Assembly: GCA_026702845.1 (NCBI GenBank)
Contig: JADCLS010000012.1
Coordinates: forward strand, 62,001-126,000
Length of the DNA stretch: 64,000 nt
Direction of reading: 5' to 3'
Source: Candidatus Heimdallarchaeota archaeon
Lineage (GTDB): Archaea > Asgardarchaeota > Heimdallarchaeia > Heimdallarchaeales > Kariarchaeaceae
Shown here: positions 1 through 64,000 of the stretch, piece after piece
How positions within the stretch are numbered: the first letter of the stretch is position 1
How the letters are laid out: each line of letters begins with the position of its first letter
Made by a program: the position numbers and the translations under genes
The notes under the pieces: generated by a model
The model's input: the letters and a program-made list of their open reading frames with translations, nothing else
What the model was told of the DNA's origin: nothing
The model's database searches: none

Positions 1-961
1 CTCGGGATAATGATGAAATGACCTCATCAGGAGTGGTATACTTAGTCATGGTCTGGTAGAATAGATCATTACCCAAACCTTCTGGACATTGTGCTACAAG
101 AATCATACTACCCCCTGATTTTAGTACTGCGCGAGTATTCTCAATACCTTTCTGTGCCTGATACAGTGATCTATTGAGAGGAGGAAAGACAAAACTCACC
201 AATACATCTACAGGTTCTTTTATTTTGTGTACATATACCTGCTCTGCCGCCTCTACTGCCTCATCAAATGCCTTCTTCATTGATCCAGCTGATACAAATC
301 CGATTTCATCAGCAGAACTTACCAACTGGATTGTAGATACCTCGATACCTCTATTCAATACAAAATCAAATCCCTCCCATAGATCCTGTTGTAAGGGATT
401 ATCATAAACTTGAGTAGGACCTGAATTCTCATCTAGAGACCATGAATGATTTTTCACCACTGTTTCATGTTTGGCCAATCCAGGAATAATAGACTTTACT
501 CCACCTGTGTATCCTGCAAAGAAATGGGGTTCCACTGAGTTAATTGTAAGAATATGGGGATAGTTGTTGATGATGGGATTAATATGTACCTCTGTATGAC
601 GAGTTGTGGTTCCCAAATACTCTGTGTCACCATGACAATCATGAATAAATACAGGAACATTCAATTTTTTATCAATTCCTTTCAATAGTCCCTTGAGTTC
701 ATTCTCCGTCGGAGGAGCATGAGTACCAGTGGCAATAATTATTCCTTCAATCGTATGAGGCAGCTCTGCAAGGAGCTTTAAGATTCTTGCGGAGGGGGTG
801 GATCGATGAGCATCATTAATCACTACCAAAGTCCTCTGTGTTATTTTATCAGTAAGATGAAGTAGTTTCTCTCTAATCTCGTGATCAGATAAAGGAGTGA
901 ACACTTCCTTTTCCTTGATAATTTGACAGTTTGGTGGGATATAGATCTGATCAAGATTCAT
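1..961 (-). CDS. larA: LarA-like nickel-pincer racemase family protein (3' end cut by window edge)
   Basis: I translated this gene by hand from the minus strand. It begins with ATG at 961-959 and runs off the left edge, giving about 320 residues. It belongs to the LarA (DUF2088) family, which carries a covalently bound nickel-pincer nucleotide and racemises or epimerises 2-hydroxyacids. Visible landmarks are NDAHRSTPS near residue 49, GTHAP with H81, EPHFFAGYTGGVKS with H146 and K156, and H172 in VVKNHS. The H81, H146, K156, H172 spacing matches catalytic and nickel residues H108, H174, K184 and H200 of Lactobacillus plantarum LarA. The AMP phosphorylase gene lies 44 nt upstream on the same strand, so co-transcription is possible. 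The exact substrate cannot be read, since the family includes many non-lactate racemases. Confidence 0.85.
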   Translation of the reverse strand, partial: MNLDQIYIPPNCQIIKEKEVFTPLSDHEIREKLLHLTDKITQRTLVVINDAHRSTPSARILKLLAELPHTIEGIIIATGTHAPPTENELKGLLKGIDKKLNVPVFIHDCHGDTEYLGTTTRHTEVHINPIINNYPHILTINSVEPHFFAGYTGGVKSIIPGLAKHETVVKNHSWSLDENSGPTQVYDNPLQQDLWEGFDFVLNRGIEVSTIQLVSSADEIGFVSAGSMKKAFDEAVEAAEQVYVHKIKEPVDVLVSFVFPPLNRSLYQAQKGIENTRAVLKSGGSMILVAQCPEGLGNDLFYQTMTKYTTPDEVISSLSR

Positions 962-1005
962 AAATATATGGGGATTGTGTGCTCATTTAAACGAATAGAT
1001 GTGGA

Positions 1006-2532
1006 TTAGATATTTTTCTCTGAAATGGAGCTGATTCTTGAGATGATCATTCCCTCAATAGTATAGGGATTTTGTGTTCTTGCCACCTGTAAAGCAGCTG
1101 TTAATTTAGTGTCACTACTGGTATAGATTGTGTACAGGGGATCATCAGTACTAACAAACTCTCCATTCTTCTTATGCAACACCATTCCCCCTAGCTTATC
1201 TCTGGGGCAGCCTGCGGCGGATAGTATCTTCTTGATGTAACGATTATCGATACTCGAGATATATCCATCTGTCGCAGCCTTCACAGTATCGGTATATGTA
1301 CCCACCTCGACCTTCTTTGAGGTCATATCTGGATCTCCTCCCTGAGCCTCGATAATCTCCTGGAATTTTACCAGAGCTTTTCCTGTTTTGATATACTCAT
1401 GAGCAGTAGTCGCACCATTACCAGCAGAGCTCAATCCTGCCATCTCCAGCAATATACCTGCCAGCTCAATAGACTTCTCAATCACTGAATTAGGTCCTCT
1501 TCCTTCCAATACTTCCAGAGCCTCTCGAGCCTCTAGAGAAGGACCAATATTATTTCCAAGTGGTTGATTACCCAGGGTTAGTGCTGATTCCACACCTATG
1601 TCTACTTGTCTGCATAGGCCTATCAAGTCATGAGCAAAATCTATTGCTTTTGCTCTTGAAGGCATTTTAGTCTGCGGACCGGTTGGAATATCAAATACCA
1701 GCTTATCAACTCCCATGGCCACTTTGGTTGAGACAATACTTGCCAACATTTGATCCTGTGGATCTATACCCAACTCACGTTTCACTCCAATCACGATATC
1801 ATCAAGTGGACTGAGTTCCAGTGGTGCATTCCACACAATCATACCTCGTGATTTTGGTGCTATTTCGGATACCTCCTCAGGAGTAAAGGAGACATTGGCA
1901 AGTACCTCCATCGTATCAGCTGTACCTGCGGGTGAGGTAATCGCACGTGAAGAGGTCTTGGGGATTAGTAAACCAGCTGCTGCAATGATTGCCACGATGA
2001 CTGGAGAGACCTTATTACCAGGAATACCACCAATAGAATGCTTCTCATACACAGGCTCCTTGAAATCAAATTGAGTGCCAGCCTCAGCCATGGCTTTGGT
2101 CATGGTAACTAATTCATCATTATTATATCCATGGAATTGGCTAACCAGGGCAAAAGTGGATACTTCTACTTTGGTGAGTTTTCTTCTTGAAATATCATTG
2201 ACGATCTGGGTAACTTCATTAATAGACCATGGATTGCCCCCAATTTTTGTTTTAATAAAATCGTATGTAATAGGTGGTTTTCTTGCAAGAATGGTGACCA
2301 TGTCATCCTCCTTCAATCCTAACCACTCAGCATCTTTGGGAGAAATTGCTGCCACATCATCGGATATAAGATCCTGCACAACTATAGGGCTCATCACTAT
2401 TTCTTGAATATCACTCTTGAGTGTGACAAGTGAATCATGTCGCAATTTCAGATTTGAGGCTGTATCCTTGGAGATCATCATCACACTATCAACAGAACGA
2501 ATATCTAGAATTTTTACTGGTAATCTAATCAC
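1006..2532 (-). CDS. deoA: AMP phosphorylase (archaeal thymidine-phosphorylase family)
   Basis: The 508-residue length and the extra N-terminal domain of about 85 residues are typical of archaeal AMP phosphorylase rather than bacterial thymidine phosphorylase (about 440). The family phosphorolyses AMP and other NMPs to the base and ribose 1,5-bisphosphate, the first step of the archaeal pentose-bisphosphate route. The glycosyltransferase core shows KHSIGGIPGNKVS, the SSRAITSPAGTADTME phosphate and substrate region, and DIPTGPQTKM. The ATG at 2532 gives the expected N-terminus. The likely next enzymes, ribose-1,5-bisphosphate isomerase and type III Rubisco, are not in this window. The link to nucleotide salvage also fits the purine-catabolic genes further right, but that is inference. 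Confidence 0.93.
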   Translation of the reverse strand: MIRLPVKILDIRSVDSVMMISKDTASNLKLRHDSLVTLKSDIQEIVMSPIVVQDLISDDVAAISPKDAEWLGLKEDDMVTILARKPPITYDFIKTKIGGNPWSINEVTQIVNDISRRKLTKVEVSTFALVSQFHGYNNDELVTMTKAMAEAGTQFDFKEPVYEKHSIGGIPGNKVSPVIVAIIAAAGLLIPKTSSRAITSPAGTADTMEVLANVSFTPEEVSEIAPKSRGMIVWNAPLELSPLDDIVIGVKRELGIDPQDQMLASIVSTKVAMGVDKLVFDIPTGPQTKMPSRAKAIDFAHDLIGLCRQVDIGVESALTLGNQPLGNNIGPSLEAREALEVLEGRGPNSVIEKSIELAGILLEMAGLSSAGNGATTAHEYIKTGKALVKFQEIIEAQGGDPDMTSKKVEVGTYTDTVKAATDGYISSIDNRYIKKILSAAGCPRDKLGGMVLHKKNGEFVSTDDPLYTIYTSSDTKLTAALQVARTQNPYTIEGMIISRISSISEKNI

Positions 2533-2682
2533 GTTTTTTCCCTATTTGCATTCAATAGTAAATATAAAAGCCTGTGTATGAAAACCAAATCTCTGCATTA
2601 GAAATTGTTTAGAATTTGACGAATATCGTTTTTATCACGTTGTGATAGATAGTTGTTGTGTTTTCTGTCTTAGAAATAATCA

Positions 2683-2690
2683 TTTATAAA
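2683..2690 (+). promoter_or_regulatory. TATA box of the rpl18a operon
   Basis: TTTATAAA starts 29 nt before the rpl18a ATG at 2712. Archaeal transcription starts about 25 nt after the TATA centre, so the mRNA should begin at or next to the start codon (leaderless). The preceding purine-rich GAAATAAT could act as BRE. Confidence 0.65.
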
Positions 2691-2711
2691 ACAATACTAC
2701 ACGCCTAGCAT

Positions 2712-2975
2712 ATGGTCAAAGTATACAGAGTAACCGGAGAATTAAGGAAAACACAGAAAAAGATGAAAATTCCATTAATGATGGAAGTACGTGCTCATAA
2801 AGTTGAAGATGTACTGGAGAAAGTATTTTCAGAAATTGGTTCAAGACACAGGGTGAAAAGAGAGGATATTCTAATTCCCAAGGATGGAGGTATCGTAGAG
2901 ATAACTCCTGAGGAGGCAAGAAGCCCCATATTCCAGCAAATGGATGAGAGTTCCTTTGTCATTACCCAGGATTGA
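2712..2975 (+). CDS. rpl18a: Large ribosomal subunit protein LX (L18a/eL20)
   Basis: This 87-residue protein starts MVKVYRVTGE and contains the family signature SEIGSRHRVKRE near residues 41-52. It is the archaeal counterpart of eukaryotic L18a (eL20), a 50S component. Its length is slightly above the usual 58-80 residues. It is first in the conserved archaeal order rpl18a-pfdA-ftsY, and its TGA overlaps the next start codon (TTGA at 2972-2975), which indicates translational coupling. The TATA box at 2683 drives a probably leaderless mRNA. Identification rests on motif plus gene order. Confidence 0.93.
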   Translation: MVKVYRVTGELRKTQKKMKIPLMMEVRAHKVEDVLEKVFSEIGSRHRVKREDILIPKDGGIVEITPEEARSPIFQQMDESSFVITQD

Positions 2976-3397
2976 GCTACTTGAGTCAACAAGCACCTAG
3001 TCCCGAACAGGTATACCAACAATACCAAACTGTAGTTGAACAGATACAGATTCTCGAAAGCCAACTGGATAATATCAATTCAGTGCTTGGTGATTTTGAG
3101 ACCAGTGTATTGACTATAAATGGCATAAAAGCCAATGATGCAGATGAGGAGATAATTATCCCTCTAGGTGGTTTAATATCTATTAAGGCAAAACTCACGG
3201 GAATTAAGGAAATTCTATTGAGTGTGGGATCTGGAGTGGTAGTTCCCATCAATCCAGATAGAGCCATTGATTATATCGTTGGTAGAAAGACTGAGATGAT
3301 GGAATACCGTAAAAAATTGATGGAAGATCATCAGAAACTGGCAGATATTGCCCAGAATTTACAAAACTATCTAAATCAACTTCAACGAGCGGGATAA
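2972..3397 (+). CDS. pfdA: Prefoldin alpha subunit
   Basis: At 141 residues this matches archaeal prefoldin alpha. The prefoldin hexamer (two alpha, four beta subunits) captures unfolded proteins in the cytosol. Two heptad-rich helices, about residues 12-48 and 105-139, flank a hydrophobic beta-hairpin segment with EEIIIPLGGLISIKAKL, the typical coiled-coil/hairpin/coiled-coil layout. I chose the TTG at 2972 because it overlaps the rpl18a stop by 4 nt and gives the expected length. ftsY follows after 2 nt. The beta subunit is not in the window. Confidence 0.93.
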   Translation: MSYLSQQAPSPEQVYQQYQTVVEQIQILESQLDNINSVLGDFETSVLTINGIKANDADEEIIIPLGGLISIKAKLTGIKEILLSVGSGVVVPINPDRAIDYIVGRKTEMMEYRKKLMEDHQKLADIAQNLQNYLNQLQRAG

Positions 3398-3399
3398 TT

Positions 3400-4311
3400 A
3401 TGTTTGATAAACTAAAAAAAGGATTTTCTGGCATACTAAAGAAAGTCAAAATCAAGGAATTAAGTGATAAAGAGCTAAATCCTATAATTAATGAACTAAT
3501 TGATATCATGATCAAGAATGAAGTGGCTGTGGGAACTGCAGAAGCGCTAGGTGCGGCACTAAAAGAAGAATTGATGAATATCGAACATTCCAGGTTCAAA
3601 AGTGCACGTCCTATGATTGAAGAGGCATTAACCAAAGCAGTCTACCGGATTTTGGAAGTCCCTGAAGAGGATTTAGTGGATATTTTTGCCAAGATTAAAG
3701 AGGCCAAGAAAGAAGAGAGACCGTATGTTATTCTCATGCTAGGAATAAATGGTACTGGAAAGACCACTACCATTGCCAAGCTAACCCAGACTATTCTTGA
3801 TAAGGGCTACAGTGTAGTACTGGCTGCAGGTGATACATACAGGGCTGGAGCCATTGAGCAGCTGAGTAAACATGGTGAGAAACTCGGTGTGCGTACCATT
3901 AAGCAAGAACAAGGTTCAGATCCAGCTGCAGTTGCCATTGATGCTATTGACCATGCAGAAGCCAAGGGAGTGGATGTGGTGATTATTGATACAGCTGGTA
4001 GAATGCAGAACAATATCAATCTAGTAAGAGAACTTGGTAAAGTAGTACGTATGTCAGATCCTGACTTGAAGATTTTTGTTGGAGATTCTCTAGCTGGAAA
4101 TGATGTAGTCAGACAAGCAGCACAATTCAATAAGGATATTGGAATTGATGGTGTGATCATGACCAAGATTGATAGTGATGCCAAGGGAGGAGGAGTTCTC
4201 TCAGTGGCACATACTGTCGGTAAACCGATTCTCTATCTCGGAATAGGTCAGGGATACAAAGACCTGCAAGAATTTGAAGCATCCTTTATCGTCAAGCAAA
4301 TCCTACCATAA
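3400..4311 (+). CDS. ftsY: Signal recognition particle receptor FtsY
   Basis: This SRP GTPase (303 residues, typical archaeal size) docks SRP-ribosome complexes at the membrane. A short helical N domain covers about residues 1-95. The G domain shows G1 GINGTGKTTT near residue 115, DTYRAGAIEQL (I-box, characteristic of SRP GTPases), G3 DTAGRMQ, G4 TKID and G5-side GGGVLSVAH. The basic N-terminus (MFDKLKKGFSGILKKVK) could bind membrane lipids. It lies 2 nt after pfdA, in the order common to many archaea. Confidence 0.96.
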   Translation: MFDKLKKGFSGILKKVKIKELSDKELNPIINELIDIMIKNEVAVGTAEALGAALKEELMNIEHSRFKSARPMIEEALTKAVYRILEVPEEDLVDIFAKIKEAKKEERPYVILMLGINGTGKTTTIAKLTQTILDKGYSVVLAAGDTYRAGAIEQLSKHGEKLGVRTIKQEQGSDPAAVAIDAIDHAEAKGVDVVIIDTAGRMQNNINLVRELGKVVRMSDPDLKIFVGDSLAGNDVVRQAAQFNKDIGIDGVIMTKIDSDAKGGGVLSVAHTVGKPILYLGIGQGYKDLQEFEASFIVKQILP

Positions 4312-4357
4312 ACGAATATTTTTTAACACAAGTTTAGCCGTGAAATTAGTAGAAGGT

Positions 4358-5245
4358 ATGACTTTCAAAATCAAGAACACAGTAATCATTATTGTTTCAC
4401 AACTGGATATTGCTGGCATGAATATGAGAGCCAGTTTACTGGAGTATGGGGTATATCAAGAAGAAATCATAGAATCTGTGCCAGATATTTGGCCAGATGG
4501 AACTTATTATCTGCATAAAAATGATCAATCAACTATTTTAACCATTCCTGCTGATCAGATACACAGTGATTACCTTGCAGATCATCTTGAGGCAGATCTT
4601 GTTATCTTTGCCAGCAAGCATTCAGCCAAATCTGGTCAGAAGGCATTATTAGTGCATACTACTGGCATTTTTGGCATGGCAACAATTTATGGTGGAAGAG
4701 ATCAGGAATGTGCACGTGCACCACCGATTATGTTGACCAAGGCATATTATTACCTAATTAAGGCACGAGATGAAGCATTACTTGGAGAATATATTATCTC
4801 CATCGAGGTTACACATCACGGCCCTAGTGCATTACAAGCACCACTTATCTATATGGAGACTGGTGGAACTGAGGCTGAATGGAGGGATACCAAAGCCTGT
4901 GCAGCAGTTGCCAAGGCAATATCCTGGATGATTGATGAGGTCCATGCTCCACAGAAATTTGATAAACTCACATTTGTGGGGATTGGTGGAACACATTATG
5001 GTGCAACATTTCAAAGACAACTTGACCGTGAGGAGTATTACATGGGTCATATAATCCCTAAATATAACCACAAAGAGTTATGTGAGAATCAGGATATGCT
5101 GGAAAAAGCTGTGACAGAAGCTTGGGATAAGACTATGGCTGAGGAAAAGATTTTTCTCATTGACAAAAAGGGTTGTAGTGGTGCACATCGCAATCAATTT
5201 GTAGAGATGATCGAATCGCTGGGATATCCTTGGAAATATGGGTGA
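4358..5245 (+). CDS. dtdA: D-aminoacyl-tRNA deacylase, archaeal type
   Basis: Family COG1650/GEK1: a metal-dependent enzyme that hydrolyses D-amino acids mischarged on tRNA and is the archaeal and plant replacement for bacterial DTD. Conserved blocks are GPSALQAPLIYMETGGTE near the middle, HHGPSAL before it, and GIGGTHYGATF downstream. The reading frame is open back to 4274 inside ftsY, but the family N-terminus (a beta strand followed by S-x-LD-x-A-x-MN) begins at the ATG at 4358. A GTG at 4340 is the alternative. A TATA-like GAATATTTTTTAA lies at 4314-4326, so the gene may have its own promoter although it follows ftsY closely. Confidence 0.92.
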   Translation: MTFKIKNTVIIIVSQLDIAGMNMRASLLEYGVYQEEIIESVPDIWPDGTYYLHKNDQSTILTIPADQIHSDYLADHLEADLVIFASKHSAKSGQKALLVHTTGIFGMATIYGGRDQECARAPPIMLTKAYYYLIKARDEALLGEYIISIEVTHHGPSALQAPLIYMETGGTEAEWRDTKACAAVAKAISWMIDEVHAPQKFDKLTFVGIGGTHYGATFQRQLDREEYYMGHIIPKYNHKELCENQDMLEKAVTEAWDKTMAEEKIFLIDKKGCSGAHRNQFVEMIESLGYPWKYG

Positions 5246-5297
5246 AGATTCAAGAATAGAGTATCTAGCTTAAATTAATATATTGCATCAAGAAAAC

Positions 5298-5720
5298 ATG
5301 GCAGAACGTATTAGAACGTATGAGAAGAAGGATTACGAACAGGTAATAGAATTATGGGAAAAGACAGATCTGACTATCACCCTATCAGATCAGAGGGATG
5401 AACTTCAGAAAACTGCAGATAGAAATCCCGATTCTTTTTTTATCCTAGAGAATGAGGGAATTATCATAGGTACAGTTATAGCTGCATGGGATGGGAGAAG
5501 GGGATACATTCACCATTTAGCAGTACATCCAGAATATCAGCGGAGAGGATATGGAAAACAGTTGATGGCATACTCCATGGATTATTTCAATAAGAATGGT
5601 GCAGTTAAGGTTCACTTATTTGTTGAGAATAGAAATGCAGCTGTTATTGAATTCTATAAATCCATGGGGTGGGTGGTAAGAGATGAACTCACCATGATGA
5701 CAGCAACCTTGCGAAAATGA
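5298..5720 (+). CDS. GNAT-family N-acetyltransferase (YpeA/RimI-like)
   Basis: A single GNAT domain of 140 residues. The acetyl-CoA loop reads YQRRGYGKQL (consensus Q/RxxGxG/A), preceded by HHLAVHPE, and the C-terminal NRNAAVIEFYKSMGW is typical of RimI/YpeA proteins. The N-terminus with VIELWEKTDL resembles bacterial YpeA. The acceptor cannot be predicted; both protein N-termini and small molecules are possible. I prefer the ATG at 5298, 26 nt after the AT-rich box at about 5267-5277, over the in-frame TTG at 5283. Confidence 0.85.
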   Translation: MAERIRTYEKKDYEQVIELWEKTDLTITLSDQRDELQKTADRNPDSFFILENEGIIIGTVIAAWDGRRGYIHHLAVHPEYQRRGYGKQLMAYSMDYFNKNGAVKVHLFVENRNAAVIEFYKSMGWVVRDELTMMTATLRK

Positions 5721-5750
5721 GGAAATTATATGTCTAGTTTCGAAACATAG

Positions 5751-5758
5751 TTTTATGG
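5751..5758 (+). promoter_or_regulatory. TATA box of the CCA-enzyme gene
   Basis: TTTTATGG is centred 24 nt before the ATG at 5778, the spacing expected for a leaderless archaeal transcript. Confidence 0.5.
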
Positions 5759-5777
5759 ATGAGCAATAATCAGTATT

Positions 5778-7307
5778 ATGGATCGCATTGAACTACCCGA
5801 CCAGGTAAAATTCATCATGCAGAGATTACTTGACCATGGATATCAAGCATATGTTGTAGGTGGTTCGATTCGTGATACTTTATTGCATAGGAGAGTAGCG
5901 GATTATGATATCACTACCTCAGCACATCCAGAGGAGATTAAACAAGTCTTCTCCGATAAAAAAATCATTGATTTTGGTGCCAGACATGGAACAGTAGCTG
6001 TAAGGCATAAACGAAGGTTGTATGAGATCACGACTTTCAGGGTAGAGAGTGAATACAGTGATGGACGGAGACCAGATACTGTGCAATTTGTTGCCAACCT
6101 TGATGAAGATCTTGCCAGACGAGATTTCACTATCAATGCCATGGCTGCAGATATTCATGGTAGTATTATTGATCCATTTCATGGAGTGGAAGATATTCAA
6201 CGAAAACTCATCAGAGCGGTTAGAGAACCAAAATTGAGATTTGAAGAGGATTCTCTAAGAATTCTTCGTGCCTGCAGGTTTTCACTTCGATTTTCCTATA
6301 AGATTGAGGTAAACACCTATACAGCCATGAAAGAGACCATGCATTTGATTGATCAGCATAGTATCTCACCTGAACGTATAGCAACTGAGATGAAGGAGAT
6401 TATTATGTATGGTAAAGAAGCAATTCATTTACTCCATAAGCTCGGACTCATTGATCTCCTTTTTCCAGGTATCAGCGAGATTAACTTCTCATTAACTCTG
6501 AACAGATTTGATCTGCTTGGAGGAGCAAATATGGAATTAAATTACGCACTTCTCTTCCATGAGTATCTCAAACTGCATGAAACACATGAGTTATTCAACC
6601 GGATTGTAGGGTACGGTAAGTATACTGAGGAGTACATTGAGATCCTCTCGAAAGCGGTTATTCCGTCAACGATCATTGAATATGCAGGAGAACAGGAGAT
6701 AATCCGCTGGTTACATAGGATAAGCAACCCTATCCGGAGAAAAAAAGAATTCATTGCAGATAAGTTGCTTACAGATATACTTGTTTTGAATACAGTACTC
6801 TATGAGAAAAAACTTGAATTCGATGACATATTTGCAGAGAAATTTGCATTATTGGATAGGAAACTCCCTGTGAATGGAAATGATGCCAAAGCTATTGGAT
6901 TCAGGGGAAAGCAAATATCTGCGATTCTGGATCAGTGGACACAAATGATGTGGAGAAATCCAAACCAAACTCGAGAGGATTATCTAGACTTTGTTACATA
7001 TACTAAACAAAAGGCAGACCTGGATGTATTGAGATTGAGAAATGAGATTTCAAATGATGTTCCCAAGTTTACGGAGGAGGAAGATGAAACTATCAATTTG
7101 GAAGTAAATCGATACCTCATTTTATTCGATAACGTAAAAATAATAGCAAGTAAAAGAGATCTTAGCATTATTAAAAATAATCAACTGGCATATTTCTATG
7201 ATGGTAGAATACAATATCAGAACAACCAAGCCACCTGCAGCATTGAGAACTTGGATGAAGTATTGAGTTCACTTGGGGCTTCACATGTAATTTCGGATAC
7301 ATTCTAA
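5778..7307 (+). CDS. cca: Class II tRNA nucleotidyltransferase (CCA-adding enzyme/poly(A) polymerase family)
   Basis: This 509-residue protein has the bacterial/eukaryotic class II layout. It shows VVGGSIRD (residues 26-33), the catalytic ADYDIT carboxylates D42 and D44, YEITTFRVE, RRPD (97-100), RRDFTINAMA (114-123), then EEDSLRILRACRF (the EDxxR-type nucleotide-recognition motif) and SPERIATE. It should add CCA or part of it to tRNA 3' ends. The C-terminal 250 residues are longer than in compact class II enzymes and I recognise no HD domain. Known archaeal CCA enzymes are class I, so a class II protein is unexpected. Whether it adds CCA, only CC or A, or poly(A) cannot be decided from sequence. 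Confidence 0.88.
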   Translation: MDRIELPDQVKFIMQRLLDHGYQAYVVGGSIRDTLLHRRVADYDITTSAHPEEIKQVFSDKKIIDFGARHGTVAVRHKRRLYEITTFRVESEYSDGRRPDTVQFVANLDEDLARRDFTINAMAADIHGSIIDPFHGVEDIQRKLIRAVREPKLRFEEDSLRILRACRFSLRFSYKIEVNTYTAMKETMHLIDQHSISPERIATEMKEIIMYGKEAIHLLHKLGLIDLLFPGISEINFSLTLNRFDLLGGANMELNYALLFHEYLKLHETHELFNRIVGYGKYTEEYIEILSKAVIPSTIIEYAGEQEIIRWLHRISNPIRRKKEFIADKLLTDILVLNTVLYEKKLEFDDIFAEKFALLDRKLPVNGNDAKAIGFRGKQISAILDQWTQMMWRNPNQTREDYLDFVTYTKQKADLDVLRLRNEISNDVPKFTEEEDETINLEVNRYLILFDNVKIIASKRDLSIIKNNQLAYFYDGRIQYQNNQATCSIENLDEVLSSLGASHVISDTF

Positions 7308-7409
7308 GAATTTACCAAGGAATTACTATCATTTTTGTTCAGCTTTGCTTCCTCCAATAAACAGACTTTTGTTTACCTAAGTGGTGCTTGGTTTAACAAG
7401 GGATATAAT

Positions 7410-7904
7410 ATGACAAATCCAAAAGTATTTTTCGATATGACCGTTGGTGGTCAAGATGTTGGACGTATCGTCTTTGAATTACGGGCCGATGTTGTACCCA
7501 AAACAGCAGAGAATTTCCGTGCCTTATGCACCGGTGAAAAGGGATTCGGCTTCAAGGGCTCTTCATTCCATAGAGTCATACCCAACTTCATGTGCCAAGG
7601 AGGCGATTTCACCAACCACAATGGCACTGGAGGCAAATCTATCTACGGCAATAAGTTCGAGGATGAGAATTTTAAGTTAAAACACACTGGACCTGGAATT
7701 TTATCCATGGCCAATGCTGGACCTAACACCAATGGTTCCCAATTCTTCATATGCACAGTAAAGACTGAGTGGCTTGATGGTAAGCATGTAGTATTTGGCT
7801 CTGTAGTAGAGGGAATGGATGTTGTCAAGAAGATTGAGGGTGTTGGCTCACAAACAGGAAAGACAGCCCAAAAAGTAGTCATAAAAGATAGCGGAGTACT
7901 ATAA
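7410..7904 (+). CDS. Cyclophilin A-like peptidyl-prolyl cis-trans isomerase
   Basis: The ATG at 7410 gives 164 residues, almost colinear with human CypA and with the same residue numbers. Active-site residues R55, F60, Q63, W121 and H126 are all present ([27 protein letters not shown]), as is [20 protein letters not shown]. The eukaryotic-type [13 protein letters not shown] loop is retained and there is no signal peptide, so the enzyme should be cytosolic and cyclosporin-sensitive in principle. The frame is open upstream to 7335, but that stretch lacks family similarity. Codons look somewhat richer in C and G than in neighbours. The gene is followed by a T-rich tract. Confidence 0.96.
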
Positions 7905-7960
7905 TTAGTTCTTCAGGCATAGTAGAACGTATTAGATCAAATATTGTTATGTAAATCTAA

Positions 7961-7979
7961 AATTTTTGTTTTATTTTTC
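7961..7979 (+). terminator. T-rich tract after the cyclophilin gene
   Basis: AATTTTTGTTTTATTTTTC on the plus strand, about 60 nt after the cyclophilin stop. Oligo-T runs in the non-template strand are sufficient for archaeal termination. This is one of the few convergent junctions with room for one. Confidence 0.5.
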
Positions 7980-8016
7980 ACCTTAGTGATTTACTTATAA
8001 GTACCTTTGAAGTTAA

Positions 8017-10443
8017 TCAAATTCTATTAAAACTGGGTAATTTGGGCAAATTAACCTTTATCTCAGCTCTACGAGTTTGTTCTAGTTGTTCCAGAGAAGT
8101 GATGAGATCTGAAATCGAATGAACGGAACCGATTTGCTCTTTGAATCGCTTGATCTTGGGATTAAAGTAGAGAAATGCCTTCTTCATGCCAACATAGAAA
8201 TCTCCCTCAATATTCCCCTCGAAAGTATTATAAACCTGATGTTTAGAATGATGATAGTCAAGTAATTGCTTGTGATCTTTATCTGTCAGTTCTTTCTCAA
8301 TCACTTCTCTGAGCTGAGATTCAAAGGAATATCGCAACCATTTTTGTTGAGAAGTATAAGTATCCATAATCTGCAGATTGGAGGCATATACCCACTGCTG
8401 TGGAATAAGCCCAAAATCAACTAGTGCGATTTTGATATCCTCGAATACATTGCGTATCTTCTCGTAGAATGATTCCCCCTCATGATCAAGAGGAATATCC
8501 CCTCTTCGTATTGAATTTACCAGAAACTCAAATAGGCCTTCGTTATAATCATTCATCTCCTTCTCCAGATGGGTTAATTTTGCCTGTTCATTGCTTGCTT
8601 TAGTAGCGATGTTTTCTTTGCCAAATGATCGTACTTCAGGATTATATGATTTGTATTGCACGTATTCTCGTTCCTTCCCAGAAGTTGCCTCGAAATCCTC
8701 TATTTCTTTTAGGATACGTCTCAACAGCACCGGTACAATTTTATCAGAAAGAATCCGCTTGGAAATTGCAGTTAATGGAAATTTATTCTCCAAGATCTGC
8801 AATATATCAGGTTCTGAAAGATCGACATTTCTGATTGTAGAGCTCAACAGTTCACCCATCTGTGAAACTATAAGATCATACTGCTGGAAAAATTGTGTTA
8901 GATCGAAAGTATCAATGAATCTATCTACCCATCCAGGAATTTTTCTTCCTCTCACCTGAAATAGTTCTTCCAATTCATCTAGAGCCTGTATCTCAATTAA
9001 TACCATACCTTCATATAACTCTCGCACTGAGCTATTTGGCTGTATTAAAACAGCAAACTTCAGTGATCCAATTTGAAGATGAATAGAAAATACATCAACT
9101 GCGTAATCAAAAATTGCCAGAGAACCATTTATTATCAACTGTGCCACGCTATTGAAGACATCAAGAGAGGATATATACTCAATGGGCATTTCAGTTTCAT
9201 CAAATGAGGTGAGTAGAAATCTATATCCTGTTGGACCTTGAATAAATTTGAAGATCCCCAGTGGGATTCTATGCAGTGTTTCCTGCTCGTTATCTAGCTT
9301 ACGATGCATAGATTTTCTGCCAACCTTGTTTCGGATACTCTCTGACAATCTTCCTTCAAATTGATTGACATTTCCTCTACCAATCCGAGTGATATTGTCC
9401 TCATATTCAATGATGCTTCGTCTTAGCTCTGCATCTCGTTTGGTATTAATCACAAAACTCTGTAATGCCTCTAGAGTTGATTCGGCAATCAGTACATGTT
9501 TTAATCCATCAAATAGGTCACCACTGGTCAGAGCATACTTCTTTCCATCAGAGATGAAACTGAATCCCAGTAAAGAGGCTTTTAGGTTTTTTACCTGAGC
9601 ATACTTCTGTATTCCCAGAAAATCAGGTAATGTGGTCTGTGGAATATTATATTGGTCCAGTTTCTGCTTCAAGATCTCAGGAAAGGGATTGAATGTGGAG
9701 AAATTCGCCTCTAACATTGCTTGAGATGCTACTAGTGAGCTATCCATAATTGGTGCAAAATCATTGAGAGTGGAGAGTTTCTCATATTGATCAGTATAGA
9801 ATTTAGTAGCTCTGATAAGTTTGAAAAACTGACCTTCAAGGTACAGAGGAAGGTTTTCAAGGTGCAATTCACAATTATTGCATATTTTAACAGAATTACA
9901 GATCTGTTCATGTTTACCACTGACATTAGCTGTAGTATGATCTAATTCCATACATACATTTTTCGAATCGAATTTTAGCAGGCTGAATACTTTTTCTGGA
10001 ACTAATTTCTCCAGTTCATGACCTAAAACCATGTTGCCACCAATTAATGGACCACCAACATGAATGTACTGCCCCTGTATATCCTTCAAAACCTCATTCC
10101 TATCATTTACAAGAAAATAGATTGGCCTCAAATTGATCTTTTCTCTACTCTTCAGTTTATTCAGGGTATTTGATAATTCCTTCTTCTTGGTGTTGATGTA
10201 CTCATAGAAATTATCTATGGCGTTTTCTCGCTCAATGGGGCTCTCACTTCTACGAATAATGTTAATTATGACCTCCAACTCTGGTGGATAATAATTCTTG
10301 CGATCCACAATCTGTATAGAATAATTCATCTTCCTATCCGATAGACTTGGATCGGGGTAGAGTGAGAAAATCAGGTCTTTGAGTTCATGATCCATTTGGA
10401 CTATGTTAGATGTTCGTTTTTTATAACAATAAGTTTTACTCAT
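8017..10443 (-). CDS. Large uncharacterised protein with Cys/His cluster and possible longin/roadblock-like segment
   Basis: I do not recognise this 808-residue protein. No signal peptide or transmembrane segment is evident. Residues 164-194 hold C164, H169, H178, C182, C188, C191 and H194, a plausible zinc site. Residues of about 405-510 (PIEYISSLDVF, LIINGSLAIFDYAVDVF, KFAVLIQPNSSVRELYEGM, then a helix ending at WVDRFIDTF) have the alternating strand/long-helix pattern of longin- or roadblock-like GTPase-associated domains; this is inference from pattern only. The C-terminal third is charged and helical. Its start overlaps the upstream transporter gene by 8 nt, so the two are probably co-transcribed. 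Confidence 0.7.
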   Translation of the reverse strand: MSKTYCYKKRTSNIVQMDHELKDLIFSLYPDPSLSDRKMNYSIQIVDRKNYYPPELEVIINIIRRSESPIERENAIDNFYEYINTKKKELSNTLNKLKSREKINLRPIYFLVNDRNEVLKDIQGQYIHVGGPLIGGNMVLGHELEKLVPEKVFSLLKFDSKNVCMELDHTTANVSGKHEQICNSVKICNNCELHLENLPLYLEGQFFKLIRATKFYTDQYEKLSTLNDFAPIMDSSLVASQAMLEANFSTFNPFPEILKQKLDQYNIPQTTLPDFLGIQKYAQVKNLKASLLGFSFISDGKKYALTSGDLFDGLKHVLIAESTLEALQSFVINTKRDAELRRSIIEYEDNITRIGRGNVNQFEGRLSESIRNKVGRKSMHRKLDNEQETLHRIPLGIFKFIQGPTGYRFLLTSFDETEMPIEYISSLDVFNSVAQLIINGSLAIFDYAVDVFSIHLQIGSLKFAVLIQPNSSVRELYEGMVLIEIQALDELEELFQVRGRKIPGWVDRFIDTFDLTQFFQQYDLIVSQMGELLSSTIRNVDLSEPDILQILENKFPLTAISKRILSDKIVPVLLRRILKEIEDFEATSGKEREYVQYKSYNPEVRSFGKENIATKASNEQAKLTHLEKEMNDYNEGLFEFLVNSIRRGDIPLDHEGESFYEKIRNVFEDIKIALVDFGLIPQQWVYASNLQIMDTYTSQQKWLRYSFESQLREVIEKELTDKDHKQLLDYHHSKHQVYNTFEGNIEGDFYVGMKKAFLYFNPKIKRFKEQIGSVHSISDLITSLEQLEQTRRAEIKVNLPKLPSFNRI

Positions 10444-11383
10444 CTTTTTGGATTTCTGTTGTATTATTATTCTTCTTTTTATTTACAAGATAAACGCCTG
10501 AAATAATCAATAATAAGGCAAGGATATAGAATAATGAGAATGCATCACCTAGTAGGAGGATGGAAAACAGTACTCCAAAAATGGGGACTAAATTAACAAA
10601 TACAGCCGTCCTAGAAGGACCTATGATCCCAATGCTCTTATTGAAGGAGATATTTGCAAATGCAGCAGCAAAGATGGCAAGGAACAGTAAAGAGTATACT
10701 ACATCGTTAGAAAGAGATTTGATAACTGTAAGATTGAAATACGAAGGATAAGCAATAAATGCGGTGATTCCCAGGATAAGCCATCCATAAAATGTGATCA
10801 AGGCAGTGAAACTCAAGGGTTTGATATGTTTAAACATTGGTTTTGATAGTGATGTAAATCCTGCCCAGACAGTTGCAGCAATGAGGATAATCGCATCACC
10901 CAGTATGCGATTCTCCACATCTTGATTGGGCGATTGCAGTACAATGAGAGATACTCCTAATAGAGCTATGATAAGACCTGTGATTCTCTCCTTGGTTAAT
11001 CGTTCATCGAGATACAGAAGTGCTGCAACAATTGCAGTAATAGTTGGATTAATTGCAATAATTAATGTTGCATCACTAGAGGAAGTGTATTTCAAACCTG
11101 TGAGAAAGAAATAATTGTACAATGAGATCTGTAGACTGCCCAGGAATACAAGCTTTAGATGAAATTTCAGTGATTTCGGTTGAGTATCATCAAGGATTCT
11201 ATCCTTTTCGAGTATATATGCAGCAAGAATAAATACCGGAAGTGCAATTGTATAGCGCAGAAATGCTGCAAACAATGCAGGCAATGCATGAGCCACAATT
11301 GATCCTGTGGGCCATGATGCACCCCATGCTATCACTGTAAGGAGCAACAGAATATAGTTGGTGATATTTGGAGATCTTACCAC
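10436..11383 (-). CDS. EamA/DMT-superfamily transporter
   Basis: 315 residues with about ten hydrophobic helices arranged as two EamA repeats. Repeat landmarks are YNYFFLTGLKYTSSSDATLI with NPTITAIVAALLYLDERL in the first half, and NKSIGIIGPSRTAVFVNLVPIFGVLFS with LGD in the second. Members export or import small metabolites through the cytoplasmic membrane; the substrate is unknown. The C-terminus is lysine-rich (NKKKNNNTTEIQKDE). The downstream 808-residue gene overlaps its end by 8 nt. Confidence 0.9.
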   Translation of the reverse strand: MVRSPNITNYILLLLTVIAWGASWPTGSIVAHALPALFAAFLRYTIALPVFILAAYILEKDRILDDTQPKSLKFHLKLVFLGSLQISLYNYFFLTGLKYTSSSDATLIIAINPTITAIVAALLYLDERLTKERITGLIIALLGVSLIVLQSPNQDVENRILGDAIILIAATVWAGFTSLSKPMFKHIKPLSFTALITFYGWLILGITAFIAYPSYFNLTVIKSLSNDVVYSLLFLAIFAAAFANISFNKSIGIIGPSRTAVFVNLVPIFGVLFSILLLGDAFSLFYILALLLIISGVYLVNKKKNNNTTEIQKDE

Positions 11384-11507
11384 AATTCATCAACAATTTA
11401 GTGTTTCAAAAACCTAGGTAAAGCACTCAAAAAATTCAACTCAAATTACAATTAATTCAGTTTTGTGCAATAAAAGTTATTATTAACAATGTATTCAATC
11501 TCCTATC

Positions 11508-11864
11508 TTGAGTGATGATTTATTTGATGATTTAATTCCTCTTGAGGACGATATGAAGAAGGCAGATGACCGGATAATCAAGAAAGAAGATCGTGATAAA
11601 CATGAGGAGTATGTGAAGAAGATCAAGACGAAGGTTAAAGAGCAGGACCTATTTGGAGATATGCTAGATCTAACCGCGGATCTTCAGAAGGAGGATAGGA
11701 TTATCAGTAAGGATGAGGAAGTTGTTGAAGTATCTGAAGCTGTTGTTAACGAGGAACCGGAGGAGAGGATAAATGAGGAGGTTGAGATACCAGAGGATGT
11801 ACTAGAAGAACCAGAGGAGGCAGATTTATTTTCTGACCTAGATGATCTAGATCTAGAGAATTAA
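11508..11864 (+). CDS. Acidic low-complexity protein with three DLF repeats
   Basis: 118 residues, strongly acidic and probably disordered. Three similar short motifs recur: DLFDDLIPLEDD near the N-terminus, DLFGDMLDL near residue 48, and DLFSDLDDLDLEN at the C-terminus, separated by helical KE-rich linkers. The last is a pseudo-repetitive DL run. No family is recognised. In eukaryotes DLF/DPF-like short linear motifs bind adaptor ear domains, but nothing here proves such a role. The TTG at 11508 lies about 26 nt after ATTATTAAC (11479-11488). The gene precedes the potassium channel by 53 nt in the same direction. Confidence 0.65.
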   Translation: MSDDLFDDLIPLEDDMKKADDRIIKKEDRDKHEEYVKKIKTKVKEQDLFGDMLDLTADLQKEDRIISKDEEVVEVSEAVVNEEPEERINEEVEIPEDVLEEPEEADLFSDLDDLDLEN

Positions 11865-11889
11865 CATCATCGAAGATACTATAGGTAAG

Positions 11890-11899
11890 AATTAATAGG
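11890..11899 (+). promoter_or_regulatory. TATA-like box of the potassium-channel gene
   Basis: AATTAATAGG is centred about 24 nt before the TTG at 11918. It supports TTG rather than the ATG at 11927 as a leaderless start. Confidence 0.4.
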
Positions 11900-11917
11900 A
11901 TAAATCACTATCTTCAA

Positions 11918-13855
11918 TTGAGTACAATGAAGTTGAACTGGTCTCATTATTTCATTTTCTTTATCCTGGCCCTCAATGTTGTGGCCTTCTTCGCACTTTT
12001 GCAAGATCATGATACATTAGAGGCTATCGCTAAAACATTCAACATATTTTTTACAGGTACATATACCTTATCCTTCAACGAGGATTTCAATATTTTCAGT
12101 TTTCTTGCGATCACTGGTTTACTTACAGAATTATTCATCTTGATAATTTTTCTCACCATTAGCATACGATATATTTTATCAAAGGATGAACATATTCGCT
12201 CCATTTTAGCCGGCAGTCAAATGAAGATTCCTGTTCGTCAGATATTACTGGTATTCTTTCTCTCCACGACCATTATATCTACCATTGTCTTCAAATATGT
12301 GGAGAATACAACTTGGTTGAATGCGGTTTATTATATCGTCGTTACCATTACCACAGTTGGATATGGTGATCTGGTAGCAACACAACCAATCACCAAGGTG
12401 ATCACCATCATTCTCATTGTGACAGGCATTTCATTTATTGGTTTGGCCTCTCAATATCTTGTGGATAGGATTATTAGACTTCAGCTGGATTCTCAGCTAA
12501 CATTACCAACTAAACCTCTAGGTTATAAGAATCATATTGTAATTGGGGGCTATGGAGCTAAAGGTAGAAGACTAGCTCAGCTATTCATTGATAGACAGAT
12601 CAAAAAAGTAGTAGTGGTTGAGAAAAATGCCTCACGATCAAGTGTATCTATTAATCGCAAGGTGGAGGTGATTTCGGGTGATATCACCAAACCCAATGTG
12701 CTGAAGATTCTAAATATCGATCAGGCACAAGGATTATTCCTAGTATTATCTGATGACAATCAGACGATTCAGACAGGTATACTTGCCAGGTCACTAGCTC
12801 CGGAACTCAATATCTACGCTGAACTGAGCAGTAACACTACCTATAATATCGCAAGATATGCTGGTATTAACAAACCGATTTCACAATTTCATTACCTTAT
12901 CAATGTCATCAGAGCTAATTTGTATCATCAGGAGATCATCACTCTGGATACGATCGATAATATGAAGACATATGAAAACAGATTGGGCTACGTCTATGTT
13001 CCACTAGAGTTTGATCATCATGCATATTTTGAGAATGCACTTGAATTGGGAATAATTAACACCAATCTAAATGAATTCTCACCCAGCTATTATCCATCCA
13101 TTCTTGAAGAACTATACACTCTTGATGAGAAAAATAAAATACCAGAGAGCCAAAGAAATCGTAAATTACTAGCTATAGATAAGGAGGAGCTAATCAAACC
13201 GAAATTTGATGTAAAAGACTTTGAGAAGGTGAGTCATAAGAGAGTCATCTTTGCAGGTTACCCTGAATTTGTTGATGAATTCATTGCCAGACTTGGATTG
13301 GGACCAGAAAATGCCATAATTCTATGGCAAAATCAAAGGGAACGTGAGGCAATTGAGAATAAGGAATATGTCAATTATGAGTGGACACTCGAAACTGGCA
13401 TTGAATTACTCGAACGTCTAATAAAGAATGGAGATATGGTAATATGTACTTTTGATGATATCACCTCCTCCATGGTTCTCGGTGTCACACTCAAACAGTT
13501 GCAGAAACGCACACATCTGGTACAACTCGTGCCATATGAATATGAAATTGAATCATTGGTTGAGATTGGTGCTGATGCAGTGGTAACACCACAGAGGATT
13601 ATATCCGAAGCATTGCTGACAGCATTCACCAAAACCAATTTTCTTGCACCATCACAGGTATTTACCAATGGACATCTCTTCGAACATCTGGTGTATGAAG
13701 AGGATCCATTTGATGACAAAATCGTCCAAGAACTTGAAGAAAAAAACATTATGATCCTCTATATTCAGAAGCTTGAGGAGGGAATATTCAGAGAGGCACT
13801 TCGTAATGATGTAATTCGTGCAAATGACAGGTTGGTAGTGTACATCAAATATTAA
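11918..13855 (+). CDS. RCK-domain potassium channel with two TrkA-N-like units
   Basis: 645 residues. Hydrophobic helices lie near residues 10-28, 60-87, 105-125 and 160-182, with a pore loop and the K+ selectivity filter TTVGYGD at 145-151. A first RCK/TrkA-N Rossmann unit starts near 205 (VIGGYGAKGRRL, then VVVVEKN and GDITKP), as in MthK/Kch-type channels. A second, degenerate RCK starts near 441 (VIFAGYPEFVDEF) and ends with a TrkA-C-like beta-rich segment. The second unit lacks the GxGxxG loop, so nucleotide binding there is doubtful. Its stop overlaps that of the convergent amidohydrolase gene in TTAA. Confidence 0.92.
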   Translation: MSTMKLNWSHYFIFFILALNVVAFFALLQDHDTLEAIAKTFNIFFTGTYTLSFNEDFNIFSFLAITGLLTELFILIIFLTISIRYILSKDEHIRSILAGSQMKIPVRQILLVFFLSTTIISTIVFKYVENTTWLNAVYYIVVTITTVGYGDLVATQPITKVITIILIVTGISFIGLASQYLVDRIIRLQLDSQLTLPTKPLGYKNHIVIGGYGAKGRRLAQLFIDRQIKKVVVVEKNASRSSVSINRKVEVISGDITKPNVLKILNIDQAQGLFLVLSDDNQTIQTGILARSLAPELNIYAELSSNTTYNIARYAGINKPISQFHYLINVIRANLYHQEIITLDTIDNMKTYENRLGYVYVPLEFDHHAYFENALELGIINTNLNEFSPSYYPSILEELYTLDEKNKIPESQRNRKLLAIDKEELIKPKFDVKDFEKVSHKRVIFAGYPEFVDEFIARLGLGPENAIILWQNQREREAIENKEYVNYEWTLETGIELLERLIKNGDMVICTFDDITSSMVLGVTLKQLQKRTHLVQLVPYEYEIESLVEIGADAVVTPQRIISEALLTAFTKTNFLAPSQVFTNGHLFEHLVYEEDPFDDKIVQELEEKNIMILYIQKLEEGIFREALRNDVIRANDRLVVYIKY

Positions 13856-15177
13856 CTGAATTCACGTGCGGTGTAGTCAGCATCTGCCATCATGCGTTCT
13901 GTTGATTCCTGAGCGCTCTCCTTTATTCTCCTCTCATTCAATGTTAATAACTCCCCATCTTGATAAACTAACTTTCCATTTACCATGGTTAGAACCACAT
14001 CACTTCCATTACCTGAGTAGATCCAGTTGGAGAGGGGATTAATTACAGGTGTCATGTTTACAGAGCTGAGATCTACCACAACAAGATCTGCAGGCCGACC
14101 AACATCTATAATTCCAGAATATACTCCCTCTGGGAAGAGTTTAGATGCATTTCTAGTACCAAGATTTAAGGCAGTTATGGTGTTCACGATTTTTGGATCA
14201 TGGTGCAGACCTTTATGAAGTAAAGCTGTTAATCGTACCTCCTCAAGCATATCTAGATTATTATTTGATGCGCTTCCATCAGTACCTAGTGTAACATTCA
14301 GACCCATAGCTAAGTATTCTGGGATTGGTGCAATTCCAGCTCCAATTTTTAAATTGGATTGCAGATTATGAAGAATGGTCACGTGATTTTTAAGCATTAA
14401 CTCCCTGTCATGTGCATCCATATGGATGCAATGAGCTGCGAAAATTCTATCAAGAATGCCTATATCAGCAAAAGATTGGATAGAGCTCTTGCCATACTTC
14501 TCCTGTGCTTCCTCTACTTCTCGCTTTGTCTCATGAAGATGTGTGTGAATAAAGGTATCATACTTACTCGCCTGCTCGTAGATCTTAAGATAAAGATCCT
14601 CACCCACAGTATACGGTGCATGAGGACCAAATCCAAAGAATAGACGGTTGTCCTTACCATGCCACTTTTCTATCATTCGTAGGTTATTTGTATAGGAATC
14701 CTCAATTTTCTCATGCTCAGGAGTATTAGGAAAGATAGATGGAGCTAGAAATGCTTTTGCTCCACTTTCAATGACCACCTGTGCAATTTCATCACTATAG
14801 AAATACTGATCTACAAATCCAATAGTACCTGTTTTGAACATCTCTGCAATCCCTAATTGAGCACCCACCCGAGCATCTGAGGCAAGCATTTTTGGTTCTA
14901 CTTTCCATACATGATTGAATAACCACTCATGAAGATCAGCATCATCGATAAGTCCTCGAATAAGTGTCTCAGGCAAATGTGTATGGGCATTGATGAAGGG
15001 GGGTACGATCAATCCCCGGGGATAATGTAATTTCACAGCATCTCTTGGAACTAGTGATGAGTCGTATCCGCCTATATAACTGATTTTACCACCCTCGGTG
15101 ATCACATGTTTATCTCTTAAAGTTTCATTATCTGGCCCCAGCATCCATTTTGCTTGGATGGATATGACATCACTCAT
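13852..15177 (-). CDS. mtaD: Amidohydrolase, 5-methylthioadenosine/S-adenosylhomocysteine deaminase family
   Basis: 441 residues of the metal-dependent amidohydrolase superfamily. Metal and catalytic motifs are INAHTHLPE (H65, H67), THLHETKREVE, AHCIHM and LGTDGSASNNNLDM, all typical of MtaD/DadD deaminases that act on MTA, SAH or 5'-deoxyadenosine. The C-terminal GRPADLVVVDL is the usual closing strand of the composite beta domain. It was likely recruited to purine nucleoside recycling, which fits the purine-rich gene content of the window. Chlorohydrolase/guanine deaminase relatives are the alternative. Its TAA lies in the TTAA shared with the channel gene. Confidence 0.85.
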   Translation of the reverse strand: MSDVISIQAKWMLGPDNETLRDKHVITEGGKISYIGGYDSSLVPRDAVKLHYPRGLIVPPFINAHTHLPETLIRGLIDDADLHEWLFNHVWKVEPKMLASDARVGAQLGIAEMFKTGTIGFVDQYFYSDEIAQVVIESGAKAFLAPSIFPNTPEHEKIEDSYTNNLRMIEKWHGKDNRLFFGFGPHAPYTVGEDLYLKIYEQASKYDTFIHTHLHETKREVEEAQEKYGKSSIQSFADIGILDRIFAAHCIHMDAHDRELMLKNHVTILHNLQSNLKIGAGIAPIPEYLAMGLNVTLGTDGSASNNNLDMLEEVRLTALLHKGLHHDPKIVNTITALNLGTRNASKLFPEGVYSGIIDVGRPADLVVVDLSSVNMTPVINPLSNWIYSGNGSDVVLTMVNGKLVYQDGELLTLNERRIKESAQESTERMMADADYTAREFS

Positions 15178-15280
15178 AATTTTGATCTTTAAGACCTTTG
15201 ATTTTATAGTTTATTGCGTCATCGTGGTTACACAGATATTTTTGATAAATTTATCAAAAGGAGAACATTGAGCCACATCA

Positions 15281-15290
15281 ATTAATAATA
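15281..15290 (+). promoter_or_regulatory. TATA box of the VOC-protein gene
   Basis: ATTAATAATA is centred about 26 nt before the ATG at 15311, consistent with a leaderless mRNA. Confidence 0.5.
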
Positions 15291-15310
15291 ACAAACTCAA
15301 GTACTCAATC

Positions 15311-15721
15311 ATGACCATTAACAAATTAATTGTTACATCCATTCTTGTGGGAAATCAAGATGAAGCACTGAAATTCTATACTGAGAAACTTGGTTTCGAA
15401 AAAAGACAGGATCTTGCTATCCCCACCACTACAGAGAGATGGTTGACTGTATCACCAAAAAATCAAAAGGAAATTCAATTTTTGCTACGTAAACCTCGTG
15501 CTGGTGAGAATGAATTGATCATCAAAGAAGTACAGGCTAAGATTGGCAAGGGTAGTCTGTGGACATTCTCAACCAATAATTGTCAAGAAACCTATGAGAT
15601 GTTAGCAAGTCTGGGAGTGGAATTTATCTATCCACCCTATAAATCACTATTGGGAATGGAAGCAATATTTGCAGATCCATTTGGCAATAGATTCACCCTC
15701 CTTGAAATTCCTAAAAGTTGA
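15311..15721 (+). CDS. VOC (glyoxalase/bleomycin-resistance fold) protein
   Basis: 136 residues with two beta-alpha-beta-beta-beta modules typical of the vicinal-oxygen-chelate fold. The first contains SILVGNQDEALKFYTEKLGF and the second YEMLASLGVEF and FADPFGNRFTLLE. VOC proteins bind a divalent metal and act as lyases, dioxygenases, isomerases or resistance proteins. The short form here resembles bacterial YaeR/PhnB-like proteins of unknown substrate. The Memo gene starts 4 nt after its stop, so the two are probably one transcript. Confidence 0.87.
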   Translation: MTINKLIVTSILVGNQDEALKFYTEKLGFEKRQDLAIPTTTERWLTVSPKNQKEIQFLLRKPRAGENELIIKEVQAKIGKGSLWTFSTNNCQETYEMLASLGVEFIYPPYKSLLGMEAIFADPFGNRFTLLEIPKS

Positions 15722-15725
15722 TAGA

Positions 15726-16598
15726 ATGACACGTAGATCACCTATAAGTGGTTCATGGTATCCAGGAACTGCTGAATCACTCAATAAACAAATGGAAAAA
15801 CTATACTTGGATGATAGATTTGGGGTTGGATCGATACCTAATGGAATTAATGATGCGAATAGGGTGGTAGGTGTGCTAGCCCCACATGCAGGATATGTAT
15901 ACTCAGGATATACTGCAACCCATTCCTACTCCGCATTAAAGCAACAATTACCCAGTATAGATGTTGCCATTATTATGGGGCCCAACCATACTGGCATGGG
16001 ATCAGGTATTTCCTTCTCTGCAGAGGACTGGGAAACACCATATGGTGTGGTAAACATTGATCGAGATATATTAGAATTCTCAAAATCCTTTGATTTTGGT
16101 GAAGTCGATGCTAAAATAGATGAGATGGCTCATATCAAGGAACATTCAATTGAGATACAACTTCCATTTTTGCAATACTTGTATGATGATTTCAAGTTCT
16201 TCCCCATCTGTTTCAAGGATCAGAAAAACTACAAAGTGTTGGCAGAGTTTCTCAAAGCAGTGGTTGAACACTTTCATGATAAAAAAATTGCGATTATAGC
16301 TTCCAGTGATTTCTCCCATGAACGAGATTATGAATTACTCATGGAACATGATCAGAAGATGATGGACATTATTTCAGCTGGTGAGATTGAAAAGGCAGAG
16401 AAATTCCGTTCAGAAGTAAGAATGACCATGTGTGGCTATGGGCCAGTATTTACTCTGTTATACCTCAATAAACTCTTACATAATCACATGGTACGAATAC
16501 TATCCTATTCGAATTCATCTCAAATAACCAATAATTTTGAGAAGAACCAGTACCGAGTGGGTTATGCCTCCTTCTATGTACCAATCATACAATTATAA
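15726..16598 (+). CDS. amrB: Memo-family protein (AmmeMemoRadiSam system protein B)
   Basis: 290 residues from the ATG at 15726, chosen because MTRRSPISGSWYPG is the family N-terminus. Memo proteins share the fold of class III extradiol dioxygenases. Visible metal-site residues are in APHAGYVYSGYTA, GPNHTGMG, and SSDFSHERDY, with MCGYGPV near the C-terminus. In the bacterial/archaeal AmmeMemoRadiSam triad it accompanies an AMMECR1 protein and a radical SAM enzyme. The radical SAM partner is convergent on the other strand (6-nt overlap); no AMMECR1 domain is in the window. Confidence 0.92.
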   Translation: MTRRSPISGSWYPGTAESLNKQMEKLYLDDRFGVGSIPNGINDANRVVGVLAPHAGYVYSGYTATHSYSALKQQLPSIDVAIIMGPNHTGMGSGISFSAEDWETPYGVVNIDRDILEFSKSFDFGEVDAKIDEMAHIKEHSIEIQLPFLQYLYDDFKFFPICFKDQKNYKVLAEFLKAVVEHFHDKKIAIIASSDFSHERDYELLMEHDQKMMDIISAGEIEKAEKFRSEVRMTMCGYGPVFTLLYLNKLLHNHMVRILSYSNSSQITNNFEKNQYRVGYASFYVPIIQL

Positions 16599-17663
16599 AT
16601 AAAATCGTTTTCTCTCTGGAGGATCTTCCCAAATTCCAGGAATTCCTTCTCCACATTTTGGACAGCTACCATTCACGATACTGTACTTCGTAACCATGAA
16701 TCCCCTTCTCTCTACAACAGTATTACCACAGGCATGACAACGTGTATCCCGATAATTATTCCCCTTATAGATATTACCAGCATAGATGTATTTCAATCCA
16801 GCCTTTCGACCAATCTCGGCTGCAACCTCAAGATCATTCATAGTCGTGTTCCTGTTTTGCATCTTGTAATCAGCATGATAGGCAGATAGATGCCAAGGAA
16901 TGTGTGGATCAAGATCAGCGATATATTCAGCCATGGCAGTTAATTCCTTGGTACTATCATTGAAATCAGGAATTAGTAAAGTGACCAATTCCAACCAGAA
17001 ACCCTTTCTGTACACATTCTCAATCGATTTCAGGATCGAATCTAGGTCTGCGCCAAGGGACTTGTAATTGTTCTCATCAAAAGTTTTCAGATCTATTTTG
17101 TACAGATCAGTGACAGGTCTTAGGTAATCAAGTACTTCTGGTGTTGTATTTCCGCTTGACACAAATCCAGTTGCCATATTATGTTCCTTGGCCTTGCTAA
17201 AAATATCATGAGCCCATTCAGAGGTGATGAGAGGTTCATTATAGGTTGATATGATGGATCGAGATTTTGATGCTATAGCCTGATTAATGATATCCTCAAT
17301 ATTTGCCTGACGTGGGCGTACTCCAGCATCAGGATCCCGTAATGTCTGAGATATTTGCCAGTTCTGACAGAAATTACAGCGAAGATTACATCCCATCATA
17401 CCAATGGACATGGCATAAGAGTTGGGGTAGGCATGGTAAAATGGTTTTTTCTCTATGGGGTCATTATGCAGAGCAGCCACATATCCGTAGGGTACCCTCA
17501 GTTTTCCACCCTTGTTAAATCTCACCCTGCATATGCCTCTTTTGCCTTCTCTAATTCTGCATCGATGTGCACAGGCATGACACTGAACAGTATTCTCCTC
17601 CAATTGGGTGAATAATGTACCATTAATGGTGTTCACATCTAGATCTGATTGAAGATGCATCAC
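16593..17663 (-). CDS. amrS: AmmeMemoRadiSam-system radical SAM enzyme
   Basis: 356 residues. The radical SAM cluster motif is CNLRCNFCQNW, following MSIGMMG, near residue 95. An N-terminal CHACAHRCRIREGKRGICRVR segment and a C-terminal zinc-ribbon-like CHACGN...CPKCGEG, with GIWEDPP, are characteristic of this subfamily (related to PflA-type activases). The target is not established. It faces the Memo gene with overlapping 3' ends, an unusual arrangement because these genes are often co-directional or fused. Two ATG codons at 17663 and 17660 are equivalent start choices. Confidence 0.92.
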   Translation of the reverse strand: MMHLQSDLDVNTINGTLFTQLEENTVQCHACAHRCRIREGKRGICRVRFNKGGKLRVPYGYVAALHNDPIEKKPFYHAYPNSYAMSIGMMGCNLRCNFCQNWQISQTLRDPDAGVRPRQANIEDIINQAIASKSRSIISTYNEPLITSEWAHDIFSKAKEHNMATGFVSSGNTTPEVLDYLRPVTDLYKIDLKTFDENNYKSLGADLDSILKSIENVYRKGFWLELVTLLIPDFNDSTKELTAMAEYIADLDPHIPWHLSAYHADYKMQNRNTTMNDLEVAAEIGRKAGLKYIYAGNIYKGNNYRDTRCHACGNTVVERRGFMVTKYSIVNGSCPKCGEGIPGIWEDPPERKRFYL

Positions 17664-17783
17664 CTAATAGTACACTACAGAGTATATTATTGTATTGTTA
17701 ACTGGGTGATATTCTAAAAAATGAATTACTGAAGAAATTAATCAAAAAAGCTCATTCCTCTAGAAATATCTAAAATCAGACCC

Positions 17784-18584
17784 ATGAATTGCATATTCAT
17801 GTCCTATATCACTAGAGCTGGAACTATTTTCTCATTCAAGATTGTGCTAATCACAGCTGGAATCATCGTGTTGATTGGTATCAAGGCAGATTATGAAAAT
17901 CAGGTCGCCATGCTAGAACAATCTATGACTATCCCAGATTTAGAGCCAGAGATCACCATTTGGTTGGGGTATTTTCTTTTATCACTTCTAACCTGTCTCA
18001 TTTGGTATCCAATTGCTAAAATATTCAGCCCCACATTAGGATTATTCATTGCACGGATTTATGGTGTGACTGCACAGCCATTTCTGGATAAAAAGATCAA
18101 GAAGCGAAGAGTGGGCATTGCTCAATTTCTTACTCGCTATGCCAATCTAGCAATATCATTATTTGCACTTGATTTTCTACTATCCAATTCATTGTATAAT
18201 TATGGCAGCTATCCACCATTTATCTCATTTATCTCAGCTTTGGTGATTATCACCTTCGTACAGCCAATGAACTTTGCCTTGGAGGATATTGGTCTTAGAT
18301 TGTACAAGGAGAGCACCAATGAGGTATTATCTGTTACCTCCTTATTGGATCGGTTTATTTTCAAATTCATTCAAACTAGCTCCCTGGTTGGGTCACTTGC
18401 AGTTATTTCTTTGAATTCCGATTTAATTGATAATATCCCTGTTCAGGTACGTGTGATCTTCGTTCGAAGTTTTATCATTTCCCTTCTAATTCTGTACCTG
18501 TATACGCTGTTATTCCAAGTAGATGCTGACAAAAAATTGTGGAAGAATCGCTCTATTATCGAGGCAGAGGTTAAACTTAAGTAA
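17784..18584 (+). CDS. Polytopic membrane protein of unknown function
   Basis: 266 residues with about six hydrophobic helices: residues about 16-34, 56-75, 115-135, 148-168, 195-212 and 225-245. A polar loop with QPFLDKKIKKRRVG lies between helices 2 and 3, probably cytosolic. No family motif is recognised and no catalytic residues stand out. The start could be the ATG at 17784 or the one at 17799 (MSYITRAG), which sits at a better distance from GAAATATCTAAAAT at 17763. A small membrane protein follows on the same strand after about 50 nt. Confidence 0.6.
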   Translation: MNCIFMSYITRAGTIFSFKIVLITAGIIVLIGIKADYENQVAMLEQSMTIPDLEPEITIWLGYFLLSLLTCLIWYPIAKIFSPTLGLFIARIYGVTAQPFLDKKIKKRRVGIAQFLTRYANLAISLFALDFLLSNSLYNYGSYPPFISFISALVIITFVQPMNFALEDIGLRLYKESTNEVLSVTSLLDRFIFKFIQTSSLVGSLAVISLNSDLIDNIPVQVRVIFVRSFIISLLILYLYTLLFQVDADKKLWKNRSIIEAEVKLK

Positions 18585-18637
18585 ATGTCCTTGAAGTACG
18601 CTATATATTATTATAGAATGTGAACTTGTATTCAATT

Positions 18638-18979
18638 ATGTTTGATAAGAATCCCTTTGAAAAAAATCCAAACCATGAGTATGCTCATTGGATTGCCATA
18701 TTCGGGGCAGGTTTACTCATCCTGATTGGTTTTCTTGCCATATTTGGCATTAATTACACCTTTTTGGACCTATTTACCATGTATATAGTCATGATGCTCA
18801 TGGGTGTGCTCATCCTATTGATAGAGATTGAAAATGATTACCTGCCATTACAATACAAAACTATCTTCAAATCAGCTAAGATAAAGGCAATGTTTTATTT
18901 TGTATTAGGTTTATTACTGATTGGATCAGGTATACCTGGTATATTGTTAATTATTGCTGCAATTTTATTATATATCTAA
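18638..18979 (+). CDS. Small membrane protein, four predicted helices
   Basis: 113 residues from the ATG at 18638. Hydrophobic segments lie near residues 20-38, 42-62, 78-93 and 95-112, and the N-terminus is polar (MFDKNPFEKNPNHEY). CTATATATT at 18601-18609 would place the transcription start near 18630, so I prefer this ATG over the in-frame GTG at 18620. There is no recognised family. Its TAA overlaps the opposing MFS gene's TAG in CTAA. Confidence 0.6.
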   Translation: MFDKNPFEKNPNHEYAHWIAIFGAGLLILIGFLAIFGINYTFLDLFTMYIVMMLMGVLILLIEIENDYLPLQYKTIFKSAKIKAMFYFVLGLLLIGSGIPGILLIIAAILLYI

Positions 18980-20472
18980 CTTCTCTGCTTTGAACTGAGT
19001 AGTACCTCACCTTTATCATTGACCCAAGTTCCATCTCCCTGAGATTTACCACCGGCTAGATATGCCTGATGAGGATCAACCACCTTTACTTTCATAATGA
19101 TGTAGCCAATAATCATGATTCCACCTAGGATTAAGACTCCAAACCTTGTGGCCATACTGACATGGATGAATAGAACCTTACTCATGAACCATATGGATCC
19201 TGTCCAAACAAAAGGCCCGATAGCGGCTGAAATCCGACCGAATATGTTGGAGAACCCAAAATAGTTACCTACTTTGCTTGGTGGTGCTAATTCTGAGACA
19301 TAACTGCGCTGAACTACCCAACACCCACCTAAAGCTGGTCCAACAATAATTGGAAATATGTATAAGAGATATTTGGGTGTAGTTATTCCACCAATGGTAA
19401 GATTGGTGAAGAAGGCAATGATTAGGGCAATTAACCATAACAATGTGATCAGATCAAGACCCTTCTTGGGGCCATAGTTGTCAACAAATTGACCTACAAA
19501 ATATGTGAATAGCACTGCACTACCAACACCAATCCCCAAAACTACTGTGACATCACTACCCTCACCAAATCCAAGACCTACAGCAACAATTGGGGTCATA
19601 AAGAGGATGACTGTATTTGCCACATCCACAAAAATCAACCAACCAAGAAGAAACCACTTCATATCACTAAATTTCCATACCTCTTTTGCAGTCGTGATGA
19701 CTTCCTCCTTTACCTTAGCCACCACATCCTCGATACTCTCAGCATCAGTATTGACTGGTTTCTCTTTGAGTGTAAACAGAGGAATGGTAAATAGAAAGAA
19801 GAGAGCTGCTGCAATTGGGTAGAGAACTGGGATATAACCCATCTGGAATTTCTCGGCTGTGATTAAATCACCTGCATCGTTATATTCAGCGACCTGAGTG
19901 TACCAATCATCCATAGCAAAGCCCAAGGTAAATAAAAATCCAAGTCCAATAGCAATGAAGGATCCAAAATAACCAATTGCTACACCCAATCCACCAACTT
20001 TACCAATTTTATCCTTATCAGTAATGAAGGGTAACGTGGCATCGTATACAACCAATCCCATTTGATATGCAAGATTAGCAAAAAGGAAGATAGCCAGAAA
20101 GAGAAAAATGTTCTCAACAATCCCAATAATGCCAAGAGATGCCATCAACATGATGCACAGGATGGATAATTTTATCAATAGACCACGTCTACGTTCCATC
20201 TGATCAGAATATGCCCCTAATATAGGGGAGATCAAAGCCATAATGATATTTCCAATGAGAATGGTGTTGGTTACCGCAAGATTTCCTGCATTATATGCAT
20301 CTTCTCCTGTGTAACCAAGATTGTAGTACATTACCATCACAGCAGGACCTAGTGTCATGGATACAACAGCCATGGAGAAAATGGTATTTCCCAAATCATA
20401 GGATATCCATTTCCATATATTTTTCTGATACCATGGCTCATTGCTAATGAGATACTCAGTTTGAGTTGCCAT
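18976..20472 (-). CDS. MFS transporter of the Atg22/UMF1 family
   Basis: 498 residues, about 12 membrane helices. The N-terminal WISYDLGNTIFSM, YDATLPFITDKDKIGKVGG and GVAIGYFGSF are hallmarks of the UMF1/Atg22-like MFS group, and the helix 2-3 loop has GAYSDQMERRRG. In yeast Atg22 exports amino acids from the vacuole; prokaryotic members are uncharacterised, so the substrate is open. A central hydrophilic loop (VEDVVAKVKEEVITTAKE) separates the two halves. The C-terminus carries a short polar tail. Confidence 0.88.
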   Translation of the reverse strand: MATQTEYLISNEPWYQKNIWKWISYDLGNTIFSMAVVSMTLGPAVMVMYYNLGYTGEDAYNAGNLAVTNTILIGNIIMALISPILGAYSDQMERRRGLLIKLSILCIMLMASLGIIGIVENIFLFLAIFLFANLAYQMGLVVYDATLPFITDKDKIGKVGGLGVAIGYFGSFIAIGLGFLFTLGFAMDDWYTQVAEYNDAGDLITAEKFQMGYIPVLYPIAAALFFLFTIPLFTLKEKPVNTDAESIEDVVAKVKEEVITTAKEVWKFSDMKWFLLGWLIFVDVANTVILFMTPIVAVGLGFGEGSDVTVVLGIGVGSAVLFTYFVGQFVDNYGPKKGLDLITLLWLIALIIAFFTNLTIGGITTPKYLLYIFPIIVGPALGGCWVVQRSYVSELAPPSKVGNYFGFSNIFGRISAAIGPFVWTGSIWFMSKVLFIHVSMATRFGVLILGGIMIIGYIIMKVKVVDPHQAYLAGGKSQGDGTWVNDKGEVLLSSKQRS

Positions 20473-20581
20473 ATTATTTGATGACTGATATAAATTTTAA
20501 AATGCTTCCTAGGGATTTTCCATCAATTATAGAGAATTATATCAAAAATCGTAGCATTTCTTTACTTTAGGTTAATTTTAC

Positions 20582-21301
20582 TTACAATAATTTCACAATT
20601 TCGGGTAAGGTATCCTTGCAATCAGCCTCAATTTTCAATGTAGCAAGTTTATCAAATTCTGTCGTACCTAAATTTATGATAATTAATTTTTGATGCCGCA
20701 TTGCTACGATTTTTGGGTATGATGCTGCTGGGTGGATCTGCAGGGATGATCCAATAACCAGACACACATCAGCCTTCATAGCATGTTCTCTGCAGGCTTC
20801 TCTCTTGTGAAGAGGGATGGGATCACGAAAATTAACCATGGTGGAAATAATTCTACCTCCACATTCGGGACATTTGGGTTGATTTGGATGAGGATCCTCA
20901 CTCTGTAGGCCCAAACCGACTAGTTTCACATCCCAATTCAATTCAGCAAGAAGAAACTCGTTATTACAGCCGGTACAGATCATGAGGGTAGAATTCCCAT
21001 GAATCTCAATAATCTTATCTCTAGGAGTTCCAGATTTGATGTGAAGATTATCAACATTTTGAGAAATTAACACCTTAGCTACACCTCGTTCCAATAGTTC
21101 CTTTATTGCATAGTGGGCAGGATTGGGTTCATGCTCAAACCATCGTTTCTCTGTCTTCAAATCCTTGTACTGTTTAGAATCTCCACGATAGTCAGGAATG
21201 CCACTTGGAGTACTCACTCCTGCACCTGTAAAGATAACAAGATGTCTAGCCTCACGTAATATACAGGCAAGGTCCTGTAATGATTCAGACAAATCTTGCA
21301 T
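20582..21301 (-). CDS. Sirtuin (NAD-dependent deacylase), SIRT6/7-like
   Basis: 239 residues. Canonical sirtuin motifs are FTGAGVSTPSGIPDYRG (24-40), SQNVDNLH (80-87) and IHGN with catalytic H101; zinc cysteines are C109, C112 and the later CPECGG. Several stretches follow SIRT6/7 (class IV) rather than bacterial CobB: GTPRDKIIEIHGN, TMVNFRDPIP in place of the usual VxFGExLP, GSSLQIHPAASYP, and a LIIINLGTTEFD ending. It should remove acyl groups from lysines or ADP-ribosylate proteins using NAD+. Chromatin substrates are possible but unproven. It is divergent from the RadA gene. Confidence 0.9.
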   Translation of the reverse strand: MQDLSESLQDLACILREARHLVIFTGAGVSTPSGIPDYRGDSKQYKDLKTEKRWFEHEPNPAHYAIKELLERGVAKVLISQNVDNLHIKSGTPRDKIIEIHGNSTLMICTGCNNEFLLAELNWDVKLVGLGLQSEDPHPNQPKCPECGGRIISTMVNFRDPIPLHKREACREHAMKADVCLVIGSSLQIHPAASYPKIVAMRHQKLIIINLGTTEFDKLATLKIEADCKDTLPEIVKLL

Positions 21302-21527
21302 AGGTTGGCCAAGAAATAGGATTAAATAACCTATAGGTACGCATTCTCGATCGATAGCTCAATTACTATTACAATCAAAGGCATAGTTTGAGAGTACAAA
21401 TCAATATTGGCTTAGGAACTCCCAGATATGCAATTTTCACTTTTAGGTTACTCTCAGCCTTGCTTTATATGTAAGAAAGCAGTATCTTATACTAGAGGTC
21501 GATTATTATCGCAACAAAATCTGAAAC

Positions 21528-21537
21528 AATTATAATT
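21528..21537 (+). promoter_or_regulatory. TATA-like box of the radA gene
   Basis: AATTATAATT is centred about 24 nt upstream of the GTG at 21556, supporting that start for a leaderless mRNA. A second AT-rich box, TCTTATACTA, lies at 21484-21493. Confidence 0.45.
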
Positions 21538-21555
21538 GAGGAAGCGGAGAAAATA

Positions 21556-22764
21556 GTGGATATTGACACTGGAAAATCACCTATATCAATCCCATTAACA
21601 GATGTGCCAGGTCTTGGAGCAAAATCAGCACAAATACTCACAGAGGCTGGAATCAGCAACCCTGCAGCTCTGATGGATGCATCACTGAGTGAATTGGAAA
21701 TAGCTGGTTTAACTAGAACTATGAGCAAAAAACTTCGAGAAGGAGTTATCAGCCTATTTCCACATATTTATGGGGATTTTGCTGAAGAACAAAGCCTTGA
21801 AGATATTGAAGGCATTGGACCCACAACTGCAAAAAGTCTGAGAGAGAAGGGGATGAATATTCATCTTCTCGAGACAACACCAGTCAAAGAACTCGAGGAA
21901 AGATTTGGGATCACGCAGAATTCTGCAGTCAAATATCAAAGTGCAATAGCAGAATCCAAAGGCGGGTATTTTCAAACTGCCTTAACTGTTATGGAAAAAC
22001 AAAGAATCTCCAATACATTTACTTTTGGTGCAGAATCCCTTGATAACCTCTTCTTCATTCCAGAATTGGCAAAAAGTGGAATAAGAGAAGGTGAAACCTA
22101 TGAATTCTTTGGATCGTTCAGATCAGGTAAATCTCAGCTTTGTCACCAATTATGTGTAACCGTGCAATTACCCCGTGAACTCGGAGGACTGGGTAAGAAG
22201 GCGATATATATCGATACTGAGGGTACTTTTTCACCCACTAGAATAATGCAAATGGCCAAGAATATCAAAGAAGAAAAAGGATGGGATAAACCAGTAAACG
22301 AAATTCTTGGTGATATCATGTATGCCCGTGCAAAAAATACTGATATGCAACAGGGCATTGCTATCAAACTACTCGAAATTCTTGGAGAAAATTCCAATGA
22401 ATTTGGCATGGTAGTTGTGGATAGCGTTACGGCTCATTTTAGAGCAGAATATGCTGGACGTGGAACGCTTGCGGATAGACAGCAAACACTTAACCACCAC
22501 CTTAGTATATTGCATCGTATCGCAGATACCTATAATCTAGCAATCGTTGTAACCAACCAGGTCCAAGCAAATCCCGCACAATTCTTTGGAGATCCAACCA
22601 CCGCGGTGGGTGGCAATATCATGGCACATTGGGCACAAACCCGCTGTTACTTGAGAAAATCCAAGGGAGAAAAACGAGTGATCAGAGTATTTGACAGCCC
22701 TGTTCTGGGGGAGAATGAAGCAGTCTTCGAGATCACTGGTGAGGGAGTACTCAGCTCTGAATGA
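21556..22764 (+). CDS. radA: RadA/Rad51-family recombinase with duplicated helix-hairpin-helix domain
   Basis: 402 residues against about 320-350 for typical archaeal RadA. The surplus is a second helix-hairpin-helix unit: LTDVPGLGAKSAQIL (14-28) and LEDIEGIGPTTAKSL (81-95). The oligomerisation motif FQTA is at 139-142. The Walker A is GSFRSGKS (186-193), where typical RadA has GEFGSGKT, and the segment just before it (IPELAKSGIREGE) lacks the usual GGGIET. Walker B is MVVVDS, and AHFRAEYAGRGTLADRQQ and NQVQANPAQFFGDPT are typical of RadA. It should form recombination filaments on ssDNA. Divergence in the P-loop region leaves open that this is a second RadA paralogue. Confidence 0.88.
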   Translation: MDIDTGKSPISIPLTDVPGLGAKSAQILTEAGISNPAALMDASLSELEIAGLTRTMSKKLREGVISLFPHIYGDFAEEQSLEDIEGIGPTTAKSLREKGMNIHLLETTPVKELEERFGITQNSAVKYQSAIAESKGGYFQTALTVMEKQRISNTFTFGAESLDNLFFIPELAKSGIREGETYEFFGSFRSGKSQLCHQLCVTVQLPRELGGLGKKAIYIDTEGTFSPTRIMQMAKNIKEEKGWDKPVNEILGDIMYARAKNTDMQQGIAIKLLEILGENSNEFGMVVVDSVTAHFRAEYAGRGTLADRQQTLNHHLSILHRIADTYNLAIVVTNQVQANPAQFFGDPTTAVGGNIMAHWAQTRCYLRKSKGEKRVIRVFDSPVLGENEAVFEITGEGVLSSE

Positions 22765-22780
22765 TGATCTGAAATGATCG

Positions 22781-22859
22781 ACCTAGAATGTGCTCCTGAA
22801 TATCTGTCTCTTTTTATCTCTCTCCAGAGCAATATTCGGGAGCATATTCACCTCTAGGT
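22781..22859. repeat. Long imperfect inverted repeat (strong RNA hairpin) after radA
   Basis: Arms at 22786-22803 and 22832-22849 pair over 18 positions, 16 Watson-Crick and two as G-U when read as RNA from either strand. An outer pairing ACCTAG (22781-22786) with CTAGGT (22854-22859) extends it. The loop is 28 nt and pyrimidine-rich. It starts 17 nt after the radA stop and precedes a new promoter at 22880, so a 3'-end or terminator role, or a small mobile repeat, is plausible. Confidence 0.75.
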
Positions 22860-22879
22860 TTATTATTTCGAAAATGAAA

Positions 22880-22890
22880 TTATATAAATA
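22880..22890 (+). promoter_or_regulatory. TATA box of the small zinc-binding protein gene
   Basis: TTATATAAATA is centred 26 nt before the TTG at 22911 and about 35 nt before the ATG at 22920. Confidence 0.6.
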
Positions 22891-22910
22891 CTTAAGTTCG
22901 ATACCACAAA

Positions 22911-23138
22911 TTGATAACTATGGATTTAGAAGCCAGAAAAATCTATCAAAATAAACCAGGTTCATATACCTGCCAATCATGCAATTCACAGGTTGATGCA
23001 CCACGTCACTGTGGTCATCATATGTATGTTGAGGTCCATGATGATGGAGCTCATTGGATCTGTTGGATGGGAGCAAAATGCGGAGACAAGATGGTCGATA
23101 CATGTTGTGACACAATGGATCTAAAAGCAATTGAATGA
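22911..23138 (+). CDS. Small Cys/His-rich putative zinc-binding protein
   Basis: 75 residues. The cysteine pattern CQSCNSQVDAPRHCGHHM, followed by a C-terminal CWMGAKCG...CC, suggests one zinc-ribbon or rubredoxin-like knuckle plus extra ligands. No named family is recognised. TTG at 22911 sits at leaderless distance from the TATA box; ATG at 22920 (MDLEARKI) is the alternative. It ends 1 nt before the end of the convergent HTH regulator gene. Confidence 0.7.
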   Translation: MITMDLEARKIYQNKPGSYTCQSCNSQVDAPRHCGHHMYVEVHDDGAHWICWMGAKCGDKMVDTCCDTMDLKAIE

Positions 23139-23139
23139 T

Positions 23140-23451
23140 TTAGTCATCTGAAATAGCCCTATTCAAAATTTTTGCATAGCTAGTTATTGCACTTAGCCCA
23201 CTAGACGTTATATGAACTACGGTGGTGGGTTTATCATCAACAAACTTTTTCTCGATATCAATAAAATTAGATGATTCCAGTTTCTTTAGATGTGATGATA
23301 GATTACCTGGTGTCACATCAAGAGTTTTCTGAATGGTAGAGAATTTTGCCTTAGATCTCGGGAGCAAAAATAGTAATATTGCGATTCGAGCAGGAGCATG
23401 AAGTGAAGGATCTGTATTGGATATATCAATCCATGGCAATCGTTCACTCAT
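23140..23451 (-). CDS. Winged-helix transcriptional regulator (ArsR/MarR-like)
   Basis: 103 residues forming one winged helix. The recognition-helix region is LDVTPGNLSSHLKKLESSNFI, followed by a wing with EKKFVDDKPTTVVHIT and a C-terminal dimerisation helix. This resembles the archaeal HTH_27/DUF-type MarR relatives. No sensor domain or metal-binding cysteines are visible. It diverges from the thioredoxin-like gene across 156 nt, so that promoter is the most likely target. Confidence 0.85.
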   Translation of the reverse strand: MSERLPWIDISNTDPSLHAPARIAILLFLLPRSKAKFSTIQKTLDVTPGNLSSHLKKLESSNFIDIEKKFVDDKPTTVVHITSSGLSAITSYAKILNRAISDD

Positions 23452-23573
23452 GATTTCTTAGCTATGAAATAGAATATTATAGTTTCTGAATATCTCTGTT
23501 TTATTCAAAGTTTGTTGAAAAAAATTTATCGGGAATCGGTATTGTAATAGATATTTACTCCATTCCCCATAGA

Positions 23574-23589
23574 TTAAATATATAATATA
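23574..23589 (+). promoter_or_regulatory. TATA region of the thioredoxin-like gene
   Basis: TTAAATATATAATATA, centred about 26-28 nt before the ATG at 23608, supports that start over the in-frame GTG at 23593. Confidence 0.6.
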
Positions 23590-23607
23590 CCGGTGCAATT
23601 CCAAAAT

Positions 23608-24147
23608 ATGAGAAATCTCAAATTGGGAGACAAAGCTCTAGATTTCAAATTGAAGGCCACAGATGGCAATGAATATACATTAGATGATTTTGAAGATGCC
23701 GAATTTCTTGCTGTGATGTTCAGTTGTAATCATTGCCCTTATGTTATTGCTAGTGAAAGAGAATTTAAAGAATTGCAGGATGAGTATGGACCCAAGGGAT
23801 TCCAACTTGTCGCCATTAATTCCAATGTGGGTCATGCAGATTATCCATCTGATTCTTATGAAAACATGATAAAGAGAGTGAATGAAAAAGAATTCAACTT
23901 TCCCTATCTAGCAGATGATGGACAACATATTTCTAGAGCATATGGAGCCATCAAGACTCCTGAGATATTTCTATTCAATAGGAATCGAGAATTGGTTTAC
24001 TGGGGAAGGATAAATGATAATCCAAGAGAACTGGAAAAGATATCCAGACATGATCTGAAAGAGGCCCTCGATGAGCTAATAGATGGAAAAGAAGTAAGTC
24101 AACCAGAAACCATGCCTTTGGGTTGTACAATCAAGTGGATAGAGTAG
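23608..24147 (+). CDS. Thioredoxin-fold redoxin (AhpC/TSA-ResA-like)
   Basis: 179 residues. The redox motif is CNHCPY after VMFS (near residue 43), with a TPEIFLF cis-proline segment near residue 113. The N-terminus GDKALDFKLKATDGNEYTLDDF is typical of the AhpC/TSA family, but the CxxC motif and NSNVGHADYPSDSYENM loop resemble bacterial ResA/TlpA-like thioredoxins of the 'CNHCPYV' group. There is no signal peptide, so it is cytosolic. A thiol-disulfide reductase or peroxiredoxin role is likely. The divergent HTH gene may regulate it. Confidence 0.88.
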   Translation: MRNLKLGDKALDFKLKATDGNEYTLDDFEDAEFLAVMFSCNHCPYVIASEREFKELQDEYGPKGFQLVAINSNVGHADYPSDSYENMIKRVNEKEFNFPYLADDGQHISRAYGAIKTPEIFLFNRNRELVYWGRINDNPRELEKISRHDLKEALDELIDGKEVSQPETMPLGCTIKWIE

Positions 24148-24227
24148 CTTCAGAGACCTATAATTTCATTACGAATTGAATTACCAAGATAGGTAATCAT
24201 TAAAAATTGCGAAAAAATAGTGAAACT

Positions 24228-25073
24228 ATGAAGGATGAAGCCCCTGCAGATGTGGATATTCCGGACAGCTATCTTATCGATTTTGTAGAAATGTCAGATG
24301 GAGCAAAACTCCGCCGACTATATTCTCATCCGGAAAATCCCAAGGGAACTGTTCTAATATACCCTGGGATGAATACCCTAGTACTATCTTGGGTTAAAAT
24401 ATTGGTTCAGCTACGGGATCTCAATTACAAAGTGGAATATGTGGAATCAAGGGAGAAATACACAGCAATTCTTGAAAAACATCATGAGATCTCAAAAGAG
24501 AGAATGTTATTGGATAATTCTGAATCAATACAGGCAATTGGGTTGAATGGTACTGACTATATCGCGGTAGGTAGCAGTCTAGGCTCATGTACACTTATCC
24601 ATAACCTTGCCAGAAAATCTATTGATACCCCGAAGGTAATTTTACTTGGTCCTTTACTTGAGATCAAGGTTCATTTAAGCATTAGAATTCTGATGTATTT
24701 TATCAATGATTGGCTCTTCAGAAATGTTGGTGTAAAAATTGTCAAGAAAATGATTATTAGGAGATACACCAATGAGAAGGCTGATCCCATGCAGAAACGC
24801 AAATACCAACTGGCTCTCGAACTAGCTGAGTTCAACAGGTTGAAAACTGCACTGAGAAAATGGCTGGGTAGCAAAATCGAAGAGGATCTACCTTTGATTG
24901 ATGGTGAAAAATCTCATTGCTATCTCATTGGAGCATCAGAGGATGTTCTTCATCCAGATACTGAGACAATATATATTGCAGATAATATTCCCAATGCAGA
25001 ATATATTGATCTGAAAACTAACTCTGCTGCTCACGATACTCCATTGGTAGAATTTATAGAATCCATTGTTTAA
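24228..25073 (+). CDS. Alpha/beta-hydrolase-like protein
   Basis: 281 residues from the ATG at 24228 (in-frame TTG at 24207 is possible). The nucleophile elbow is VGSSLGSC near residue 117, the oxyanion region follows VLIYPGMN, and the terminal HD in SAAHDTP could supply the catalytic His. An acid candidate is in GASEDVLHPD. A lid-like helical insertion with basic residues (NVGVKIVKKMIIRRY) sits in the middle. The family is an unassigned alpha/beta hydrolase and substrate prediction is not possible. Its stop overlaps the VWA gene's stop in TTAA. Confidence 0.75.
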   Translation: MKDEAPADVDIPDSYLIDFVEMSDGAKLRRLYSHPENPKGTVLIYPGMNTLVLSWVKILVQLRDLNYKVEYVESREKYTAILEKHHEISKERMLLDNSESIQAIGLNGTDYIAVGSSLGSCTLIHNLARKSIDTPKVILLGPLLEIKVHLSIRILMYFINDWLFRNVGVKIVKKMIIRRYTNEKADPMQKRKYQLALELAEFNRLKTALRKWLGSKIEEDLPLIDGEKSHCYLIGASEDVLHPDTETIYIADNIPNAEYIDLKTNSAAHDTPLVEFIESIV

Positions 25074-26455
25074 AATCGATTATCTTCAGTGTGATATCTG
25101 ATGAGATAACCAAAAGGAGCTTCAACTTCGGTTGTCATTACCCAAATGGTATCATATTCAGGCTGATGAGCTGGGAAAGTACCATACCCATCTGTGAAAT
25201 AGAGCAATACAGAGGGAGATATTTCTTTTTCCTCCACATATTCAAAAACAGGAACAAATGATGTTCCTCCTCTACCATATATCTTCCCACTTTGCCAAGG
25301 AAGATCCTCACCACTTAGTGTTTCTCCAGATTCTATATGTACTGAATGCTGAATTGCAGCATCACACTGAATAACAGTCATATTAATATTCCCAAAACTA
25401 TTGAATATCGACATCGACTCACTGAGGAAAAGCATTAATTCGTCATTGGTAATGGATCCAGAGGTATCAAGCGCGATAATGACCTCGATATTTTCTTTAT
25501 CAGTGGATGGTAGTATGATATTTTGATTTATATATCGTCTGTTTGGTGGAACCCAACGATAATCAGTGATAATGGATCGTTGAATATACTGCTCAAGATA
25601 AGTATACCAGGGAATCCTGGGTTCAAGTAGGCCCTCGATGTAATCCTTCAGACTTGCAGGGAGTTTGCCTTGTCTTCTAGCCTGTTCATAGGCATATTTC
25701 ATCAATCCCATGAATCGGTTCTCCTCTGCCATCCTGAGTTCTTTACTCATACCATTCATCATTTTATCATAATTGTCTATGTAATTACATGCTTCAGGTA
25801 TGTTGGCATATTCAAGAAGATCACCCAATACTTCTTGGGAAAATTGTTTCTGTGAAGGAGATATCTTCTTAGCATCTTCAGAAAGGTGTGCATTGGCAAA
25901 ATCATAGAGTAATTGATTGATATGCTCCACATCATTATTTTTCAGATTACTGGGTACTTTAGAGACATCAACCACATCGTATTTGTTAGTACTGCGATCA
26001 AGATGCTGATCATACAAGGAATTATTAACCATAAGATGTGCATTAATGTCACTTGCTATGGAGAATACCTCCTTGTTATGACCTTTTGACCTCTCACCAT
26101 GTTTCATGATAAGATGAATGATTGCATGCAAAAGAACAGCCCTCATCTTTGCTGGTTTCATCTTTTTAAAGTAATCCACATCCACATAAAACCTGCGTGT
26201 ATCCATTGCAAAGGATTGTACTTGGGGTTCATTCCTTACAGGATAGATTTCCAGCTGGGTTAGTAAGAAACCAAAGAAGGGAAGATCAAAATGAAGCAAT
26301 CCTCGAGCTTTAGACATCTTGATTAGCAATTCCTCTGCCTCTGCTGAAGAGTCACGCTCGAATTGTTTTGGAATCTCATAAAATTTTATTTCATCCAATT
26401 CCTTCATTTCAAATAATAGATGGGCATTACCATTATTAAACCTAGAGAAAATCAC
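25070..26455 (-). CDS. VWA-like domain protein with degenerate DUF2201 metallopeptidase-like domain
   Basis: 461 residues. Residues about 40-290 match the putative metallopeptidase DUF2201: HAIIHLIMKHGER and, downstream, SIASDINAHLMVN. The usual HExxH glutamate is replaced (H-A-I-I-H), so peptidase activity is doubtful. The C-terminal VWA domain has an intact MIDAS, DTSGSITND, with TSFVP and YFTDG. In bacteria such proteins work with MoxR-type AAA ATPases; none is adjacent here. No signal peptide is seen, so it is cytosolic. Confidence 0.83.
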   Translation of the reverse strand: MIFSRFNNGNAHLLFEMKELDEIKFYEIPKQFERDSSAEAEELLIKMSKARGLLHFDLPFFGFLLTQLEIYPVRNEPQVQSFAMDTRRFYVDVDYFKKMKPAKMRAVLLHAIIHLIMKHGERSKGHNKEVFSIASDINAHLMVNNSLYDQHLDRSTNKYDVVDVSKVPSNLKNNDVEHINQLLYDFANAHLSEDAKKISPSQKQFSQEVLGDLLEYANIPEACNYIDNYDKMMNGMSKELRMAEENRFMGLMKYAYEQARRQGKLPASLKDYIEGLLEPRIPWYTYLEQYIQRSIITDYRWVPPNRRYINQNIILPSTDKENIEVIIALDTSGSITNDELMLFLSESMSIFNSFGNINMTVIQCDAAIQHSVHIESGETLSGEDLPWQSGKIYGRGGTSFVPVFEYVEEKEISPSVLLYFTDGYGTFPAHQPEYDTIWVMTTEVEAPFGYLIRYHTEDNRF

Positions 26456-26575
26456 CTGTGTAAAAAGGATTATTTATCCTTAGATACCTCAAAATCTAGA
26501 TGAATAGCGAGATGATGTTATTTGCTTTGTTTTTTTCCGATTCACGCGCCAAATTTTAAATCCGTTGGATTTTTT

Positions 26576-26587
26576 CTTTATTTTAAG
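26576..26587 (+). promoter_or_regulatory. TATA-like box of the lpd gene
   Basis: CTTTATTTTAAG is centred about 24 nt before the GTG at 26605. Confidence 0.5.
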
Positions 26588-26604
26588 TAATACTTGGTGA
26601 TTGT

Positions 26605-28014
26605 GTGCAAGAAGTAGATGTACTCGTAATCGGAGCAGGCCCTGGCGGATATCCTGCAGCAATTCGAGCTAGTCAGCTCGGAAAATCAGTACTGATTGTG
26701 GATAAGGGGAACATTGGAGGAGAATGCCTTAATTGGGGTTGTATTCCCTCAAAAGCTCTTATCTCAGCAGCTAATTTCTATCATAAATTGTCCCATCAAG
26801 CAAAAGAAATGGGTATCTATGCAGATAATGTACATGTTAACATGAAAGAGCTAGTTGCATGGAAACAGAGTATCCAGGATACACTTATCACAGGTATCAA
26901 GCAACTTCTGAAATCCAACAAAGTAGATTTGAAAATCGGCACTATTAGCTTCACAGGTAGTAATACTGCAAAAATTAATGAGAGTGAGGAAATAATTTCT
27001 TTCTCAAGTGCGATTATAGCCACTGGAGCATCTTTCATATCTATACCGGGATTTGAGATCGATGAGGAACGCATTTTATCAAGTAAGGGTTTACTGTCTC
27101 TTGAAGAGGTGCCTGAAGAGCTTGTGTGTATTGGAGGGGGAATTATCGGTTTAGAGTTAGGTACTGTATTTGCTAAACTCGGTTCAAAGGTAAAAATAGT
27201 AGAATTACTACCACAGCTCATGACTGGGGTGGAAAAACGGTTGGTAAATGTGGTGAAGAAGAAACTCACAGATATGGGTGTTGAGATTTATCTTAATTCC
27301 ATGGCAAAATCACTGACGAGGGGAGAAAAACTAGAGCTGCAAATTGATACCAATGGTGAGATCACCACAATCACAGCTGATAAAATCCTTCTTTCCATAG
27401 GTAAGAGAGCCTCAACCAGTGAACTTGGTCTTGAAACAATTGGTGTGGAAACAGATAATCGGGGCTTTATCAAGGTAGATGAACAGATGAGAACTAATCT
27501 GAACCACATCTATGCCATTGGGGATTGTACAGGTATGCCATTTCTGGCACATCGGGCCACAAAACAAGGTATCGTTGCTGCTGAGGTACTAGGAGGATTG
27601 GATAGCAGTTTCAACTATGATTCAATACCTGGAGCAATTTTCACTGACCCTGAGATCGCATTTATAGGTATATCAGAGAATGAAGCCAAGGAGCAGGGAA
27701 TAAATGTGGTGGTTGGTCAAGCATCTTTTGCAGGCAGTGGTCGAGCTCTTTCACAACAAGAGGGAAATGGCTTTGTCAGAATAATCTCCAATGCAGATAC
27801 AAAAGCAATTATTGGTATTGAGATGGTAGGACCCCATGTCTCAGACCTTATCTCAGAAGCATCTCTAGCATATCAAAATGGATTAACCCCTCATAACATC
27901 GGTGAAACTATTCATCCCCATCCTACTCTACCTGAGATGTTTCTCGAGGCTGCGGAGGCAATAGAGCAGAAGGCAATCCATGTGCCCAATGCTAGAATAC
28001 GTAAGAAAAAATAA
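26605..28014 (+). CDS. lpdA: Dihydrolipoamide dehydrogenase (E3)
   Basis: 469 residues, typical of the class I pyridine nucleotide-disulfide oxidoreductases. FAD-binding VIGAGPGGYPAA, the redox disulfide CLNWGC (C41, C46), NAD-binding IGGGIIGLELG, second FAD motif YAIGDC and the C-terminal HPHPTLPEMFLEAAE with the His-Glu dyad are all present. It reoxidises lipoyl groups of 2-oxoacid dehydrogenases or the glycine-cleavage H protein, transferring electrons to NAD+. No E1, E2 or GcvH gene lies nearby. The GTG start agrees with the TATA spacing and family N-terminus. Confidence 0.95.
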   Translation: MQEVDVLVIGAGPGGYPAAIRASQLGKSVLIVDKGNIGGECLNWGCIPSKALISAANFYHKLSHQAKEMGIYADNVHVNMKELVAWKQSIQDTLITGIKQLLKSNKVDLKIGTISFTGSNTAKINESEEIISFSSAIIATGASFISIPGFEIDEERILSSKGLLSLEEVPEELVCIGGGIIGLELGTVFAKLGSKVKIVELLPQLMTGVEKRLVNVVKKKLTDMGVEIYLNSMAKSLTRGEKLELQIDTNGEITTITADKILLSIGKRASTSELGLETIGVETDNRGFIKVDEQMRTNLNHIYAIGDCTGMPFLAHRATKQGIVAAEVLGGLDSSFNYDSIPGAIFTDPEIAFIGISENEAKEQGINVVVGQASFAGSGRALSQQEGNGFVRIISNADTKAIIGIEMVGPHVSDLISEASLAYQNGLTPHNIGETIHPHPTLPEMFLEAAEAIEQKAIHVPNARIRKKK

Positions 28015-28016
28015 TC

Positions 28017-30158
28017 CTAGAGGTTCAAGGTATTTTTGAATGTAGATGGGATCGCTATTTCCTCTTTTTTCATGGTTTCATACGCACCCTCTGGAGAATG
28101 AACCATAATTTTTGCTCCTGAATTTTTATCAAGGAATGAATTCAACTCATCACCCGTGGTATGACCTGAGAACTTAATTTTTAGCATCTGCTGCTTATAT
28201 CTAGATCGTAGGTATCGATTCTGCCTCAATAGTTGTGCACCCATAGTATTTGGTGCCTGATATCCTGTGAAGATCACTGCAGTCTCCTCATCATCACGAG
28301 TATATTCGAGTAGGTTTCTAGATGTACCAGCCTGAAGCATTCCCTGTCCAGATATAATGATTGTATTCTCGATAAAATCTTCTTCCTTGAGGGTTGGAAG
28401 TACAGAGATTCCCTTGGTTATGTCCCCAAATTTCTCTAGATTCAGTGTTTTTGTCAATCTACCACCCATTCCAGTAAGTACTATATCCCATTTATCAATC
28501 CCATCAATCTGCTTGAGCTGCCATAACATCTCTTGTGTTCGTCCAATTGAAAAAGCTGGGATAATTGCCCTCTTAGATTGTGAAAGAATGTCCTTCATTC
28601 CCTGATCCGCAGGGATCTCAGTAGTTTCTCGATTATAATTTGTTCCATCAAAAATTAGATGATCGACGTCAGTAGGGAAGTCTGCAGCTTTGAGTAATGG
28701 TGTACCGCTACTATTGAAATCTCCAGTATAGAATAGACGTTTGCCATCAATATTGAGCTCAAATCCTGTAGAGCCGAAGAGATGACCCGCCTCAAATGCA
28801 TTTACCTCCACTTTCGGAAGGATATTCAATGGTTCACCTAATTTCATCTCATTGAAATTTTTCTGTGCACGCATCACATTTTCCAAGTTTATGAGATCTC
28901 TAAGTTTGCTATCTTTTTGAAGCACATCAGGATGAGTGTACCTCTTTACTAAACGTGAGGTATCATTCCAAAGCATATCTACCATCAATTTCGTCATTTT
29001 GGAACCATACCAGGGAATATCTCTGTTCTTGTACAATAAGGGAATTGATCCTGAATGATCCATATGGGCATGTGAGAGTAACACAGCATCCACTTTGTCG
29101 AGGATAGGTAACCAACCTGGAGAGGTATTATTCACCACAGAAAGACCAAAATCCATGAGAATCATTCCCTCATTGGTTTTGATGATTATGGCTGAATGAC
29201 CTATCCCATCCCCACCAGGAAAGAATATTTTGATCTTTTGCTTAACCTCAGGATGTGAATATACCCATTTAGGTAACCAATTTTGTAGGTGTTCCTGAGG
29301 TAACTTGGCATAAAGATCCATCTCTATTGTCTGAGGAGGAAGTTGAGAGATTTTTTCACCAAGCACATTATAACTTGCTGGAAATTCTTTGGTTAATCCA
29401 CCATCCAGAACAGAGATAAATTCATCATGAGTTTTGGCATCCGATGATTCAAGCTTCTTCTTGAGAAGGTAACCCAATACATCTGATCGATTCGACCAGC
29501 TCATCCAAGGAATGGCATTCTCAAGAATCTCCAATTCTGATGCTGCCATGATCTCATTAATGTACTCAGGTCGTTCTTCTATGGAGTTGACTTTTTGTGC
29601 CACCTCATCCCATATTGGCTCATATTCACCATAATTCCTATAAAGATCCAGTGTGTATGAGAGCGATGGAATTGCAGTACCCAGTTCTTCAGATTCGGAT
29701 ATAACATCATTCAACCACTGTTTTAATGACTTCACTGGAGTAAAACAATGAATAAGCTCGACAAGATCCTCCGAAGTGACAAAATTGTCCCTATACATAA
29801 TAAACCAGAAATTCTTGAAGTCAGCTGCCTGAAATATACCAATCTTGTACAAAATCAAGCTGAATACTGAGTAATCCATAGGGAATTCTATTGATTCACT
29901 AGTAAGTTCATTCCACATCATTTTTCTTATGGATGATACTGGTTCGATCTCATCTATTTTGGCAATACTTTCATCTAGGTTATCTCTAGCTTTTTTGGTA
30001 AGTTTTCTGGGGATTCCCTTCTTGGTATAATAGATGGAAAGAAAATTTCTCATCTCGGTTAAAAGATCACCTGATATCCAGGGAAAGATGGGTTCAAGTA
30101 GGTTTAAATCCCTATTTTGCAAAAAAATCTGTATTTGCTTACCAGAGTGTATATCCAC
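28017..30158 (-). CDS. MBL-fold beta-CASP nuclease with 300-residue N-terminal extension
   Basis: 713 residues. The metallo-beta-lactamase motif HAHMDHSG starts at residue 363, with GHLFGSTGFEL, YTGDFN and FDGTNYNRE. Beta-CASP motifs follow: PAFSIGRTQEML, SGHTTGDELNSF (motif B) and VHSPEG (motif C His, RNA-type). It resembles CPSF73/RNase J-like archaeal aCPSF nucleases in the catalytic part. Residues 1 to about 305 are helical with no KH domain or other family recognised, so this is not standard aCPSF1 or aCPSF2. It should cleave or trim RNA 3' or 5' ends. It ends 2 nt from the convergent lpd stop. Confidence 0.88.
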   Translation of the reverse strand: MDIHSGKQIQIFLQNRDLNLLEPIFPWISGDLLTEMRNFLSIYYTKKGIPRKLTKKARDNLDESIAKIDEIEPVSSIRKMMWNELTSESIEFPMDYSVFSLILYKIGIFQAADFKNFWFIMYRDNFVTSEDLVELIHCFTPVKSLKQWLNDVISESEELGTAIPSLSYTLDLYRNYGEYEPIWDEVAQKVNSIEERPEYINEIMAASELEILENAIPWMSWSNRSDVLGYLLKKKLESSDAKTHDEFISVLDGGLTKEFPASYNVLGEKISQLPPQTIEMDLYAKLPQEHLQNWLPKWVYSHPEVKQKIKIFFPGGDGIGHSAIIIKTNEGMILMDFGLSVVNNTSPGWLPILDKVDAVLLSHAHMDHSGSIPLLYKNRDIPWYGSKMTKLMVDMLWNDTSRLVKRYTHPDVLQKDSKLRDLINLENVMRAQKNFNEMKLGEPLNILPKVEVNAFEAGHLFGSTGFELNIDGKRLFYTGDFNSSGTPLLKAADFPTDVDHLIFDGTNYNRETTEIPADQGMKDILSQSKRAIIPAFSIGRTQEMLWQLKQIDGIDKWDIVLTGMGGRLTKTLNLEKFGDITKGISVLPTLKEEDFIENTIIISGQGMLQAGTSRNLLEYTRDDEETAVIFTGYQAPNTMGAQLLRQNRYLRSRYKQQMLKIKFSGHTTGDELNSFLDKNSGAKIMVHSPEGAYETMKKEEIAIPSTFKNTLNL

Positions 30159-30215
30159 AAGGTATATCAGATAGTCATGTTATATATCATCTAGTTATGC
30201 ATTATATTCTAAATA

Positions 30216-31190
30216 TCAAATCTTGGTTCTAATATTATCGAAGAAACTTGTAAGGTCACTATTCCCCCCCGAAATAATTAGACCTACTTTCAAGCCTTTT
30301 GGAATTAATCCCTGAGCTATTCCCTTGCGTAATGCCGCAAGAACCACAGCAGAAGATGGTTCAACAATTAGTTTCATTCTCTCCCAGATGTAATGCATGG
30401 CAGCGACAATTTCTTCCTCACTCACGGTAATGATATCATCAACATGTTCTGAAATATATGAGAAGGTCAATTCAGATAACACTGTTAATAATCCGTCACA
30501 GATGGTGCTCGGGACATGTGAAGTAACCCGGTTTTTATTGGTGAAGGATTGATATGCATCATCTGCACCTTCAGGTTCTGCACCAATCACCCGACCTATC
30601 TTGGATGATAGTTTCGCATAGAGAGATGTTCCCGAGATGAGTCCACCACCACCAATAGGGGAGATAACCAGGTCCAATTCACCCACTTCCTGAACCAATT
30701 CTTGCACTGCAGTAGATGCTCCTTCAATGATATGTTGATTATCAAAGGGATGCACTAATGTGTATCCATGTTTTGAAATGAGATCATTGCATACAATCTC
30801 TCTTGCCTCAATGGTTGGCGTGCAGAAATGCACCTCAGCTCCATAACCCCGTGTTGCATTCACCTTCACCATTGGTGCATTCTCTGGCATGACAATTACA
30901 GTTTTAATGTTTAATAATTTTCCAACAAGTGCTACTGCCTGTGCATGATTGCCTGAGGAATGAGCTATTACTCCTACCCTCTTTTCTTCATCAGATAATT
31001 GAGAGATTGCATTGAGAGCACCTCTGAACTTAAATGCACCTCCTCTCTGCAGATTCTCGCATTTGAAATATACTATGGATTCTAACTCCTCATTCAATGA
31101 TCGTGAACTCATAACCGGAGTTTTGTTTGCATATGCTTTCACCCTCTCAAAAGCGACTTCTAATCGATCTAACACATGGTATTGGTTCAC
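30216..31190 (-). CDS. Serine/threonine dehydratase or serine racemase (PLP fold type II)
   Basis: 324 residues. The PLP lysine is in GGAFKFRGA, the phosphate/cofactor loops are SSGNHAQ and GGGGLISG, and the C-terminal SGGN supports cofactor binding. Sequence order follows eukaryotic serine racemase closely: EPEGADDAYQS, VDDIITVSEEEI, WERMKLIVEPSSAVVLAA and ISGGNSDLTS. There is no ACT regulatory domain, so it is catabolic- or racemase-type rather than IlvA. It deaminates Ser/Thr to the oxoacid or racemises serine. It shares the fold with diaminopropionate ammonia-lyase (YgeX) but is not that family. Confidence 0.9.
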   Translation of the reverse strand: MNQYHVLDRLEVAFERVKAYANKTPVMSSRSLNEELESIVYFKCENLQRGGAFKFRGALNAISQLSDEEKRVGVIAHSSGNHAQAVALVGKLLNIKTVIVMPENAPMVKVNATRGYGAEVHFCTPTIEAREIVCNDLISKHGYTLVHPFDNQHIIEGASTAVQELVQEVGELDLVISPIGGGGLISGTSLYAKLSSKIGRVIGAEPEGADDAYQSFTNKNRVTSHVPSTICDGLLTVLSELTFSYISEHVDDIITVSEEEIVAAMHYIWERMKLIVEPSSAVVLAALRKGIAQGLIPKGLKVGLIISGGNSDLTSFFDNIRTKI

Positions 31191-31290
31191 CCTAGATTAT
31201 TTTAAGTCGTCATAGTTATCATTTTACAATTCTCTTTTTCATATTATTTTGACGCGAAATATTTTTCTACCTCTTCTTGTTAGCAAGACT

Positions 31291-32589
31291 ATGAGAAAAG
31301 AGTATATCATATATGGATTTATTAGCCTATTTCTTGCCATCCTAGCATTCATCTCGGTAGATTATTCTGGTAGCATTTTACAGATCCTCATGCATATTAT
31401 TACAGGATTAATTCTGACGCAGTGGTATATCTGTCTCGGGCTAATCAGCCCCTGGATACTCAGAAAAGCATTGGAATCCAATGGGTTGAATGATGATGAT
31501 CCAAGACATGAATTTCACAATGGGATCTTAAGTAAACCACAGGTTGGAATTATCATGGTAATTTTCACCTTCTGGATACTGCTCACAAGCTATGTGTTAG
31601 ATTCAAATATCACTGCCTTTGATCAGCTTGTTGTTGCATTCTATATACTTGGACCTTCCGTTTTTCTGATTCGAAGAGGATGGTTCACTTTATTCGTAAG
31701 TGTACTTTGGGTGTGGTTTCCAATAGAGTGGGGATTAGCAGAAGATCATCTAGGATCTCTGCATTTCGAGATACTTCCTGCAGATGCATTAATTGGCCTT
31801 GTAGCACTGTTGTTACCGTTGATTGCCTATGGTCGGCATGTTCCCTGGTATCACTGGAAATTGAGTAAACTGGATCTGAAATGGTTCAACTATGGATCAA
31901 TTGCGATCACGCTTGCAGTTGTTCCGCTTGGCATTCTGTTAAAATTTCTGAGGATTAGCCTAGATAATCTACGAGCAGAGGATAGCTTCACGGATGCTCT
32001 TGGTATGGTGATTCTGGTATTTCTAGCGATTTTTGTGGTTCAGGGATTAATGGAGGAAACCTTATTCAGGGGAATTATTTTTAAACACTGGTACTATGAG
32101 TTACAATTGAAAGAACAACATGAAAAATTCAAAACCTATTCTTATGCCTCTATCATCTCAACTGGGATTCTGATTGCATCGATCCCCTTTTGGGGTGCTG
32201 TTCTAGGTGTACTCGCCAAAATACCCTTCTGGTTTTTTACAGATATGGAGGCCAGGGTTGGTGATCTCCATCGACCTTTGGGAGAGTATGAGGGTGCCCC
32301 TTTATTTAGTGACTTGCCAGTATGGCCTTTTTACCTCTTAGTAGGAATAATATTAACGATAATTGGTATATTACTCTTCCATAAGTATCCAACCGCTCTT
32401 GTGCCAGCTCTCATGGCATCTGCTATGATTTTTGGTTTTGCTCACTTTCAAGATTGGAGGTACGTGTTTTTCGCAACACTGGCTGGTATGGGATATGGAA
32501 TGACGTATTTCAAAACCAAGAATATTGCAGCTGCAGCCATGGTACATATGGGTGTGGATGCAGTATGGGCGATATTTCTCTCCTATTGA
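31291..32589 (+). CDS. CPBP-family intramembrane metalloprotease (CAAX-protease-like)
   Basis: 432 residues from the ATG at 31291 (an in-frame TTG at 31249 adds 14 residues). About ten membrane helices. The CPBP/Rce1 motifs are MEETLFRG (EExxxR), FAHFQDW (FxxxH) and the third GMGYGMTYFKTKNIAAAAMVHMGVDAVW. A 60-residue polar insertion (FFTDMEARVGDLHRP) separates the first two motifs. Members cleave prenylated or other membrane substrates or work as immunity proteins; the target is unknown. Its TGA overlaps the SDR gene's end by 7 nt. Confidence 0.87.
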   Translation: MRKEYIIYGFISLFLAILAFISVDYSGSILQILMHIITGLILTQWYICLGLISPWILRKALESNGLNDDDPRHEFHNGILSKPQVGIIMVIFTFWILLTSYVLDSNITAFDQLVVAFYILGPSVFLIRRGWFTLFVSVLWVWFPIEWGLAEDHLGSLHFEILPADALIGLVALLLPLIAYGRHVPWYHWKLSKLDLKWFNYGSIAITLAVVPLGILLKFLRISLDNLRAEDSFTDALGMVILVFLAIFVVQGLMEETLFRGIIFKHWYYELQLKEQHEKFKTYSYASIISTGILIASIPFWGAVLGVLAKIPFWFFTDMEARVGDLHRPLGEYEGAPLFSDLPVWPFYLLVGIILTIIGILLFHKYPTALVPALMASAMIFGFAHFQDWRYVFFATLAGMGYGMTYFKTKNIAAAAMVHMGVDAVWAIFLSY

Positions 32590-33512
32590 TCGTATTTGTA
32601 TTTCTTTGCTATTGGAAATGTGTCACTCGTATTAAATAATTCTATTAATGCTGATTCTGCATCAGGATATTTGAATTCAAATCCAGTATCCAGCAATTTC
32701 TTGGGATCAATTCGCCTACCTTCGAGTAGTATACTTGCACGTTCACCAAAAATTAATTTCAAAACGAAACCTGGAGCAAAGGTCCAGGTCAATCGACCCA
32801 TTATTTTTCCCCCTATCTGAGCGAGTTTCTTCATGGGCAGTGGATGAGGAGAAGCCAAATTGAATATTCCCTCTATTTCTTGCTCAGCAGCCCATACTAG
32901 TGCACCTATAGTATCTACCACATGAATCCAGGGATAGATCTGTTTTCCATTTCCTATCCAACCTCCGACAAAGAATTTATGTGTCAGGAACATCTGTTCA
33001 GCTGATGTGCCAGTATGTGCCAATACTGCGCCTAAGCGAAATATCACTGACCTACCCCGTTTAAGATTAGCAACTGGGGATTCCCAATTGATACACAACT
33101 CACCAAGGTAATCATCTGCTGGAGTATCTGTTTCTACATAATTCTCAGTCAGACTTTGGGGATAGTAATTTGCACCTGACATGCTTATGAACACATGATT
33201 ACGATCTGATTGATTGATGGCCTCTACAAGATGTTGAGTTGGCAGCGTGCGGGATTCTATCAGTAATCTCCGTCGGTTCTCAGTCCAGCGTTTTTTGAAG
33301 ATATTCTCACCTACAAGATTGTAAATAATATCAAATTGTGGAATTTCATCCATCCAAGCTCCTTTTACTCTGAGATCTGCAACAAGAGTTTTCACATCAC
33401 TTCTATCTTGCTCTCTTCTACTCACGATGGTTATTTGATGTCCTTTGTTGAGGAGGTTCTTGATGAGGTAGGTACCTAATAAACCAGTGCCACCAGCAAT
33501 CAATATTTTCAT
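32583..33512 (-). CDS. TIGR01777-family SDR epimerase-like protein (YfcH-type)
   Basis: 309 residues. NAD(P) Rossmann loop IAGGTGLLGTYL at the N-terminus, SGANYYP where YxxxK-like chemistry is expected, and C-terminal RRIDPKKLLDTGFEFKYPDAESAL (DUF1731-like) identify the YfcH/SULA group of epimerase-like SDR proteins. FRLGAVLA is another family motif. Function is uncertain; bacterial members have been linked to cell-division inhibition by name only. It starts at 33512, divergent from a long intergenic region. Confidence 0.85.
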   Translation of the reverse strand: MKILIAGGTGLLGTYLIKNLLNKGHQITIVSRREQDRSDVKTLVADLRVKGAWMDEIPQFDIIYNLVGENIFKKRWTENRRRLLIESRTLPTQHLVEAINQSDRNHVFISMSGANYYPQSLTENYVETDTPADDYLGELCINWESPVANLKRGRSVIFRLGAVLAHTGTSAEQMFLTHKFFVGGWIGNGKQIYPWIHVVDTIGALVWAAEQEIEGIFNLASPHPLPMKKLAQIGGKIMGRLTWTFAPGFVLKLIFGERASILLEGRRIDPKKLLDTGFEFKYPDAESALIELFNTSDTFPIAKKYKYDQ

Positions 33513-33849
33513 TATTGATCAAATACAAATAGGCTATATATTTCGTTTTTCCTTAGTTCAAACTTTAGTAAATCTTTATAGAAATATTTTGAGATATATG
33601 TATGGGGATATTTTCTTACACTTAGACAGTTACTATCGCAATCGCTGGTATTCTTCACAGTTTTCGACCTTGGGATACTGGTTTTTCTTAATAACCAAAC
33701 AAAGGAAACTTTTACCTCTATGCGTGCAAGACGCGCAGAGTGATTCAGACGACGCATGGACTTGTGGTCCCGTAATATCATATGTTTTTAGTTCTATTAC
33801 ACTCATTTTTGTTCTCTACATCCTATTAATTAATTAAGGATGGGTGGCA

Positions 33850-33901
33850 CGATTCAAATATCGAATCGAAATAGGTACGTATGGTACCTCAAATACTTGA
33901 G
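33850..33901. repeat. Array of three small perfect inverted repeats
   Basis: CGATTC/GAATCG (33850-33855, 33863-33868), AGGTAC/GTACCT (33873-33878, 33884-33889) and CTCAA/TTGAG (33888-33892, 33897-33901) occur within 52 nt. They could be successive RNA hairpins or protein-binding sites upstream of cheR. Confidence 0.6.
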
Positions 33902-33989
33902 ATACCGAGAAATTAATACTAATTTCCTAAACACTCAATCTGTGAAAGGGTATATAAAATTATTCAATTTTTAATCTATTGCGCGCAAA

Positions 33990-34014
33990 GCTTATGAATC
34001 TAAGCATATTTTTT
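33990..34014 (+). terminator. Stem-loop followed by T-run
   Basis: GCTTA (33990-33994) and TAAGC (34001-34005) flank a 6-nt loop, followed by ATATTTTTTGG. It resembles a weak intrinsic terminator on the plus strand and could end a transcript from the TATA-like site at 33575. Confidence 0.4.
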
Positions 34015-34060
34015 GGACATATAAGTTCAAAATTTTGAAGATTCAATCAACTGTAAATTT

Positions 34061-34070
34061 TCTATAAAAT
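34061..34070 (+). promoter_or_regulatory. TATA box of cheR
   Basis: TCTATAAAAT would start transcription near 34090, after the in-frame TTG at 34081, so the ATG at 34129 is the more likely start, with a leader of about 40 nt. Confidence 0.55.
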
Positions 34071-34128
34071 ATTCATTCAGTTGGAAGTTAGCAACTATAC
34101 TTATCTATCTTCTCGATATAGTAACATT

Positions 34129-35583
34129 ATGAGTAAAAAGGATGATCCGCGCAATAAAGATCGTCTAGTTGCAAGGGGCGCAACATTATTCACAGGCTCT
34201 AAAAAGACTGAGAAAACAGAAAAAAAAGTTCCTCGGCGTCCTGTAAATCTGGATAATGTAAGAATTACGACCCGTGATATTCCTGACAAAAAAAATGAAG
34301 AGGAATTAATTAAAAGGCTTGAAGCAGCAGGAATTGAAACTAATGCATATAAACATAGGTATTTGATTCGTCGGATAAAAGCCAGGATGAGTAAACTCAA
34401 TATAACAACCTACAAGGAATACATGGAAATAATAAAGAAATCGACACTAGAGATCAAAGAACTCCATGAATCACTCTCAATAAATGTGACAAGGTTCTTC
34501 AGGAATCGAGATACTTTTGAGGTTATCCGAGATGAAATTCTACCCGCATTAATAAAAAACGCCAAGGAACAAGGAAGAAAAGAGATAAAAATCTGGTCTG
34601 CAGGATGTGCTGTTGGGGCAGAACCTTACTCCATTGCCATGATTGCCTCTGATGTTGTACCTTCAACCATGAATGTACGGGTCTTTGCCTCTGATGTCAA
34701 GGAAGAATTGCTAAATATCGCTAGATATTCAACTTATAGTGATCAATATGTAGCTGAGATGCACCCTTTCGAGATTCAAAGTTATTTCAATATAAATGAA
34801 CATGGTGAATACCAGGTAAAGCCCCATATCAAGAGACTTGTCTCATTCACCAAGGTTGATCTGATGAAGGATAGTTATCCTTCTGGTCTTGATCTGATAC
34901 TTTGCAGAAATGTGCTTATTTACATAGATCGAGATGCTCAGAATGAGATTATGTCGAATTTTTTCCAATCTCTCAGACCCAATGGCATGGTCATTCTTGG
35001 TAGAACTGAAACATTATTTGTGGATTGGCGTAAGCATATCAATATTGTAAGCACCAAGCACAGGATCTATCAGAAAATAGGAGAGACCCCTGAAAGTCTT
35101 CCATCCATGGAATTTGAATTGAAGGATAAGGACAAGGATTATAATCGATCAAGGGATACTAAAGTCATAAGTTCAACACATCAGCAACGATTGCAGGAAT
35201 TGAAAGACTTCAGAAAGACCTTTGAGGACAGAAGAAAAGCATGGGAAGATAGGATTGCTGAATCCGAGAAAAGAGATACAACTAATAGAATATCTACCAG
35301 AGATCAGGGGTTATTTAACCGAACATCAAAATTCTCAGACAACAAGGTAGTCACCACAAGATCTGTAACCAAGCGAACCTCGGTCTCACCAAAGGCGAAC
35401 AGCTTCACTCCCTCAACTCGAGGTGGAGGAGCATTAAGTTCCTTCAGAGATTCCCTAAAGAATAGCACTTCAGATACATCAAATGAGAATCTTACTGGTT
35501 TGGTTGGTAAAAAATCACCTGAAGAGGTGTATCGGGAACTCAAGAAACTACGAGAGAGAAGAGAGAAGAGCAGAAGAAGTTAG
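34129..35583 (+). CDS. cheR: CheR-type protein methyltransferase with basic N- and C-terminal extensions
   Basis: 484 residues. The CheR core spans about residues 65-330: YKEYMEII in the N-terminal helical domain, INVTRFFRN, the SAM motif WSAGCAVGAEPYSIAM (usually GCSTGEEPYS), ASDVKEELLNIAR, and CRNVLIYI. It should methylate glutamates of methyl-accepting receptors. The first 60 residues and the last 155 are charged, Lys/Arg/Ser-rich and probably disordered. No CheB, CheA, CheW, receptor or archaellum gene is nearby, so it may serve another pathway. The stop overlaps the DUF389 gene in TTAG. Confidence 0.9.
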   Translation: MSKKDDPRNKDRLVARGATLFTGSKKTEKTEKKVPRRPVNLDNVRITTRDIPDKKNEEELIKRLEAAGIETNAYKHRYLIRRIKARMSKLNITTYKEYMEIIKKSTLEIKELHESLSINVTRFFRNRDTFEVIRDEILPALIKNAKEQGRKEIKIWSAGCAVGAEPYSIAMIASDVVPSTMNVRVFASDVKEELLNIARYSTYSDQYVAEMHPFEIQSYFNINEHGEYQVKPHIKRLVSFTKVDLMKDSYPSGLDLILCRNVLIYIDRDAQNEIMSNFFQSLRPNGMVILGRTETLFVDWRKHINIVSTKHRIYQKIGETPESLPSMEFELKDKDKDYNRSRDTKVISSTHQQRLQELKDFRKTFEDRRKAWEDRIAESEKRDTTNRISTRDQGLFNRTSKFSDNKVVTTRSVTKRTSVSPKANSFTPSTRGGGALSSFRDSLKNSTSDTSNENLTGLVGKKSPEEVYRELKKLRERREKSRRS

Positions 35584-36569
35584 GTTTGTAATAAATTCGA
35601 ATAAATAATTGAAACGAAAAAGAATAACATGATGACAATTACTGTCAGAATTACAATATTACGTGTTGTCTTCTCTGATTGCCGCTTTGAAACACCTGAT
35701 TTCTCAGCCAACCGAAAAATAGAGAACATTAATGAACAAGATGCATTAATGGCTAACAGGTTAAGAAATAGGAGCAAACCAGCCAGCATGGCATTTTGAA
35801 AATCAAATAAGGCTAGAAATAATCCAATATCTGCTGCTGGAGGAGCTAATGATGCAGCAATTGCCACACCAACCATAGAGAGACTTTGACCTTTGGAGAT
35901 AATCAATCCCGCTGCCAAGCCTGAGGTGATGGCAAAAATTATTGTATACAAAGCATTTGCGTCTTTAGCCCTGGAGAGCATCTCAAAATTTACATCAGAA
36001 TCTTCTATTCGGATAATGAAACCAATAAGCATACCGATGGCAATAGTTAACAAAATACCCACAATCTCTGCTGTGATACCCTTTCTAAATAGACCTCGTC
36101 CAGGAACCAATATACCCAGTGAAGTTAGAGCAACAGGCCCTAACAAAGGTGCAACAATCATTGCTCCAATGATTATCACAACACTATTTGACAATAGACC
36201 AAAGGATGCCAAAATCGCTGATAAAATAACCAACGATAGATATTCACCAGAAAGGACAGCAGAACCAGCAATATTGGCTACTATTTCCTCCACATTGGCT
36301 GCATGTGATCGTTTAACCGTAGCTTTAGTTTCTTTAGGTGATAAGAACAGGTTCAAATCAAAGATAGATATTTGACCAAATAACTCTCCTGTTCCTCTAG
36401 CACGTAATTCATGAAGTAAGTGATTTGTCTGATCCTCAGCAACCTTGACGAGAAAGAGATAATTATCATTGGTTAAATGAACACAAGAAAAAATTACAAG
36501 GTACTGCTCTAGTAGATCCTCAATAACTTCTTTTTGGGAAGCAGGCACCTGTATATGTAGTTCTTTCAT
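35580..36569 (-). CDS. DUF389/TIGR00341 membrane protein
   Basis: 329 residues from the ATG at 36569, chosen because MKELHIQVP resembles the family N-terminus; an upstream ATG at 36638 adds 23 residues. The soluble N-terminal domain (about residues 1-100) precedes about seven membrane helices. The DUF389 signature is LLSNSVVIIIGAMIVAPLLGPVA, followed by GLAAGLIISKGQ and GVAIAASLAPP. Function is unknown in the family. It is convergent with cheR. Confidence 0.88.
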   Translation of the reverse strand: MKELHIQVPASQKEVIEDLLEQYLVIFSCVHLTNDNYLFLVKVAEDQTNHLLHELRARGTGELFGQISIFDLNLFLSPKETKATVKRSHAANVEEIVANIAGSAVLSGEYLSLVILSAILASFGLLSNSVVIIIGAMIVAPLLGPVALTSLGILVPGRGLFRKGITAEIVGILLTIAIGMLIGFIIRIEDSDVNFEMLSRAKDANALYTIIFAITSGLAAGLIISKGQSLSMVGVAIAASLAPPAADIGLFLALFDFQNAMLAGLLLFLNLLAINASCSLMFSIFRLAEKSGVSKRQSEKTTRNIVILTVIVIMLFFFVSIIYSNLLQT

Positions 36570-36765
36570 ATTCGTATCAGATACATGTAGAGCAGTATAA
36601 AAACTCATCCTACATGGGATGATAGTAATAACAAGCAATACATTGATTAAAACAAATTTTTAGATGATGGTAAATTGATGATATAAACTAATTCTAGCAT
36701 AAAATATTTCATTCTAAGGAGCAATTACTTATTATTTCCATCACTCTCGATCATCCTAGTCTGAT

Positions 36766-38067
36766 ATGAGATTCATCCTGAATGCTAAAATGGTGGAAAC
36801 AACCACTATTACCAAACCATTACTTGATGTCATAAGAGATCTGCAATATAAAGGAACCAAACTGGTATGTAGAGAGGGAGATTGTGGGGCATGTACAGTG
36901 TTGCTTGGAACTCTATCCGATGGTAAGGTTCATTATCAAACTGTTAATTCATGTATTCTTCCAGTTGGAAAAGCGGCTGGTAAACATGTCATCACCATTG
37001 AGGGTCTACTACCGAATAAGATCCAGGAACTCTTGGTGGAGAGAAATGGTACACAGTGTGGATTCTGTACACCTGGATTTGTGCTTAGTCTGAGTTCTGC
37101 CATAATTAATAATCAAGATCCCCTGATGCATGTAGATGGAAATATATGCCGATGCACAGGATATACCTCAATTCTGAAGGTTATTGAAGATCTTAAAGGG
37201 ATTGAGCTGAGCATAGATGAAATTCTCCCTTCGTATCATCCCCCCATGGCTGAGCAATTACATCAGATCCAAAACAAGGCTGATTCAGGTGCGAGTGGCA
37301 AATTTATTGCTGGAGGAACTGATTTGTATGTTCAGCAATATCATCATCTTGTAAGTCAAAGTAGTGAGTATACAATACTCGAGTTGAATAAGGAAATCAG
37401 AACACTAGATGAAGAAATTCACCTTGGGTCCGGAGTTACAATGAATCAGCTCATATCGTATTGTAAGGACCATAATGTAATTGACACGACAAACATGGAT
37501 CTCATTGCCAGTACACCTATAAGAAATTCAGCCACCATCGCAGGTAATCTGATTAATGCATCTCCGATTGGTGATTTCACAATTATTCTATTAGCTTTGG
37601 ATGCAGCTATTAAAACAAATAAAAAAATTCTGAAATTGGATAAATTTTACCAGGGATACAAGAAGCTTGATCTTGGTAATGAAGAAATTATTGAGACAAT
37701 TCTCATACCACGTATTGACGGACAATTTTCCTTTGAGAAAGTTTCCAAAAGACAGTATCTTGACATAGCCTCTGTCAATTCTGCATGTTATATTAAGATT
37801 TCAGATAATACTATACAATCCATCAGGCTATCTGCAGGTGGTCTATCACCAATTCCCCTTTTTCTCAAAGACACATCTAACTATCTGATGGATAGACCCA
37901 TCACTTCTGAAGTATTAATCAAAGCTCTAGATATCGCAGATAAAGAAATTTCACCCATATCAGATATCCGAGGAAGTGCAGGCTACAAACGATTATTACT
38001 CAAACATCAGATTCTAGCTCATTTTGAGAGATTAGCTGAAATCGACCCCATGGAGGTATTAGGATGA
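36766..38067 (+). CDS. xdhA: Xanthine dehydrogenase small subunit, [2Fe-2S] and FAD domains
   Basis: 433 residues. Four-cysteine plant-type cluster CREGDCGACTVLLG plus C in NSCIL, second cluster CGFCTPGF and DGNICRCTGY, then the FAD domain with FIAGGTDLYVQ and TPIRNSATIAGNLINASPIGD. This fused iron-sulfur/FAD layout is that of two-subunit bacterial XdhA. It carries electrons from the molybdenum subunit to NAD+ or another acceptor. The ATG at 36766 gives the normal N-terminus. The next gene overlaps by 4 nt (ATGA) after an internal GGAGGT Shine-Dalgarno-like sequence. Confidence 0.94.
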   Translation: MRFILNAKMVETTTITKPLLDVIRDLQYKGTKLVCREGDCGACTVLLGTLSDGKVHYQTVNSCILPVGKAAGKHVITIEGLLPNKIQELLVERNGTQCGFCTPGFVLSLSSAIINNQDPLMHVDGNICRCTGYTSILKVIEDLKGIELSIDEILPSYHPPMAEQLHQIQNKADSGASGKFIAGGTDLYVQQYHHLVSQSSEYTILELNKEIRTLDEEIHLGSGVTMNQLISYCKDHNVIDTTNMDLIASTPIRNSATIAGNLINASPIGDFTIILLALDAAIKTNKKILKLDKFYQGYKKLDLGNEEIIETILIPRIDGQFSFEKVSKRQYLDIASVNSACYIKISDNTIQSIRLSAGGLSPIPLFLKDTSNYLMDRPITSEVLIKALDIADKEISPISDIRGSAGYKRLLLKHQILAHFERLAEIDPMEVLG

Positions 38068-40289
38068 AAAACATAGATTCCAAGAGGCATGTAACTGGGA
38101 AATCTGTCTATGTGGATGATATACCTGAATTATCAAATACACTGCATGCACAAGTGGTTTACTCATCCAAAGCACATGCGGAGATTATATCAGTATCCAT
38201 TGAAGATGATCCAAGACTGTTAGGGTTTATTACTGCAGGGGACATTCCGGGTGAAAATCAAGTTGGTGGAATAATTCCAGATGAGGAATTGTTAGCCGAT
38301 AAGATTACTGATTATCAGGGTCAACCCATTGCTATCGTTATTGCAAAAACCAAACTGGAGGCACAACTGCTAAGAGATAAGGTGCATGTGGAATACAATG
38401 AACTTAGGATTATTACAGACCCACGTGAGGCTTATGAGCAAAATCAGCTAATAATGCCACCTCGTACCATTGGAATGGGAAATATTGATGCTGCTTGGGA
38501 TGATTGCTCTCTGATTATTGATGGAAAAGTAGAACTAGGAGGACAAGAACACCTATATCTAGAGACTCAAGGAGTATATGCAATCCCTAATGAAAGTGGA
38601 ATGAAAATTATCTCCTCCACCCAAGGCCCAACTCAGGTACAGAAAGCTGCTTCCCGAGTGCTTAGCCTACCTATGCATACAATCGAGGTGGATGTACGGA
38701 GGCTAGGTGGTGCATTTGGTGGAAAGGAAGATCAAGCCACCCCTGTTGCCTGTATTGCCGCATTAGCAGCACATATAATGAAACATCCTGTGAAATACAT
38801 ACTTGACAGGCATGATGACCTAAAATCCACAGGAAAAAGACATCCTTACTCAGCAGATTATAAAATTGGAATGAAAAACAACAAGATCCATGCCTATGAA
38901 GTTACATTCTACCAGAATGCAGGTGCTGCTGCTGATCTCTCTCCTGCTGTGCTGGGTAGAACACTATTTCATGCAACTAATAGCTATTTCATACCGAATG
39001 TAAAGATTACTGGAATATCTGCTAAAACTAACCTACCCCCAAATACTGCATTCAGAGGATTTGGTGGGCCACAGGGTATGTTTGTCATAGAGGCAGCTCT
39101 TCACAAGGTTGCAGATGTTATGGGTATCAGCAGAGAAGAGTTACAGTTCCACAATCTTCTGGTAGATGGTGATGAGTTTCCTTACGGGCAGCAAGTAGAA
39201 TTTGTATCCTTATCATCTGCTTGGAAGCAATTAATTGAGAATACCACTGAATTACGCAATGCTATTACTTCTTTCAACAAGCAATCCAAAATGATCAAAA
39301 AAGGTTGGGCCATCATGCCAGTAAGTTTTGGGATCAGCTTCAACAACCTTGTGATGAACCAAGCCTCTGCCTTGGTTAATATCTACAGTGATGGTAGTGT
39401 GGGAGTATCGACAGGAGCTATTGAGATGGGGCAGGGTGTTAATACAAGGATAGTTCAGGTGGTAATGAATACTTTTGGAATAACTGAAGATAAAATAAAG
39501 ATGGAGACTACAAATACTATTCGGGCAATCAATACCTCTCCATCCGCTGCAAGTTCCACACATGATTTGAATGGATGGGCAACAGAAAATGCCTGTACTC
39601 TTCTTAGAAATCGATTATTGGATGCAATTGAGGAAAAATCAAAATTCATGGAGATCAAATTTGAAAATAATAATATCTTGTCTTCAGCAGGAGAAGTATT
39701 GATGAGCTGGGAGGAACTAGTACAGCTGGCTCTTTCCCAACGAATTGATCTTGCTGCACATGGATACTATGCAACTCCCAAAATTCATTATGATAATTCA
39801 ATTGAGAAGGGACATCCCTTTGCGTATCATGCCTTTGGTGTGGCTTTGGTATCTGCCACTGTTGATTGTCTTCGAGGGATATATAAGCTAGATCATGTGG
39901 AAATTGTGCATGATTCAGGTAAGATGCTCAACTCAGACCTAGATCTTGGACAGATAGAAGGTGCATTGGTGCAGGGTTTGGGATGGATGCTGTTGGAGGA
40001 ATTGAGGTATGATGAAAAAGGTAGATTACTATCGAATTCACTCTCAACATACAAAGTACCTGATATTCACTTTGTTCCCACCATCCATACCAATTTTATA
40101 GGTCAGGATAATCCACTTGGATTAATGGGCTCTAAGGCAGTTGGAGAACCCCCACTCATGTATGGAATAGCAGGATATTTTGCTATAAGAAATGCAATGA
40201 ATAGCTTCAAACCATTGAAAATGCCCTATGATACACCTTTAACTCCTGAAAAAATATTATTAGGTCTCTGGAATACATCCGCTAACTGA
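38064..40289 (+). CDS. xdhB: Xanthine dehydrogenase molybdenum-binding subunit
   Basis: 741 residues. Residues matching the bovine XDH active site are present: E222 in GGAFGGKED (E802), R299 in LGRTLFH (R880), R331 in NTAFRGFGGPQGM (R912) and the catalytic base E695 in GSKAVGEPPL (E1261). This set predicts genuine hypoxanthine/xanthine oxidation, not an aldehyde or CO oxidase. Moco is bound by the C-terminal domains. It is coupled to xdhA and is the best functional anchor for the purine-catabolic reading of the region. Confidence 0.95.
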   Translation: MKNIDSKRHVTGKSVYVDDIPELSNTLHAQVVYSSKAHAEIISVSIEDDPRLLGFITAGDIPGENQVGGIIPDEELLADKITDYQGQPIAIVIAKTKLEAQLLRDKVHVEYNELRIITDPREAYEQNQLIMPPRTIGMGNIDAAWDDCSLIIDGKVELGGQEHLYLETQGVYAIPNESGMKIISSTQGPTQVQKAASRVLSLPMHTIEVDVRRLGGAFGGKEDQATPVACIAALAAHIMKHPVKYILDRHDDLKSTGKRHPYSADYKIGMKNNKIHAYEVTFYQNAGAAADLSPAVLGRTLFHATNSYFIPNVKITGISAKTNLPPNTAFRGFGGPQGMFVIEAALHKVADVMGISREELQFHNLLVDGDEFPYGQQVEFVSLSSAWKQLIENTTELRNAITSFNKQSKMIKKGWAIMPVSFGISFNNLVMNQASALVNIYSDGSVGVSTGAIEMGQGVNTRIVQVVMNTFGITEDKIKMETTNTIRAINTSPSAASSTHDLNGWATENACTLLRNRLLDAIEEKSKFMEIKFENNNILSSAGEVLMSWEELVQLALSQRIDLAAHGYYATPKIHYDNSIEKGHPFAYHAFGVALVSATVDCLRGIYKLDHVEIVHDSGKMLNSDLDLGQIEGALVQGLGWMLLEELRYDEKGRLLSNSLSTYKVPDIHFVPTIHTNFIGQDNPLGLMGSKAVGEPPLMYGIAGYFAIRNAMNSFKPLKMPYDTPLTPEKILLGLWNTSAN

Positions 40290-40330
40290 ACAATATTGGA
40301 AGAACTTACTGTGTCACTGATCATCAACTC

Positions 40331-40338
40331 CTTATAAC
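40331..40338 (+). promoter_or_regulatory. TATA box of the second EamA transporter gene
   Basis: CTTATAAC is centred 25 nt before the GTG at 40359, supporting a leaderless mRNA separate from xdhAB. Confidence 0.6.
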
Positions 40339-40358
40339 CATCAAATTGAATAACAATT

Positions 40359-41258
40359 GTGGATAATCGCAGAAAATCACTAGTATTCGTTGCCCTGACT
40401 CAGATCATCTGGCCGAGTAATGCAGCTGTGCCAGTGCTTCTTCTGGGCAAATTCAGCAACCTACAGTTGATTTTCTTCAATTCTGTTGCTGGATTTCTAC
40501 TGATGCTACTCCTATTATTATTCCAGAAACGACAGGACATCATTGTTTCATATGCAAAGGATATGAAGATCCTAAGCAGATTGATGATGATGGGAATAAC
40601 AGGGATTAGCCTGTACTTGATATTTCTCTATCAAGCCTATCAGTTACTCAATATCCAACTTGCATATACCATTAATCTACTCTGGCCAGTGATGACTGTG
40701 GTGATTTCAATCCTACTCCTCAAGGATAAACCCAAACAGAAACAGATTTTGGGAATACTTATTGCCTTCTCAGGAGTATTGCTTGTCATCAGTGAGGGTA
40801 GACTCGATAGTTTTGGTGTAACTAACTGGTGGGGAATACTATCTGCATTAACTGGTGCAACCTGTTACGGATTATACTCAGTACTGGGGAAGAAATGGGA
40901 TTATGATAGGCCAGTAAGTACATTATTCTTCTATCTATCTTCCATGTTATTCACTGGATTGGCATTGATCATCACACAGGATATCGATATACCACCTATA
41001 ACCATCTTGGACATTATCGGATTTATCTGGGTAGGAGCATTTATTTTAGCACTAGGAGACCTCTTCTGGTTTCTTGCTCTCAAGTATGGCAATACTGCTG
41101 AATTATCCTCTATTGCCATGTTTGGACCCTTCATCGCATTTATTTGGATTTATTTTCTGCTGGGAGAGCCGATTGCCTTATTCTCAATCATTGGAATGGC
41201 TGTTGTTGTTGTAGGAAATTATTTCAGCAGGTATGTGAATAATCAGATGAATAATTGA
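40359..41258 (+). CDS. EamA/DMT-superfamily transporter
   Basis: 299 residues, about ten membrane helices in two EamA repeats: YLIFLYQAYQLLNIQLAYT with NLLWPVMTVVISILLLKDKP, and ALKYGNTAELSSIAMFGPFIAFIWIYFLLGEP. It lies between xdhB and the hydantoinase gene, so transport of a purine-related compound or degradation product is possible; that is inference from position only. The GTG start fits the TATA box 25 nt upstream. Confidence 0.9.
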   Translation: MDNRRKSLVFVALTQIIWPSNAAVPVLLLGKFSNLQLIFFNSVAGFLLMLLLLLFQKRQDIIVSYAKDMKILSRLMMMGITGISLYLIFLYQAYQLLNIQLAYTINLLWPVMTVVISILLLKDKPKQKQILGILIAFSGVLLVISEGRLDSFGVTNWWGILSALTGATCYGLYSVLGKKWDYDRPVSTLFFYLSSMLFTGLALIITQDIDIPPITILDIIGFIWVGAFILALGDLFWFLALKYGNTAELSSIAMFGPFIAFIWIYFLLGEPIALFSIIGMAVVVVGNYFSRYVNNQMNN

Positions 41259-41341
41259 TTTCGAAGAGATCTAGGATGATGGTTTGGGGCAATCCATAAG
41301 CTCTAGCTTCTTAAATTAACGAACGAATGAACCTTCGAGTT

Positions 41342-42730
41342 ATGTCAATAATTATCTCCAATGGAACAGTCGTGAGTGATAATGAGATCAAACAGGTGGA
41401 TATTGGCATCAAAGATGATAAAATTGTAGCGATAGAAAAGAATCTTGAATCATCAGAATATTCCACTGTCATCGATGCTACTGGGAAGTATATATTCCCA
41501 GGCTTTATTGATCCGCATGTACATATCAAATTACCCATGAGAGGAACCTTTTCACAGGATGATTTCTACTCAGCCACAAGAGCTGCAGCTGCAGGTGGCG
41601 TAACAAGCATCATCGATTTTGCCACACAAATGGGAGATCAAAGCCTAGAAAATGCAATTGAAGAGAGACATAGAGAAGCTCGAGATAAAGTGGTTATTGA
41701 CTATGCACTTCATGGAGGGATTACTGAGTGGGATCGGGTCAAATCAGAACTGAATATGATAATACAACATGGTGTTAGTTCATTCAAAATGTTCATGGCA
41801 TACAAGGAAAGAGGATTATACTCATCTGATGAGGATATCGTAGCTGCGATACGAGCAACCAAGGATCTTGGGGCGATGATAATGCTACATGCAGAATCAG
41901 AGGAATTACTTACCCCATTGCTACAGAGATATGGATCTGAAGAGATGAAGAAGAAACATGGTGTGTTGGCACATGTTTACTCTAGACCCCCTCAAACTGA
42001 GTTCAGAGCCATTGAAAATGCAGTGGGAATGCTTGAGGAGGCCCAGGGTAATCTGTATATCGTTCATATTTCTACTAGAAAGGGTGCAGAATGGATAAGA
42101 GTTGGTCGAGACAAAGGACTCAATATCATTGGAGAGACCTGTCCACAATATTTGATGTTTAATGAGGATGTATTTTCACAACAAAATGGACACTATTTTG
42201 CCACCGCACCTCAGATCAAATCAGAGGACGATAGAAAGGGATTATGGAAAGCCATTCAGAAAGGTGATCTTCAGATTATCGGTACAGACAGTGTTGCATT
42301 TACTAAGGAACAGAAGGATTCTTGGAATAATGATTTCATGGAGATCCCCCTGGGAGTATCCGGGACTGAACTCATGGCCCCCCTACTCTACACCAAGGGA
42401 GTTCTAGAAAAAAAATTATCATTAACTGATTTTGTCAATTTTCTTAGCACACATGCTGCTAAGGTGTTTGGGATGTACCCCAAAAAGGGAACCATTCAGG
42501 TTGGATCAGATGCAGATATTGTCATTTTTGATCCTCAGAAGAAGAAAACCATACATCATGCTGATCTGTACACACCAATCGATTGGAGTGCATACGAGGG
42601 TTGGGAACTACAAGGTTTTGCCGATACAGTGATTCTTAGGGGTACGATAATTTATATGAATGATAAAGTGTTAGCACCAGCAGGATATGGAGAGTATATT
42701 CGACGTGGTGCGTCTGGAAATTATCTCTAG
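41342..42730 (+). CDS. Cyclic amidohydrolase, D-hydantoinase/dihydropyrimidinase family (HyuA-like)
   Basis: 462 residues from the ATG at 41342 (in-frame ATG at 41327 adds five). Binuclear-metal ligands are H59 and H61 in DPHVHIK, carbamylated K149 in SFKMFMAYK, HAESEE and VHIST; ETCPQYL and GTDSVAFT complete the family. It opens cyclic amide or ureide rings such as hydantoins, dihydropyrimidines or allantoin. Similarity in length and order to E. coli HyuA and its place next to xdhAB and xdhC suggest purine-ring breakdown. The stop overlaps xdhC's in CTAG. Confidence 0.9.
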   Translation: MSIIISNGTVVSDNEIKQVDIGIKDDKIVAIEKNLESSEYSTVIDATGKYIFPGFIDPHVHIKLPMRGTFSQDDFYSATRAAAAGGVTSIIDFATQMGDQSLENAIEERHREARDKVVIDYALHGGITEWDRVKSELNMIIQHGVSSFKMFMAYKERGLYSSDEDIVAAIRATKDLGAMIMLHAESEELLTPLLQRYGSEEMKKKHGVLAHVYSRPPQTEFRAIENAVGMLEEAQGNLYIVHISTRKGAEWIRVGRDKGLNIIGETCPQYLMFNEDVFSQQNGHYFATAPQIKSEDDRKGLWKAIQKGDLQIIGTDSVAFTKEQKDSWNNDFMEIPLGVSGTELMAPLLYTKGVLEKKLSLTDFVNFLSTHAAKVFGMYPKKGTIQVGSDADIVIFDPQKKKTIHHADLYTPIDWSAYEGWELQGFADTVILRGTIIYMNDKVLAPAGYGEYIRRGASGNYL

Positions 42731-43671
42731 GCATTTTTGAATTGAATAAGCTGTGCACAGATACTGATTGCGATCTCCTCTGCAGTGGAATCATTAATGG
42801 GGATTCCAATAGGAGCTTGTACCCTATCAAGTTTAGCCTGTGATACACCTTTCTCCTTCAGCTGTTTGAAGATTTTGGCAATCTTGGTTCTACTTCCCAT
42901 TAGGCCAACAAATCCTAAATCCTTATTGATCACTGCATCGAGTACCTGAGCATCATACTCCATTCCAAAAGTTGCAATAATGACAAAGGATCTATCACTA
43001 CTGGGAACAGTTCCAGCTAAATCTGGATAAGAACCGATGAATTTCTCATGAGCATACTCATTTTCATTGAAAATGGTTAAGAAATCTCGATTATCATAGA
43101 GTTTGATGTAGAAATCTAGAGTAGAGAGAATCCGTGTGATCGCATAACCCACGTGACCTGCTCCAAACATATACACTGTGTATGGTTCTCCCATCATCTC
43201 TTGAAACTTCCAAGGATCAGATGTAAATAGTATCGTACCGGTTCCTCCTTTCTCAAACTCGATTCCATGTTCATCCAGAGAGAATAATCCTGATTCTGGA
43301 TAGCCATAGCAATTCAAAATGGATTCCACCACAGGGAGGTGAGTATGTGTTAGCTGCATCAACACATTGGTTTGAGTACCAGAACATATCAGACCAGACT
43401 GTTGATTCTCTGGTGCTTTAGTGTTATGATCCTGAATTCTCAGTAGTGGAGTTGAATTGCCATCTGAAAGCATGCTTCTTGCAAGATCCACCATTTTCAT
43501 CTCCATGATTCCTCCTCCTATCGAACCTACAGTGATGGAATTGGTAACCATCATCTTAAAACCCTGTTTTCCAGGTGAGCTACCCATATGATCAACAACC
43601 ACAATTAAGATACAGCTCCTCTCTTCACGTATAGCCTTCCTAATTGCCTTCCAGATGCGATAATTCCTCAT
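42727..43671 (-). CDS. xdhC: XdhC/CoxI-family molybdenum-cofactor insertion protein
   Basis: 314 residues. N-terminal DHMGSSPGKQGFKM and TVGSIGGGIMEMKM are the XdhC motifs; the C-terminal Rossmann part has VYMFGAGHVGYAI and GLMGSRTKI. XdhC binds Moco, supports its sulfuration and delivers it to xanthine dehydrogenase. It probably serves both molybdenum hydroxylases in the window. It forms a minus-strand unit with mocA, 86 nt upstream, and the amidohydrolase before it. Confidence 0.94.
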   Translation of the reverse strand: MRNYRIWKAIRKAIREERSCILIVVVDHMGSSPGKQGFKMMVTNSITVGSIGGGIMEMKMVDLARSMLSDGNSTPLLRIQDHNTKAPENQQSGLICSGTQTNVLMQLTHTHLPVVESILNCYGYPESGLFSLDEHGIEFEKGGTGTILFTSDPWKFQEMMGEPYTVYMFGAGHVGYAITRILSTLDFYIKLYDNRDFLTIFNENEYAHEKFIGSYPDLAGTVPSSDRSFVIIATFGMEYDAQVLDAVINKDLGFVGLMGSRTKIAKIFKQLKEKGVSQAKLDRVQAPIGIPINDSTAEEIAISICAQLIQFKNA

Positions 43672-43757
43672 AATGACTATGGTAGGTCTTTGATATTACT
43701 AGTTAATTCTTTCAGTACAAGAATATCAAGATATCAACTGAAACGTAAAGAAAACTA

Positions 43758-44327
43758 TCAATATGACTGCAAATCGTTCTCTGTATCAATATCATGATGA
43801 ATTAGTGAATTCCGCGTTGTATATAATCCCAGTGAGTCACACTGATTAAGAATACCTCGTAATCCCTGTGGATTATCTGCACCTTCAATAATTAAAGGGA
43901 TGGAGCTGGAATTTACCAGAACGGGATGTCCTCTCTTTTGTTGATAATATGGTACTACCATATTATGGTTTTCAAGTAAGACCTTCATACCCATCAGATC
44001 TTCGGGAATAATACTAGGAAAATCAGCTGGATGAATGAACACACCATCAATATCAGAATCCAGAGAATTGAAACCACAGAGAATTGATGAAAGCATTCCA
44101 CCCAGCTCATAATTTTCATTGTAACAGATACGTATCTCAGAATTAGATAGATAGGATGATAGTTCATCATGATAGGCACCAGTCACCACGATAATGGTTT
44201 CCACATGTGCTAGAAAAGAATCAATAGAATGCTGGATTAGCGGTTTTCCTTTCAAATCTTCAAGTAATTTATTGGTACCAAACCGTGTTGCCTTACCAGC
44301 TGCTAGGATGATAGCTGCAAACCTCAT
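43758..44327 (-). CDS. mocA: Molybdenum cofactor cytidylyltransferase (MocA-like)
   Basis: 189 residues, MobA-like nucleotidyltransferase fold. LAAGKATRFGTNKLLEDLKGKPL is split by the nucleotide-binding loop, and HPADFPSI provides the metal-binding aspartate; KRGHPVLV and NPQGLRGIL are MocA-type. It likely makes the molybdopterin cytosine dinucleotide used by bacterial molybdenum hydroxylases. The start is 3 nt downstream of the end of the amidohydrolase gene, and xdhC follows, so this is a tight cofactor-maturation unit. E. coli YgfJ is the corresponding cluster member. Confidence 0.92.
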   Translation of the reverse strand: MRFAAIILAAGKATRFGTNKLLEDLKGKPLIQHSIDSFLAHVETIIVVTGAYHDELSSYLSNSEIRICYNENYELGGMLSSILCGFNSLDSDIDGVFIHPADFPSIIPEDLMGMKVLLENHNMVVPYYQQKRGHPVLVNSSSIPLIIEGADNPQGLRGILNQCDSLGLYTTRNSLIHHDIDTENDLQSY

Positions 44328-44330
44328 GGC

Positions 44331-45794
44331 TCATCCTTTAATACCAGTTTCCAGTGCAACCTCTTTGCCTTCCTTGTACTTCTCGAAGAGATCAGCCAGT
44401 TTGAGTATATCACTAATGACTGATTCATACTCCAGAGTGAGAAATGCATAATTCTCGAGTAACAATTTTCCATTGGCAACAACATCTCGAATTTCATTAC
44501 CTGACGACGCCCAGATAAGATTCTCCACCACAGTCTCCTTTCTTGTTGGAATCATATTGGGTTTATTCAGATCAAAGAGAATGAAATCTCCATCCTTACC
44601 AGCCTCCAACGTTCCAGCATTCAATCGCAGAATATCAGCTGGTATTTTGGTGATTCTTAATAAGACATCCTCTGCCTTCATAACTTTAGCATCCTTGTTG
44701 AATGCTTTCTGGTACTGAGAGGCCAGACGTGCGGCAGCAAGAATATTTTGGTTATCAGCAGATCCAGAGCCATCTGTTGAGATCGCCAATGGAATTCCCA
44801 TTGCCATCATCTCCATAATTCTAGGCATACCTGAACCAAGAATGGTGTTTGCGAGTGGGTTGTGGATTATCTTTGTTCCAGTTTTTTGTAGCAAATTCAA
44901 ATCATTATCAGTGCTGTTGACTTGATGTGCTAGAATCGCATTTTCATCTAGAAATCCAATTGAATGAGCATACTCGACAGGGGTCATGCCATATTTCTCT
45001 GTAAACCACTTGGTAGTATTGGGTTCTTCAGAAGAATGAATGTGTATCAATTTATTATGCTCATCTGCCCATTTTTTCAGAGCCTTGAGCAACTCTGGTC
45101 CGTTGGAGAACAGTTGATCAGGCCCTGGAATGATTATACTACGTGACTTGTCACCATGTTTTCTCTCATAAGCATCTAGTCTTGCCACAGCTTCATCAGG
45201 TGTATCTAGAATTCGAGAATCATAATTCCGATCCTGAGAACCAACAGCAATGTACAATCTTGTTCCAGCCTGCTCATTTGCCTCTACGAGCTCATCAGCA
45301 TGATATTTATTGAAATTACAGTGATGAGTAAGTGCGGAGGTGATACCAAATTGAATATCATCCATACGTGCTTTGAGATATGCGACTAAATAGGGTGATT
45401 TGCCAAATTGCTCAGTTAATTCAGCTTCCTGCTCATGCAACATTCCTGTGAAGTGATTCACTGCCTTGTCAAGCCAAGAAGTAAGAGGTTCATCCTTGGC
45501 TACACCAATTAATACACTCTCATGATCATGGCCATGGCCTTTAATAAAACCTGGTAAAAGCACTGCATTATTCATGATCAGATCTTTGAAGGTTGCATTG
45601 TTGACATCATTACCAATAATTTTCAGGTTATTACCATAGGTCTTGATAATTCTCTGTCCAATTTCCTCTGAGAATTGGCCAACTTCTAGGATCCTCTCAC
45701 CCGTCAGGATATAACCATCCTCAATTCGATCCAACAAGCCATTGCTCTGTGTCATGGGGATGAGGAACTTGGCTCTTGCAAATATAACAGTCAT
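44331..45794 (-). CDS. Metal-dependent amidohydrolase, possible purine/ureide deaminase
   Basis: 487 residues from the ATG at 45794; the frame extends to 45854, but MTVIFARAKFLIP is the family-like N-terminus. The first metal motif is PGFIKGHGHDHES (H87, H89, H91) in place of the usual NxHxH; other landmarks are LTHHCNFN, IHIHSSEE, AHQVNS and STDGSGSADNQN. This is the cytosine/guanine-deaminase branch of the superfamily, and the HGHDH variation is unusual. Position with mocA and xdhC suggests a purine-related substrate. Guanine deaminase activity is one option but unproven. Confidence 0.8.
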   Translation of the reverse strand: MTVIFARAKFLIPMTQSNGLLDRIEDGYILTGERILEVGQFSEEIGQRIIKTYGNNLKIIGNDVNNATFKDLIMNNAVLLPGFIKGHGHDHESVLIGVAKDEPLTSWLDKAVNHFTGMLHEQEAELTEQFGKSPYLVAYLKARMDDIQFGITSALTHHCNFNKYHADELVEANEQAGTRLYIAVGSQDRNYDSRILDTPDEAVARLDAYERKHGDKSRSIIIPGPDQLFSNGPELLKALKKWADEHNKLIHIHSSEEPNTTKWFTEKYGMTPVEYAHSIGFLDENAILAHQVNSTDNDLNLLQKTGTKIIHNPLANTILGSGMPRIMEMMAMGIPLAISTDGSGSADNQNILAAARLASQYQKAFNKDAKVMKAEDVLLRITKIPADILRLNAGTLEAGKDGDFILFDLNKPNMIPTRKETVVENLIWASSGNEIRDVVANGKLLLENYAFLTLEYESVISDILKLADLFEKYKEGKEVALETGIKG

Positions 45795-46007
45795 ACTCGG
45801 CTTCAATCGATTATTTAATGTTCTTAGAATTAGTCTTGTGGTAATCTCACCCAAATAGGATTAATAATTTACTGAACTTTGCAACCCTGTCGATAATTTG
45901 CTAGGAGAAATAAAACGATAGTTTAGAGACAAGCAACTTATTTTTTAATCTCCATGGATAATGTTGGTTCTATACAATAGCAATTCGCCCCCTTGGTTGA
46001 ATGTATT

Positions 46008-46265
46008 ATGAGAATAACTGTTGAATTCATGGCATTTGTCCGTCGTCCAATCGGGATTGAAAGGATATTTGATCAAACACTGAATAATGAAACAACGGTT
46101 AACCAATTCATGGAAAACCTTGGATTCTCACAATCAGAGATCAACATGATGCAATATTTTGTATCGGACGGATCTGGAAAGGAGAAAAGCTCCAGGGTCC
46201 AGAAGAAATACATTTTCAAGGAGGATGATCATTTGTTTATCACTCTTCCAATAGGTGGTGGTTAA
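46008..46265 (+). CDS. MoaD/ThiS-like ubiquitin-fold sulfur carrier
   Basis: 85 residues starting MRITVEFMAFVRRPIG and ending ITLPIGGG; the C-terminal Gly-Gly is the site of adenylation and thiocarboxylation in MoaD. The middle is longer and more charged than a standard MoaD, including KEKSSRVQKKYIFKEDDH. It directly precedes the second molybdenum hydroxylase operon, so a dedicated cofactor role is likely. A TATA-like TCTATACAA lies at 45969-45977; ATG at 46008 is preferred to the in-frame TTG at 45993. Confidence 0.83.
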   Translation: MRITVEFMAFVRRPIGIERIFDQTLNNETTVNQFMENLGFSQSEINMMQYFVSDGSGKEKSSRVQKKYIFKEDDHLFITLPIGGG

Positions 46266-46285
46266 CCATCTGGAGGCCAATTATC

Positions 46286-47119
46286 ATGCTTACAAACTTA
46301 AAGAAACACGAATATCCCTCATCAATAGAAGAGGTACTAAAATTGCTGGAAAATCCCAAATCAAAGATACTAGCAGGGGGTACGTCTCTCTCACTTGAAT
46401 CTAATGACAAGATAGAGACCCTAATCGATCTTCAACAGGTTAATTTATCATATATTAAGGATAAAGGCGATTACTTTGCTATAGGGGCCATGACCACAGC
46501 GATTGATATTTATGAACATGCAGAGTTACCAGAACCTCTAAAAGTTGCAGCAAATTGTGTTGGAGACACTCCGATAATGAATGCTGTAACCATTGGAGGT
46601 AACTTGGCAAAATTTTATTACTGGGTGGATCTTCCACCCATGCTCTGGGCACTGAATGCATCATTCATACTCTATACTCCTGAGAAACAGGTGATGAATG
46701 CAGATGAATTTTTTGCATATGCTATTGAAAGCAATATTGCAACTCGTGGAGATCTTATTGTAGAAATTCAGATACCCAAGATCCCAGAAAATGCATTTGC
46801 TAGTTATCAATCATTTTATACCACAGTAAATGAGAAATCGCAGCTAAACTTAGCTGGTTATTTTGAATGGTCAGATGGAAAGGTATCAGTAGCCAGAATA
46901 ATTCTTGGTGGATCATCGGGTAAATTTAGCAAACTATCAAAGACTGAGGCCAAATTCCTTGAGGGTGTAAGTATTGATGAGTTGATGAGCACTGCCAGAG
47001 GAGAGGTTATACTTGGTAAGAGCTACAAGACATCAGTAGAGTACAGAACTCATATCCTCGGCGTCTATATCAAGAGAATGTATGAGGAGTTAATAAAGAA
47101 AATGGAGGGTTCTCAATGA
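46286..47119 (+). CDS. FAD-binding subunit of a second molybdenum hydroxylase (CoxM/YgfM-like)
   Basis: 277 residues. FAD motifs are KILAGGTSLSLES and TPIMNAVTIGGNLAKFY, the latter resembling TxxNAxxxGGNL of CoxM/XdhB-like subunits. A GGAGG sequence 10 nt before the ATG at 46286 acts as ribosome-binding site. It follows the MoaD-like gene by 20 nt and overlaps the iron-sulfur subunit gene in ATGA. YgfM is the corresponding E. coli protein in the purine cluster. Confidence 0.92.
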   Translation: MLTNLKKHEYPSSIEEVLKLLENPKSKILAGGTSLSLESNDKIETLIDLQQVNLSYIKDKGDYFAIGAMTTAIDIYEHAELPEPLKVAANCVGDTPIMNAVTIGGNLAKFYYWVDLPPMLWALNASFILYTPEKQVMNADEFFAYAIESNIATRGDLIVEIQIPKIPENAFASYQSFYTTVNEKSQLNLAGYFEWSDGKVSVARIILGGSSGKFSKLSKTEAKFLEGVSIDELMSTARGEVILGKSYKTSVEYRTHILGVYIKRMYEELIKKMEGSQ

Positions 47120-47583
47120 AACTAGTTACAACCATAAATGGAGAGCGTAAAAGCTTTGAAGTAGAACCAAATACATTATTAATGGATTTTCTACGACATC
47201 ATGGGTATTATGGAGTGAAAAATGGATGTGCTGAGGGTACTTGTGGATCCTGCACTGTGTTAATTGACAATAAACCCATGAAATCATGTATACTCTTTGT
47301 TGGTCAAGTGCAGAATAAATCGATTACCACCATTGAGGGACTTGGCACACCGGAGCACCCTCATCCACTGCAAGATGAATTTGTAGAGTTTGGAGCTGTT
47401 CAGTGTGGTTACTGTATTCCAGGAATGATACTATCTGCACATGCTCTGCTTCTCAAGAACCCAGATCCCAGTGAAGAGGAAATCAAAAGGGGATTAGATG
47501 GCAATTTGTGCAGATGCACAGGATATGTCAAGCAAATAGACGCAGTGAAAGCTGCTGCTAAACGAATTAAGGAGGAGAATTAA
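47116..47583 (+). CDS. [2Fe-2S] subunit of the second molybdenum hydroxylase (CoxS-like)
   Basis: 155 residues. CAEGTCGSCTVLID with a following C in KSCIL binds the plant-type cluster, and CGYCIPGM plus DGNLCRCTGY binds the second. It transfers electrons between the molybdenum and FAD subunits. The ATGA overlap with the upstream gene and a strong AAGGAGGAG before the downstream start show operon coupling. Confidence 0.96.
   Translation: MKLVTTINGERKSFEVEPNTLLMDFLRHHGYYGVKNGCAEGTCGSCTVLIDNKPMKSCILFVGQVQNKSITTIEGLGTPEHPHPLQDEFVEFGAVQCGYCIPGMILSAHALLLKNPDPSEEEIKRGLDGNLCRCTGYVKQIDAVKAAAKRIKEEN
47569..47577 (+). promoter_or_regulatory. Strong Shine-Dalgarno sequence before the molybdenum-subunit gene
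   Basis: AAGGAGGAG ends 7 nt before the ATG at 47585. It contrasts with the leaderless first genes and shows that internal operon genes use ribosome-binding sites. Confidence 0.75.
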
Positions 47584-47584
47584 A

Positions 47585-49924
47585 ATGACCGATACACCAT
47601 TCAAGGGTAAAATTGTGAAGACCAGTGTACGTAAGAAGGATAGCCTAGCATTATCCCAAGGAAAACCATTATATGTAGCAGATCTACCCAAGAATCCCTT
47701 AATCGCCAAAGTATTACGCTCACCTCATGCACATGCAAGGATAGTATCCATTGATATTAGCAAGGCAGAAGCACTACCTGGAGTGCATACTGTGGTTACA
47801 TACAAAGATGTACCTAGAATCCCCCATACTACTGCTGGACAGGGGGCACCAGAACCTTCACCATATGATACCTTTGTTCTGGATAACAAGGTTAGGTATG
47901 TAGGTGATCGCGTGGCAGCAGTAGCTGCAGAAACCAAAGAGATTGCACTCAAGGCACTCAAACTCATAGATGTGGAGTACGAAGTCCTGCAAGCTGTTCT
48001 TGATCATGAGAAAGCAAGAGATGATGATGCACCGTTAATTCATGATGAGGAGGAGGCATACATGCCCATTCCTGTATTCTATGAACCCAAGAAAAATCAT
48101 GTATCTCATACTGATTTCACATTTGGTGAGATAGAGAAAGAATTTGAAAATAGTGATGTCGTTGTCGAGAGGCGATTTGATACGCAGTATGCCCAGCATT
48201 GTCCCATTGAACCTCATGTATGTATGGCATACTATGATGAAACTGACTACAATGAAGAACCGAGAATTGTGGTACGTACTTCAACTCAGGTTCCATTCCA
48301 TGCCAGGAGAATCATTGCTCGATCACTGGGGATACGTGAGAAAAACCTTAGAGTCATCAAACCAAGAATTGGAGGTGCATTTGGTACTAAACAGGAAGTT
48401 CTTCTTGAGCAACTAACCGTATTCCTCACCATGAAAACTAAAAGACCAGTTTTACTGGAATTCACCAGAAAAGAGGAGTTCATATCTGCCAGAACCAGGC
48501 ACCCCTATACTGTCTGGGTAAAGGCTGGAGCAAATAATGATGGTACTCTCAATGCGATAGAGCTCAAAGTTCTATCCAATACCGGTGCCTATGGATCACA
48601 TGGATTGACGGTGATGAGCAACGCTGGATCAAAATCCTTACCATTGTACCGGATGAATGCTGTGAGATTCATTGGTGATACTGTGTATACCAACCTTCCC
48701 GTCCCGGGGGCATATCGAGGTTATGGTGCCACACAGGCCTGTTATGGTGTGGAGATGGTGATCGATGAGATAGCTGAGAAAATTGGCATGGATGCTGCAG
48801 AGTTTCGAATGAAAATACATATTCAGGAAGGTCAAGGTTCTCCTGTCTTCAAGGCACTAGGAGAGGGAACTGAGGGTGTGGAACAAACCATCAAATCATG
48901 CAAATTGGATGATTGTATCACTCAAGGCATGAAGGAGATAGACTGGGTGAATAAAAGAGGACAACCTGGTGATAATCCCATCAAGAAACGAGGTGTGGGC
49001 ATGTGTATGCTCATGCAGGGCTCATCGATACCTAGGATTGATATGGCCAGTGCCTATGCCAAGATGAATGATGATGGATCTTTCAACCTTCAAGTAGGTG
49101 CAACTGATCTTGGAACAGGATCGGATACGGTATTAGCTCAGATTTTTGCAGAGGTTCTGGACTGTCCTGTAGAAGATATCATTGTGTATTCCAGTGATAC
49201 TGATCTCACTCCTTTTGATGTTGGGGCATATGCAAGTTCCACCACCTATCTCTCAGGCATGTCAGTAAAATTATGTGCTGAGGATATCAAAAAACAGATT
49301 CTTGGAGTTGGTGCCAAAATGCTTGAAACTGATATTGGTGAGGTTTACCTAGAAAATGCAAGGGTTTACAAGAATGATAAAGAATCGGTATCTTTTGGAG
49401 ATGTGTGTAAATTTGCACTTTATACCGAAGATCAGTTCCAGATCCAAGCAACCGCATCCAGAATTAGTGATGAATCTCCACCACCATTTGCTGCTCATTT
49501 TGCCGAGGTAGAAGTAGATACAGAAACAGGTCAGGTTAAAGTACTCAAATACGTCGCTGCAGTAGATTGTGGAACGCCAATCAACCCCAAACTTGCTGAA
49601 GGCCAAACTGAGGGTGCTGTGATGAATGGAATCTCCTATGCTCTCACTGAGGAGTACATCTTCAATGATAAGGGAGTAATGCTCAATCCTTCATTCAATG
49701 ATTATAAGCTCTTCACCACAGCTGATATGCCAGAGATGAAGACCATATTAGTTGAATCCTATGAGCCTACAGGACCATTTGGGGCAAAATCAGTATCAGA
49801 AATAAATATCAATGGCCCGATGCCAGCTATAGCCAATGCCATCTATGATGCAGTAGGTGTACGTTTGTTCAAGGCACCATTTACACCAGAACGTGTACTC
49901 AAAGCATTACATAAAAAAGGATAA
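47585..49924 (+). CDS. Molybdenum-binding subunit of a second hydroxylase, xanthine dehydrogenase family
   Basis: 779 residues. Family motifs are RIGGAFGTKQEV, PGAYRGYGATQACYG and GPFGAKSVSEININGP with the conserved base E739. Compared with the xdhB protein, the GGKE glutamate is replaced (GTKQ), and the R880-equivalent arginine is not visible in HGLTVMSNAGS. The CODH copper-site motif (AYRCSFR) is absent. A substrate other than xanthine is therefore expected, possibly a purine variant, nicotinate or a related heterocycle. It closes the four-gene operon with FAD, iron-sulfur and MoaD-like genes. Confidence 0.93.
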   Translation: MTDTPFKGKIVKTSVRKKDSLALSQGKPLYVADLPKNPLIAKVLRSPHAHARIVSIDISKAEALPGVHTVVTYKDVPRIPHTTAGQGAPEPSPYDTFVLDNKVRYVGDRVAAVAAETKEIALKALKLIDVEYEVLQAVLDHEKARDDDAPLIHDEEEAYMPIPVFYEPKKNHVSHTDFTFGEIEKEFENSDVVVERRFDTQYAQHCPIEPHVCMAYYDETDYNEEPRIVVRTSTQVPFHARRIIARSLGIREKNLRVIKPRIGGAFGTKQEVLLEQLTVFLTMKTKRPVLLEFTRKEEFISARTRHPYTVWVKAGANNDGTLNAIELKVLSNTGAYGSHGLTVMSNAGSKSLPLYRMNAVRFIGDTVYTNLPVPGAYRGYGATQACYGVEMVIDEIAEKIGMDAAEFRMKIHIQEGQGSPVFKALGEGTEGVEQTIKSCKLDDCITQGMKEIDWVNKRGQPGDNPIKKRGVGMCMLMQGSSIPRIDMASAYAKMNDDGSFNLQVGATDLGTGSDTVLAQIFAEVLDCPVEDIIVYSSDTDLTPFDVGAYASSTTYLSGMSVKLCAEDIKKQILGVGAKMLETDIGEVYLENARVYKNDKESVSFGDVCKFALYTEDQFQIQATASRISDESPPPFAAHFAEVEVDTETGQVKVLKYVAAVDCGTPINPKLAEGQTEGAVMNGISYALTEEYIFNDKGVMLNPSFNDYKLFTTADMPEMKTILVESYEPTGPFGAKSVSEININGPMPAIANAIYDAVGVRLFKAPFTPERVLKALHKKG

Positions 49925-49987
49925 AACTAACCAATTTCGTCAATTTAACTAACAAAGTTTTTTGATTACACCACACTATCCACAATA

Positions 49988-52156
49988 TTGAAGGCCACAT
50001 CGTACCAATATATCAAACAAATTATGCCATATTTGGATATGCTTTTAATATTGGTACTTAGCGAATTATTTTCATTGTATCGTGGCTATGAATTAATCCT
50101 GTACTCACTCATCCTGTTCAGTATCCTACATTCTCAATTTGTATTCATGAACAGAGTATCGAAGATAAAAACTGGGATCTATTCATTATATCTTGTATTT
50201 CGCTTCAATTGGTATTCCATTCCTATTATCCTTTTCATGATTGTATTCACCATGAACATGGAGAGACAAAAACAATCAAACATCAAGGATGAGATACAGG
50301 AAATGATCTGGAATATCACCGATGATATTGTGTTTGTTAAGGACAAAGATCTTAGATATGTAAAGGTGAATTCTGCTTTGGAGAAGTTTTTTAAGAAGGA
50401 GAAGAATCAAATCCTGGGAAAAACTGATTTTGAGGCATTCCCAAATGAGGCAAAATACTATAACGATGGAGACAAGAGAGTTCTAGCATCAAAAGAATCA
50501 GAAACAACCTATGAAACTTCAGTCTTGAATGGGATTGAACGTTCAATGATGACGATAAAACAACCAATAATTGATAAGCAGGGTGATGTCATAGGGATAT
50601 TTGGTATTGCTAGGGATATATCAGTTCTGGATAGAGTATCAAAGGAATTGGAGGAGAGTAATGAGCTATTGGAAAGAATCTTTGAATTTGCTCCAGATCC
50701 AATCTTTCTCAAGTCGCTTGATGGTAAATATTTGAAGGTCAACGCAGCATTTGCCAAAATTCATGATATGAAAATTGAGGAAATTCAAGGTCTACGGGAT
50801 GAGGAGTTATTTGATGCAGTTATTGCTGAAAAATTCAAAATCACAGATAGGGAAGTACTTGAAAAAGGAAAACCAGTCATAAACCAAACTACTACAAAAA
50901 TCAATAACAATATCATAACAACTGTAGCGACCAAATCTCCACTTGTAAATAGCAAAGGAGAAATTTCAGGGATTATTGGTGTTGTACATGATATCTCCAA
51001 TCTGACAAATCTTGAGAATAAAATTATTGAAACACAAAAAATGGATTCTGTTACAAATCTTGCTGCAGGTGTTGCTCATGATCTCAATAATATCCTCACT
51101 GGGGTTCTGGGATATGGTAGTGTATTAAAAGAAATTGAGGAGAATGAGGAGAAGCTTGAATTTGTGGATAATATAATCTCAGCCACAAAACAGGCTACAG
51201 AATTAATTAACAAACTCATGTTATTTACAAATCAAAGTAGATCAGTGGAATCCTCACAGATTGATATCAATGAAGTTGTGGAAAATACTTACAAAATCAT
51301 TCAACCATCTATTAGTAAGAATATCAAATTTTCATTTGATCTTTCAGATTTACCTGCAGTATCTGGTGATGTAACACAGATTAATCAGATTATTCTTAAT
51401 TTACTTATTAATGCAGTAGAGGCAATTGAAGTTGATGGAGAGATTGCTATATCAACATCAGTGGAAAGAATTCATGAATTTAGTTCATTTAGATATTTAT
51501 CTCCTTCGATTTCACCCGGACAATTTATTAAATTCAAGATATCAGATACTGGAACTGGAATACCACAAGATATACAAAATCGAATTTTCGAGCCATTTTT
51601 CTCTACTAAATCTCATACAAGAAGTAAAAAAGGCACCGGACTAGGGCTAGCGATAGTATACGGGGTGGTTACAAAACATGGTGGATTAATTAATCTAGAA
51701 TCTGAAGTGGGCAAAGGGACATTAATTGAGATATACTTACCTGCAGGGGGAACTCTTGAAAATCCCTTGAAACCTGCAGAGAAACTTATACAAGGAGATG
51801 GTACGATTCTCTGTATCGATGATGAAGACAGTATTCATGTATTACTAAAAAATATGCTCCCAAAGCTAGGTTTTACTATCATTTCAGCATATAATGGCAT
51901 GGAAGGAATAGAATTATTTCAGAAACATAAGAATGCACTTGTAGGAGTGATCTTGGATCTTACAATGCCTGAAATGAATGGCAAGGAAGTATTCCAGAAG
52001 ATAAAATCAATTGATAGTGGTGTCAAAGTAATATTATCCACTGGATATGGTAAGCAGGTAGATCTGGATAGTTTAAAAGCAGAAGGAATACTGCATGTAC
52101 TTCCCAAACCTTATACTATATACGAGCTATCTGCAATCCTTGCGAAAATATATTAA
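49988..52156 (+). CDS. Hybrid sensor histidine kinase with two PAS domains and a receiver domain
   Basis: 722 residues. Three membrane helices lie within residues 1-95, then two PAS domains (about 105-220 and 230-340). The kinase follows: phosphoacceptor H in GVAHDLNN near 360, N-box LINAVEAIE, G1 DTGTGIP, F-box IFEPFFSTK and G2 GTGLGLAI. The C-terminal receiver has CIDDED, phosphoacceptor D in LDLTMPEMNG, and the KP in LPKPYT. It is a bacterial-type two-component sensor; no output regulator gene is adjacent. The TTG start has only a poor TATA match. It overlaps the NAT gene in TTAA. Confidence 0.92.
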   Translation: MKATSYQYIKQIMPYLDMLLILVLSELFSLYRGYELILYSLILFSILHSQFVFMNRVSKIKTGIYSLYLVFRFNWYSIPIILFMIVFTMNMERQKQSNIKDEIQEMIWNITDDIVFVKDKDLRYVKVNSALEKFFKKEKNQILGKTDFEAFPNEAKYYNDGDKRVLASKESETTYETSVLNGIERSMMTIKQPIIDKQGDVIGIFGIARDISVLDRVSKELEESNELLERIFEFAPDPIFLKSLDGKYLKVNAAFAKIHDMKIEEIQGLRDEELFDAVIAEKFKITDREVLEKGKPVINQTTTKINNNIITTVATKSPLVNSKGEISGIIGVVHDISNLTNLENKIIETQKMDSVTNLAAGVAHDLNNILTGVLGYGSVLKEIEENEEKLEFVDNIISATKQATELINKLMLFTNQSRSVESSQIDINEVVENTYKIIQPSISKNIKFSFDLSDLPAVSGDVTQINQIILNLLINAVEAIEVDGEIAISTSVERIHEFSSFRYLSPSISPGQFIKFKISDTGTGIPQDIQNRIFEPFFSTKSHTRSKKGTGLGLAIVYGVVTKHGGLINLESEVGKGTLIEIYLPAGGTLENPLKPAEKLIQGDGTILCIDDEDSIHVLLKNMLPKLGFTIISAYNGMEGIELFQKHKNALVGVILDLTMPEMNGKEVFQKIKSIDSGVKVILSTGYGKQVDLDSLKAEGILHVLPKPYTIYELSAILAKIY

Positions 52157-52908
52157 TAAGGTTCTATATTAAAATGTTGTGTGAGATAAGATTCAAATTG
52201 CTCTGGAGTACTATCAACTTTTTTGACCACATCATCTATTCTCGATTGAAAGAAGGTTTCCTCTAGGGTTATCCTTCCATTTACTGTTCCCTGAGTGATT
52301 AGTCTGCCCTGAGTAAAAATGGATTCTGGAGAATTTTGAACATAATCACAACTCTCCTGAAATTCTTCTAATTCCAAAAGATGAGTATGAAACTTGTACT
52401 GGGTATTCCACTCACCATCCAAATGATACTGAGTTAAGTAATAGTTACCTGTTTTGGTTATTCTATAGGTTCCATCTTTACATGTTGAGGTTCCAAGTAG
52501 TGGTATAGGATATCTTGAGCTTCTACCAAAGCCAACATCGACCAGATACAGCTGATCAAGCTTGACAATTATCACCATATGATCTCTCATTCGACCAAAT
52601 TTCTGCTGACGATGGATAAATACTGAGGCCTCAGACATCCAGGCATCAAATCCTAAATATTTTAGGATTGAGCAGAAGAGACCATTTTGCTCAAAACAAA
52701 ATCCTCCTCGTTTATTCTCCACGATTTTCTTCCACAGAAGGTCTGTTTCCAATACGATTGGTACTTTAGCCATGACATTCAGGTTCTCAAATGGAACATG
52801 TAAGATGTGTTGATACTGCAATGTCCTCAATAGCTGTAATCTAGGAGTTAGATCAACATTTTCTGTCATTCCAATTCTCTCAAGATAGAGTTGAATGTCC
52901 ATGACCAT
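52153..52908 (-). CDS. nat: Arylamine N-acetyltransferase
   Basis: 251 residues. The Cys-His-Asp triad is C71 in KRGGFCFEQN, H110 in MRDHMVI and D124 in YLVDVGFG, the classical NAT signature. It transfers acetyl from acetyl-CoA to arylamines or hydrazines. Two ATG codons at 52908 and 52902 are possible. It faces the sensor kinase with a 4-nt overlap. NATs are known in bacteria and eukaryotes and are sporadic in archaea, so transfer is possible. Confidence 0.9.
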   Translation of the reverse strand: MVMDIQLYLERIGMTENVDLTPRLQLLRTLQYQHILHVPFENLNVMAKVPIVLETDLLWKKIVENKRGGFCFEQNGLFCSILKYLGFDAWMSEASVFIHRQQKFGRMRDHMVIIVKLDQLYLVDVGFGRSSRYPIPLLGTSTCKDGTYRITKTGNYYLTQYHLDGEWNTQYKFHTHLLELEEFQESCDYVQNSPESIFTQGRLITQGTVNGRITLEETFFQSRIDDVVKKVDSTPEQFESYLTQHFNIEPY

Positions 52909-53017
52909 TCATTCATAAAGCAGCACATTAACACTCTGTTTAGAGATAAGGATAAACTACAATAATTCACCAGATAATAACATACTTGATGAATATGATA
53001 TTCGAAGAGGAATTGAA

Positions 53018-54169
53018 ATGAATGCTCATCACCAAGATTTACTTGAGTTGTTGCAAGGATTGATAAAGATCAATTCGGTGAACCCAATGTTAGATAGTAA
53101 TGCACCTGGAGAATTAGAAATTACATCCTATCTTGGTAAATACATGGAAAAAATGGGATTAGAAGTGCATTATCAAACTATTGAAGAAAATCGAGCAAAT
53201 GTGATAGGCATACTTCGTGGTAAAGGAGGAGGAAAATCGTTGATGCTCAATGGTCATCTGGATACGGTTGCAGTTGGTCAAATGAAAGAGCCATTCACTG
53301 CAAAATATGAGGAAGGCAAGATTTATGGTAGAGGAGCAATTGATATGAAATCGGGTGTTGCATCCATGATCTATGCAGTAGAAACGATTATGCAACAAGG
53401 AATTGCACTCAGAGGAGATGTCATAATCACTGCAGTCATTGATGAGGAGTATGCCTCAATAGGTACTGAAGAGGTACTTAAAGAATACAAAGCTGATGCG
53501 GCAATAGTAACTGAACCTACTGATTTACAAGTATGTGTTGCTCATAAGGGATTTACCTGGACAAAAATATCAGTATTTGGGAGAGCAGCTCATGGAAGCT
53601 TGCCTGATGAGGGAGTTGATGCTATAGTGAAGATGGGCAAGGTTTTAGTTGCCCTTGAGGATCTGCAGAACAAAGTTTTTCCAACCATTACACATCCAAT
53701 CTTGGGAAATCCATCGATTCATGCTTCACTAATTGAGGGTGGAACAGGATTGAGTACTTATCCAGATAAGTGTGTGCTTCAGCTAGAACGTCGATTACTC
53801 CCTTTTGAGAGCAGAAAAGATGTGGTCGATGAGATGAAAAAACTAGTAGATAGCATAAAACAATCAGATCTTGATTTTGATGCTGATGTTGATGTTTTCT
53901 TTCATCGTCCAGGTCTTGAAATAGATAGGGATCATGCCTTAGTTGTAGCACTATCAAAATCCTATAAAAATAACATGAACAAAGGGGCTACGTATATGGG
54001 AGTTAACTTCTGGATGGATGCTGCCCTTATTGCGGATGCTGGGATTCCTTGTGTTGCCTTTGGACCTACAGGAAAGGGGTTACATGCAGATATTGAGTAT
54101 GTGGAATTTGATTCTGTAATCCAATGTGCGGATATATTGACTAAAACAATTATTGATTATTGTGGGTAA
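53018..54169 (+). CDS. M20-family hydrolase (ArgE/DapE/YgeY-like)
   Basis: 383 residues. Metal ligands are H80 in LNGHLDTV, D109 in GRGAIDMKSG, the DEEYASIGTEE glutamates and TEPTD; GPTGKGLHADIEYV closes the family pattern. The dimerisation domain is intact (GRAAHGSLPDEGVDAI). It deacylates an N-acyl amino acid or opens an amide. YgeY in the bacterial purine cluster belongs to the same family, but this sequence is closer to general ArgE/DapE proteins. GAAGAGG seven nt before the ATG is a fair ribosome-binding site. Confidence 0.9.
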   Translation: MNAHHQDLLELLQGLIKINSVNPMLDSNAPGELEITSYLGKYMEKMGLEVHYQTIEENRANVIGILRGKGGGKSLMLNGHLDTVAVGQMKEPFTAKYEEGKIYGRGAIDMKSGVASMIYAVETIMQQGIALRGDVIITAVIDEEYASIGTEEVLKEYKADAAIVTEPTDLQVCVAHKGFTWTKISVFGRAAHGSLPDEGVDAIVKMGKVLVALEDLQNKVFPTITHPILGNPSIHASLIEGGTGLSTYPDKCVLQLERRLLPFESRKDVVDEMKKLVDSIKQSDLDFDADVDVFFHRPGLEIDRDHALVVALSKSYKNNMNKGATYMGVNFWMDAALIADAGIPCVAFGPTGKGLHADIEYVEFDSVIQCADILTKTIIDYCG

Positions 54170-54668
54170 TTTTCCAGATAAATTTATTCTTGTTTTTTTC
54201 CTTTACAATTTCAGCCTTCCCTAGGAAGATAGAAACGACATTAGCTTCTTCTTGAGAAAATAAAGAGATCAATGGCATCTTGAAACCATAAGTGGAGTTA
54301 TCAAAGTAAGTAATATACCATCGTGAATGACCCACACCTTTTGTACTGTGATTAAATATAATTTCAAGGGATGTAACTTCATTCCACTCTATTAACTTAT
54401 ACCTACCAAGTTGAGAGAATTCTAGTCCAAATGAGGTCAAGTTGAGTCGAGAAGTACTAGAATGGAAATATTGGAAAACCAAGAGTAAAGAAATTACTAG
54501 TAGAAATATCCCTAGATACCTGAAATTTTCATCATAAAAGGTGATTATTATAAATAAAGCGATTATGCTTGTTATAATCCCTATTATTATATATAAAAAT
54601 AGCCAATTAGTACCTTTTAACCTGTATTCATGTTGTTCCATACAATCATATTGCATGATCCAGTTCAT
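54150..54668 (-). CDS. Small membrane protein with PH-like C-terminal domain
   Basis: 172 residues. Two hydrophobic helices lie near residues 22-42 and 47-67, followed by a beta-rich domain with SRLNLTSFGLEFSQLGRYKLIEWNEVTSLEII, split in bacterial PH-like (YdbT-type) fashion. The start may be 54668 or the ATG at 54641 (MEQHEYRLKGTNW). The 3' end overlaps the M20 gene by 20 nt, the longest convergent overlap in the window. Function is unknown. Confidence 0.65.
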   Translation of the reverse strand: MNWIMQYDCMEQHEYRLKGTNWLFLYIIIGIITSIIALFIIITFYDENFRYLGIFLLVISLLLVFQYFHSSTSRLNLTSFGLEFSQLGRYKLIEWNEVTSLEIIFNHSTKGVGHSRWYITYFDNSTYGFKMPLISLFSQEEANVVSIFLGKAEIVKEKNKNKFIWKITHNNQ

Positions 54669-54837
54669 TAATAATTCAGTTACTTCAATGGAGACTAAAC
54701 AAAGAATTTTAAATTCCTATAGCTAATCTTCAAAATTTAGATGAGATCTACTCATCCATATAAATTTCAGATATGTAAAAAAGAATTAATTGAAAAATGT
54801 GGATAGGGGATAGGCTAAGCATTTTAATCAGTTAGCT

Positions 54838-56109
54838 TTGAAGATAACTCACGTGTATCCAATATTTCGAAAGGAGGTGTATACCATATTTATCTCCCAG
54901 TTATTTGCCCTCTACACCTTATCGACTTTTGGATCCTATATGGGTGTGTTTCTTGATAGATTTGAGGTATCTGCCATCATTATCGGAGTAGTATTTACAT
55001 CTAGAAATCTTATCCAAATATTTCTAAGGGTTCCCTTCTCAGAGTTATCACAGATGATAGGTAGAAAACCACTCATTCTCACAGGAATGGCTTCATATAC
55101 AATATCTCTGGGATTATTATATCTTGCACAAAGCTGGTGGATGATTCTGATTGCCACCATGTTCATTGGTATAGGTATGAGTCTACATTGGCCAGCTGTT
55201 TTCTCCTATATTGGAGACATATCCAACAATGAGTATGGTAGAATCAATGGGATCATATTTGTTGGGCAAGATCTTGGTGTTATTATCGGGTCTATCTCTG
55301 CCTCATATTTACTTGGGAATGAAATTCTTGAACTTCAAGGATTATTTGGCTTTTCATTTCTTCTTGGAGTATTTGGGGTAGTATTATCATCCTTTATCCT
55401 TGATGAAGTGATTGATGAAGAAGATAAAAGTCATCCTGAATCCATTCCGAGAGCTCTTTATCAATCATTTGTCAATATCATCCAATCCCTCGTTAAGTTA
55501 ACTAGAATTTACCCCCTCAACACGGTATTCCTCTTAGAATTACTTGTTACATTTACAGAATTCTTCATAGCCAGCTTTATTCCACTGCTTATGGTTCTCT
55601 CACTAGGTTATTCTGAAGCAAGAGTAGCAGATCTATTTTTCTACTCCACACTAATCTTAATTTTCTTCAAACCATTGATCGGAAAGATATTTGATCGATT
55701 TGGATTCAAATGGCCAATTATACTGGGTATGGGATTAACTAGTGGTTTGATTTATCTAATGCCACTCGTTACCTCCTTCGCACAATTACTCTTGGTGTAC
55801 ACGGTGTATACAGCTGCCTTATTTACTTGTTTCATAGCCACTTCAGGTGGAACAAGTAATTCTGCTTCTGCCAAGGATCGAGGGTTGGCAATGGGAGTGC
55901 TAGGAATCTATATCTCTACTGGGAGGATGATGAGTTCTGTGGTTTTAGCTCCAGTTCTTGAGTATTTTGAGTATACAAATGGAAGTCGAGAACTTGGTTT
56001 GAGATCTCTCTTTGAATTTGGTTCCTATTTGATTCTGGGACTGGTTCTTCTCACATTCATTATTCTTAATCAATTTGAGCGGAAACAGCAATCAAGAGAT
56101 TTGAGTTAA
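54838..56109 (+). CDS. MFS transporter
   Basis: 423 residues with about 12 membrane helices. The helix 2-3 loop has SELSQMIGRKPLIL (DRxGRR-like motif), and the central loop at about residues 195-220 is charged (DEVIDEEDKSHPES). The substrate is not predictable. The TTG start leaves a compact N-terminus (MKITHVYPIFRKEVY). A sequence resembling a Shine-Dalgarno site at 54870-54879 lies inside the coding region and has no start after it. Confidence 0.88.
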   Translation: MKITHVYPIFRKEVYTIFISQLFALYTLSTFGSYMGVFLDRFEVSAIIIGVVFTSRNLIQIFLRVPFSELSQMIGRKPLILTGMASYTISLGLLYLAQSWWMILIATMFIGIGMSLHWPAVFSYIGDISNNEYGRINGIIFVGQDLGVIIGSISASYLLGNEILELQGLFGFSFLLGVFGVVLSSFILDEVIDEEDKSHPESIPRALYQSFVNIIQSLVKLTRIYPLNTVFLLELLVTFTEFFIASFIPLLMVLSLGYSEARVADLFFYSTLILIFFKPLIGKIFDRFGFKWPIILGMGLTSGLIYLMPLVTSFAQLLLVYTVYTAALFTCFIATSGGTSNSASAKDRGLAMGVLGIYISTGRMMSSVVLAPVLEYFEYTNGSRELGLRSLFEFGSYLILGLVLLTFIILNQFERKQQSRDLS

Positions 56110-56141
56110 TCATCCGTTATAATTTAAAATTTGGGAGAAGG

Positions 56142-56957
56142 TTAGGATTTGTATGTTTTGTTTATCCAATTAAATAGGGGATCAAAACTATTCTCACCAA
56201 AAAATGCATGCTGACAATTCTCAAGCACTGAGAATTGCTTTATCTCACTGGGTACTTCCTCATAGAGTTTTTTTGCAGCATCGATTGCAAATAACTCATC
56301 ATTATCACCAATTCCTACAAAAACTGGATACTCTATCTTTTCAGGAAAGGAGAAATTTGCTGCACTAATAACCTTGAGAAACCTTAAAGTATAATGGAAA
56401 TTGAAATGAGGATCGCCCTGTCCTCGAATTCCCTCTCTATAATAATGTATAACTGGCTTAGCAGGCTTTATTAAGGACCAAATCAAGATCTTCAATGTAG
56501 TTGTAAGAGGTCGTTTGGGATACACTCCATCTCTGACCTCTCTTGCTGCACTTAGTAACACCAGCCCATCTATTTTGAATCTATTTGAAATCATGACACT
56601 GGATACTACACCAAGACTATGGCCAATTAGCACTATTTTATCGTGTTTCACTTTTATAAAATCCAATACTGAACTTATATCCTCGAAGAATTGATCCTTA
56701 CTCTTGTAATCTCCCCTAGGACCCTCTGATAATCCATGTCCGCGCAGATCCAGCCCATAGACTGAGAAATTTTGCTCAGATATTGGTTTGGCTATTACTT
56801 CATACGGTTGACTGTGTGCAGTAATTCCATGCATGATAAGAAAGGCAGTTTTAGATTCATTCGTTGACCAATCTCTTAGAAAAAGCTTAGTTCCATCTTT
56901 GGATTGAATGAGCTTGTAGTCATCTTGGCATTTATCTCTAAGTGCTTGTAAATCCAT
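56142..56957 (-). CDS. Alpha/beta hydrolase (monoacylglycerol lipase-like)
   Basis: 271 residues of the serine aminopeptidase S33/Hydrolase_4 group. HGITAHSQPYEVIA near the oxyanion loop, LDLRGHGLSEGPRG, nucleophile elbow GHSLGVVSS, acid D in IGDNDELF and His in CQHAFFGE are all present. Related bacterial and eukaryotic proteins hydrolyse monoacylglycerols or lysophospholipids. It has no signal peptide. Relevance to ether-lipid membranes is unclear. Confidence 0.88.
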   Translation of the reverse strand: MDLQALRDKCQDDYKLIQSKDGTKLFLRDWSTNESKTAFLIMHGITAHSQPYEVIAKPISEQNFSVYGLDLRGHGLSEGPRGDYKSKDQFFEDISSVLDFIKVKHDKIVLIGHSLGVVSSVMISNRFKIDGLVLLSAAREVRDGVYPKRPLTTTLKILIWSLIKPAKPVIHYYREGIRGQGDPHFNFHYTLRFLKVISAANFSFPEKIEYPVFVGIGDNDELFAIDAAKKLYEEVPSEIKQFSVLENCQHAFFGENSFDPLFNWINKTYKS

Positions 56958-57064
56958 TATGATATATCAAAATTAGTAGCTTAAAAATATACTGTAGTCC
57001 TAATTTTCAAATTGATAGGATGAGTATTATTCAAAATTAATTATTGGTGTTTGATAAGGTGGTT

Positions 57065-58078
57065 TCAGACACCTTTTCCTCTATTATTGATCATGAGAGT
57101 AAGTAGAGCCTTTTGAGCATGTAGCCTGTTCTCAGCCTGATCCATGGTCCGTGATTGTGGACCGTCAATGACATCATCAGTTACTTCTAGCCCTCGATCC
57201 ACAGGTAAACAGTGCATATAGATGGCTTCAGGGTTGGCTAATTTCATCTTCTTGGCATCAACAATCCAGTCTTTGTGAGGTTGTTGCATCTCTGCGGCCT
57301 TATCCATATCAGGCATCGCTTTGAGCGAACCCCAGTTCTTGGCGTATATCACATGTGCATCCTTCATTCCCTCCTTCATATCATTGGTGATGGTGAACTT
57401 GCCACCTGACTTTACAGCAGCCTCTTCAGCCTCTTTGATTACATCTGGATCAAGCTCGAATCCCTTAGGATGGGCCAGAGTTACATCCATTCCCAATCGT
57501 GTCATGAGCGAGACGAGAGATTGTGGAACAGCTACAGGACGAATGTATTTCCCATAGGCCCAGGAAACCACAATCTTCTTGCCTTTGAGATCATTTCCAA
57601 AATTCTGTCTGATCGTTTGCCAATCAGCCATAACCTGGCAGGGGTGGAACATATCGCTCTCCATATTGAGCACAGGTACGCCTGAATGCTCAGCGTAAGT
57701 CTCTAGAATCTTGTGAGAATCACCATACTTATCTTCAGGTCTGATGAAACAATGTCGTACTGAAATAGCATCTCCATATCGAGATAGCACACCTGCAGTG
57801 TCCTTTATTACTTCACCGATGGATTCCTGTAAGGCAGATGGGTTGAGAGTATGTGTTTCGCCACCCAGCTGTGTCATAGCAGACATGAAACTCGTTCTTG
57901 TTCTGGTGCTTGCGTTGTAAAAAATCGAGAATAAGGTACGAGCTGCGAGTAATTGATTGTGCATGTATCCTGCTTGTCGTTCAAGTTTGAATCTCTCAGC
58001 AAGTTCTATTACAGCCTTCAATGACTGCATGTCCCAATCTCTGGTTGCTAAAAAATCTTTGGGAAATATTGATTCCAT
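57065..58078 (-). CDS. Knotted carbamoyltransferase (YgeW/N-acetylornithine carbamoyltransferase-like)
   Basis: 337 residues. Carbamoyl phosphate binding: STRTRTSF (57-64) and HPCQ (145-148); second-domain landmarks are SWAYGKYIRPVAVPQSLVSLMTR split over the knot region near 173-193, IYAKNWGSLK, and MHCLPVDRGLEV. These follow YgeW and AOTCase/SOTCase, not ordinary ornithine carbamoyltransferase. In bacteria YgeW sits in the purine cluster and its relatives make or phosphorolyse carbamoylated products. The TATA-like CTTAAGTTTT (minus strand, about 58103-58113) is about 30 nt before the ATG. Exact substrate is uncertain. Confidence 0.85.
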   Translation of the reverse strand: MESIFPKDFLATRDWDMQSLKAVIELAERFKLERQAGYMHNQLLAARTLFSIFYNASTRTRTSFMSAMTQLGGETHTLNPSALQESIGEVIKDTAGVLSRYGDAISVRHCFIRPEDKYGDSHKILETYAEHSGVPVLNMESDMFHPCQVMADWQTIRQNFGNDLKGKKIVVSWAYGKYIRPVAVPQSLVSLMTRLGMDVTLAHPKGFELDPDVIKEAEEAAVKSGGKFTITNDMKEGMKDAHVIYAKNWGSLKAMPDMDKAAEMQQPHKDWIVDAKKMKLANPEAIYMHCLPVDRGLEVTDDVIDGPQSRTMDQAENRLHAQKALLTLMINNRGKGV

Positions 58079-58190
58079 AGAACCTAGCTTTCTCCAATCG
58101 CTTGAAAAACTTAAGTGCCATAATCAAAACAATTGACATGATTTATACTATTATTACATTAATATCCATACTCATGGTATCGTTATTCCC

Positions 58191-58251
58191 TTGAACCTGG
58201 CATATACTATTTTATCTGTTAAAATTTATTCATTTTAACAGACAGGTTCAA
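58191..58251. repeat. Nested perfect inverted repeats upstream of the carbamoyltransferase gene
   Basis: Outer arms TTGAACCTG (58191-58199) and CAGGTTCAA (58243-58251) enclose inner arms CTGTTAAAAT (58216-58225) and ATTTTAACAG (58232-58241) with a 6-nt loop. Both are perfect. The element lies between the HTH gene's 3' end and the carbamoyltransferase promoter, about 80-140 nt upstream of the latter's likely TATA box. Confidence 0.8.
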
Positions 58252-58289
58252 CTGACAATAAGATATTATCATATATTCTGATTTTTCTA

Positions 58290-59015
58290 TTATATCTGGA
58301 TCAAATTTCGAAATTGCCCAATTCCCTCATGGATTTCTGAATCTTGAATTTTGAGGAAATGTATCAGATTGAATATTTCTGCATGGGATAACCCGTGTTT
58401 ACTTATCAACGAGTAATATTTTTCCATCCATGATATGATTTGATCTGTAGGATTTTCATTTATCACTTTCAGTTTATCAAGAATAGAATCTACATTTTGA
58501 CGAGATACAGGATTGATATCTTGTAGAAATGCTTTGAACTTGGGGTTTTCAAGAATCATTAACTCTTTTTTCGCCTTATAATCACCCATAACATACATTT
58601 TTGCACATTTTCCATAATAGGTGATATAATTCTTACCTTTTCCTCCAGATTTGTTTAATACCTCAACTGCCACAATTAATCCCATTTCCTCCAGTGTTTT
58701 TAGGTGAAAATAGAGATTCGATTTTTTGACCACTGTTTTCTTGCCTTCTTCCTTCTCTATCAACTGTTCTATTCCGTTTTTTATTTCAATTGCATTAAAA
58801 ACCTTCCTCACCATAGAATTTCCAGAGATTGGATGTTTATCATCAAGGCCAACAGTTAATAGATGAATAATGTATTTCCTAATTCCTTGAATTGCCTTCT
58901 TGAAATCTTCATATTTTACAATTTGGATGTTAGGAATAGAATCAAAATACATGAAGATCCTGTCAATTTTTTCAGGAGTAGAGTCTATTACACCAAGATC
59001 AATCATCACATTCAT
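58290..59015 (-). CDS. Winged-helix transcriptional regulator with C-terminal domain
   Basis: 241 residues. The DNA-binding part, about residues 40-140, has VVKKSNLYFHLKTLEEMGLIVAVEV as recognition helix and wing (given here in part), followed by GKGKNYITYYGK, an ArsR/TrmB-like arrangement. The remaining 100 residues are helical and may bind an effector or dimerise. The start may be 59015 or the ATG at 59006. It is divergent from the aldo/keto reductase gene, whose promoter holds a palindrome that is its probable operator. Confidence 0.82.
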   Translation of the reverse strand: MNVMIDLGVIDSTPEKIDRIFMYFDSIPNIQIVKYEDFKKAIQGIRKYIIHLLTVGLDDKHPISGNSMVRKVFNAIEIKNGIEQLIEKEEGKKTVVKKSNLYFHLKTLEEMGLIVAVEVLNKSGGKGKNYITYYGKCAKMYVMGDYKAKKELMILENPKFKAFLQDINPVSRQNVDSILDKLKVINENPTDQIISWMEKYYSLISKHGLSHAEIFNLIHFLKIQDSEIHEGIGQFRNLIQI

Positions 59016-59058
59016 TATTTGAAAGGATTTACTAAAGGCTTTAGGATGAACAAAAAAC

Positions 59059-59130
59059 TTTATATTAATTTAGTCAGTACTGTGATACTAACAACTAAAT
59101 TAGTCAGTATGAATTCCAAAAATACTGACT
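59059..59130 (+). promoter_or_regulatory. Promoter with palindromic operator before the aldo/keto reductase gene
   Basis: TATA-like TTTATATTAA at 59059-59068. A perfect 9-bp inverted repeat AGTCAGTAT (59102-59110) and ATACTGACT (59122-59130) has an 11-nt spacer; a further half-site TAGTCAGTA lies at 59071-59079, directly after the TATA box. The expected transcription start is near 59090, so a protein bound here would block the promoter. The divergent HTH protein is the obvious candidate. Confidence 0.75.
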
Positions 59131-59148
59131 TAATATAAGGTGATTGAA

Positions 59149-60168
59149 ATGAAGAAAATTAAACTGAAAAATTCAAGCAAAGAAGTAAATAGATTAGGGA
59201 TGGGATGTTTTCCACTTGGAGGGCCATTTGGTAGGGATGGAAACTACTATGCCTATGGTGAAGTAGATAAGAAAATAGCTCTGCAACTGCTCGACTATGC
59301 CTATAATCAGGGTATTAATCTCTATGATACTGCAGACGTGTATGGTGTGGGCAGATCTGAGAAGATACTTGGTGAGGCCTTTCATGATAGATGGGATGAG
59401 CTGGTCATTGCAACCAAATTTGCTAGTACATTTATCGAGGGGGATCCCGCATCAGGTGGTGAGAAGAATACATCTCCGGAGTATATCCGAAAAGCATTAG
59501 ATGACTCCATGCGTAGGTTACAAACTGATTTTATTGATATCTATCAACTTCACAGTTCACAACATGAACCAGAGGATGCAGTAAAGGTCAAGGAAGTGTT
59601 AGATGATCTTGTTCAAGAAGGAAGAATTGGAGGCTATGGATGGTCTACAGATGATCCAGAGAGAATGGAGGTATTTGCAGATGGAGCAAACTCAGTTCAG
59701 TTTATTTTGAATGTATTGTACAAGAACGATGCTATGCAGGGAATTATAGATCAGCATGATCTGGTTGGCCTAATCAGATCACCATTGGCATCTGGAACAT
59801 TAACAGGTAAGTACACCAAGGATTATGTGATAGAGGATAAGAAACACATGCTCGCCAAGGTTGATATGAAAAACGAAAGGAGAGTATTGATAAATGAAAA
59901 ATTGGGTGAAATGAGAGCTATATTCAAAGATGGAAATCGTACACTTGTGCAAGGCCATCTTGGGTATATACTTGGAAAGGGAGAACGTATTATACCTATC
60001 CCTGGATCAAAATCAATGGATCAGTTGAAAGAGAATCTTGGCACCCTAGATTATGGCCCACTTAGCCGTGATGAAATGAATCAGCTAGATGCCATATTTG
60101 CTGATTTGCAAGCAACTCTTTTTGACAAGGGAAAGATGGATGATCGCTACTTGCTCAAGAAGAAATAA
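59149..60168 (+). CDS. Aldo/keto reductase
   Basis: 339 residues. The catalytic tetrad is visible: D and Y in LYDTADVYGVGRSE, K in VIATKFAS and H in IYQLHSS. LGMGCFPLGGPFGRDGNYY is the N-terminal substrate loop, and IPIPGSKSMDQLKENL is the NADPH-binding end. It reduces aldehydes or ketones. The ATG at 59149 has AAGGTGA six nt upstream, so I prefer it to the in-frame GTG at 59140. Control by the palindromic operator is likely. Confidence 0.9.
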   Translation: MKKIKLKNSSKEVNRLGMGCFPLGGPFGRDGNYYAYGEVDKKIALQLLDYAYNQGINLYDTADVYGVGRSEKILGEAFHDRWDELVIATKFASTFIEGDPASGGEKNTSPEYIRKALDDSMRRLQTDFIDIYQLHSSQHEPEDAVKVKEVLDDLVQEGRIGGYGWSTDDPERMEVFADGANSVQFILNVLYKNDAMQGIIDQHDLVGLIRSPLASGTLTGKYTKDYVIEDKKHMLAKVDMKNERRVLINEKLGEMRAIFKDGNRTLVQGHLGYILGKGERIIPIPGSKSMDQLKENLGTLDYGPLSRDEMNQLDAIFADLQATLFDKGKMDDRYLLKKK

Positions 60169-60219
60169 GTTTTCAATTTTTATATAATCAAATTACATTT
60201 CCTTTTGATACAATTATAC

Positions 60220-61014
60220 CTATTCCTCCTTCCAATAATACATACTAAATGGTGTTGGATCGGAATACCCAATTTTCTCTGCAAGCAAAGATGAAGGTTC
60301 ATTCATTGAGACCCAAATGGGGATGAGGTTATTTTTCAATGCAAATTGCGTAATTTTTGCACCTAATGCTGTAGCTAGACCGTTCCTTCTGTATTCCTGT
60401 TTAGTTTCGATTTGAATATCCACATACTTATCAATCTCCAAAACAGAACAAGCAAATGATGTGAGTGAGTTATTGTGAAAGATTCCAAAGGAAATACCAT
60501 TCTTCAAGAATTGATTTGTGTCCTTGAAGAATTTGCTTATTATCTCATTTATCATCACTTCAGATGTAATATCTCCTTCATTCATCCTACGTAGAACATA
60601 TCCATCAGGGATTGCTTCAATGAATGATTCAAGATAGTTTATTGATTTAGTATACTTGAACTCTTTTCGAGTAAATTTCTCCAGATTGGGCCAGCAGTCT
60701 TGAAGGTTCGGCAACCATTTTGCATCTGCTAGAACAATATTCATTTGTGGAATTTTCCTCAGCAGTATTCGTGCCATTTCACTAGAATAATCCCCAGTTA
60801 TGTAATGTATAATATTGATAGAAAATAATACAACTGTAGGATATCTAAGATTATCTGTGTACCCATACCCGTTATCTGGTATTGTTTCAAGCATCGATTT
60901 ACCATAATTAAAAGAATCAAAATATTGAATAAACTCACCCATCTTTTCATTTGGAATCCTAATAAAAGGCTTCATATACTCTTCTGTTAACATATCAAGG
61001 AGATCATCAAGCAA
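60220..61014 (-). CDS. GNAT-family acetyltransferase with N-terminal extension
   Basis: 264 residues. The C-terminal GNAT domain (about 140-264) has the acetyl-CoA loop EYRRNGLATALGAKI and NEPSSLLAEKIGY. The first 130 residues, with MLDDLLDMLTEEYMKPF and aromatic-rich SFNYGKSMLE, resemble the GNAT_acetyltran (zwittermicin-type) pattern. Substrate unknown. It is convergent with the aldo/keto reductase gene across 51 nt. Confidence 0.8.
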   Translation of the reverse strand: MLDDLLDMLTEEYMKPFIRIPNEKMGEFIQYFDSFNYGKSMLETIPDNGYGYTDNLRYPTVVLFSINIIHYITGDYSSEMARILLRKIPQMNIVLADAKWLPNLQDCWPNLEKFTRKEFKYTKSINYLESFIEAIPDGYVLRRMNEGDITSEVMINEIISKFFKDTNQFLKNGISFGIFHNNSLTSFACSVLEIDKYVDIQIETKQEYRRNGLATALGAKITQFALKNNLIPIWVSMNEPSSLLAEKIGYSDPTPFSMYYWKEE

Positions 61015-61104
61015 GAATATTTAAATTCAATGCAACTAAGTAATTCAGCATTAAACTAGATCGTCAATGGTAATAACCTTGGAGTATAATGTTGTATAAG
61101 CAGA

Positions 61105-62445
61105 CTATAAATCTTGTACTCTCTTCCATACTCCCTCAGCAAGTTCACGAGCCTTCTCATGAATTTCATTCTCATTAACTCCCACAAGTAGGTGATTGAG
61201 CATACGTATATCACCATTGATTATTGTTGAATGTACAGGTTCATTGATGACACCAAACATGAAATGACCAGCCGTATTATCAGAATTTACAGGCGTTTTA
61301 GGTCGATAATCAGAGATCATCACATCTGCTTTATATCCAGCAATCAATTTACCCACCTTGACACCCATAGTTTTCTGTACGATTACAGGGTTCTGATATA
61401 TCAATGCATTATATGGCTCAATAAAACCAACAGTATTATTTTTCCTGTGATGTTTCTGCAGTAATGGTCCTGACATAACTTCAGCCTTCATATCAGCACT
61501 CATACCATCAGTACCCAAACCTGCTTGTACATCATGCTCCAAAAGGGTTTCAAGATTAAGCATTCCAACGGCATTATTCATGTTTGATCTAGGTTGATGG
61601 GTGAGATTAGCACCAGAAGAGGCCAGTAGATTGTAATCATCTGGAGACATGTAAATTCCATGGGCAAAAATCGCCTTCTCATTCAGTAAATCATGAGAAT
61701 TGAATCGCTGAAGGGTAGTCATATTGTACTCCCTCTTAGCATGCTCCATATCTGCTGTACCCTCATCCAGATGGCTGTGAATACCTGTATCGAGCTCAGA
61801 TACTATCTGTGAAGCATGGTCCAAGGTATCCTTATCCACTGTGAACGAGGCATGCAATCCTAATAGGCCAGAGAACATATCATCTCCTTCCTTCTGTTTT
61901 GCCCTGATGTAATTCTCATTCTCCTTCAGACCCTCATTTGCACCATCTTTTCCATTTCTATCTGTAACTTCATAACACAGGTTGGATCGTACTCCCAACT
62001 CCCTACCCGCCTTCTCTATCTGGTTGAGACTACCAGAGATATAACTTGGACTGGCATGATGATCTATTACTGTAGTAGTACCACTTCTCACCGCTTGAAT
62101 GTACCCTAGTAATGCTGAATAATACACATCTTCCTTGAGTAGTGCTCGATCAAGCTTCCACCAAAGATTCTCTAGTACTTCAACAAAACCGGGGGGAAAT
62201 GGCTCAAGAGGCATACCAGTAGCAAAGGCGGAATAAAAATGCATATGTGCATTGATCAAACCAGGCATGACCACTCTTCCATCTGCATCTATCTCCATAT
62301 CCACCTCAGGGTATTTGGATACTATTTCATCAGTTGATCCCAGATCCTTAATGAGATCCTCATCGAGATACAGGGCACCATCCTTAATCACCCTATTCTT
62401 CTCATCATGGGTGATTAGATAGCCATTTTTTATTATTATCGACAT
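61105..62445 (-). CDS. ssnA: SsnA-like aminohydrolase
   Basis: 446 residues. Metal motif GLINAHMHFYSAFATGM with H67 and H69, then WWKLDRALLKEDVYYSALLGY (split here by family spacing), TTTVIDHHASPSYISGSL, HASFTVD, SHLDEGTADMEH, AHGIYM and GLGTDGMSADM. This order is characteristic of SsnA, the aminohydrolase of the bacterial purine/selenium-linked cluster. The expected role is deamination of a purine ring or derivative. It is divergent from the LLM oxidoreductase gene across 442 nt. Confidence 0.88.
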   Translation of the reverse strand: MSIIIKNGYLITHDEKNRVIKDGALYLDEDLIKDLGSTDEIVSKYPEVDMEIDADGRVVMPGLINAHMHFYSAFATGMPLEPFPPGFVEVLENLWWKLDRALLKEDVYYSALLGYIQAVRSGTTTVIDHHASPSYISGSLNQIEKAGRELGVRSNLCYEVTDRNGKDGANEGLKENENYIRAKQKEGDDMFSGLLGLHASFTVDKDTLDHASQIVSELDTGIHSHLDEGTADMEHAKREYNMTTLQRFNSHDLLNEKAIFAHGIYMSPDDYNLLASSGANLTHQPRSNMNNAVGMLNLETLLEHDVQAGLGTDGMSADMKAEVMSGPLLQKHHRKNNTVGFIEPYNALIYQNPVIVQKTMGVKVGKLIAGYKADVMISDYRPKTPVNSDNTAGHFMFGVINEPVHSTIINGDIRMLNHLLVGVNENEIHEKARELAEGVWKRVQDL

Positions 62446-62887
62446 TACAAATTAAGGTTAGAGCTTCTGTTAATATAGATGTGTGTTTATCCTTGTTCTC
62501 ATTCACTAAAAATTGCAATCTGGAAAGAAATTAATCAAATAGCTAAAAGGAATTAAAGAATATTCTTCTCAGATCGATATACCTTTTGGTTGACATAACT
62601 TAATACTACGATAAAACAAGTAGTAGTAAATATTTCCATAATTTTTCATCTCCAATAACCAATAGCATTGCAGAGAAAATGATCCCAATTACTAGATACC
62701 TTAATCCATTGTATGATTACTTAAGATCATATTTCAAATATTCACTCATAGAGCTGGAGATATAAGAATCTACTGTAAATCAGAAACAGAATCAAGTATC
62801 ACCTATTTCTTCTTTATTTTTTAATTATTTTTTGAAGAAGTTAGTATATTCTTTTATTTACTGCACAATTCAGTAGTATTACGAAAA
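62446..62887. other. Intergenic region between ssnA and the LLM-class oxidoreductase gene
   Basis: 442 nt, very AT-rich, no plausible ORF. It holds divergent promoters; CTTTTATTTAC at about 62851-62861 is a TATA candidate for the plus-strand gene. A perfect 12-bp palindrome AAGAATATTCTT lies at 62556-62567 and a small hairpin TACTAC/GTAGTA at 62604-62609/62620-62625. No RNA gene was recognised. Confidence 0.5.
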
Positions 62888-63913
62888 ATGACAAGTGTTG
62901 ATGATTTACTAGAAAAAACACCGATGGGAATGTACCTACAGGATAAACATCCCATCAGAGATGGAATTAGATATGCTCAACTGGCTGAGAAGATGGGATT
63001 TGATCAGATTTGGCAGGCAGAATCTCGTTTAGCAAGAGAATCAACCATACCACTTGCAGCCATAGCAACTGTGACTGATAAAATCAAACTTGGAACTGGT
63101 GTGGCATCAATGTGGACAAGAAATGTGGCCTTAATGGGTGCTACATTCAACACTCTGAACGAATTAGCACCTGGAAGAGTACTCGCTGGACTCGGTGCCT
63201 GGTGGGAACCTTTGGCCTCAAAGGTCGGTGTTAAACGTGTAAAGCCACTGAAAGCAATGCGTGAAATCGTGCTCAACCTGCAAAAATTACTAGCTATGGA
63301 AAATGTGACATTCGATGGTGAATTTGTTCAATTTGATGGAATAGAGCTTGATATCGTACATGGTGAGAGAAAGCCATTGCCTGTACCAGTATATATTGGA
63401 GCTACTGGACCCAAGATGCTGGAATTATCTGGAGAGATTGCCGATGGAGTGCTACTCAATTATCTTGTTTCACCACATTACAATAAAAATGCCATGAAAT
63501 TATTACAAAATGGTCTAGACAAATCTGGAAGAAAGATGGAGGATCTAGATAGACCTCAGTTAGTGGTTGTCTCGGTGGATGAAGATGCAGATAAGGCAAT
63601 AAATCGAGCAAAAGAACTGGTTACTCAGTATCTAGGCCAGCAACCTCATATTGGAAAAGCTTCTGGAGTATCCCAAGATCTTCTGGATGAGGTGGGTAAA
63701 ATTCTCACCTGGCCTGCAACACCTGAGGACATTAAGAAAGCCATGGAAGTTGTACCAGATGATGTGGTGCAACTTGTTGCAGCTGCTGGAACAGCAGAGG
63801 ATTGTAGATCAAAGGTAGCTGAGTATATCAGAGATGGAGCTACAGCACCTATCATGTATCCTCTGGCAGATGATCCAACTGAGATGATTAAGGCTTTTGC
63901 CAAGTATGAGTAG
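62888..63913 (+). CDS. LLM-class flavin/F420-dependent oxidoreductase (Mer-like)
   Basis: 341 residues, a luciferase-like TIM barrel. KIKLGTGVASMWTRN and YAQLAEKMGFDQIWQAE are typical, and APGRVLAGLGAWWEPL plus PVYIGATGPKMLELSGEIADG place it near F420-dependent methylenetetrahydromethanopterin reductases. FMN or F420 as cofactor cannot be decided. Whether it is true Mer or a general oxidoreductase is open; Mer lacks the NIP insertions unique to other LLM groups. It starts at ATG 62888, about 30 nt after a TATA-like sequence. Confidence 0.85.
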   Translation: MTSVDDLLEKTPMGMYLQDKHPIRDGIRYAQLAEKMGFDQIWQAESRLARESTIPLAAIATVTDKIKLGTGVASMWTRNVALMGATFNTLNELAPGRVLAGLGAWWEPLASKVGVKRVKPLKAMREIVLNLQKLLAMENVTFDGEFVQFDGIELDIVHGERKPLPVPVYIGATGPKMLELSGEIADGVLLNYLVSPHYNKNAMKLLQNGLDKSGRKMEDLDRPQLVVVSVDEDADKAINRAKELVTQYLGQQPHIGKASGVSQDLLDEVGKILTWPATPEDIKKAMEVVPDDVVQLVAAAGTAEDCRSKVAEYIRDGATAPIMYPLADDPTEMIKAFAKYE

Positions 63914-64000
63914 AATAATTACTGAGTAAAAAGTGAATAGATAATATAGTCTACAAGTTAATAGTGCAATATGGTAAAGAATTCACAATTCCATTACATA

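Follow-up and report, generated by a model that had tools for sequence, protein, structure and literature searches.

A conserved gene cluster of Asgard archaea that probably encodes a variant of the reductive urate pathway

Our main finding is that a 64-kb stretch of DNA from a Heimdallarchaeota archaeon (hereafter the window) carries a conserved urate cluster, probably reductive in nature, which we consider a fairly likely Asgard variant, of Heimdallarchaeia type, of the reductive urate pathway, its yanthine reductase being of the F420 type. A first-pass annotation, made from the sequence alone, had proposed that positions 36766-62445 hold an archaeal counterpart of the bacterial anaerobic purine-degradation cluster. 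The genes it listed are indeed open frames at those positions and belong to the families it named, as judged from the list of open reading frames (ORFs) and from profile searches. The core of its interpretation holds and can be put more sharply, but the carbamoyltransferase, the M20 hydrolase and the synteny of HyuA are its weak points.

The pathway taken as reference was described for enzymes of Escherichia coli and Clostridioides difficile in 2025. In the accessible part of that study, XdhD reduces urate to yanthine, yanthine is further reduced by YgfK or by the PydA-like UacX, the ring is opened by SsnA and then HyuA, and the ureido groups are stripped by YgeW/UacY and YgeY before YgeX makes its cut (PMC12507026). 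The same part describes SsnA clusters of Chloroflexota that are without YgfK or UacX and carry a luciferase-family protein, putatively F420-dependent (PMC12507026). The word 'archaea' is absent from the main text of the study, and a commentary, in its accessible part, presents the pathway as restricted to selected anaerobic bacteria (PMC12990295). Among the matches listed in the open-licence literature, we found no report of an archaeal reductive urate pathway.

In the scheme that we propose, xanthine dehydrogenase (XDH) would convert xanthine to urate, and an XdhD-type enzyme, together with FAD and Fe-S subunits, would form yanthine from urate by removal of the 6-oxygen. A luciferase-family reductase encoded beside ssnA would then dearomatise yanthine, probably with reduced F420, thereby replacing YgfK. 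SsnA would open the ring to ureidomethyl-hydantoin, the hydantoinase would convert this compound to diureidopropionate, and phosphorolytic cleavage of a ureido group by a knotted carbamoyltransferase would yield carbamoyl phosphate. All these reactions, the F420 dependence and the substrate itself are predicted from family membership, residues and synteny; up to SsnA, the steps draw on synteny, on membership of curated families and on a single active-site residue singled out by modeling. Two assignments are guesses: the M20 hydrolase for the last ureido cleavage and, for the final lyase step, a PALP enzyme whose gene adjoins that of the reductase in a relative, past the point where the window ends.

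Window proteins were compared with curated models (TIGR, NF and PRK), for which we give the score against the cut-off in bits, and with Pfam for domains. The Pfam scan covered 49 different window proteins; the other 14 of the 63 ORFs of at least 100 aa are all at most 160 aa long.

The arrangement of the cluster recurs in a syntenic Asgard relative, G034, of the same order as the Heimdallarchaeota MAGs YT1_048 and YT1_029. Its contig C450 encodes homologues of xdhL (50% identity), XdhC (36%), the second amidohydrolase (63%), the FAD (55%), Fe-S (78%) and Mo (82%) subunits of the XdhD-type enzyme, the sensor kinase (53%) and, at the contig end, the C-terminal part of the carbamoyltransferase (85%). 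Contig C308 has the first 57 residues of the carbamoyltransferase (77%) at its own end, together with SsnA (71%) and the reductase (86%). The break inside one carbamoyltransferase gene suggests that the two contigs are neighbors and, if so, nine genes keep the order and strand of the window across them, a recurrence in an independent genome that exceeds what chance would give. Most of the genes were therefore kept together in the relative; HyuA, MocA, M20 and the XDH small subunit were not, being off these contigs.

Those four absences bear on a different reading, a purine-salvage neighborhood where XDH, deaminase-like amidohydrolases, hydantoinase and transporters are adjacent without forming one reductive pathway. 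The region also contains genes foreign to the pathway (EamA, MFS, NAT, aldo/keto reductase, GNAT and alpha/beta hydrolase), and the modest identities of xdhL and XdhC in G034 indicate that the XDH part is loosely bound. However, G034 preserves both order and strand for the XdhD trio, the kinase, the carbamoyltransferase, SsnA and the reductase, with different genes lying between the conserved ones, and we consider simple neighborhood improbable. No purine permease was recognized in the 64-kb window.

Central to the conserved, presumably reductive set is the second molybdenum hydroxylase, made of an FAD subunit (46286..47119, + strand; PF00941), a 2Fe-2S subunit (47116..47583, +; PF01799 and PF00111) and a Mo subunit (47585..49924, +), and directly followed, in the window as in G034, by a hybrid PAS sensor histidine kinase (49988..52156, +). 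With E. coli XdhD the Mo subunit shares 42% identity, versus 35% with XdhA. In an alignment of 12 rows, glutamate stands at XdhD position 606 in seven (the window, its four Asgard orthologues from G034, G008, G051 and G048, one protein of Ignavibacterial origin, and XdhD of E. coli), and is missing from E. coli XdhA, from the XDHs of the window, G034 and G015, and from a second G051 paralogue. This residue was singled out by modeling in the urate-to-yanthine XdhD, its role being a modeled one, in the part of the 2025 study accessible to us (PMC12507026). The XdhD model TIGR03313 gave 720 of 1101.9 bits, a failed cut-off; this model spans 951 positions of a fused Fe-S/Mo protein, which in the window is split into separate genes. 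The FAD subunit, a possible counterpart of YgfM, reaches 47 of 241.5 bits with TIGR03312 and is 26% identical to E. coli YgfM. Among solved structures, the best relative of the Mo subunit is 4-hydroxybenzoyl-CoA reductase, a reductive dehydroxylase. Of the 227 genomes of the phylum, 13 have homologues at E<=1e-100, 11 of them at 57-82% identity. Identity and Glu606 thus make the second hydroxylase an XdhD-type enzyme, whose function may be the conversion of urate to yanthine.

The amidohydrolase in which the first pass had seen an SsnA pattern (61105..62445, - strand), and to which we assign the putative opening of the dihydro-yanthine ring, is a true SsnA: it passes two curated cut-offs (PRK07203, 509 versus 444; TIGR03314, 470 versus 455.5), and the tree agrees. 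In this 75-row tree, the proteins of the window and of G034 form with 39 database rows a 41-row branch supported at 100/100, which falls within SsnA, alongside bacterial rows and the E. coli protein, while the window's other two amidohydrolases and guanine deaminase are set apart, again at 100/100. The long branch of the YT1_029 protein leaves its own place in the tree unsure. Database relatives were taken as the best 120 of 1417 for SsnA, of 1514 for the carbamoyltransferase and of 7968 for the reductase. For SsnA, identity is 52% in row 39 but 45% in row 40, a gap below which bacterial names start. We used such gaps to define 'Asgard-type' rows, none of which has a bacterial name and some of which carry Asgard names (9/39 for SsnA, 8/23 for the reductase and 7/21 for the carbamoyltransferase). 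Within the best 120 of 1417 and of 7968, respectively, the closest named relatives of SsnA and of the reductase are Kariarchaeaceae, Heimdallarchaeota and Hodarchaeales MAGs. Taking equal length of the longest contig to mean the same contig, 6 of the 39 Asgard-type SsnA rows share a contig with the reductase, 5 with the carbamoyltransferase and 3 with both. A true SsnA, scoring over the cut-off, was found in one of the 227 genomes of the phylum.

Just beyond position 62445, where the first-pass region ended, lies a gene which that annotation overlooked. It encodes a luciferase-family, F420-type protein (62888..63913, +; PF00296, 207 bits), our candidate yanthine reductase, and is separated from ssnA by a divergent intergenic region of 442 bp (62446..62887). 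G034 has the same divergent pair, so that a PF00296 protein adjoins SsnA in both genomes, as in the Chloroflexota variant. The top NCBIfam rows for the protein are F420 families, and its predicted structure (pLDDT 90.6) matches F420 enzymes first. The earlier annotation had noted the lack of ygfK and supposed that the archaeal route could end differently. The absence is borne out: no YgfK was seen among the 49 window proteins scanned with Pfam, and none of the 227 genomes of the phylum has one over the cut-off, compared with one of 14 controls (226 have partial, sub-cut-off matches). The better reading, however, is not a different ending but a substitution, in which the luciferase-family protein beside ssnA would stand in for YgfK as yanthine reductase, probably using reduced F420, a step suggested by place and family.

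This protein could also be methylenetetrahydromethanopterin reductase (Mer), or some other F420 enzyme with no part in purine metabolism. Among curated families Mer comes closest, and among solved structures it is the top match, yet the score falls below both Mer cut-offs (186 versus 276, and 178.5 versus 348.7), and the divergent position next to ssnA in the window and in G034 likewise argues against this identity, which we judge unlikely. With 7968 of 8000 candidates at E<=1e-70, this is a huge family and, among the nine Asgard genomes that have the reductase, eight are without a true SsnA, so that the reductase is tied to yanthine by its place only. In two of these SsnA-less genomes its neighbors are PALP, thiolase and amino acid permease genes, which favors the unrelated function, and in the stretches examined from six of them reductase and XdhD are apart. 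As for synthesis of F420, CofD passes its cut-off in G034, as it does in 27 of the 35 genomes of that order; CofE had no match in G034. On balance, we keep the protein as the candidate yanthine reductase.

The carbamoyltransferase (57065..58078, -; 86% identity in G034), which putatively splits the ureido group to carbamoyl phosphate, had been described as knotted and YgeW/AOTCase-like. Knotted it is, with the proline-rich loop, but YgeW it is not: it scores far below the YgeW cut-offs (208 of 453 and 201 of 500 bits) and falls in an Asgard-only branch apart from YgeW, in a tree where long branches (E. coli YgeW 2.34, ArgI 2.79) make the places of these two rows unsure. By the knot, 80s and 240s loop criteria given in parts of PMC4581275, including its Table 1, the aligned protein shows three YgeW-like traits, namely the proline-rich (knot) loop, Gln84 in the 80s loop, which aligns with YgeW Gln98, and Lys247 opening the 240s loop. 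The extended 240s loop and extra terminal helices of YgeW were not seen in this alignment, protein and loop both being shorter. It just passes the model of N-acetylornithine carbamoyltransferase (NF003384, 290.7 versus 288). It might be an N-acetyl- or N-succinylornithine enzyme of arginine synthesis, located here by accident; we find this rather unlikely, as those enzymes have tryptophan where the window protein has Gln84, no arginine genes were recognized around it, and both G034 and further contigs show it linked to SsnA.

Upstream of these genes, the claim of a true xanthine dehydrogenase (36766-40289) stands on its residues. The small subunit with Fe-S and FAD domains (36766..38067, +) and the Mo subunit (38064..40289, +) have TIGR02963 and TIGR02965 as their best models, though both score under the cut-off (289 versus 467 and 750 versus 849.5 bits). 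In the alignment, Q161, E222 and E695 of the Mo subunit form the canonical XDH pattern; we take these residues to have their usual roles. Relatives of the Mo subunit occupy 28 loci in the genome contigs searched, at 48-56% identity, mostly in Bacteroidota/Ignavibacteria-type MAGs and two in Heimdallarchaeota. On the two syntenic contigs of G034 there is no copy of the small subunit or of MocA. The XdhC-family maturation factor (42727..43671, -; PF13478 and PF02625; NF045664, 184 of 350) is there on the opposite strand and in a different place. Both XdhC and the MocA-type molybdenum cofactor cytidylyltransferase (43758..44327, -; TIGR03310, 114 of 186 bits) were recognized correctly by the first pass, their best matches being those or sister families, under the cut-offs.

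The HyuA-like protein (41327..42730, +), to which we assign the putative opening of ureidomethyl-hydantoin, is a D-hydantoinase/dihydropyrimidinase of HyuA type (TIGR02033, 437 versus 393), with 336 bits against D-hydantoinase structures and 33% identity to E. coli HyuA. The enzyme is thus present as claimed, but its synteny fails in G034, where the homologue (49%) is on another contig, C419. The second amidohydrolase (44331..45854, -), situated in G034 between XDH and XdhD, is outside SsnA in the tree; its solved relatives include 8-oxoguanine deaminase (104 bits), and it is perhaps a purine deaminase.

For the end of the pathway, the window offers a weak candidate, the M20 protein (53018..54169, +), possibly a ureido hydrolase. 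It passes the generic ArgE/DapE deacylase model (TIGR01910, 273 versus 217.6), which upholds its family, but its scores under both YgeY cut-offs (186 of 321 and 156 of 321.5 bits) rule out YgeY, and conservation is lacking, the best G034 match being at 31% and off the syntenic contigs. The reported absence of ygeX and carbamate kinase from the window is correct as far as the proteins scanned are concerned: no carbamate kinase was seen among the 49 covered by Pfam, and no YgeX in the window. The sole PALP enzyme of the window (30216-31190) was tried as YgeX and rejected, being of the threo-3-hydroxyaspartate/serine/threonine dehydratase type (under cut-off) and 24% identical to YgeX over 195 residues. 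YgeX over the cut-off occurs in 10 of the 227 genomes of the phylum, G034 not among them. Nor does it mark the same cluster: in the stretches from six of the ten, no pathway gene was recognized beside it, and dihydrolipoamide dehydrogenase, in two of the six, was the only other match to the reference set. On C308 of G034, a PALP gene follows the reductase, and this family, present in 84 of the 227 genomes, is not specific. PALP homologues (55-56%) take part in an xdhS-xdhL-PALP-HyuA-SsnA order in Melioribacter L015, an arrangement that Ignavibacteriales L022 shares from a cut xdhL onward.

Elsewhere in the window, the first pass had paired AMP phosphorylase with an MtaD-like deaminase. The former is firm (541 versus a cut-off of 535), but the MtaD-like protein itself (13852-15177) is under every listed cut-off. 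Together with AMP phosphorylase, genes for prefoldin, FtsY, RadA and an archaeal-type D-aminoacyl-tRNA deacylase mark the window as archaeal.

Other Asgard genomes provide leads to variants of reductive purine modules. In Heimdallarchaeota YT1_029 (L025), a protein of the SsnA family (359 of 444 bits) is encoded in a row with an Fe-S protein resembling PydA/dihydroorotate dehydrogenase, a PALP resembling threonine synthase, XDH and XdhC. G064, G067 and G068 have a more distant SsnA-like protein and two carbamoyltransferases, and G006 an SsnA-like protein with a PydA-like protein. G015 brings together hydantoinase, two carbamoyltransferases (one of aspartate-carbamoyltransferase type, the other knotted), carbamate kinase (374 versus 358) and, at the same place, a selenium-type XDH (862 versus 830). 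It is conceivable, as a tentative reading of these sequences, that Asgard archaea possess several modules assembled separately, one of F420 type (window, G034), one of PydA/UacX type (YT1_029), and others that combine either two knotted carbamoyltransferases with PALP and PydA-like proteins (G064/G067/G006) or the enzymes listed above for G015. If several modules exist, purines would be an Asgard energy source, with carbamoyl phosphate leading to ATP. More generally, if our main reading is right, a urate pathway whose enzymes were solved in 2025 would extend to the archaeal group nearest to eukaryotes, with a concrete candidate gene for the proposed F420-type yanthine reductase beside that of its proposed partner SsnA, and would point to purines from dead biomass as compounds on which these uncultured archaea draw for carbon, nitrogen and energy.

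Compared with known systems, the window shares with the E. coli cluster (ygeWXY-hyuA-yqeAB-mocA-ygfK-ssnA-ygfM-xdhD) SsnA, hydantoinase, the XdhC and MocA families, a knotted carbamoyltransferase and an XdhD-type enzyme ordered as FAD subunit then Fe-S/Mo. It differs in being archaeal, in that no YgfK, YgeX, YgeY or carbamate kinase was seen in it, in a carbamoyltransferase that is outside YgeW, in having the Fe-S and Mo parts as separate genes, and in its division into several short units. With the UacX (PydA-like)/UacY type of C. difficile it has in common the SsnA-based reductive scheme, but no PydA-like protein was found in the window region. Melioribacter L015 and Ignavibacteriales L022 resemble it by XDH (about 53-54%), SsnA, hydantoinase and the PALP family of G034, whereas the PF00296 reductase was not recognized in the stretches examined from these two. 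The Chloroflexota clusters, by their published description as accessible to us, are like the window in that SsnA is accompanied by a PF00296 protein and not by YgfK or UacX; the window is archaeal, unlike them, and the named bacterial relatives nearest to its reductase and carbamoyltransferase include Anaerolineales and Anaerolineae (among the best 120 of 7968 and of 1514, respectively).

The gene downstream of the luciferase-family reductase in G034, the Asgard relative syntenic with the window cluster, encodes a 489-aa protein (stretch L039, 2691-4160) of PALP, the family of YgeX and threonine synthase, and falls in no curated family. This PALP protein is found in 84 of the 227 genomes of the phylum, and its counterpart in G010 adjoins, by coordinates, hydantoinase-type genes. 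True YgeX, scoring above the cut-off, is present in the Asgard genomes G140, G131, G139, G148, G132 and G136 (stretches L144-L149), where it lies apart from recognised purine genes.

As for the window XDH (36766-40289), its large subunit shares 54-56% identity with Bacteroidota/Ignavibacteria-type MAG proteins versus only 50% with the syntenic G034 copy, and this closer match to bacterial-type proteins hints at a transfer-driven replacement. Elsewhere in the window, an 808-aa protein (8017-10443) gave no match in a Pfam search at 1e-6.

Related gene sets occur in other genomes. G015 (contig C62; L117, 2011-13428) clusters carbamate kinase, hydantoinase, a MocA-like protein, a selenium-dependent-type XDH, and aspartate-type and knotted carbamoyltransferases; in several related genomes, carbamoyltransferase and hydantoinase loci are likewise near one another. 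Two different knotted-type carbamoyltransferases adjoin SsnA-like and MtaD-like amidohydrolases in G064, G067 and G068 (L116, L041 and L042); a pair of such transferases would fit a substrate carrying two ureido groups. A threonine-synthase-like PALP is also present at these three loci, and in L116 and L041 a PydA-like protein comes next. Finally, Heimdallarchaeota YT1_029 (L025, 1785-9962) carries consecutive genes for an SsnA-family protein, a PydA/UacX-like Fe-S protein, a threonine-synthase-like PALP, XDH and XdhC. This array may be a second version of the urate pathway in archaea, one that follows the Clostridioides type.
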